The notes: generated by a model from the sequence alone, not told the origin. A stretch of 34,435 nt of DNA from Thermoanaerobaculia bacterium (GCA_019911865.1 JAIOJQ010000040.1:1-34435), one strand, 5' to 3'. Shown: positions 1-34,435, numbered from the stretch's first letter. Translations and numbers: made by a program.

Positions 1-78
1 GGTCGGCGCGGGTTGGCGCGGGTTTGGCGCGGGTTTGGCGCGGGTCGGCGGGGGTCGGCGCGGGTCGGCGCGGGTCGC
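1..78. repeat. Degenerate short tandem repeat, unit about 10-11 bp (GGTCGGCGCG / GGTTTGGCGCG)
   Basis: Direct reading: ggtcggcgcg ggttggcgcg ggtttggcgcg ggtttggcgcg ggtcggcggg ggtcggcgcg ggtcggcgcg ggtcg at the window edge. Confidence 0.85.
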
Positions 79-165
79 GCTCGTGGCGGCGACTGATATG
101 TCGAATCATGAGGCCCGACGCGCCCGACGCCTGCGGCGCGAGCCCCGAGCCCCGAGCCCCGAAGC

Positions 166-219
166 CCGTCCTTCGACTCGCCCTCGCTGACGCTCGGGCT
201 CGCTCAGGATGAACGGACG
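166..219. repeat. Intergenic repeat-like element (CCGTCCTTCGACTCGC...GCTCGCTCAGGATGAACGGAC)
   Basis: ccgtccttcgactcgccctcgctgacgctcgggctcgctcaggatgaacggac, just downstream of the lysC stop. It resembles the TCCTTCGAC...CTCAGGA(T/C)GAACGG intergenic repeats common in many bacterial genomes. Contains an imperfect hairpin GCCCTCGC-TGAC-GCTCGGGC. Confidence 0.5.
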
Positions 220-220
220 A

Positions 221-1465
221 CTACAGAGACGCCCGCTCGCTCGGCGGGCGGTCGAGCGCGAAGCCGTCGTGGAGCGCGCGCAGCGCGAGCTCGGCGTACT
301 TCTTGGCGACGACGCACGAGATCTTGATCTCGCTCGTCGAGATGAGCTGGATGTTGATGCCGTCGGCGGCGAGCAGCTGGAACATCTTCTTGGCGACGCC
401 GGCGTGCGAGCGCATGCCGACGCCGACGACCGAGACCTTGCAGATCTCGTCGTCGTACTTCACGCGCTCGCCGTCCTTGCCGACGAGGTCGGGGACCTCG
501 CGCTTCAGGATCTCGAAGGCGCGCTTCCGGTCGAGCGCCGGGCACGTGAAGGTCATGTCCGTGGTGCCGTCGGACGACGCGTTCTGGATGATCATGTCGA
601 CCACCACGCCGGCGTCGGAGAGCGGCGTGAACAGCCGCGCTGCGATCCCCGGCGAGTCGGGCACCTTCTCGACGGTGATCTTGGCCTCGTCACGGGCGAC
701 CGTGACACCGGAGACGACGACTTTCTCCATCTCTCGCTCCTCCGGGACCACCCAGGTCCCGGTCACATCGGAAAAGCTCGAGCGCACGTGGATGCGCACG
801 CCGTACTTCATGCCCAGCTCGACCGAGCGGATCTGCAGGACCTTGGCCCCGAGCGACGCGAGCTCGAGCATCTCCTCGTACGAGATGCGCTCGATCTTGC
901 GCGCCGACGGGACGATGTTGGGATCGGTCGTGTAGACGCCGTCGACGTCGGTGTAGATCTCGCACGCGTCGGCCTCGAGCGCCGCCGCGATCGCGACGCC
1001 GGTCGTGTCGCTGCCGCCGCGCCCGAGCGTCGTGATGTTGCCGCGCTCGTCGACCCCCTGGAACCCGGCGATGACGGCGATCTCGCCGTTCCGGAACGCC
1101 TCCCTCAGCGGCTCCGCGTCGATCGACAGGATGCGCGCCCTCGCGAACGAGCTGTCGGTCTGGATCTTGACCTGGTGGCCGAGGAACGAGCGCGCCTTGC
1201 CGCCGAGCTTGCGGATGGCGAGCGCGACGAGCCCGACCGACACCTGCTCGCCGGTCGACACGACGACGTCGACCTCGCGGTCGTTGTGGTCGTCCTGGAT
1301 CTCGTTGACCAGCTTGAGCAGGCGGTTGGTCTCGCCCGACATCGCGGAGACCACGACGGCGACGTCGTGACCCTCGCGCTGCGTCGCCAGGCAGCGGCGC
1401 GCGACGTTCATCATGCGCTCGATCGAACCGACCGAGGTCCCGCCGTACTTCTGGACGATCAGCAT
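221..1465 (-). CDS. lysC: Aspartate kinase with C-terminal ACT domains
   Basis: [19 protein letters not shown]-terminus; [38 protein letters not shown] region [40 protein letters not shown]. Start trimmed to the MLIV ATG at 1465. Confidence 0.96.
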
Positions 1466-1629
1466 GCGGCGCGGAGGATAGCGACGGCGCTTCCGTCGGT
1501 AAACGGACAACGTCGCGAACCGGGGTCGAACATCCCTCAGGATGCTTGCCAGATCCGGCGCCTGGCGGCATCCTCCAGAGCCTTGAGGTACGCGAACCAC
1601 CTGGAAGCCAACGAAGTGAGCTGGGTTTC

Positions 1630-2613
1630 ATGATCTGGTTCTGGGTCGGCTTCTTCACCTTCGTCGCCATCGCGCTCGCCCTCGACCTCGGGGTCTTCCA
1701 CCGCACGCCGCAGGAGCCGACGTTCAAGTCGGCGTTCCGCAAGAGCATGGTGTGGATCTCGCTCGGCCTCGGCTTCGCGGCGCCGGTCTACTTCATCTAC
1801 GAGAACAACTGGCTCGGCGCGAACTCCGCCGGGCTCACCGGCCACGACGCCGCGATCACGTACCTGTCGGCTTACCTCCTCGAGGAGGCGCTCTCGGTCG
1901 ACAACATCTTCGTCATCGCCCTCATCTTCCGGTCGTTCCGCATCCCCGGGAAGTACCAGCACCGCGTGCTCTTCTGGGGCATCCTCGGCGCCGTGGTCAT
2001 GCGCTGCGCCATGCTCGGCGGCGGCGTCTGGCTGACGAAGAAGTTCGACTTCATCTTCTACTTCTTCGGCGCCTACCTCATCTACTCGGGCCTCGGGCTG
2101 CTCCGCAAGGAGGACGAGGACGAGGACCACATGGAGAAGTCGACGGTCGTTCGCCTCCTCCGCCGCTTCGTGCGCGTCGTCGACGGCGACCACGGCGGGC
2201 GCTTCACGGTGCGCGACAGCCACGGCCACCGCGCGCTCACCGTCCTCGCCGTCGCCCTGGTCGTCGTCGAGCTCACCGACGTCGTCTTCGCGATGGACTC
2301 GATCCCGGCCGTGCTCGCCGTCAGCCAGGAGTCGTTCGTCATCATCACGTCGAACATCATGGCCATCCTCGGCCTGCGCTCGCTCTACTTCATGCTCGCC
2401 GGGGCGATGGCGCAGTTCGACTACCTGAAGTACGCCCTCGCCGCGCTCCTCGTCTTCATCGGCGCCAAGATGATCGGCCACGGCCACGTCCACATCCCGA
2501 ACGCGGTCTCGCTGGCGGTGATCGCCGGCCTCATCGGCGCCGGCGTCGTCGCCTCGATCGTCGCCAACAAGAAGCGCGACGCCGAATCGCCGCCGGGACC
2601 GCCGGCGGCGTAG
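1630..2613 (+). CDS. TerC/Alx-family integral membrane protein
   Basis: MIWFWVGFFTFVAIALALDLGVFHR; SVDNIFVIALIF; VVVELTDVVFAMDSIPAVLAVSQESFVIITSNIMAILGLRSLYF, characteristic of TerC. Confidence 0.93.
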   Translation: MIWFWVGFFTFVAIALALDLGVFHRTPQEPTFKSAFRKSMVWISLGLGFAAPVYFIYENNWLGANSAGLTGHDAAITYLSAYLLEEALSVDNIFVIALIFRSFRIPGKYQHRVLFWGILGAVVMRCAMLGGGVWLTKKFDFIFYFFGAYLIYSGLGLLRKEDEDEDHMEKSTVVRLLRRFVRVVDGDHGGRFTVRDSHGHRALTVLAVALVVVELTDVVFAMDSIPAVLAVSQESFVIITSNIMAILGLRSLYFMLAGAMAQFDYLKYALAALLVFIGAKMIGHGHVHIPNAVSLAVIAGLIGAGVVASIVANKKRDAESPPGPPAA

Positions 2614-2616
2614 GCG

Positions 2617-3147
2617 CTACTTCATCCTGGCGTTCAGCTTCGCCGTCAGGTCGAGGTCGGGCTGGGCCCAGAGCACGGCGCTCTGGTCGACGATCATGTG
2701 CACGCCCTCGCTCTTGGCGATGTCCTCGATGATCGGCCCCGCCTTCTTGAGCAGGTCCTGGATGATCTTGGTGCGCTCGCCGGCGAGGTCGCGCTCCAGC
2801 TTCACGTAGACCTGCTGCAGCTCGACGAACTGCTTCTCGAGCCTGCCCTTCTTCTCGGCGAGGACGTCGGGCTTGAGCACCGCGGACTGCTTGTCGAGCT
2901 CGGCCGCCGCCTTCTGCAGCTCCTTCTGCTTCTTGTCGAGCTCGGCCTGCTTGGCCTTGCGGGTCTTGTCGAAGGCCTCGCTCGCCCGCTTGCCGGCGGG
3001 GGTCTCGTAGAGCGTGCTCTCGAGGTTGATCGTGGCGATCTTGATGTTCGCCGGGACCGCATCGACCAGGCCGGTCACCGGCGCGGTGACCATGCCGAGC
3101 CCGATCGCCACGCCGAGAACCGAGAGAGCCGTTTGAAAGCGAGACAT
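2617..3147 (-). CDS. OmpH/Skp-family periplasmic chaperone
   Basis: Signal peptide followed by IKIATINLESTLYETPAGKRASEAFDKTRKAKQAELDKKQKELQKAAAEL... coiled coil and C-terminal VDQSAVLWAQPDLDLTAKLNARMK; located immediately downstream of bamA. Confidence 0.88.
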   Translation of the reverse strand: MSRFQTALSVLGVAIGLGMVTAPVTGLVDAVPANIKIATINLESTLYETPAGKRASEAFDKTRKAKQAELDKKQKELQKAAAELDKQSAVLKPDVLAEKKGRLEKQFVELQQVYVKLERDLAGERTKIIQDLLKKAGPIIEDIAKSEGVHMIVDQSAVLWAQPDLDLTAKLNARMK

Positions 3148-3179
3148 GTAGAGGACCTCCGCCGACGTACTACCAAGGC

Positions 3180-5668
<2,489 letters not shown>

Positions 5669-5669
<1 letters not shown>

Positions 5670-6352
5670 CAGGCGTCCTCCACGCTCTCGAGCTGGCCGC
5701 CGTCGACCATGCGCAGCCGGCGCGGCATGAGGCGCGCCAGCTCCGGGTTGTGCGTCATCACGAGGAGCGTCGACCCGCGCTCGCGGTTGAGCTCGACGAA
5801 CAGGGCATGGATGTCCTCGCCGGTGTGGCGATCGAGGTTGCCGGTCGGCTCGTCGGCGAGGAGCAGCGCCGGCTCGAGCACCATCGCGCGCGCGAGCGCG
5901 ACGCGCTGCTGCTCGCCACCCGACAGCTGGGATGGCTTGTGGGTGAGGCGCTTGGCCAGGCCGACGCGGCCGAGGATGTCGCTCGCGCGCGTGCGCGCCT
6001 CCGGCTTGGGCATGCGCTGGATGAGGGCCGGCATCATGACGTTCTCGAGCGCCGTGAACTCGGGAAGGAGGTGATGGAACTGGAAGACGAAGCCGATCTT
6101 GCGGTTGCGCACGTCCGCCAGCTGGTCCTCCGACAGCGACGAGACGTCCTCGCCGTCGAGCAGGCAGCGGCCGGAGGTCGGCACGTCGAGGCAGCCGATC
6201 AGGTTCATCAGCGTCGACTTGCCGGAGCCCGAAGGTCCCATGATCGCCACGTACTCGCCGTCGTCGACGTCGAGCGAGACGCCGCGCAGGGCGCGCACCT
6301 CGATGGCCTCCAGGACGTAGGTCTTGACGACGTCTTCGATCCGCAGCCCCAT
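5669..6352 (-). CDS. ABC transporter ATP-binding protein, LolD/MacB type
   Basis: Walker [14 protein letters not shown], signature [14 protein letters not shown], Walker [39 protein letters not shown] typical of LolD. Stop overlaps the bamA start (TGATG). Confidence 0.94.
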
Positions 6353-6362
6353 GGCCGGCTCC

Positions 6363-7628
6363 TCAGCCCTGGTCGCCGGCCGGCTTGCCGTCGCCGACGG
6401 TCACCGCCGTGCCGTCCTTGAGGTCGCGGCTGATGGCGCGGTAGCTGCCCACGACGACCTGCTCGCCGGCGGCCAGACCCTCGATCAGCTCGATGTGGGT
6501 GTCGCTCTGGATGCCGGTCTTCACCGGGCGCGCCCGCGCCACGCCATCCTCGACGACGAAGACGATCTGCGCGAAGCCGTCCTTGTCGGCGGGGAAGCGC
6601 TCCTTGGCGTCGGCCACGCCTTCCGGCTGAGGCCCGGGGGCGAGGATCTGGTCGGGGGCGCGCACGGCGACGCTCTGGATCGGCACGCCGATCGCTTCCT
6701 CGCGCACGTCGGTGGTGATCTCCGCCGCGGCGGTCATGCCCGGACGCAGCTGCGTGCCGGCATCGAGAATGGCGATCTTCACCTCGAACTCGGTCTTCTG
6801 CTCGGTGGTACCGGCGCCGCCGACCTTGGCGCTGTTGGCGATCTCGGTGACTTCGCCCTCGAAGGTGACTCCCGGCAGCGCGTCGATCTCGATCGTCGCC
6901 CGGTCTCCGACCGAGACCCGCACGATGTCGTTCTCGTCGACGTCGACCAGAGCCTCCATGCCGGCGAGGTTGGACAGCTCGAGAATGACGTCCTCCTGGA
7001 ACTGCGAGCCCAGGGCGATCTCGCCGATCTCCTTGTTGAGCTTGGAGACGGTGCCGGACATCGGGGCGTAGATGGTGGTCTTCGACAGCGCGTCACGCAC
7101 CTGCTTGAGCGCCGCGCGGCTCTGCTCGACGCCGTCGAGCGCCGACCGGTGCCGTGCCAGCTCGACCTCGGCGGTCGCCTCGGCGGCATCGAGCGCCGCC
7201 TGCGACTCGAGTTGCTGGGCGAACAGGCTGCGGACCCGTTCGAGGTCCTTGCGCACCTTCGACAGGTTCTCTTCGACCACCCGTGCCTGCGCCTGGCTCG
7301 AGCGCAGGTTGGCTTCCGCGCTCTCGACTTCGGCGAGGTAGCGCTCGCGGTCGAGCTCGAGCAGCAGCTGCCCCTTCTCGACCCACTCCCCCTCCTGCAC
7401 CTCGAGGCGGGTGATCTTGGCCGACACGTCGGCGCTGATGTTGACCTGGGTGACCGGCTGCACCCGTCCGGTGGCCTCGACCGTCTGCACGATCTGCCGC
7501 GTCGCTACCGGCTCGACCTGCACCTCGACCTGGCCCTCGTCCCGGCCGCGACCGGTCAGCGCCAGGCCGCTGCCCGCCAGCACCACCGCCGCCAGACCCC
7601 CCACGATCCACTTCGTACGCTTCGACAT
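6363..7628 (-). CDS. Efflux/ABC periplasmic adaptor subunit (MacA/HlyD family)
   Basis: N-terminal [50 protein letters not shown] (lipoyl half), coiled-coil hairpin, [24 protein letters not shown]; ends 10 bp upstream of the ATPase gene. Confidence 0.92.
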
Positions 7629-7740
7629 CGCCCGCCGCCCCCTCGGAAAGTGACTGCGCCGGAGCGCGAGCGCCCCGACCCCTAGTTCTACGGCGCGGAG
7701 CCGTTGGAGTTTCCGCCGCGGCAGGGGCCCGGAAACGGCG

Positions 7741-7777
7741 GCGGCCCGCCCCCCGGTACTTCCGGGAAGCGGGCCGC
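7741..7777 (-). terminator. Strong GC hairpin without a clear T-tract (possible terminator)
   Basis: gcggcccgc (7741-7749) pairs with gcgggccgc (7769-7777); inner stem cccgg (7752-7756)/ccggg (7762-7766), loop tactt. Lies between the DUF4412-like gene and the adaptor gene. Confidence 0.4.
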
Positions 7778-7814
7778 GGGACCTTCGCCGCGCCTCGGGC
7801 GCGGCCGGGGTTCC

Positions 7815-8561
7815 TCAGCGCCTCTGCTGCGCCCGGGCCATCGGGTCGAACTTGACCTCGCGATAGCCGGCCGGCGGCTCGTAGTGCCCCGCCGGGGCGT
7901 CCCGTTCGTCGATCGACCGGAGCTCCTGCCAGCTCTTCATCTGCTTGCCCATCACCGTCGCCGTCGTGTCGGTGCGCAGCGGGAAGCCCCGGAGCTTCTC
8001 GGCCAGATCGCGCATCCAGGCCTGGTTGGCGGCGAGCTCGGCCTGGGCGAGCGCCAGCTCGCGGTACTTCGGATAGTCGATCGGCAGTTCCTCGGTGGTG
8101 CACATCTCCATCGAGGTCTGCATCATCGCCATCGAGATGTCGACGCGGTAGAACTTGCAGGCGTGTCCCGCATAGGTGCCCGAACGGTCGAGCGGCGTGA
8201 CCGAGGTCGTAGCCGCCATCATCTGCGCCACCTGCTGCATCGCAGGAGCCATCTCCGGACCGACGAGCTGCTCGAAGTCGATCGGCAGGGTCATCGCCGA
8301 GTAGCTCTTCTCGTCGTGATCGACGAAGTAGAACTTCTTCTGGTCGAGGCGCAGGATCACCGAGGTTTCGTCCATGTCGTAGCGGATCGAGTCGCTGCCG
8401 AACCAGTAGGTGTAGGTATCGTCCTCGGCGGGCTTGGACTGGCCCATCATCGAGAAGGCGTCGGTGTGGTTGGCGATGGTGAGCACCTTGTCGGCGGCGG
8501 CCGGGGCGACGGCCACCGGAAGCGCGAGAACCAGAGCCGCGAAGCACTTCGTCCTGAGCAT
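7815..8561 (-). CDS. Exported DUF4412-like protein
   Basis: Signal peptide MLRTKCFAALVLALPVAVAPAAA; TYWFGSDSIRYDMDETSVILRLDQKKFYFVDHDEKSYSAMTL resembles DUF4412. Start trimmed to the ATG at 8561. Confidence 0.7.
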   Translation of the reverse strand: MLRTKCFAALVLALPVAVAPAAADKVLTIANHTDAFSMMGQSKPAEDDTYTYWFGSDSIRYDMDETSVILRLDQKKFYFVDHDEKSYSAMTLPIDFEQLVGPEMAPAMQQVAQMMAATTSVTPLDRSGTYAGHACKFYRVDISMAMMQTSMEMCTTEELPIDYPKYRELALAQAELAANQAWMRDLAEKLRGFPLRTDTTATVMGKQMKSWQELRSIDERDAPAGHYEPPAGYREVKFDPMARAQQRR

Positions 8562-8636
8562 GCGTTTCCTCCTGGGAGTGAGTGGACGGAGCGAAGAGCC
8601 TAGCAGGACCGGCACGTCCGCGAACCGCGAGGAACG

Positions 8637-8711
8637 GCGAGGACCGGAAGGACGCTCGGTCCTCGCCCGTCCCTGCGAGCGGCCCGGGGTTTCGGCTCGC
8701 CCCGGTCGCTC
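8637..8711 (-). terminator. Two consecutive GC hairpins downstream of the beta-helix gene (possible terminator)
   Basis: Hairpin 1: gcgaggaccg (8637-8646)/cggtcctcgc (8657-8666), perfect 10-bp stem. Hairpin 2: gagcg..ccgggg (8677-8689)/ccccgg..cgctc (8700-8711). No obvious T-tract. Confidence 0.45.
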
Positions 8712-8716
8712 CGTGT

Positions 8717-10138
8717 CTAGGGCACCGACAGGGACCAGGCCAGAGTGTCGCCGGACTCGAAACCGTCGACGAAGATCTCGCCGAGTTCGTAGGCCCCTTG
8801 ATCGGGCGCGGAGCCCGCCAGCCTCGGCTCGCCGCCGAGAGCGAGCGTCGACAACCCTCCGCTCGGCGTGGCCGTGCCCGCGTCGCGAGCCGGTGAATCC
8901 GCTCCCGGCCGGTAGTTGCCGCTCGCCGGCGAAACGAAGCGCGGGTCGACGCCGATCAGATTGGCCTGCTGGGTGATGCCGCTACCGAACAGCAGCACGT
9001 CGCCGCCGGCATTGGCCCAGGCGATCGAGTTGTCGAGCGATCCGACGCCCGGCGGGAAGACCTGACCCGAGATTCCCAACTGCGAGTGCGCCGTGCTGGT
9101 GACGTTGACGAGGTCGATGACCCCCGAGGGCGAATCGATCATGATACCCGTACCGCCGTCCGCGATCAGCGAATCGGAGATCCGCACCGAGCAGTCCCCC
9201 GGTGCGAAGCAGCGCACGTACATCTGCTCGGACGGATCGCTGGCGTCGCGCCGGTTCTCCGAAGCGACCAGGCGTCGCAAGTCGATCGACCCGTCATCGG
9301 ACAGCGACGCCGCGAGCGCGGCTCCGTTGGTCATCCCCGAGCCGTGGTTGCCGACGAAGACACTGTCGGCCATGGAGATCGTCGACGAGGAAGAGGCTTC
9401 GAGCGCGAGTCCGGCCCCTCGCTGCTGGCCGGGCCCGGCCATCGTGTTGGCCTCGAAGCGGGCGTGCGCAACGGTCACCGTCGCGGACCCCTGCGAGACG
9501 ATCCCGAATCCCGCCCCGACGACCGCACCGATGGTGTCGTTCAGCGTCGTCGAGTTGTTGCTCGCCACCAGGCCGTCGATGCTCAGGCTGGCGGTGCCGC
9601 CCACGATGACGTACCCACCGGCCGCTCCGGCTCCCGAGATGCCGTTGCTCGCCTGCACCTCGTTGAGCCTGAATAGACAGTTTTCGACAGCAACGGGAAC
9701 GTCGAATGCGAGGACGAACAGCCCGGCTCCGCGAGCCCCGCCGGAGGAGCCGCTCTGGGCGCGCCCGCCCTCGAACGAGAGACCACGCAGGACCAGGGCA
9801 CCGGCCGAGACGAACCCGGCCTCGAAGGCGCGGCCCGCTCCGCCGCCGTCGATCACCGTCGACGCGGGATCGGGATCGCGATCCGTCCAGGACGCGTTCC
9901 AGCCGCCCGTGATCTCGAGGGTTCCACCGAGATCGGCTCCGGAGACGAGGAGGTTCTCGTTCCAGGTCCCGGCCCGCACGCGCAACTGGTCATTTTCCGG
10001 CGTCGCCTGCGCAGCGTCGATACCTGCCTGGATCGTCGCCACGTCGCCGCCGGATCCGACCCGAATGACGGCCCCCTGCGCTGCCGTGGCTGCGACCGCC
10101 GTCGCGATCAGGCCGACGAAGCCATCTCGTACTCTCAT
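8717..10138 (-). CDS. Exported right-handed beta-helix / choice-of-anchor-Q-like protein with C-terminal DGFESGD tag
   Basis: Signal peptide MRVRDGFVGLIATAVAATAAQGA; VGSGGDVATIQAGIDAAQ; NYRPGADSPARDAGT...PDQGAYELG (parallel beta-helix proteins); C-terminus IFVDGFESGDTLAWSLSVP. Confidence 0.85.
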   Translation of the reverse strand: MRVRDGFVGLIATAVAATAAQGAVIRVGSGGDVATIQAGIDAAQATPENDQLRVRAGTWNENLLVSGADLGGTLEITGGWNASWTDRDPDPASTVIDGGGAGRAFEAGFVSAGALVLRGLSFEGGRAQSGSSGGARGAGLFVLAFDVPVAVENCLFRLNEVQASNGISGAGAAGGYVIVGGTASLSIDGLVASNNSTTLNDTIGAVVGAGFGIVSQGSATVTVAHARFEANTMAGPGQQRGAGLALEASSSSTISMADSVFVGNHGSGMTNGAALAASLSDDGSIDLRRLVASENRRDASDPSEQMYVRCFAPGDCSVRISDSLIADGGTGIMIDSPSGVIDLVNVTSTAHSQLGISGQVFPPGVGSLDNSIAWANAGGDVLLFGSGITQQANLIGVDPRFVSPASGNYRPGADSPARDAGTATPSGGLSTLALGGEPRLAGSAPDQGAYELGEIFVDGFESGDTLAWSLSVP

Positions 10139-10238
10139 CTGTGCTCCCCTCACCGGACGCCGCATCCGGGTGCGATCAGGCCATGCCGGCCTCTCAGGTT
10201 TCCGATTCAGCAAGTACGGCGCCGAAAGCCGGGGTTCG

Positions 10239-11201
10239 TTACATCGCGCGAACCAGCAGGCGATAGGCGGCAACCGGCGAACGCTGCGCGCCGCGCTCGC
10301 CCGCGACCTCCAGACGCAGCAAGCCGGCCGGAAGATCTTCGGCAGCCACCAGGAGGTTCAGTGTGCCGCGCTCGTCGGGCCGCACACCTTCGAGCTTCCA
10401 GAGTTCGCCGCCTTCGGGCCGCCGGGCGCGAACGGTGTAGCTCGCGAAAGCGCCAGCCCGCTCGAGCCCGAGAAGCAGGGCGATGTCCGCGGAGCCGGTT
10501 CGCACGAGTTCGATCGACGGCGCGGAGCTGGCTGCACGCAGAGCGAGCTCCGGAAGGAGTTCGACCAGCAGGAGTCCCGCCCGCGGCGCGCGTCGGCGGG
10601 CGACCTCCCGCTCGAGTTCGCGGACCCGCTGACTCTCCCGTTCCCCCGCTGCGCGTGCCGCGGCTGCGAGTTCGGCCTGTTGCTCGGCTCCGCGCAGCCG
10701 CCCTGCAAGGCGCGCGGCGTCGAGACGCGCCGCCTCTCCCCGCCGCGCCTCGAGCAGACCCCAGGTGAGCGCCGCCACAGCGAGGGTCGCCGCGAGCGCG
10801 AGCGGCCAGCGGGCGGGTCTGCCGGCCGAGCCGACCGGAGCGAGGGCGACGACCTCGCCGCCGCCCGTTCCGGAAAACTCGAGCGCACGACTGGCGCGCG
10901 CCAGCGCGAGCTCCTCGCGGCAATCCGCGCACTCGGCTACGTGCTGCTCGATCTCGTCGCTGTCGGGAGGGTGGTCCGCTGCCCAGGCGGCGGCAATCAA
11001 CCGCTCCGTCAGCGGATGCGCCGCTGCATGGAGAGCCGCCACGGCCCGCGTGCGCGCCAGTTCGGTCCGACACGCTTCGCAAGCCCCGAGGTGCCGTTCG
11101 ACGGCCTCCCTCTCGTCACGGTCGAGTGCCCCCGAGACGAACCAGGCCAGGCGTTCCAGGCAGTCGCGATGTTCCAGGCCCCCGGTCCCTCCTGTCTTCA
11201 C
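10239..11201 (-). CDS. Membrane anti-sigma factor with two zf-HC2 zinc-finger motifs
   Basis: HLGACEAC and HVAECADC (HxxxCxxC twice), TM WPLALAATLAVAALTWGLL, coiled coil, C-terminal beta-rich domain; GTG start overlaps the sigma stop (GTGA). Confidence 0.87.
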   Translation of the reverse strand: MKTGGTGGLEHRDCLERLAWFVSGALDRDEREAVERHLGACEACRTELARTRAVAALHAAAHPLTERLIAAAWAADHPPDSDEIEQHVAECADCREELALARASRALEFSGTGGGEVVALAPVGSAGRPARWPLALAATLAVAALTWGLLEARRGEAARLDAARLAGRLRGAEQQAELAAAARAAGERESQRVRELEREVARRRAPRAGLLLVELLPELALRAASSAPSIELVRTGSADIALLLGLERAGAFASYTVRARRPEGGELWKLEGVRPDERGTLNLLVAAEDLPAGLLRLEVAGERGAQRSPVAAYRLLVRAM

Positions 11202-11761
11202 GGCGTCGCCCCCCGCTTCGCGTTACCGCCGGCTTCGTCTTCCGCCAGTTCCAGCGCGCGGCGGCGGCAGCGCAGCGCGCGCACGCGTAGCGCCCCCTCC
11301 GAAACGCCGAAGATCCGGCTCATCTCTCGGTAGCTCCGCCCGCGCAGGACCTCCCGCCAGAGGTCGCGGCAACCCCTGGGCAGGCGGGCAATCAGCGCCA
11401 GGAGGCGGCTCCGGCCCTCCGCCTCGAGCAGTTCGCCGAGAACACCCGCCTCGGCCGCCGGGACGAGCTCTTCGGAGAGTTCGACCTGCACCCATCGCCG
11501 GCGAAGGCGCAACCGGTCGAGGCAGTTGCGGGCGGTAATGCGCCAGATCCATCCGCGCAGCGCTCCGTCGCCCCGGAACCTCCCCGCAGCCAGCCCCTCG
11601 ATCACCTCGACGAGCGTCTCCTGCGCGGCGTCTTCCCAGTCGGCTCCCAAGTGCGAGCGGAAAGGCGAGGCTGCCAGGCGCACCCAGCCTTCCACGGTCC
11701 GGGCTGCCGCACTCTCCCCCCCGCAGATACCCTCGACGAGCGCTCGATCCGCCGGATCCAT
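11198..11761 (-). CDS. ECF (sigma-70 family) RNA polymerase sigma factor
   Basis: DWEDAAQETLVEVIEGLAAGRFRGDGALRGWIWRITARNCLDRLRLRRR (sigma2) and LPRGCRDLWREVLRGRSYREMSRIFGVSEGALRVRALRCRRRAL (sigma4 HTH). Confidence 0.92.
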   Translation of the reverse strand: MDPADRALVEGICGGESAAARTVEGWVRLAASPFRSHLGADWEDAAQETLVEVIEGLAAGRFRGDGALRGWIWRITARNCLDRLRLRRRWVQVELSEELVPAAEAGVLGELLEAEGRSRLLALIARLPRGCRDLWREVLRGRSYREMSRIFGVSEGALRVRALRCRRRALELAEDEAGGNAKRGATP

Positions 11762-11872
11762 GCGAAGAAATATCCTACCCGCCGCGCCGTGCACTCCGGA
11801 GCTTCCCGGACGCGGCGATCCGTCCCCGGGGATTCCGCAAGAACTGTGCGCGCAACGGCCGGCCGATCCGCC

Positions 11873-14800
11873 TCAGCGACCGGTGCCGAACAGACCGAAG
11901 GCCGCCCAGAAGGAAGGGTGTGCGGTTTCCGGCCGCCGGGTGAGCGTGAGCTGGGCGCGTCGCAGCGCCTCGGCCGGTTCGATACCCTGCCGCAGCTGGG
12001 CGTAGAGCTCGGACGAAAGGGCCGCGGCGGCGCGGTCGCCGACCCGCCACTGGGTGGCCACCACGCCGCGGGCGCCGGCGAACCGGAAGGCGCGCACCAG
12101 ACCGAGCACCCCTTCGCCGGGCAGCTCCTCGCCGAGCGCCGTATCGCAGGCCGATAGCACGACCAGCCGGGCGTCGATGCGCAGCTGCTCGAAGATCTCC
12201 CAGGCCTGCAGAACGCCGTCTTCGGTCGAGTCGACTCCGGGCGCCGCGAGGGCGAGGCCACTGTCGAGCGGCGAGGCCGGGTCGACCAGGCCGTGACAGG
12301 CGAAGTGGAGATTCGAGACCCCTTCACCGAGCGCCTTGGCCCGCTCCTCGGTCGCACCTTCGCCGATCCAGACGGTCGCCGGACCCGGAAACAGAGCGCG
12401 GATGCGTTCAGCCTCCTCCCGGCTGCCGGCGAGTGGCTCGAGGCGGAGCCCGCGCTCGACGATCCCGGCCGACGGGCCGGACGGTCGCGACGGCCCCGTG
12501 AAGGGATCGGCGAAGGCGACCAGTTGCGGTGCGGCTTCGGTGCGCGGCCGCGCCTCGAGTTCGGTGAGGGCGGTCATCGAGTCGCCGTAGAAAACCGGAC
12601 GGAGGGCGACCAGCAGTTCGCCGTTGCCGGCTCCGGGGACCGCCAGGGCGGCGAACGGCAGGAAGTGCAGCGGACCGTCGGGGAGAACCAGGATCCGCCC
12701 GGCGGCGAGCACCCGGTCGGCGACCGGTCCCAGCAGTTGCCGCGAGAGCGTCGCCGCGCGCACTCGCCAGGTCGAGCGCCGGCTCGGCCGGGAGAGCTCG
12801 TCGCGCAGCTCCCGCACCCGGCGTTCGAGTTCAGCCCGGCCTGCGTCGAGCACGTGAAGCTCTGGACCGTGCTCGGCATCGACCGCGAACAGCCAGGTGC
12901 GCTCGCGGCCGACCACGTAAGAGAGCAGAAGCGTGTCCGCCGCCAGGGCGCGGCGGGTGCGGTCGGAATCGAGGGCCGCGGATCCGGCGAAAGGAGCGAT
13001 GCGCGGCGCCCGCTCGGCGATCAACCGGCGGACTTCGTTCAGCTCGCGCCGCGCTCCCGCGAACTCGGCGCGCTCCGCCTCGCCGTTCGACGCGGCTGCC
13101 TCGCGCCGCGCCTCGACGAGACGATGCCAGCGACTCTCCGCCATCTGCCGGCGGCGGTCGAGCTCGGCCGGCAACTCGCGCCACTGCAAGTCGCGACTCG
13201 CGACGAGCTCGCGCAGGCCGCGCGTGCGGTAGCGCTCCGAAACGTCGAACGCCCGTGCGACCTGCCCCGCGCGTGCCAGCAGGTCGATCTGATCGAGATA
13301 GACCTCGGCCCAGGCGGCGCGCGCTCGCGCTCTCTCCTCGATCGTGCCGCCGCCGCCGAGGGCTCCATCGAGCACGCGCTCGGCGCTCGCCAGCATCGCC
13401 AGGGCGGCCTCGTCGTTCCCGCGGGCCCGCCGCGCGCCGGCCAGCAGCCGGCGGGTCTCCGCCTCCTCGACATCCCCGGGAAGCTCGTCGAGCAGCAGGT
13501 CGAGCGCGCGGCCGAGCGTCTCCTCGGCGGCCGCTGCGTCGCCCGCATCGAGTGCCGCACGCCCGACCTCGGTGAGGATCCGGGCAACCAGAACCGAGCC
13601 CGGAGCGACGCGCTCTGCCTGGCGCAGGCTCGCCTCGCGCAGCGTCCGGGCCTCCCCGGCGTCCCCGTCTGCCGCGGTGACGTCGGCCAGGCCGAGCAGC
13701 ACGCCGGCGAGCTGATAGCTGTCGGGCGATTCGGCCTCGAGGACCTCGCGCGCGCGGGTGAGCCAGGCCCGGCGTTCGGCCGGATCGGCGGCGGCGCGGG
13801 AGAGCCCCTGGAGCGTGGAAACCCGGTCGACACCGAGGCCGAGCTCCTCCTTGATCGCGAGGGCGCGGTTGAAGTCGCGCTTCGCCCCGGCGCGGTCGCC
13901 GCGCGCCAGCCGGACCTCGGCGAGGCTGGTCAAGTTGTGGGCCACGTCGCGGCGGTTTCCCCAGTGCTCCTGCAGTCCGAGCGCGCGGCCGAGCAGCGCC
14001 TCGGCTTCGACCAAGTGCCCGCGGCTGAGATGCACGATGGCGAGGTTCGAGATCGCCCGCGCGAGCTCGACGCTGTCGGGACGCAGCTGCTCGTAGACCT
14101 CGATCGCGCGCCGGTAGTAAGCCTCGGCCTCGCCGAGAGAACCCTGACGCCAGGTCACGATACCGAGGTTGACCAGGCTGTAGGCGGTCTTGAGACCGCG
14201 AGGCGCTTCCCGTTCGCGGATCTCGAGCGCGCGCCGGTGGAAGCTCTCGCAGGCCGCGAGGTCGCCCCGGTTCCACGCCACCAGACCGAGGTCGTTGAAG
14301 CTCTCGGCCACCGGCAGGCCGTCCGGCGCGATCCGGGCCCGGATCGCGAGCCCGTCGCGGCCGAGCGCTTCGGCCTCGTCGAGCCGGTCCCGCCACCAGG
14401 CGATGCGCGCTGCGTTCTCGTAGGCACGGGCCAGCACGAGGCTTTCGGGTGCCGCCCGCCCATACGCCTCGAGGGACTCGCGGAAGGCCTCCGCGGCCTC
14501 TTCGAAGCGACTGGCGCGTTCGAAGGCGAAACCGCGACGTTCGAGGACGAGCGCCCGCTCGAACGGATCGCCGGAGACTTCGGCGAGCGCCTGCGCCTCG
14601 GCGAGGGCGCTTTGGGCCTCGTCGATCCAGTTGCGCCGCGCCGCGGCCTGGGCGCGCTCGAGGTCGAGCCAGAAGGCCCGCTCCGGCGCAGTGCTGCGCC
14701 ACTCGGCCGCGAGTTCGCTCCAGCCGGCGAGCGCCGCGCGGGCAGCCTCGTCATCGTCGCCGAGGCGCCGCCAGCCGGCGAGGAACCGTTCGAGGTCGGC

Positions 14801-15154
14801 CGGTTCGAACGGCGGGCGCGCCGCAAGCCCCCAGGTGCCCGGCTCGAGTTCGAGCGCCAGCCGGGTACCCGCCCGCTCGACCGTGAGCACGACGGGCACC
14901 CGGCTGCCGTGCTCGATCTGCACGCGGCCTGCGTCGAGGGGGGAGACGAAGCTCCCCGTGGCCGGCAGTGCCGCGGTCCCGCCGCTCGGCACGCTCCAGG
15001 CGAGCAACCGGTCCCCTTCGCGCACCCCGGCGCGGTCCGCTTCGAGGCGGGGCGCGAGATCGAGGACGAGGGCGCCGTCGGCGGCGAGCGCCGCGGTCGC
15101 CACCAACCCGGCGAGCAGCCCCGGCGCGAACGGCCGTAACCTTCCTGCGCACAT
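11873..15154 (-). CDS. Exported TPR-repeat CHAT-domain (caspase-like) peptidase with N-terminal PDZ-like region
   Basis: Signal peptide MCAGRLRPFAPGLLAGLVATAALAA; GVREGDRLLAW PDZ-like; multiple TPRs (e.g. AESFNDLGLVAWNRGDLAACESFHRRALEIRE); CHAT catalytic His/Cys in NLHFACHGLVD and RLVVLSACDTALGEELPGEGVLGLVRAFRFAGARGVVATQWRVGD. Confidence 0.93.
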   Translation of the reverse strand: MCAGRLRPFAPGLLAGLVATAALAADGALVLDLAPRLEADRAGVREGDRLLAWSVPSGGTAALPATGSFVSPLDAGRVQIEHGSRVPVVLTVERAGTRLALELEPGTWGLAARPPFEPADLERFLAGWRRLGDDDEAARAALAGWSELAAEWRSTAPERAFWLDLERAQAAARRNWIDEAQSALAEAQALAEVSGDPFERALVLERRGFAFERASRFEEAAEAFRESLEAYGRAAPESLVLARAYENAARIAWWRDRLDEAEALGRDGLAIRARIAPDGLPVAESFNDLGLVAWNRGDLAACESFHRRALEIREREAPRGLKTAYSLVNLGIVTWRQGSLGEAEAYYRRAIEVYEQLRPDSVELARAISNLAIVHLSRGHLVEAEALLGRALGLQEHWGNRRDVAHNLTSLAEVRLARGDRAGAKRDFNRALAIKEELGLGVDRVSTLQGLSRAAADPAERRAWLTRAREVLEAESPDSYQLAGVLLGLADVTAADGDAGEARTLREASLRQAERVAPGSVLVARILTEVGRAALDAGDAAAAEETLGRALDLLLDELPGDVEEAETRRLLAGARRARGNDEAALAMLASAERVLDGALGGGGTIEERARARAAWAEVYLDQIDLLARAGQVARAFDVSERYRTRGLRELVASRDLQWRELPAELDRRRQMAESRWHRLVEARREAAASNGEAERAEFAGARRELNEVRRLIAERAPRIAPFAGSAALDSDRTRRALAADTLLLSYVVGRERTWLFAVDAEHGPELHVLDAGRAELERRVRELRDELSRPSRRSTWRVRAATLSRQLLGPVADRVLAAGRILVLPDGPLHFLPFAALAVPGAGNGELLVALRPVFYGDSMTALTELEARPRTEAAPQLVAFADPFTGPSRPSGPSAGIVERGLRLEPLAGSREEAERIRALFPGPATVWIGEGATEERAKALGEGVSNLHFACHGLVDPASPLDSGLALAAPGVDSTEDGVLQAWEIFEQLRIDARLVVLSACDTALGEELPGEGVLGLVRAFRFAGARGVVATQWRVGDRAAAALSSELYAQLRQGIEPAEALRRAQLTLTRRPETAHPSFWAAFGLFGTGR

Positions 15155-15192
15155 GAGAGCGCCAGTGTATCCGCTCGTGATCGATCCAGGTA

Positions 15193-15221
15193 CGTTACAC
15201 TTCCCATCGATCCGTGTAACG
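15193..15221. promoter_or_regulatory. Perfect dyad CGTTACAC-N13-GTGTAACG in a divergent intergenic region (operator or paired promoter elements)
   Basis: cgttacac (15193-15200) and gtgtaacg (15214-15221), exact reverse complements, half-site centres 21 bp apart, between the CHAT gene (-) and the FG-GAP gene (+). Confidence 0.6.
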
Positions 15222-15296
15222 CGGGTGGCATCGGTGCGCCGTGTCACAGAGAAACCGAACAACCAGTTCCCGTCCTGCGGGGCCATGGAGGCAGCA

Positions 15297-16952
15297 ATGA
15301 GGAAGGTGGATTCGAGTTGGCGTCAGGTGGTACCCGGGCGGTTCCGGGCGACGCTCGCGGCACTGTTCGCGCTGCTGCTCGCCGCGGGTGCCGGAGCACA
15401 GGTCTGGCAGGTCGGCGAGCAGGGGCTGGTCGCCACGACCGGACCGCAGGACGGCGGGCAGTTCGGACAGGATCTCGCGAGCGGCGACTTCAACGGTGAC
15501 GGCTACCGCGATCTGGCGGTGGGTGCGCCCTTCTGGGACGGGCCGGTGACCAACGGCGGCCGGGTCCAGATCCACTTCGGCGGGTCGGCCGGACTGATGC
15601 CGCCGCTCGCCTCGTTCAGCGGCAGTCAGTCCCAGATGCGCCTCGGGGATGCCGTCGCCGCAGGCGACTTCGACGGCGACGGCGATGACGAGCTGGTCGT
15701 CGGCGCCCCCGGCTACGACTCCGGTGCGATCGTCGACTCCGGACGCCTCTTCGTCTTCGACTACTCGACCTCGACCGGCTGGAGCACCGACTTTTTCGAC
15801 CAGGGCGCCGGCGGCATGCCCGGGACGGCCGAGGCGGACGATCTGTTCGGCGAGGTCGTCGCCGTCGGAGACTTCAACGATGACGGCCGGGACGATCTGG
15901 CTGTCGGTGCCCCGCACGAGGACGGTCTGTTCGCCAACTCCGGCGGGGTCCTGGTCCTCTATGGCTCGGCCACCGGATTGACTTCGGCGGGAGCGGAATA
16001 CATCCTGCAGACTACGATCGCCGGACCCGAGCAGGCGGGGGCCGGCATGGGATTTGCTCTCGCGGCAGGCGACTTCGACGGCGACGACCTCTTCTACGAT
16101 CTCGCCGTGGGGGCTCCGAGCTTCGATCTCGGAGCGGTGGCGAACGCCGGCCAGGTCGCCGTCCTGAGGGGCAGTTCGGGCGGGCTGTCGACCACCGGAA
16201 TTTCGTTGCTCACCGACGCCTCCTTCGGCGGTGTCCTCGAAGCCGGAGACGACTTCGGCTGGGCGCTGGCCGCGGCCGACTTCAGCCGCACCGCGACCTG
16301 CTGGTTGGCCTTCAGCTGCCGCACCGACCTCGCCATCGGCATGCCGGGGCAGACGATTTCGGGGCAGACGAACGCCGGCCGGGTCGTGGTGGCTCTCGGC
16401 GAAGGGGGCGCCCAGCAGTTCACCCAGGGGACGCTCGTGCCGGCGGCCAGCGGCCCCGAAACCGACGACCGCTTCGGCTCGGTCCTGCTCAGCGAGTGGG
16501 TGACCTCAGCAGCGCTCGACGGGCCGAGCGCCGGCTTTCCGGGCGCCGACGACCTGGTCATCGGCGTTCCGGGCGAGGCCTGGGTGTCGACCTCGTACCA
16601 GGGAATCGTCCACCTGGTTTTCGGCAGCTCGACCGGGCTCAACAGCACTCCCGGCCAGTTCCGCCTCGCCGACGCCGGCCTGAGCGCCGCTCCCGCCGCG
16701 GCCTTCGACAACTTCGGCAACGCCCTGGCGCTCGGCCGGTTCAACGGCGGGGATTACGTCGATCTGGCGATCGGTGTCCTCGGCCGCGACGCCGGCGCGA
16801 TCGAGAACAACGGCCTCGTCCAGGTGATGTTCGGCGCGCTGTTCGCGGACGGCTTCGAGAGCGGCAGCAGCGGCAACTGGTCGGGCGTGGCCCCCCTGGC
16901 CGACTGGTCTCCCCTCGCCGTCGCGGAGGACGAGGCGGCCGGGGCGTTCTAG
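15297..16952 (+). CDS. Exported FG-GAP/integrin-alpha-like beta-propeller protein with DGFESG tag
   Basis: About seven repeats such as DFNGDGYRDLAVGAPFWDG, DFDGDGDDELVVGAPGYDSG, DFNDDGRDDLAVGAPHEDG; signal peptide ATLAALFALLLAAGAGAQ; near C-terminus LFADGFESGSSGNWSG. Alternative in-frame ATG at 15285. Confidence 0.9.
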   Translation: MRKVDSSWRQVVPGRFRATLAALFALLLAAGAGAQVWQVGEQGLVATTGPQDGGQFGQDLASGDFNGDGYRDLAVGAPFWDGPVTNGGRVQIHFGGSAGLMPPLASFSGSQSQMRLGDAVAAGDFDGDGDDELVVGAPGYDSGAIVDSGRLFVFDYSTSTGWSTDFFDQGAGGMPGTAEADDLFGEVVAVGDFNDDGRDDLAVGAPHEDGLFANSGGVLVLYGSATGLTSAGAEYILQTTIAGPEQAGAGMGFALAAGDFDGDDLFYDLAVGAPSFDLGAVANAGQVAVLRGSSGGLSTTGISLLTDASFGGVLEAGDDFGWALAAADFSRTATCWLAFSCRTDLAIGMPGQTISGQTNAGRVVVALGEGGAQQFTQGTLVPAASGPETDDRFGSVLLSEWVTSAALDGPSAGFPGADDLVIGVPGEAWVSTSYQGIVHLVFGSSTGLNSTPGQFRLADAGLSAAPAAAFDNFGNALALGRFNGGDYVDLAIGVLGRDAGAIENNGLVQVMFGALFADGFESGSSGNWSGVAPLADWSPLAVAEDEAAGAF

Positions 16953-17395
16953 GGCGAGCGCCGCGAGAGGAGGCCGCGGCCGAGAGGACGGGACGAATCG
17001 AGCGCCCGAAGCGTCGTCGGGACGACGAGCGGCAGGACGGCAACCACCAGGTGGACGTGGGTAGCGCCTCGCGCCTCGCGCCTTCCTCGACGGTTCGACC
17101 GTGAAACGGCAGCGTGCGGGCGGCCTTCCCGGGGTCAGCGGCAGATCCGGTTTCCGACGGCCCGAGCGGCATCCTTTCCGGCGGATGGATTCGACCGTTG
17201 CGGGCGTGTTCGTTGCCGAGCCGGGTGTGACCCACCGGTGCGGCACAGGCGACGAGCGGAATCCCGGTCGGTCGAAACTCGAGGTGGCGACCGGCGGACC
17301 GCGGGATGATCCGGCGACCCGGGCTGCCGTGCGCCTCGCGAGACACCGATCGGGAACCGTACCCTTCGCAGCCACGAGGGGTCTAAGCTCCTGCC

Positions 17396-20300
17396 ATGCG
17401 CCCTCCGACCCGTCTCGTCCGCTTCGCCGCCGCCCTCGGCGCCGTCACCGCCCTCGGCGCCGGCGCCTTCGCGCTCGCAGGACGCCCGGCCGACCCCGAT
17501 CCGACGCCCCCGGAGGATCCGCCGGCCGTGCGCGCCGACTGGCTCGAGGTCGACCGCCTGCTCTCCGAGCAGAAGCTGGCCGAGGCCGCGAAGCTCCTCG
17601 AGCACCTCGAAGCCGCCGCCCGCGAGCGCAGCGACGACCTCGGGCTCGCCAGGGTCCTGGTCCGCCAGACCCAGGTCGGCCTCGCCCTCGGCGGTTACGA
17701 GACCGCCGTCGAGGCACTGCGCGCCAGGGCCTGGCCGGAGGCGCCTCTCGCCCGCGCCACCGTCGAGCTCTACGACGCCCACGCCCTGCTCGGCTACCTC
17801 GACGCCTACGACTGGGAGATCCGCCGGCGCGAAAAAGTGGTCTCCGGCGAGGCGCTCGACCTCAAGCTGTGGACCGCCGACCAGATCGTCGCCGAGGCCG
17901 ACCGCGCCTTCGCCCGCGTCTGGGCGCAGCGCACGGCGCTCGGCGAACTCGCCCCGGACGCGCTCGCCGAACTGCACCCCAACGACTACCCCGAGGGGAT
18001 CCGCCCCACCCTGCGCGACGCCGTCGCCTACCTGTGGGCCGAGCGACTGGCCGACAGCGCGCACTGGTCGCCGCGGGAGAGTGCCGACCTCTGGAAGCTC
18101 GACCTCGACGCGCTCGCCGAGGGGCGCACCGTCGAGCCGACCCCCGAGCGGCTGTCGGACCCCGACCTGCACCCGCTCGAGAAGCTCGCCGCGATCCTCG
18201 GCGACCTCGAGCGCTGGCACCGCGGCCGCGGCGAGCGGGGCGCGACGCTCGAGGCGAAGCTCGAGCGGATCTCCAGCCTCCACGACGCCTTCACCGCCGA
18301 GGAGGACCGCGGCGCGCTCGCGGCCGCGCTCGAGCAGTCGCTCGGCGAGTTCCGTTCCGACCCCTGGTGGTCGATGGCCATGGCGCGCCTTGCCGGGATG
18401 ATCCAGCAGGGAGGGTCGACCGGCCTCGCCATCCGCCAGCGATCGGTGTCGCTCGCCTGCGGCCCGGACCCCGACCTCTGCTCGACCGCGCCGGCCGTGG
18501 TCGCGCGCGCCCTGGCGCTGGCGGGGGAGAAGGCCTATCCGCGCTCGCCCGGCGCCGAGGCCTGCCGCGTCGTGCGCGACGAGATCGAGGCGCCGTCCTA
18601 CGAGCTCCAGGCGATGGCGATCGACGCCGCCGACCGGCGCTCGATCGAGGTCTCCCATCGGAATCTCCCCGCGCTCCACCTGCGCGCCTACCGGCTGCCC
18701 GACGAGCGCTTCGACGCGAAGCCGGTGACCTGGGGCGGCTGGAATCAGGACCGCGTGCGGGCCGTGCTGCGCGGCGCGCCGGCGGCAAGCTGGAAGGTCG
18801 ACCTGCCGGCGACGGCGGACTACCGCGACCATCGCACCTTCACCACGCCGCCGCTTGCCGGACGCGGCCGCTTCCTCGTCGTTGCCTCGGCCGACCCCGG
18901 CTTCCGCCGCGACAGCAACCTGCGCCAGGCGGTCGAGCTGCGGCTCTCGGACCTGGTCGTGCTACGCGACCCGGCGTTCGGCTATGCCCCCGGCGCCGAC
19001 GCGATCCGCGTCGTCTCCGGCGCGACCGGCGCGCCGATCGCCGGCGCCGAGGCGACCCTCTACCGCTGGCAGTGGGAGAAGCGGCCGGAAAAGGTCGAAA
19101 CCCGCATCACCGACGCCGACGGCCTCGCCCGCTTCGAGCTGCCGCCGGGCGGCGACGGCCGCGGCATCGCGGTCGTCGTCCGCCACGGCGGCGACGAGGC
19201 GGTCTGGTCGCAAGGGTACTGGTGGCGGCCGACCTCGCCGCCGGGATCGTCGGCGGGCGCGCTGGTCTTCACCGATCGCGCCATCTACCGACCGGGGCAG
19301 AAGCTGCTCTGGAAGATCCTGGTCTACGAAGGGGAGGCCGCCAAGGGGAGCTTCCGCGCCGTCGGCGGCCGCGATCACGTCGTCGAGCTGCGCGACCCGA
19401 ACGGCGAAGTCGTCGCCACCGGCGAGGCGAAGACCAACGACTTCGGCACCGCCGCCGGCGAGCTCGAGATCCCGACCGGACGGCTGCTCGGCAACTGGAC
19501 GCTGCGCAGCAGCGCCAACGGTTCGGCCTCGATCGCGGTGGAGGAGTACAAGCGGCCGACCTTCGAAGTGTCGCTCGAGGCGCCCGCCGGCGAGCCGCGC
19601 CTCAACCGTCCACTCGAAGTCCCCGGCGAGGCCCGCTACTACTTCGGCCTGCCGGTCGCCTCCGGCAAGGTCTCGTGGCGCGTCGTGCGCGCGCCGATGT
19701 GGGAGTGGGCGCGCCACGGCTGGTTCTGGCGGCCGCCGGCGCCGCCGCGGACGATCGCGTCGGGCTCGGCCGAGCTCGACGCCGAGGGCAAGTTCACCGT
19801 CCGCTTCACCCCCGAGGCCGACGAGCGCGAGCGCGATGCCTGCGGCTGCTACCGCTTCACCGTCGAAACCGAGATCACCGACGAGGGGGGAGAGACCCGC
19901 TCCGCCGCGCGCTCGATCGCCATCGGCTGGGTCGGCGTGACGCTGGCGGTCGACGGCGACCCGTTCCTGGTCGGCCCGCAGAGCCCCACCGAGTGGACCG
20001 TGCGCCGCCGCTCGCTCGACGGCGAAGCGCGCGCCGGTACGACCACCTGGCGGCTGGTCGAGCTCGCGCAGCCGGCGCGGGCGCCCCTGCCGGCCGAGCT
20101 GCCGCGGCCGGTCGATCCCGACCTCGAGCGCTGGGCGACGCCGGGTGATCGCCTGCGGCCGCGGTGGGAGGGCGCCCCCGACTCCGCGCAACTGCTCGCC
20201 GGCTGGAACGAGGCGCGCGAAGTCGGACGCGGCACGCTGGCCCACGGCGAGGACGGCGCGGCAACGCTGGCGCTCGGCGAGCTCGCCGCCGGCGCCTACC

Positions 20301-23300
20301 GGCTGATCGCCGGAACGAAGGACGCCCACGGCGAGACCTTCACCCTCGAGCGCTCCTTTGCCGTCGCCGACCGCGGCGCGAAGCTCGCCGTGCCGCTCGA
20401 GCTGCGCTTCGAGAGCCCGACCGTCGCGGTCGGCGGCACCGCCCGCCTGTTCGTCCACTCGGGGCTGCCCGGGCAGACCATCGTCCTCGAGCGGCTGCGC
20501 GGCGCCGCGGTGCACGAGCGGCACACGCTGCTGGCCGGCCGCGACCCGGTCTGGGTCGAGTGGCCGATCGACCGCGCCGACCGCGGCGGCTTCGGTGCCC
20601 GCGCCACGGTGGTCGCCGACCACCAGGTCGTCTCGCGCGCGACCGCCGTCGCCGTGCCGTGGGACGACCGCGGCCTCACCGTCGAGCTCACCAGCTTCCG
20701 GGACAAGTTGGAGCCCGGGGCGACCGAGACCTTCCGCGTCGCGGTCAGGGATCATCGGGGCCGCCCGCTCGGCGCCGGCGCCGCCGAGCTGCTGGCGTCG
20801 ATGTACGACCGCAGCCTCGACTACTTCCGCCCGTTCGCCGCGCCGCGCCCGTCCTCGCTCTACCCGGCCTTCGGTGCGCCGGCCGTCCTCCAGCACGCGC
20901 TGACCGGCGCCGGCGCCGTCTGGCGCGAGGCCGAGGACTGGTGGGACTGGACCGCGCCGCCGGTCTTCTCGGCCGACGCCTTCGTCGGCATCGACCCCTA
21001 CGGCATCGGTGGCCCCGGGTTCGGGGTGAAGCGGAGGATGATGCGGGGAGAAGTCGCGATGGAGGCCGCTGCAGCGCCGGCGCCTCAGGCGGGAAATGTC
21101 GAGCAGATCATCGTGAGCGCCGAGGCTCCCGTGGTCGATGCCATGGACGCCAAGTCGGCTGCGACGTTCGAGGCGGAGGGGCAGGAGCCGGATGCGAGTC
21201 TCCAGGCGCCGGCGGAAGTCAGCGCCCGCGCCGACTTCTCCGAGACCGCCTTCTGGCAGCCGCACCTCGTCACCGCGGCCGACGGCACGGCGGCGATCGA
21301 GTTCCGCGTTCCCGAGTCGCTGACCTCGTGGAAGCTCTGGGTGGCCGCGGTGACGCGTGACCTCGCCTCGGGCTACGTCGAGCAGGAGATCCGGACCGCC
21401 AAGGACCTGATGGTTCGCCCCTACCTGCCGCGCTTCCTGCGGGAGGGGGACCGCGCCGAGCTGCGCGTCGCGGTCGACAACGCCTCCGAGAAGAAGCTTT
21501 CCGGCGAGGTCCGCTTCCGAATCGAGGATCCCGACACCCAGGAGGATCTCTCGGCCGAGTTCGGCCTGCCCGCCGGTGGCGGCAGTGCGACGTTCGCGGC
21601 CGAGGCCGGCCAGGGGACGACGGTCGTCTTCCCGGTCGCGGCGCCCTCGGGCGTCCGCCCGCTCGCCTTCCGCGTCGAGGCGCGCGCGGGCGCCCTCTCG
21701 GACGGCGAGCTGCGGCCGATCCCGGTGCTCCCCTCGCGCATCCGGCTCGCGCAGTCGCGCTTCGCCGCGCTCACCGGCGGCGAGCGGCGCGAGCTCGTCT
21801 TCGAGGACCTCGCCGCCGGGGATCCGACCCGCATCGACGAGCGGATGGTGGTCACCGTCGACGGCCAGCTCTTCTACGGCCTGCTCGACGCCCTCCCCTA
21901 CCTCGTCGAGTACCCCTACGAGTGCACCGAGCAGACGCTCAATCGGTTCGTCTCGGCGGGCGTCCTCGGCTCGATGTTCGACCGCCACCCGGGCCTCCAG
22001 GCGATGGCCGCGGAGCTCGCCAAGCGCGACACCCGCTGGGAGCGCTTCGACGCGGCCGATCCCAATCGTCGGATGGCGCTCGAGGAGACACCCTGGCTCC
22101 GCCAGGCGCGCGGCGGCCCCGAGGGCGAGGACGAGGCGCTGCTGCGCGTCCTCGATCCGCAGGTTGCCCGCGCGGTGCGCGCCGAGGCGCTCGCCAAGCT
22201 CGAGCGAGCGCAGCTCCCCTCCGGCGCCTTCCCCTGGTTCCCGGGCGGGCCGCCGTCCCCCTACATGACCCTCTACCTGATGTACGGCCTGGCGCGCGCT
22301 TCCGAGTTCGGCGTCGAGGTCCCCGAGCCGATGGTGCGCCGCGGCTGGACCTTCCTGGCGCAGGAGATCGAGCGCGACTGGTGGAAGCGGGCGATCGAGG
22401 ACGACTGCTGCTGGGAGCTGCTCACCTTCGCCAACTACGTCGCGTCGTCCTACCCCGACCCGAAGTGGATGGAGTCGGTGCTGCCGGCCAGGCGCCGGCG
22501 CGAGATCCTCGACTTCTCCTTCAAGCACTGGAAGCAGCACTCGCCGATGCTCAAACTCCAGCTGGCGCTCACCCTCACCCGGATGGAGCGGCCGCAGGAC
22601 GCCAGGCTGGTCCTGGCGAGCGTCATGGACTCGGCGAAGAGCGACCGCGACCTCGGCACCTTCTGGGCGCCGGAGGACCGCGCCTGGCTCTGGTACAACG
22701 ACACGATCGAAACCCACGCCTGGGCGCTGCGCGCGCTCTCCGAGGTCGCCCCCGAAGACGCGCGGGACAAGGGCCTCGTGCAGTGGCTCTTCCTCAACAA
22801 GAAGCTCGGCCACTGGAAGTCGACCCGCGCCACCGCCGAAGTCCTCTTCTCGGTCGCCGCCTGGCTGCAGAAGAAGGAGCTGCTCGGGACGCGCGAGGAG
22901 CTCGCGGTCACCTTCGGCGGCCACACCACGCCGTTCGTCTTCGAACCCGACCGCTACAGTGGCAAGAAGAACCAGCTCGTGCTCGAGGGCGACGAGATCG
23001 TCCCCGCGCGCGACGCGACGATCGTCGTCGAACAGAAGACCGACGGGTTCGCCTTCGCCTCGGCGACCTGGCACTTCTCGACCGAGCAGCTGCCGGCCGA
23101 AGCGCGCGGCGACCTGTTCCACGTCGAGCGGCGCTGGTTCCGGCGGGTCGAGCAGGGTGCCGAGACGACGCTCGAGCCGCTGGCCGAAGGGGCGCGGCTG
23201 GCGGTCGGCGACGAGCTCGAGGTGCAGCTCTCGGTGCGCGCGAAAGCGGCGGCCGAGTACGTCCACCTGCGCGACCCGCGCGCCGCCGGACTCGAGCCCG

Positions 23301-23536
23301 ATCGCGCGGCGTCGGGATGGCGCTGGGATCTCGGCATCGTCTGGTACGAAGAGGTGCGCGACTCGGGGACCAACTTCTTCTTCGAGTGGCTGCCGGCTGG
23401 CGAGTACACCCTCAAGTACCGGGTGCGCGCCGCCACCGCGGGCGAGTTCCGGGTGGCGCCCGCCGAGCTGCAGTCGATGTACGCGCCGGAGTTCGTCGCC
23501 TACTCGGCGGGGGCGCGGCTGGCGATCGCGCCGTGA
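17396..23536 (+). CDS. Bacterial alpha-2-macroglobulin family protein (2046 aa) with thioester CTEQ
   Basis: ALVFTDRAIYRPGQKLLWKILVYEG (MG domain signature), ETAFWQPHLVTAADGTAAIEFRVPESLTSWKLWVAAVT (A2M domain), YPYECTEQTLNRF thioester at 21923-21934, C-terminal YEEVRDSGTNFFFEWLPAGEYTLKYRVRAATAGEFRVAPAELQSMYAPEF. Confidence 0.96.
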   Translation: MRPPTRLVRFAAALGAVTALGAGAFALAGRPADPDPTPPEDPPAVRADWLEVDRLLSEQKLAEAAKLLEHLEAAARERSDDLGLARVLVRQTQVGLALGGYETAVEALRARAWPEAPLARATVELYDAHALLGYLDAYDWEIRRREKVVSGEALDLKLWTADQIVAEADRAFARVWAQRTALGELAPDALAELHPNDYPEGIRPTLRDAVAYLWAERLADSAHWSPRESADLWKLDLDALAEGRTVEPTPERLSDPDLHPLEKLAAILGDLERWHRGRGERGATLEAKLERISSLHDAFTAEEDRGALAAALEQSLGEFRSDPWWSMAMARLAGMIQQGGSTGLAIRQRSVSLACGPDPDLCSTAPAVVARALALAGEKAYPRSPGAEACRVVRDEIEAPSYELQAMAIDAADRRSIEVSHRNLPALHLRAYRLPDERFDAKPVTWGGWNQDRVRAVLRGAPAASWKVDLPATADYRDHRTFTTPPLAGRGRFLVVASADPGFRRDSNLRQAVELRLSDLVVLRDPAFGYAPGADAIRVVSGATGAPIAGAEATLYRWQWEKRPEKVETRITDADGLARFELPPGGDGRGIAVVVRHGGDEAVWSQGYWWRPTSPPGSSAGALVFTDRAIYRPGQKLLWKILVYEGEAAKGSFRAVGGRDHVVELRDPNGEVVATGEAKTNDFGTAAGELEIPTGRLLGNWTLRSSANGSASIAVEEYKRPTFEVSLEAPAGEPRLNRPLEVPGEARYYFGLPVASGKVSWRVVRAPMWEWARHGWFWRPPAPPRTIASGSAELDAEGKFTVRFTPEADERERDACGCYRFTVETEITDEGGETRSAARSIAIGWVGVTLAVDGDPFLVGPQSPTEWTVRRRSLDGEARAGTTTWRLVELAQPARAPLPAELPRPVDPDLERWATPGDRLRPRWEGAPDSAQLLAGWNEAREVGRGTLAHGEDGAATLALGELAAGAYRLIAGTKDAHGETFTLERSFAVADRGAKLAVPLELRFESPTVAVGGTARLFVHSGLPGQTIVLERLRGAAVHERHTLLAGRDPVWVEWPIDRADRGGFGARATVVADHQVVSRATAVAVPWDDRGLTVELTSFRDKLEPGATETFRVAVRDHRGRPLGAGAAELLASMYDRSLDYFRPFAAPRPSSLYPAFGAPAVLQHALTGAGAVWREAEDWWDWTAPPVFSADAFVGIDPYGIGGPGFGVKRRMMRGEVAMEAAAAPAPQAGNVEQIIVSAEAPVVDAMDAKSAATFEAEGQEPDASLQAPAEVSARADFSETAFWQPHLVTAADGTAAIEFRVPESLTSWKLWVAAVTRDLASGYVEQEIRTAKDLMVRPYLPRFLREGDRAELRVAVDNASEKKLSGEVRFRIEDPDTQEDLSAEFGLPAGGGSATFAAEAGQGTTVVFPVAAPSGVRPLAFRVEARAGALSDGELRPIPVLPSRIRLAQSRFAALTGGERRELVFEDLAAGDPTRIDERMVVTVDGQLFYGLLDALPYLVEYPYECTEQTLNRFVSAGVLGSMFDRHPGLQAMAAELAKRDTRWERFDAADPNRRMALEETPWLRQARGGPEGEDEALLRVLDPQVARAVRAEALAKLERAQLPSGAFPWFPGGPPSPYMTLYLMYGLARASEFGVEVPEPMVRRGWTFLAQEIERDWWKRAIEDDCCWELLTFANYVASSYPDPKWMESVLPARRRREILDFSFKHWKQHSPMLKLQLALTLTRMERPQDARLVLASVMDSAKSDRDLGTFWAPEDRAWLWYNDTIETHAWALRALSEVAPEDARDKGLVQWLFLNKKLGHWKSTRATAEVLFSVAAWLQKKELLGTREELAVTFGGHTTPFVFEPDRYSGKKNQLVLEGDEIVPARDATIVVEQKTDGFAFASATWHFSTEQLPAEARGDLFHVERRWFRRVEQGAETTLEPLAEGARLAVGDELEVQLSVRAKAAAEYVHLRDPRAAGLEPDRAASGWRWDLGIVWYEEVRDSGTNFFFEWLPAGEYTLKYRVRAATAGEFRVAPAELQSMYAPEFVAYSAGARLAIAP

Positions 23537-23542
23537 CCGCGG

Positions 23543-26095
23543 TCAGGGCGCGGTGACCGACCAGGCGGCGGTGTCGCCGCTCTCGAAGCCGTCGACGAAC
23601 GGCATCGTGTCGGAAGCTGCGACGATCGCGGTCAGCGCGACGTCGTCGAGGTGCCAGCCGTCGCGGACGAGGCCGGGATCCGAGGTCAACCGGAAGCGGA
23701 AGCGCGCCGCGGCGGCGCCGGCGAGCGCCGGCAGCGGGATGGCGACCGGTTGCCAGTCCCAGGCGACGGCACCCGAGAAGCGCTCGACCGGCGTCCAGCT
23801 CCCGCCGCCGTTGGTCGACACCTCGACGTACCCGTAGTCGTAGCCCCCCTCGAGCTGGTGCAGGTGGTGGAAGACCAGCTCGACCGTGGTCGCGTCCGAC
23901 AGATCGACGACCGGCGAGGTCAGCGTGACGTTGGCCAGGTTGCCGTAGTCCGCCACGCTGTCGGACCACGAGCGCGCACCCCGATGCGCGACGTCCGAGC
24001 GCACGGCCCACGGGCTCTGCGCCGTCCAACCGGGGTTGCCACCCTCGGCGTCGTCGGCGAAGACCGGCTCGGGCAGCGTGAAGTCGCGAACGATCGTCGC
24101 GCCGGGAGCCGCCACCACCGCCGCGGCGGTGCGCGGCGCGTGCAGTTCGGCGCGCGCCACGACGTCCCAGGTGCCGGCGGGAACCCGCAGCGCGTAGGCG
24201 CCGGTCGACGGATCGGCGACGGTCGCGAAGGGACCCACCGAGACCCTCGCGGTGAGCGGCGCGCCGGAGCCCGCCCCCGTCACCGTCCCTTCGATCCGCG
24301 GATCGTCGGCCGGATCGACGACCGCGAGGAGCGCCGCCGAGAGCGGTCCCCAGTTGCCGGCGGCATCGCGCGCCGCGACCCAGACCGGGTGGACGCCGTC
24401 GGCGAGCGCGCCGGTGTCGAGCGAGCAAGTGAGCTCCTCGAACGGCTCGTCGAAGGCGCCGTCCGCCGCCGCGAGCGGCATCGGCGTCGCGCCGGGCTGC
24501 CAGGGTGCGACGGCAATCCAGGCGCGCGCCTCGGCGATCACCTCGGCCGGCTCGGCCTGCCCGGACTCCTCGTCGAACACCCGGCCGTCGACGGCGCGGG
24601 CCGAGAGCACGACCGCGCCGCCGGGCGTGACGGCGCCGGGCGTGAGCTCGACGCGAAAGGTGTCGGGACCCCTGGCGAGCCGGTAAGGCGCGCGGGCGAC
24701 GCGCAGCGCGTAGCGCAGCATCTCGCCGGCGGCCTCGGCGATCGACTCCTCGAAGTCGGCGCAGCTCTCGAAGAAGGCCGTCCCCATCTCCCAGGTGTAG
24801 GCCGGCACGCCGAAGCGGCCGTAGGCGTAGTCCTTGGTCGAGCCGTCGACCGGGTAGAGCCCGCCCGAGCGCGGATCCCAGGCCGACAGCGCCCCCCACT
24901 TGCGGCCGAGGCGCAGCAGCCCCTCGCAGTTGGGGGGCAGGTTGGTGCCCGAGCAGACGTCCTCCTGGGTCGAAGTCAACCCGAAGGGCGTCAGGATGGC
25001 CGGCTGGTAGCTGTGCAGGTCGGCGTAGACGCCGGTCGTGTCGTCGGGGGCCGGCGTCGTCAGGTCGTCGGGCCGCTGGTCGAGGAAGACCAGGCCCATG
25101 TACGCCTGGACCGCCTGGGCCTCGGGCTCGGAAGCCGCCGCGACGCCGCGGTAGGTCGTCGCGCACGGGTCGCCACTCGAGCCGCCCCAGGCGCCCCAGT
25201 AGAAGTCGAAGTTGCGATTGAGATCGGCGCCGCGGCTGCTCGAGGTCGCACCGCAGTAGCTCTGGTTGGTGTTCTTGCGCCACGACTGGCCGGCCTCCGC
25301 CTTCTTGCGGCCGTCCGGGTTGGCGTGGAGCATGAGGTGGAACTCGTGGTGGTCGAGCAGCCAGGTCGCGTCGGCGTCGACGCCGTAGCTCGCGACCAGC
25401 CGCTCGGCGAAGCGGAGCGCGCTTTCGGCCGTCGTGTACTCGCGGGCGTGGATCGCCGCCGTCGCGAAAAATACCGGTTTCGGGCCCGGAATCGAAAGGT
25501 TGGTCAGCTTCAGGACGAGCAGGTCGTAGCCCCCGGCAGGCAGGTTCGCCTTCTCCCAGGAGTCGCCGGCGTCGAGGACGGTGGCGAGATCCGGCCGCGC
25601 GGCGGCGAGCGCCTGGGCCGCGGCGAAAGTCTCCTCGACCGTGCGATAACAGGGGAAACCCGGAATGCCGGCGCCGGCCGCGGCCTCCTTGCCGGGCGCG
25701 CCGATGCCGCGGCGCGCCGCGGTGCGCCCCTCGTCGACCTCGACGAAGAATCCGAGGGAACGCAGCCGGCCAACGATCTCGGCGTCAGCCTCGAGCAGGA
25801 GGTAGCCCTTGGTGTCGTGGTGATCGGCGAAGTGCTCGCCCCAGGAGGCGACCTCGCGCACCATCGTGGCGTCGCCGAACCAGGCGCGGACGACCCATGG
25901 CCCGTCGCCGGCCGGTTCGGCGGCGCCGAGCACCGCGGCGCACGGCGCGAGTGCGAGGACGAATGCAGCGAAGCGGCGGCGCGCGCGGCGTATGACGGAC
26001 CTCCGGTGGGGGTCCAACGACGCTAGCACGCGCGCGGAAGGATCAGGCCGCGACCGGCTCGACGGCAGTCTCGCCGGCGGCGGGTTCGGGTTCAC
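23543..26095 (-). CDS. M14-family zinc carboxypeptidase, exported, with DGFESGD tag
   Basis: AAIHAREYTTAES (HxxE zinc ligands), HANPDGRKK, GADLNRNFDFYWG, DLHSYQPAILTPFG, YTWEMGTAFFESCADFE; C-terminus PFVDGFESGDTAAWSVTAP. True start may be internal. Confidence 0.93.
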   Translation of the reverse strand: MNPNPPPARLPSSRSRPDPSARVLASLDPHRRSVIRRARRRFAAFVLALAPCAAVLGAAEPAGDGPWVVRAWFGDATMVREVASWGEHFADHHDTKGYLLLEADAEIVGRLRSLGFFVEVDEGRTAARRGIGAPGKEAAAGAGIPGFPCYRTVEETFAAAQALAAARPDLATVLDAGDSWEKANLPAGGYDLLVLKLTNLSIPGPKPVFFATAAIHAREYTTAESALRFAERLVASYGVDADATWLLDHHEFHLMLHANPDGRKKAEAGQSWRKNTNQSYCGATSSSRGADLNRNFDFYWGAWGGSSGDPCATTYRGVAAASEPEAQAVQAYMGLVFLDQRPDDLTTPAPDDTTGVYADLHSYQPAILTPFGLTSTQEDVCSGTNLPPNCEGLLRLGRKWGALSAWDPRSGGLYPVDGSTKDYAYGRFGVPAYTWEMGTAFFESCADFEESIAEAAGEMLRYALRVARAPYRLARGPDTFRVELTPGAVTPGGAVVLSARAVDGRVFDEESGQAEPAEVIAEARAWIAVAPWQPGATPMPLAAADGAFDEPFEELTCSLDTGALADGVHPVWVAARDAAGNWGPLSAALLAVVDPADDPRIEGTVTGAGSGAPLTARVSVGPFATVADPSTGAYALRVPAGTWDVVARAELHAPRTAAAVVAAPGATIVRDFTLPEPVFADDAEGGNPGWTAQSPWAVRSDVAHRGARSWSDSVADYGNLANVTLTSPVVDLSDATTVELVFHHLHQLEGGYDYGYVEVSTNGGGSWTPVERFSGAVAWDWQPVAIPLPALAGAAAARFRFRLTSDPGLVRDGWHLDDVALTAIVAASDTMPFVDGFESGDTAAWSVTAP

Positions 26096-26735
26096 CGCCG
26101 CCGAGCAGCTGCTCGGCGAGCCGCGCCCAGAGCCAGCCCATCGCGCGGTGCAGGTGAAGTGTGACGATCAGCAGCAGCAGTCCGACGAGGGAGATGGGCA
26201 ACGCCTCGACGACCGTGTCCGGGTTCCAGAACCCGAGGTCGACCGAGCCGCCGACGGCGAGCGCGAACGGCGCCGCGAGCAGGCCGCCCGAGACCGCGAG
26301 CGAGACCACCGAAACGACCCAGCCGGCGAGGCCGAGCGGGAAGCGCAGGGCGAGGAATAGCAGCCCCTTCCAGAGCGGCGCCCGGGTGAAGACCGACTTC
26401 GTCCACGCGCGCAGGCTCTCCGGTCCAACCGGACGCCGGCGCCGCTGCGGGACCAGCGCCCCGAGCAGCCAGATGGCGAGCCGGCGCTCGAGCCCCTCCG
26501 CCCCCCAGGCCGCCAGGAAGGTGACGAAGAGCAGCACGAGGCCGATCCAGAGGATGGCGAGCGCCGCGCCCGTGGCGAGCCCCACGGTCAGCCCGATGAA
26601 CCAGGCGAGCCCGAGCGGGAAGCCGAGCCAGACGTAGGCGAGCGACCCCCAGGTGCGCGCTTCGAGGAACGGCGCCAGCGCCCGGACGATCGGCGAGCGC
26701 AGCAAGGAAGGGGCGTCGAGGGTGGCGGTGCTCAT
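26043..26735 (-). CDS. Multi-pass membrane protein resembling the 'putative sensor' domain, no kinase domain
   Basis: [30 protein letters not shown] ... [34 protein letters not shown]: duplicated pattern seen in sensor domains of actinobacterial histidine kinases; ends without HisKA/HATPase. Confidence 0.65.
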
Positions 26736-26818
26736 CAGGGCCTCCGGGCGCGCCGGAGAAGGCGGCGCGCGCACTCCGCCCTACGCCGCCGGGCGGGCGG
26801 GGTTTCGGCGACGGGGGA

Positions 26819-26824
26819 TAGAAT
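26819..26824 (+). promoter_or_regulatory. Candidate -10 hexamer (TAGAAT) very close to the mdh ATG
   Basis: ggggataGAATtgccggcgccATG; the -10-like TAGAAT ends 10 nt upstream of the ATG at 26835; no convincing -35 or Shine-Dalgarno seen. Confidence 0.3.
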
Positions 26825-26834
26825 TGCCGGCGCC

Positions 26835-27815
26835 ATGAACAAGCCCCTGCACATCGCCATCACCGGAGCCGCCGGCAACATCGGCTACGCCCTCGCCTTC
26901 CGTCTCGCCGCCGGCGACCTGGCCGGTCCCGACCGGCGCATCGTGCTGCAACTGCTCGAGATCCCGCCGGCGCTGCCGGCCCTCGAGGGGGTCGCCATGG
27001 AGCTGCGCGACTGCGCCTTCCCGCTGCTCGACGGCGTCGTCGTCACCGCCGACGTCGAGACCGCCTTCGCCGACGCCGACGTCTGCTTCCTGGTCGGCGC
27101 CAAGCCGCGCGGTCCGGGGATGGAGCGCAAGGACCTGCTGGCCGAAAACGGCAAGATCTTCGGTCCGCAGGGCAAGGCGATCGCCGCCGGCGCGGCGAAG
27201 GACGTCCGCGTCCTGGTGGTCGGCAACCCGGCCAACACCAACGCCCTGATCGCCGCGTCGAACGCGAAGGGGCTCGATCCGCGCCAGTTCCACGCCATGA
27301 CCCGGCTCGACCACAACCGCGCCCTCTCCCAGCTCGCCGAGAAGACGGGCAGCCACCCGCGCGACATCCACCGGCTGACGATCTGGGGCAACCACTCGTC
27401 GACCCAGGTGCCGGACATCGCCCACGCCACGGTCGGCGGGCGGCCGGCGACCGGGCTGGTCGACGGCGCGTGGACGCGTGACACGTTCATCCCGACCGTG
27501 CAGCAGCGCGGCGCGGCGATCATCAAGGCGCGCGGCGCCTCCTCGGCGGCCTCGGCGGCCTCCTCGGCGATCGACCATGTCCGCGACTGGCTGCTCGGCA
27601 CCCGCGAGGGGGACTGGGTGTCGATGGCGGTGCCGTCGGACGGCAGCTACGGGATCGCCCCCGGGGTGGTGTTCAGCTACCCGTGCGTCTCGAAAGGCGG
27701 CGAGGTCGAGATCGTCCAGGGCCTCGAGCTCGACGCCGACACGCGCGAGCGCCTCGACGCCTCCGACCGCGAGCTGCGCGAGGAGCGCGCCGCGGTCGAG
27801 AGCCTGCTCGCCTGA
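26835..27815 (+). CDS. mdh: Malate dehydrogenase
   Basis: [90 protein letters not shown]. Confidence 0.97.
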
Positions 27816-27847
27816 GGCCCTGCCGCCTGCCGAGCGGTTCCGAGCGC

Positions 27848-28363
27848 ATGATCTCCATCCGCCCCGGGACCCCCGCCGACGCGCCGGGGGTCGCCGCGTG
27901 CGTCGATCGGGTGGCGCGCGAGCGCCGCTACCTCGCCATCGTCGAGGGCTTCGCGATCGACGAAACGGCTCGTTTCATCACCCGCCTGCTCGACGCCGGC
28001 GGCGTCCACCTGGTGGCCGAAGAGGACGACGGCGAAATCGTCGGCGCCTGCGACATCGCGCCCCTCGCCACCGAGGGGATGCGCCACGTCGGCCGGCTCG
28101 GGATCGCCGTCCTGCCCGGCTACCGGCGGCGCGGCCTCGGCCGCCAGCTGCTGCGCGAGGCCGTCGACCGGTCTTTCGCCGCCGGCCTCGGCCGGGTCGA
28201 GCTCGAGGTCTTCGCCTCCAACACCGAGGCCATCCAGCTCTACGAGTCCGAGGGGTTCCGCCGCGAAGGCTGCCGCCGCGCCGCCCGCCGGCTCGACGGC
28301 CGCGAGGACGACCTGCTCCTCTACGGCCTGCTCGCCGGCGAATGGACGGGAGGGGTTGCCTGA
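27848..28363 (+). CDS. GNAT-family N-acetyltransferase
   Basis: ISIRPGTPADAPGVAACVDRV; LGIAVLPGYRRRGLGRQLLREAVDRSFAAGLGRVELEVFASNTEAIQLYESEGFRREG (acetyl-CoA binding motif A). Confidence 0.93.
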   Translation: MISIRPGTPADAPGVAACVDRVARERRYLAIVEGFAIDETARFITRLLDAGGVHLVAEEDDGEIVGACDIAPLATEGMRHVGRLGIAVLPGYRRRGLGRQLLREAVDRSFAAGLGRVELEVFASNTEAIQLYESEGFRREGCRRAARRLDGREDDLLLYGLLAGEWTGGVA

Positions 28364-28544
28364 AACGGCAGCCGTTCGAGCCCCACGGCGAGTGGGGCCG
28401 AGCCGAGCCGGCCGTGGCTCAGGCGAGCCGCCGGAGGTTCGGTGAGGGTCACCGGGATATTGTCTTCCGACCGTCATCGCGGCCGGATCGGGAGGGGGCA
28501 CCGGGTCCACCTTCGCGCGATGCCGCGGCGCCGAGGAGAAAGCG

Positions 28545-28940
28545 ATGAGCGAGTCCCCACTGCCGCAGCCCGACCTGCAACGCATCGGCCAGCTGGCGCT
28601 GCCGGTCGCCGATCTCGACCGCTCGGTCGCCTTCTATCGCGACCAGCTCGGCCTGCGCTTCCTCTTCCAGGCGCCGCGCGGACTCGCCTTCTTCGACTGC
28701 GCGGGCCTCCGGCTGATGCTCGACGCGCCGGCCTTCGAGCGCGGCAACCGCTTCGGCTCGGTCCTCTATTTCACCGTCGACGACCTGCCGACGACCTTCG
28801 CCGCCCTCGGCGCGCGCGGCGTCCGTTTCGAGTCCGCCCCCCACCTGGTCGCCCGACTCCCCGACCGCGAAGTCTGGATGGCCTTCTTCCGCGACCCCGA
28901 CGGCAGCCTCCTCGCCCTGATGTCCGAAGTCTCCCTGTGA
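28545..28940 (+). CDS. VOC (glyoxalase/bleomycin-resistance) family protein
   Basis: LALPVADLDRSVAFYRDQLGLRFLFQAPRGLAFFDCAGLRLML ... FFRDPDGSLLALMSEV. Confidence 0.92.
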   Translation: MSESPLPQPDLQRIGQLALPVADLDRSVAFYRDQLGLRFLFQAPRGLAFFDCAGLRLMLDAPAFERGNRFGSVLYFTVDDLPTTFAALGARGVRFESAPHLVARLPDREVWMAFFRDPDGSLLALMSEVSL

Positions 28941-28955
28941 GCTGAACCGCGCGCC

Positions 28956-31031
28956 TCACCCACCCGTCGTGGACCACTCCGAGGTGTCGCCGCTCTCGAA
29001 GCCGTCGGCAAAGATTCCGAGGTCGGCGTCGCTGGCGAGGATGGTCAGCGTGTGCTGCTGGATCGTACCCAGGGTCGCACCGCCGGTGGCCGACGAGAGC
29101 TGGATCTGGATCGTCTCGTCGGGCTCGGGCAGCAGGTCGTCGGTCAGGGTCACCTCGAAGGTCCGGCCGGTCTCCGCCGTGCCGAAGGTCAGGGTTCCCG
29201 CCGCGAGCGTGAAGTCGATGCCGCCTCCGGTTGCAGTGCCGCCGGTGACGGCGTAGTCGACCGTAACGCCGCTCGCTCCGCCGCCGACGCGCGTGACCGT
29301 CAGGGTCACCGTCCCGGCCGACTCCGTGTGCTGCGACGTCGCCGATGCGAACTGGAGGAATCCACCGATGTCGTTGTCGAGGATCGTCAGGGTCGCCGCT
29401 CCGGGCGTGCCGACCGGCGCACCGGAAGCGTCCTGGAGTTCGACGAGCACCGTCTCGTCGGGCTCGTCGAAGGTGTCGTTGAGGATCGGTACCGAACAGG
29501 TCCGGTCGCCGCCCTGGCCCGCCGCCCAGCTGAGCGTTGCGTCGGTTGCGCTGTAGTCGGCGCCGGCCGTGGCGGTCCCCCCGGCGACGGTCCGGCAGTG
29601 CACCGTCGCCGCGCCGAAGCTGCCGTCGGCCCGCGACACGGTGAGACTCGCGATGCCGCCGTTCTCGGTGGCCGAGTAGTCGGCCGAAGAAAACCGGAGC
29701 GTCCCCGCCTCCGTAGAGTCGACGGCCGCCTCGACCATGAAGGCCACCGCCAGCCGCGCGAACTTCGCGGCGTGCGCCGCGCTGTTGCCGATCGTGGCGA
29801 CGGTGTCGCTGCCGGTATGGATCTGCTGGTTGTGCTGCCCGAATGCGGCCTCGAAGGCGAACGAGGCCCGGTAGCCGTGGCTGGTCCACGAGGCGTGATC
29901 CGAGCACGCGTAGCTGCACGCCGAGTTCGCCCAGCCCACACCGGGTTGATAGGCCTCGATCAGGTCGGCGAAGAAGGCATTGAGTTCGGGATCGGTCTGG
30001 TTGGTGTAGAGGTAGATGTCCTGTGCCGAACCGTGGTACGCGGTCATGTCCTGCTGCAGGACGGCGACGACGTTGACGTTCGCCGCGTCGTAGTCCGCGG
30101 CGATGTCGTTGGACCCGAGCAGACCTACCTCTTCGGCGGCGTAAGCCATGAACTGGACAGTGCGCTGCGGCTGGAAGCCGTTGGCCAGCGCGACCCGGAT
30201 CGCCTCGGTGAGCACCGCGATGCCGGAGGCGTCGTCGTCGGCGCCCGGCGCGATGCAGGACGAGTTGCTCGAACAGGAACCATTCGACCTTGTCGAGTCC
30301 TGATGCCCGCCGAGGATCACGTACTCGTTCGGCAGACTCGAGCCGGGGATGGTCAGGATGACGGACGGCTGCGGCGTGATGCCACCGTGCGAGAACATCT
30401 CGACCGTGACGTCGGGCCGCCCGGCCGCGAGGGCGATCCACTGATCACGGATCCAGTTCGCCGACTGATGAACTGCGTGGTGTGCGTGATAGCGGTTCGG
30501 GAACCCGGTGGAGAGAGAAGTAATCGTGGCGAGCAGGTTCGCCTCGCTCACCTGAGTGGCCAGATTGCCCACCAGGGCCGGCTGGTCGATCGAAAACGGC
30601 AGCGCCAGGAACTGGGGCTGCGGCGAGCGCAGCCGGGCCATGGCGTCCTCGGCCTCCGCGAGGCTTTCGTGCTTGACGAAGCCGCCGCAGGAGTGGAACT
30701 CCTCGTGGACGAGGTGCGAGAGGGCGTCGATCGCTCCGGCCGGGATTCGCGTCAACACCACGCCGTCGTGTTCGTCGAGGCGTTCGAGCACGACGCCGTT
30801 CGACCAGCCGGGCAGCGGCGCCAGCTTCGCCCGGGCGCGCGCGAAGACGTCGGCGCCGATCGTGATCCAGAAGGTGTCGTCCTGCACCGGCGCGGCGGGA
30901 GCCGGGGCGGCGCTCGAGAGCGCGGGCAGCGCGAGAGCGGCCGCGAGGGCGCAGCACGCGGCGAGGCGACGAGCGGACGCGGTGCGGCCGTCCGGTGCGC
31001 TGCCGATGACAGGTACCTGACAGTTGGGCAT
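28956..31031 (-). CDS. M28-family aminopeptidase with two Calx-beta domains and DGFESGD tag
   Basis: GGHQDSTRSN, PGADDDASGIAVLTEAIRV, YAAEEVGLLGS, LQQDMTAYHG, SDHASWTSHGYRASFAFEA; Calx-beta-like GGTATAGADYSATDATLSWAAGQ...NDTFDEPDETVLVEL and GGTATGGGIDFTLAAGTLTFGTAE...DDLLPEPDETIQIQL; C-terminus IFADGFESGDTSEWSTTGG. Confidence 0.94.
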   Translation of the reverse strand: MPNCQVPVIGSAPDGRTASARRLAACCALAAALALPALSSAAPAPAAPVQDDTFWITIGADVFARARAKLAPLPGWSNGVVLERLDEHDGVVLTRIPAGAIDALSHLVHEEFHSCGGFVKHESLAEAEDAMARLRSPQPQFLALPFSIDQPALVGNLATQVSEANLLATITSLSTGFPNRYHAHHAVHQSANWIRDQWIALAAGRPDVTVEMFSHGGITPQPSVILTIPGSSLPNEYVILGGHQDSTRSNGSCSSNSSCIAPGADDDASGIAVLTEAIRVALANGFQPQRTVQFMAYAAEEVGLLGSNDIAADYDAANVNVVAVLQQDMTAYHGSAQDIYLYTNQTDPELNAFFADLIEAYQPGVGWANSACSYACSDHASWTSHGYRASFAFEAAFGQHNQQIHTGSDTVATIGNSAAHAAKFARLAVAFMVEAAVDSTEAGTLRFSSADYSATENGGIASLTVSRADGSFGAATVHCRTVAGGTATAGADYSATDATLSWAAGQGGDRTCSVPILNDTFDEPDETVLVELQDASGAPVGTPGAATLTILDNDIGGFLQFASATSQHTESAGTVTLTVTRVGGGASGVTVDYAVTGGTATGGGIDFTLAAGTLTFGTAETGRTFEVTLTDDLLPEPDETIQIQLSSATGGATLGTIQQHTLTILASDADLGIFADGFESGDTSEWSTTGG

Positions 31032-31077
31032 GGCGGCGGATCCTAACCGAATCGCCGCCGGCCCGCGAGGACCCGGA

Positions 31078-32913
31078 TCAGGCGCGCCCGACCGGCGGCG
31101 CGAGGCGGACCGGGATCCAGCCGCGCAGCGCGTTGACCAGGCGGATGCGGTGAGCACGGCGAAGGTCGCGCGGGCGGAGGGTCGCCTCGATCGCCTCCCC
31201 GCGGCGCAGCAGGGACTCCCGGAAGACGCCCGGCAGGAGACCCGCTTCGAGCGGCGGGGTGACCCAGGGGCCGGCGCCGAACTGCACCATCAGGTTGGTC
31301 CGCGTCCCCTCGGTCAGCTCGCCGTGTTCGTTGACCAGCAGCACCTCGTCGACCCCTGCCGGCGCAACAGCGCGCGCCGCGGCGTAGCGCTCGCGGCGGG
31401 TGGTCTTGTGGAACGCCGTCACTTCGGTCGAGGCGTACGCGCCGGCGGCGATGGCGACCGTCCAGACGTGCCGCGGCGGCGCGAAGGGCTCGACGTCGAA
31501 GGTGAGCTCGCCCGATCTGGCGAGGCGCAGCCGTACCCGCCACGAGCCGGCGGCGAGCCCGGCGCAGCGCGCCGCCAGCTCGCGGCGCACCCGCTCGCCG
31601 AGCCGCTGGCGCAGCGGCGCGTCGCCCGTCTCGCCCGGCGCCAGCCGCGCCGGGTCGAAACCGAAGTAGTCGGCCGAAGCGGCGAGACGGTCGAGGTGGA
31701 GCTCGAACAGCTCGACCCCGCGGCCGGCGCGCCAGCGCATCGTCTCGATCAGGTCGAAACGCGGCGGCGCGCCGGCGAGCACCCGCGCCTTGGCCAGGCA
31801 CTCGCGCCACTCCTCGGCCGGGTCGGAGTCCCAGGTGATGCCGGCGCCGACCCCGTAACGGAAGGTGTCGTCGGCGCGGTCGATCTCGAGGGTGCGGATC
31901 GCCACCGCGAAGCGCGCCGCGCCGCCCGGTTCGAGCCGCCCGATCGCTCCGCAGTAGATGCCGCGCGGCTCCGCCTCGAGCTCGCGGATGAAGCGCGACG
32001 TCGCCGCCTTCGGCGCGCCGGTGATCGAAGCGCAGGGGAACAGCGCGGTGAACAGCTCCGGCAAGGGCGCCGCGGTACGCGCCGACACGGTCGAGGTGAG
32101 CTGCCAGACGGTCGGATAGCGCTCGACTTCCAGTGCCCGCTCGACGGTCACCGAACCCGGCTCGGCGAGCCGGCCGAGATCGTTGCGGATCATGTCGACG
32201 ATCATCAGGTTCTCGGCGCGGTCCTTCTCCGACCCGCGCAGCTCGGCGCCACGCGCCGCGTCCTCGCGCGGGAACCGGCCGCGCGGCCGCGTCCCCTTCA
32301 TCGGGCGCGAGACGACGCGTCCGGCGCGGCGCTCGAAGAAGAGTTCGGGCGAGAGCGAGAGCACCGCCCAGCCCTCGCCCTCGAACCACGCGGCGTAAGG
32401 CGCCTCGCCGGGCGCCAGCAGCGCCTCGAGCAGCGCCTCCCCGACGGCCGGGGCCGCCAGCCGGCCGCGCAGCGGGAAGGAGACGTTGACCTGGTACGTC
32501 TCACCAGCGGCGATCGCGGCGCGGATCCGCTCGACTGCGGCGCGGAACCCGGCGGCGTCGAGGGCTGGCTGCGCCTCGCCCTCGAGAAGCGGCGCCGCTT
32601 CGCGCCCCGCTACGGGCGCCGCCGCCGGCAACCAGGTCGCCGGGGTGCGAAAGCGGCCGAAGGCGGCGAGCGGCGCCGGTCCGGCGGCCGGCGGGTGGGC
32701 CACCAGCGCGGCGTCGAAGGCGGGCGCCGCCTCGTAGCCGACGAAGCCGACCATCCAATCCCCCGCCGCGGCACCCTCTTCCGCCCAGGCGAGCAGCGCG
32801 GGCACCTGCTCCGGCCGGTGTGCCTGTCGGCTCTCGACCGGTGCCTCGAAACGGAGAAACGCCTCGGCCCCCGGTTCGGCGCGCAGCAGGGCGCGGCGGA
32901 TCCCCTCGTTCAC
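31078..32913 (-). CDS. Aminodeoxychorismate synthase component I fused to a class-IV aminotransferase-like domain (PabB-PabC fusion)
   Basis: Chorismate-binding domain AGETYQVNVSFPLRG, SPELFFERRAGRVVSRPMKGTRPRG, ENLMIVDMIRNDLGR, ASITGAPKAATSRFIRELE; C-terminal FDLIETMRW...LLVNEHGELTEGTRTNLMV (aminotransferase IV). GTG start at 32913. Confidence 0.93.
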   Translation of the reverse strand: MNEGIRRALLRAEPGAEAFLRFEAPVESRQAHRPEQVPALLAWAEEGAAAGDWMVGFVGYEAAPAFDAALVAHPPAAGPAPLAAFGRFRTPATWLPAAAPVAGREAAPLLEGEAQPALDAAGFRAAVERIRAAIAAGETYQVNVSFPLRGRLAAPAVGEALLEALLAPGEAPYAAWFEGEGWAVLSLSPELFFERRAGRVVSRPMKGTRPRGRFPREDAARGAELRGSEKDRAENLMIVDMIRNDLGRLAEPGSVTVERALEVERYPTVWQLTSTVSARTAAPLPELFTALFPCASITGAPKAATSRFIRELEAEPRGIYCGAIGRLEPGGAARFAVAIRTLEIDRADDTFRYGVGAGITWDSDPAEEWRECLAKARVLAGAPPRFDLIETMRWRAGRGVELFELHLDRLAASADYFGFDPARLAPGETGDAPLRQRLGERVRRELAARCAGLAAGSWRVRLRLARSGELTFDVEPFAPPRHVWTVAIAAGAYASTEVTAFHKTTRRERYAAARAVAPAGVDEVLLVNEHGELTEGTRTNLMVQFGAGPWVTPPLEAGLLPGVFRESLLRRGEAIEATLRPRDLRRAHRIRLVNALRGWIPVRLAPPVGRA

Positions 32914-33076
32914 CCGCCGATTCTCGCCGCTCGGCGCACCGGACGCGAGCCCGGGCCTCGGAACGGCGCTTGCAGGCGTGCCCGGGTACTCCGCGCCACC
33001 CCGGCACCCGGCTCCCTCGCGCCAGGCGGGCCGGGCGCGTAACATCGGCGCGCCGCCGCCGCGAAAGGAAATCGCC

Positions 33077-33838
33077 ATGGCCGGAAATTTCCGTCCCCTC
33101 GTCGTCGCCGCCTTCGGCGCCGCGCTTGCCGCCGCCGCCTTCGCCCAGGTCGCCGTGCAGGCCCAGCTCACCGCGGTCACCACCGAGGTCAAGCCGGTCA
33201 AGGCGACCGCCTCGCTGCCCGTGCTGGCCCTGCCCGTCGACCGCTATCTGCCGGTGCGCCAAGGGACGGTGCTCGGCGAGCTCGATCTCGCCAAGCTCGA
33301 GAAGAGCCTGCGCGAGGCGACCGATCGGCTCGAGCAGGCGCGCAGCGAGCGCCGCCGGATGACCACCGACCGCGGTGTCGCGCGCCCGGGCAGCAGCGGC
33401 AGCAACCGCGACACCGCACCGGCCGGAGCCTGGCAGGAGATGTCGGTCGAGACCGCCGAGGCCGATGCCACGCGCGAGATGGTCGAGGCACAGACCCGGC
33501 TCTCCGAGGCGCCGGTGCGCGCGCCCAGGGATGGCTACGTGCTCGACTACTTCTATCCGGTCGGCTCCACGTCGAAGAAGCGCAAGCCCTTCCTCGACTT
33601 CGTCGGCATCGACTCGACGCGCGTCACGGTCACCCTGGCGGCGGCCGAGGCGGCGCCGTTTGCCGCCGGCTTGACCGTGCGCCTCAGCGACCCCAGCGAC
33701 CCGGCGGCCGCCTTCCGCGGCCGGATCGAGAGCGTGGCGCCGGCCGGCGACCGGGTCGCCCTGACAGTGCGGCCGCTCGACCTGCCGTTCCTCACCCTCG
33801 ACACCGCGACCCCGGCGACCCTCGAGCTCGCCCCCTGA
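33077..33838 (+). CDS. Exported HlyD/adaptor-like protein
   Basis: Signal peptide MAGNFRPLVVAAFGAALAAAAFAQ; short coiled coil LAKLEKSLREATDRLEQARSERRR, then APVRAPRDGYVLDYFYPVGS (lipoyl-like half motif) and beta-barrel-like VTVTLAAAEAAPFAAGLTVRL. Confidence 0.65.
   Translation: MAGNFRPLVVAAFGAALAAAAFAQVAVQAQLTAVTTEVKPVKATASLPVLALPVDRYLPVRQGTVLGELDLAKLEKSLREATDRLEQARSERRRMTTDRGVARPGSSGSNRDTAPAGAWQEMSVETAEADATREMVEAQTRLSEAPVRAPRDGYVLDYFYPVGSTSKKRKPFLDFVGIDSTRVTVTLAAAEAAPFAAGLTVRLSDPSDPAAAFRGRIESVAPAGDRVALTVRPLDLPFLTLDTATPATLELAP
33544..33658. repeat. Arm 1 of a 115-bp inverted repeat (other arm 34321-34435)
   Basis: Reverse complement of 34321-34435 matches with a single mismatch (33649/34330). 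Confidence 0.95.
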
Positions 33839-33853
33839 GTCGCCGGCGCCGGC

Positions 33854-34315
33854 TCAGACGAGCCGGGCGAGGCCGGCGGCGGTGAGGGCGCCGGCGAGCG
33901 AGACGAAGACGTTCGCGGTGGTTCCGTCGAGCAGCCCACGCCGCTCGAGCGTGGCGCCGGCGACGCTCTCGAGCGTCGTGGCGAGCAGGGCGGCGGCGAG
34001 CAGAATCGCCAGGACGGCACCGGACGGCCCCGGCGGCAGGCCGAGCGCGATCCCGCAGGCGGCGAGCACCGCCGCGCCGGCGAGACCGGCCGCGGTGCCG
34101 CCCAGCGAGACGCCCCCTTCGGTTCCCGGCGGTACCGGTCGCAGGGTGGTCACCAGCAGCGTCCTGCCGCCGAGCGCCTTGCCGATCTCCGAGGAGACGG
34201 TATCCATCGTCGCCGCCGCCAGCGCCCCGGCGAAGGCAAACAGGAAGATCTCCGGCTGCGGCGCCACCGAGGCCGCCAGCGCGGCGAGCAACGGCACCGT
34301 GAGTTTGGCGAACAC
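33854..34315 (-). CDS. DUF92-family membrane protein, 5'-truncated
   Basis: ATMDTVSSEIGKALGGRTLLVTTLRPVPPGTEGGVSLGGTAAGLAGAAVLA (DUF92 hallmark); lacks the N-terminal half expected for the family; the upstream sequence is replaced by the inverted repeat. Confidence 0.82.
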   Translation of the reverse strand: MFAKLTVPLLAALAASVAPQPEIFLFAFAGALAAATMDTVSSEIGKALGGRTLLVTTLRPVPPGTEGGVSLGGTAAGLAGAAVLAACGIALGLPPGPSGAVLAILLAAALLATTLESVAGATLERRGLLDGTTANVFVSLAGALTAAGLARLV

Positions 34316-34320
34316 GCTCG

Positions 34321-34435
34321 CGGCGCCGCGTCGGCCGCCGCCAGGGTGACCGTGACGCGCGTCGAGTCGATGCCGACGAAGTCGAGGAAGGGCTTGCGCT
34401 TCTTCGACGTGGAGCCGACCGGATAGAAGTAGTCG
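34321..34435. repeat. Arm 2 of a 115-bp inverted repeat, ending at the window edge
   Basis: Inverted copy of 33544-33658 with one mismatch; similarity stops at 34320. Confidence 0.95.

Follow-up and report, generated by a model that had tools for sequence, protein, structure and literature searches.

A putative detached beta strand as a candidate sorting tag, with a matching acceptor, on unrelated exported proteins of uncultured Acidobacteriota

In chaperone-usher pili, a domain that is one strand short is completed in trans by a peptide strand contributed by a second protein. SpyTag is a strand that was artificially split off a domain and forms a covalent bond with SpyCatcher, and the dockerin of cohesin-dockerin pairs folds into a module of about 60-70 residues. 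CTERM sorting tags, of which MYXO-CTERM is an example (PMC11980579), combine a motif with a transmembrane helix and a basic tail, and a membrane protease cleaves them; one account of type IX secretion (PMC4804311) describes its CTD as a C-terminal signal with beta structure on exported proteins of a diderm phylum. Here, a tag of about 20 residues with the consensus F-x-D-G-F-E-[ST]-G-D-T-S-x-W is described on unrelated exported proteins, dozens of which end in it in the host genome and also in most of its relatives, together with a small secreted protein, termed the acceptor, with which it may pair. The host genome is a 3.76 Mb MAG of an uncultured member of the Acidobacteriota, and the evidence presented consists of sequence alone, drawn mostly from draft MAGs. 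A sorting or fastening rule in which one docking partner serves dozens of exported proteins appears not to have been described previously; searches of the literature found no text containing DGFESG and no paper on such a system.

The window, a stretch of 34,435 nucleotides from a Thermoanaerobaculia bacterium (GCA_019911865.1, JAIOJQ010000040.1:1-34435), contains four copies of the tag. An earlier note on this DNA had read them as one signature shared by four unrelated exported proteins, and all four copies were recovered where it had placed them. The first carrier (8717-10273, minus strand) is an exported beta-helix or choice-of-anchor Q-like protein with a signal peptide-like start, in which the tag IFVDGFESGDTLAWSLSVP is flush with the stop codon (8717-8776, minus strand, stop included). 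Its likely start lies inside the listed ORF, giving a protein of about 482 amino acids, and it returned no match in a Pfam search, the choice_anch_Q match being weak and below cut-off. The second carrier (14631-16952, plus strand) is an FG-GAP repeat protein (PF01839, E=9.1e-38), for which the listed ORF exceeds the gene and the repeats begin at about residue 278 of that ORF. Its tag copy LFADGFESGSSGNWSGVAP (16839-16895, plus strand) is not flush with the stop, as the frame runs on for 18 more residues to a stop at 16950-16952. The third carrier (23543-26095, minus strand) is an M14 zinc carboxypeptidase (PF00246, E=6.9e-46) with a MAM-like domain and a signal peptide-like start, ending in PFVDGFESGDTAAWSVTAP flush with its stop (23543-23602, minus strand, stop included). 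The fourth (28956-31031, minus strand) is an M28 aminopeptidase (PF04389) ending in IFADGFESGDTSEWSTTGG, again flush with the stop (28956-29015, minus strand, stop included). Pfam thus assigns the four carriers to no family (the beta-helix protein), FG-GAP, Peptidase_M14, and Peptidase_M28 with Calx-beta, confirming that they are unrelated. Of the 16 closest M28 homologues, among them the window copy, 14 have the tag or a near variant of it at their end, and in 13 of these the tag follows within a few residues of the peptidase domain; in the window copy the tag is still terminal, despite the two Calx-beta domains (PF03160) that lie between it and the peptidase domain.

A DNA pattern for DGFE[ST..]G returned 65 sites in the host genome against 0 for the reversed pattern. 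With DGFExGxxxxW, in which the W is required and any residue is allowed after the E, 76 sites were found against 0 in the reversed control, and D[DN]FExGxxxxW yielded nine additional sites. When the 64 unique DGFE[ST]G sites were read in context, 56 were found to have a stop no more than 40 residues away, so that the signature, which the earlier note had taken for a C-terminal one, is mostly terminal and not internal. The distance from the D to the end of the protein is exactly 16 residues at 36 of the 64 sites, the tag ending about 5 residues past the W; a few carriers have ragged tails beyond it. Residues F at -2 and W at +10, neither of which was part of the search pattern, are invariant in the 56 near-stop tags, and seven positions, four of them set by the search pattern, are invariant over 54 tags on unrelated carriers. 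The 64 sites are spelled by 25 different DNA sequences, and the 60 nt upstream of the tag are near-random in their pairwise identity (35%, compared with 30% for random pairs), which together argue for selection on the peptide and not for a DNA repeat. In other genomes, 61 of 88 further tags end at exactly 16 residues, often as ...SxxVP-stop; since these 88 were picked by a stricter pattern, the conservation of their core is partly built in.

A crude predictor assigned a signal-peptide-like start to 49 of 58 carriers, compared with 13 of 55 neighbouring control ORFs, in agreement with the view that the tag is placed on exported proteins. The tag also does not behave as the last strand of one domain common to all carriers: the carriers are unrelated and, in the predicted model of one beta-propeller carrier, the tag is flexible and lies outside the fold, with pLDDT below 50. 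Tat-type signals occur on some carriers, including a DUF1501-like protein of the host genome (L028) and DUF1501 proteins of relatives. In a minority of proteins the tag is found just behind the signal peptide (L010/L041, L014, L037, L073 and L097, and in the D[DN]FE form L235, L253 and L259), and in RHS-like proteins it is internal (L026, L254 and L257). Given the Tat-type carriers and the tags behind signal peptides, neither the export route nor a free C-terminus can be a requirement.

In tag-poor members of family f3, the tag sequence also forms the start of a full C-terminal domain about 190-265 residues long (alignment A3: L236, L266, L268-L272, L280, L282 and L284); where tag-rich genomes have the domain in tandem, every copy opens with the tag motif. 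The full domain has no Pfam family, and comparison of both tag and full domain with the solved structures in the PDB gave chance matches only. AlphaFold2 modelling of the full domain, for which two input sequences only were used, gave a pLDDT of 35; judged from the alignment pattern, the tag would correspond to a beta strand of a sandwich. Searches with the full domain identified the acceptor, in which a signal peptide leads directly into the domain body, whose first ~20 positions are missing. A profile built from six acceptors (alignment A4) aligned to positions 21-246 of the full domain with a probability of 99.7% and E=1.6e-26, positions 1-20, equivalent to the tag, being missing from the acceptor, and in a joint alignment (A5) the acceptor signal peptide occupies the place of the tag strand. 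Of the 67 distinct domain bodies in the loci read, 34 come straight after a signal peptide and have no tag strand, 28 are preceded by the tag strand, and in four this strand is degenerate; the remaining body (L160) is of the acceptor type, with an unclear start. The profile comparison and the joint alignment show tag and acceptor to be homologous to two complementary parts of one domain. The acceptor would accordingly lack exactly one strand, which is supplied elsewhere, as expected for donor-strand complementation, and physical insertion of the tag strand into it may be proposed from this complementarity.

In the host genome, the acceptor is encoded on contig C253 (8056-8694, plus strand) as the domain without the tag strand, its signal peptide beginning MKKTLALAG. 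Neither NCBIfam nor Pfam contains a model of the tag or of this acceptor, and a comparison of the acceptor with PADLOC gave no match. By eye, the gene is preceded by an RBS-like AAGGAG and followed, past the stop, by a GC-rich inverted repeat and a T-rich run. The acceptors of families f3 and f6 are more distant, some of them with an inserted segment. The NCBIfam model NF045639 (GCX_COOH, a 3-coathanger stack domain) weakly matched 4 of the 15 A5 proteins (best E 5.4e-06) and matched neither the tag nor the host-genome acceptor; the match probably corresponds to the inserted segment of the f3-type bodies.

Across 72 genomes of the same order, the number of tag sites ranges from 0 to 149 per genome; the 21 sampled species of genus g6 have no tags, against 42 to 105 in three sister genera within its family. 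Those other orders that were sampled at the start showed none or one. In the named scan, tags were found mostly in MAGs labelled Thermoanaerobaculia or Acidobacteriota. Some MAG labels are evidently wrong, as 'Deltaproteobacteria P_S1_bin.14' shares its tag counts with G011. The 274 Gammaproteobacteria genomes searched contained nine sites in seven genomes, none of them convincing as a tag of that class: four mark where internal LamG-like domains begin, all in two genomes, and a match at a contig end in a 'Kangiella' MAG is probably contamination. The gammaproteobacterial domain was rejected as a homologue of the full domain, because the profile comparison aligned the 16-residue motif only and was not significant as a fold.

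Among the 72 genomes of the order, the acceptor profile matched 42 of the 49 genomes with any tag site, compared with 1 of the 23 without, a distribution for which the Fisher test (p 1.7e-11) ignores relatedness, in which some genomes' matches include full domains, and which is in part phylogenetic, genus g6 representing one loss. Tag and acceptor are jointly absent from the 21 g6 species and from G043, and G027 has no acceptor and a single site that is not a tag, its f6 siblings having both. The acceptor was not found in G003, G038 and G061 despite their 16-18 tags (completeness 70% for one and about 91-93% for the others), and G072 has an acceptor with no tag genome-wide, nor in 363 kb read with a looser pattern. 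Acceptors also occur in family f13 of another order, where the prediction was made out of sample: two acceptor-containing genomes, sampled over about 124-134 kb, yielded 5 and 4 C-terminal tags, and none was present in 81 kb of an f13 genome that lacks the acceptor.

No conserved neighbour gene of tag-bearing genes was found. From the side of the acceptor, a tag-bearing gene with the acceptor gene immediately after it was seen in several genomes: in families f3 and f6, in the order DUF1800 - DUF1501(tag) - acceptor in G017 and G030, as a second pair in G017 and also in G012, G020 and G033; in family f1 in G005; and further in G046, G054 and G063. One G017 protein combines both elements, with an acceptor body at its mature N-terminus and a tag at its C-terminus. 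These arrangements suggest an evolutionary path that began with a domain in cis, passed through its division between adjacent genes and led to a single acceptor served by numerous dispersed donors.

We consider it likely that the tag docks as a donor strand into the acceptor, which in turn sorts or holds many exported proteins. The tag would be the first strand, of about 20 residues, detached from a roughly 190-residue all-beta domain, and the acceptor would be that domain without exactly this strand. On exported proteins the strand would usually be C-terminal and in fewer cases follow closely on the signal peptide. Once the protein had been exported through Sec or Tat, the strand would insert into the acceptor and complete the acceptor fold, so that one acceptor could sort or hold a wide variety of proteins, the outer surface being the most likely site. 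The placement of some tags behind signal peptides, and the derivation of the tag from a domain whose remaining part is a secreted protein of its own, argue for a docking partner and not for a cleaving enzyme. The proposal of the earlier note, a short recognition tag for a dedicated secretion, processing or attachment machinery, is thereby supported and withstood the tests run to refute it. The wider reading, to which we lean with somewhat less confidence, is that of an undescribed sorting or anchoring system in the form of a natural split beta domain, with one acceptor serving roughly 20-150 exported proteins per genome, which evolved from a cis domain via adjacent split pairs to a proteome-wide tag.

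The acceptor could instead be a chaperone or secretion adaptor of the periplasm that binds the tag strand and passes the cargo to an export machine without itself holding it at the surface, a possibility that we regard as real but distinctly less probable; its likelihood overlaps with that of docking and holding, because each requires docking of the tag into the acceptor. Among those inspected, most acceptors are small, mostly single-domain proteins without a recognisable anchor or SLH, as a chaperone would be, and strand lending or borrowing by a chaperone has a precedent in chaperone-usher pili. However, in one lineage (G012) the acceptor runs on into three SLH repeats (PF00395, E=8.9e-17), which supports an anchoring role of the acceptor, as we infer it. 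Sulfatase-family genes lie less than 3 kb from the acceptor in about half of the neighbourhoods read and glycosyltransferase-like genes near it in others, a setting that a surface function fits better. Together with the surface-type cargo, the SLH fusion indicates that acceptor-held proteins are probably located at the surface.

It is unlikely that the tag is instead a C-terminal sorting signal for a dedicated enzyme or secretion machine, which perhaps cleaves it, the acceptor being a coincidental relative. The genome-wide terminal tag, the dispersed genes and the restricted distribution do resemble PEP-CTERM or MYXO-CTERM. However, the tags read show neither a hydrophobic stretch nor a basic tail, as the earlier note had observed in the window, and the tag matched no described sorting family, in line with that note's knowing of no named system for it: 54 tags gave 0 matches to NCBIfam at E<=10, where PEP-CTERM- and MYXO-CTERM-like positive controls were detected, and no match to Pfam. 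The tag also differs, as had been noted, from a type IX secretion CTD, being about 20 residues long and flexible in the model of one carrier, and PorU was found above its family cut-off in 0 of 72 genomes, with partial C25 matches only. Two candidate partners were rejected. Matches of ~200 bits to a GspD-type protein of type II secretion correspond, with gene names assigned by eye, to PilQ of a PilMNOPQ type IV pilus operon, and the C25 domains look like cargo. Both the type IV pilus secretin PilQ and the C25 peptidases are, like the tag, missing from g6, which would favour a sorting machine; but both occur where tags are few, and several genomes with 16-27 tags lack C25. PilQ, absent from g6 and present in tag-poor genomes, is therefore not the specific partner of the tag. 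Cleavage of the tags behind signal peptides, which occur in several families, would merely strip the tag off, and a sorting enzyme leaves unexplained that the tag is exactly the part missing from the acceptor.

That the tags are neutral remnants of C-terminal domains cut by premature stops, with the first strand left behind, is very improbable: the tag does derive from a domain present in relatives and a few host-genome carriers have ragged tails, but remnants would be expected to decay and not to follow the acceptor in their distribution, and the invariance of seven positions in 54 tags (four within the search pattern), the fixed distance to the stop with varied DNA spelling, and the terminal tag of the window M28 peptidase behind its Calx-beta insertion all speak against it.

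If docking of the tag into the acceptor is correct, it would constitute a protein-sorting rule that needs neither a transmembrane anchor nor a sortase and in which cleavage is not obligatory, and would mean that a whole-proteome tag can arise by the splitting of one domain. It would also account for what becomes of many exported enzymes and adhesin-like proteins in an acidobacterial lineage that has hardly been cultured, and offer display and assembly work a tag/acceptor pair of natural origin, and it would be directly testable with one peptide and one 190-residue protein.

Like the PEP-CTERM/exosortase, MYXO-CTERM/myxosortase and GlyGly-CTERM/rhombosortase systems, the proposed system would combine short terminal tags, found on dozens of unrelated exported proteins in each genome, with a single dedicated partner and dispersed genes. 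Unlike those tags, the present one has neither a transmembrane helix nor a basic cytoplasmic tail and is not strictly C-terminal, being sometimes N-terminal, behind the signal peptide, in several families, and its candidate partner is a small secreted beta protein in place of a protease. With the type IX secretion CTD it shares the character of a C-terminal, beta-derived signal on exported proteins in a diderm phylum, but that CTD is a complete beta-sandwich cleaved by PorU, whereas the present tag would be one strand. As in cohesin-dockerin and SpyTag/SpyCatcher, a modular tag on many proteins would meet a common docking partner; in contrast to the dockerin, the tag is about 20 residues long and not a folded module. 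It resembles SpyTag in being a strand split off a domain, but the split is natural here and no covalent bond is suggested. Chaperone-usher donor-strand complementation likewise pairs a strand-lacking domain with a donor strand, a relationship known here from sequence comparison only and in which the missing strand, unlike that of the pili, is the first one; and whereas chaperone-usher assembly gives a polymer of one or a few subunits, one acceptor here would serve about 20-150 unrelated proteins.

The gene for the acceptor, the small secreted protein into which the tag is proposed to dock, was found less than 3 kb from sulfatase-family genes in approximately half of the neighbourhoods read, with several families represented. 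In the own genome (G000, contig C253, L354), sulfatase-family genes (PF00884) are located on both sides of the acceptor, at positions 6517-7899 and 8757-10175, and both have lipoprotein-like starts. An acceptor-like gene also adjoins sulfatase-family genes in G072 (contig C34, L384), a genome that is 2.0 Mb in size and belongs to a different order. No tag was found in this genome using a genome-wide pattern scan, or in 363 kb using a looser pattern, and its donor may differ from the tag.

In one protein encoded in G017 (contig C35, L267), the mature N-terminus is formed by the acceptor body and the C-terminus by the tag, an arrangement that could permit self-closure or chain formation. In the RHS-type proteins L026, L254 and L257, the tag is internal, a short distance before the C-terminal core. 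Within the window, the 2046-residue open frame at 17396-23536 (+) lacks the tag and, as read from its sequence, resembles an exported protein of the alpha-2-macroglobulin type.

Tag matches in MAGs labelled Kangiella, Chloroflexi, Vampirovibrionales, Patescibacteria and Robiginitomaculum (L064, L074, L103, L121 and L127) are likely due to contamination, mislabelling or transfer, as each genome contained only one match. The PilMNOPQ type IV pilus operon is absent from genomes of the tag-free genus g6 (e.g. L191) and present in the other genomes; judging by eye, g6 has kept a different secretin, the C-terminal part of which is cohesin-like.
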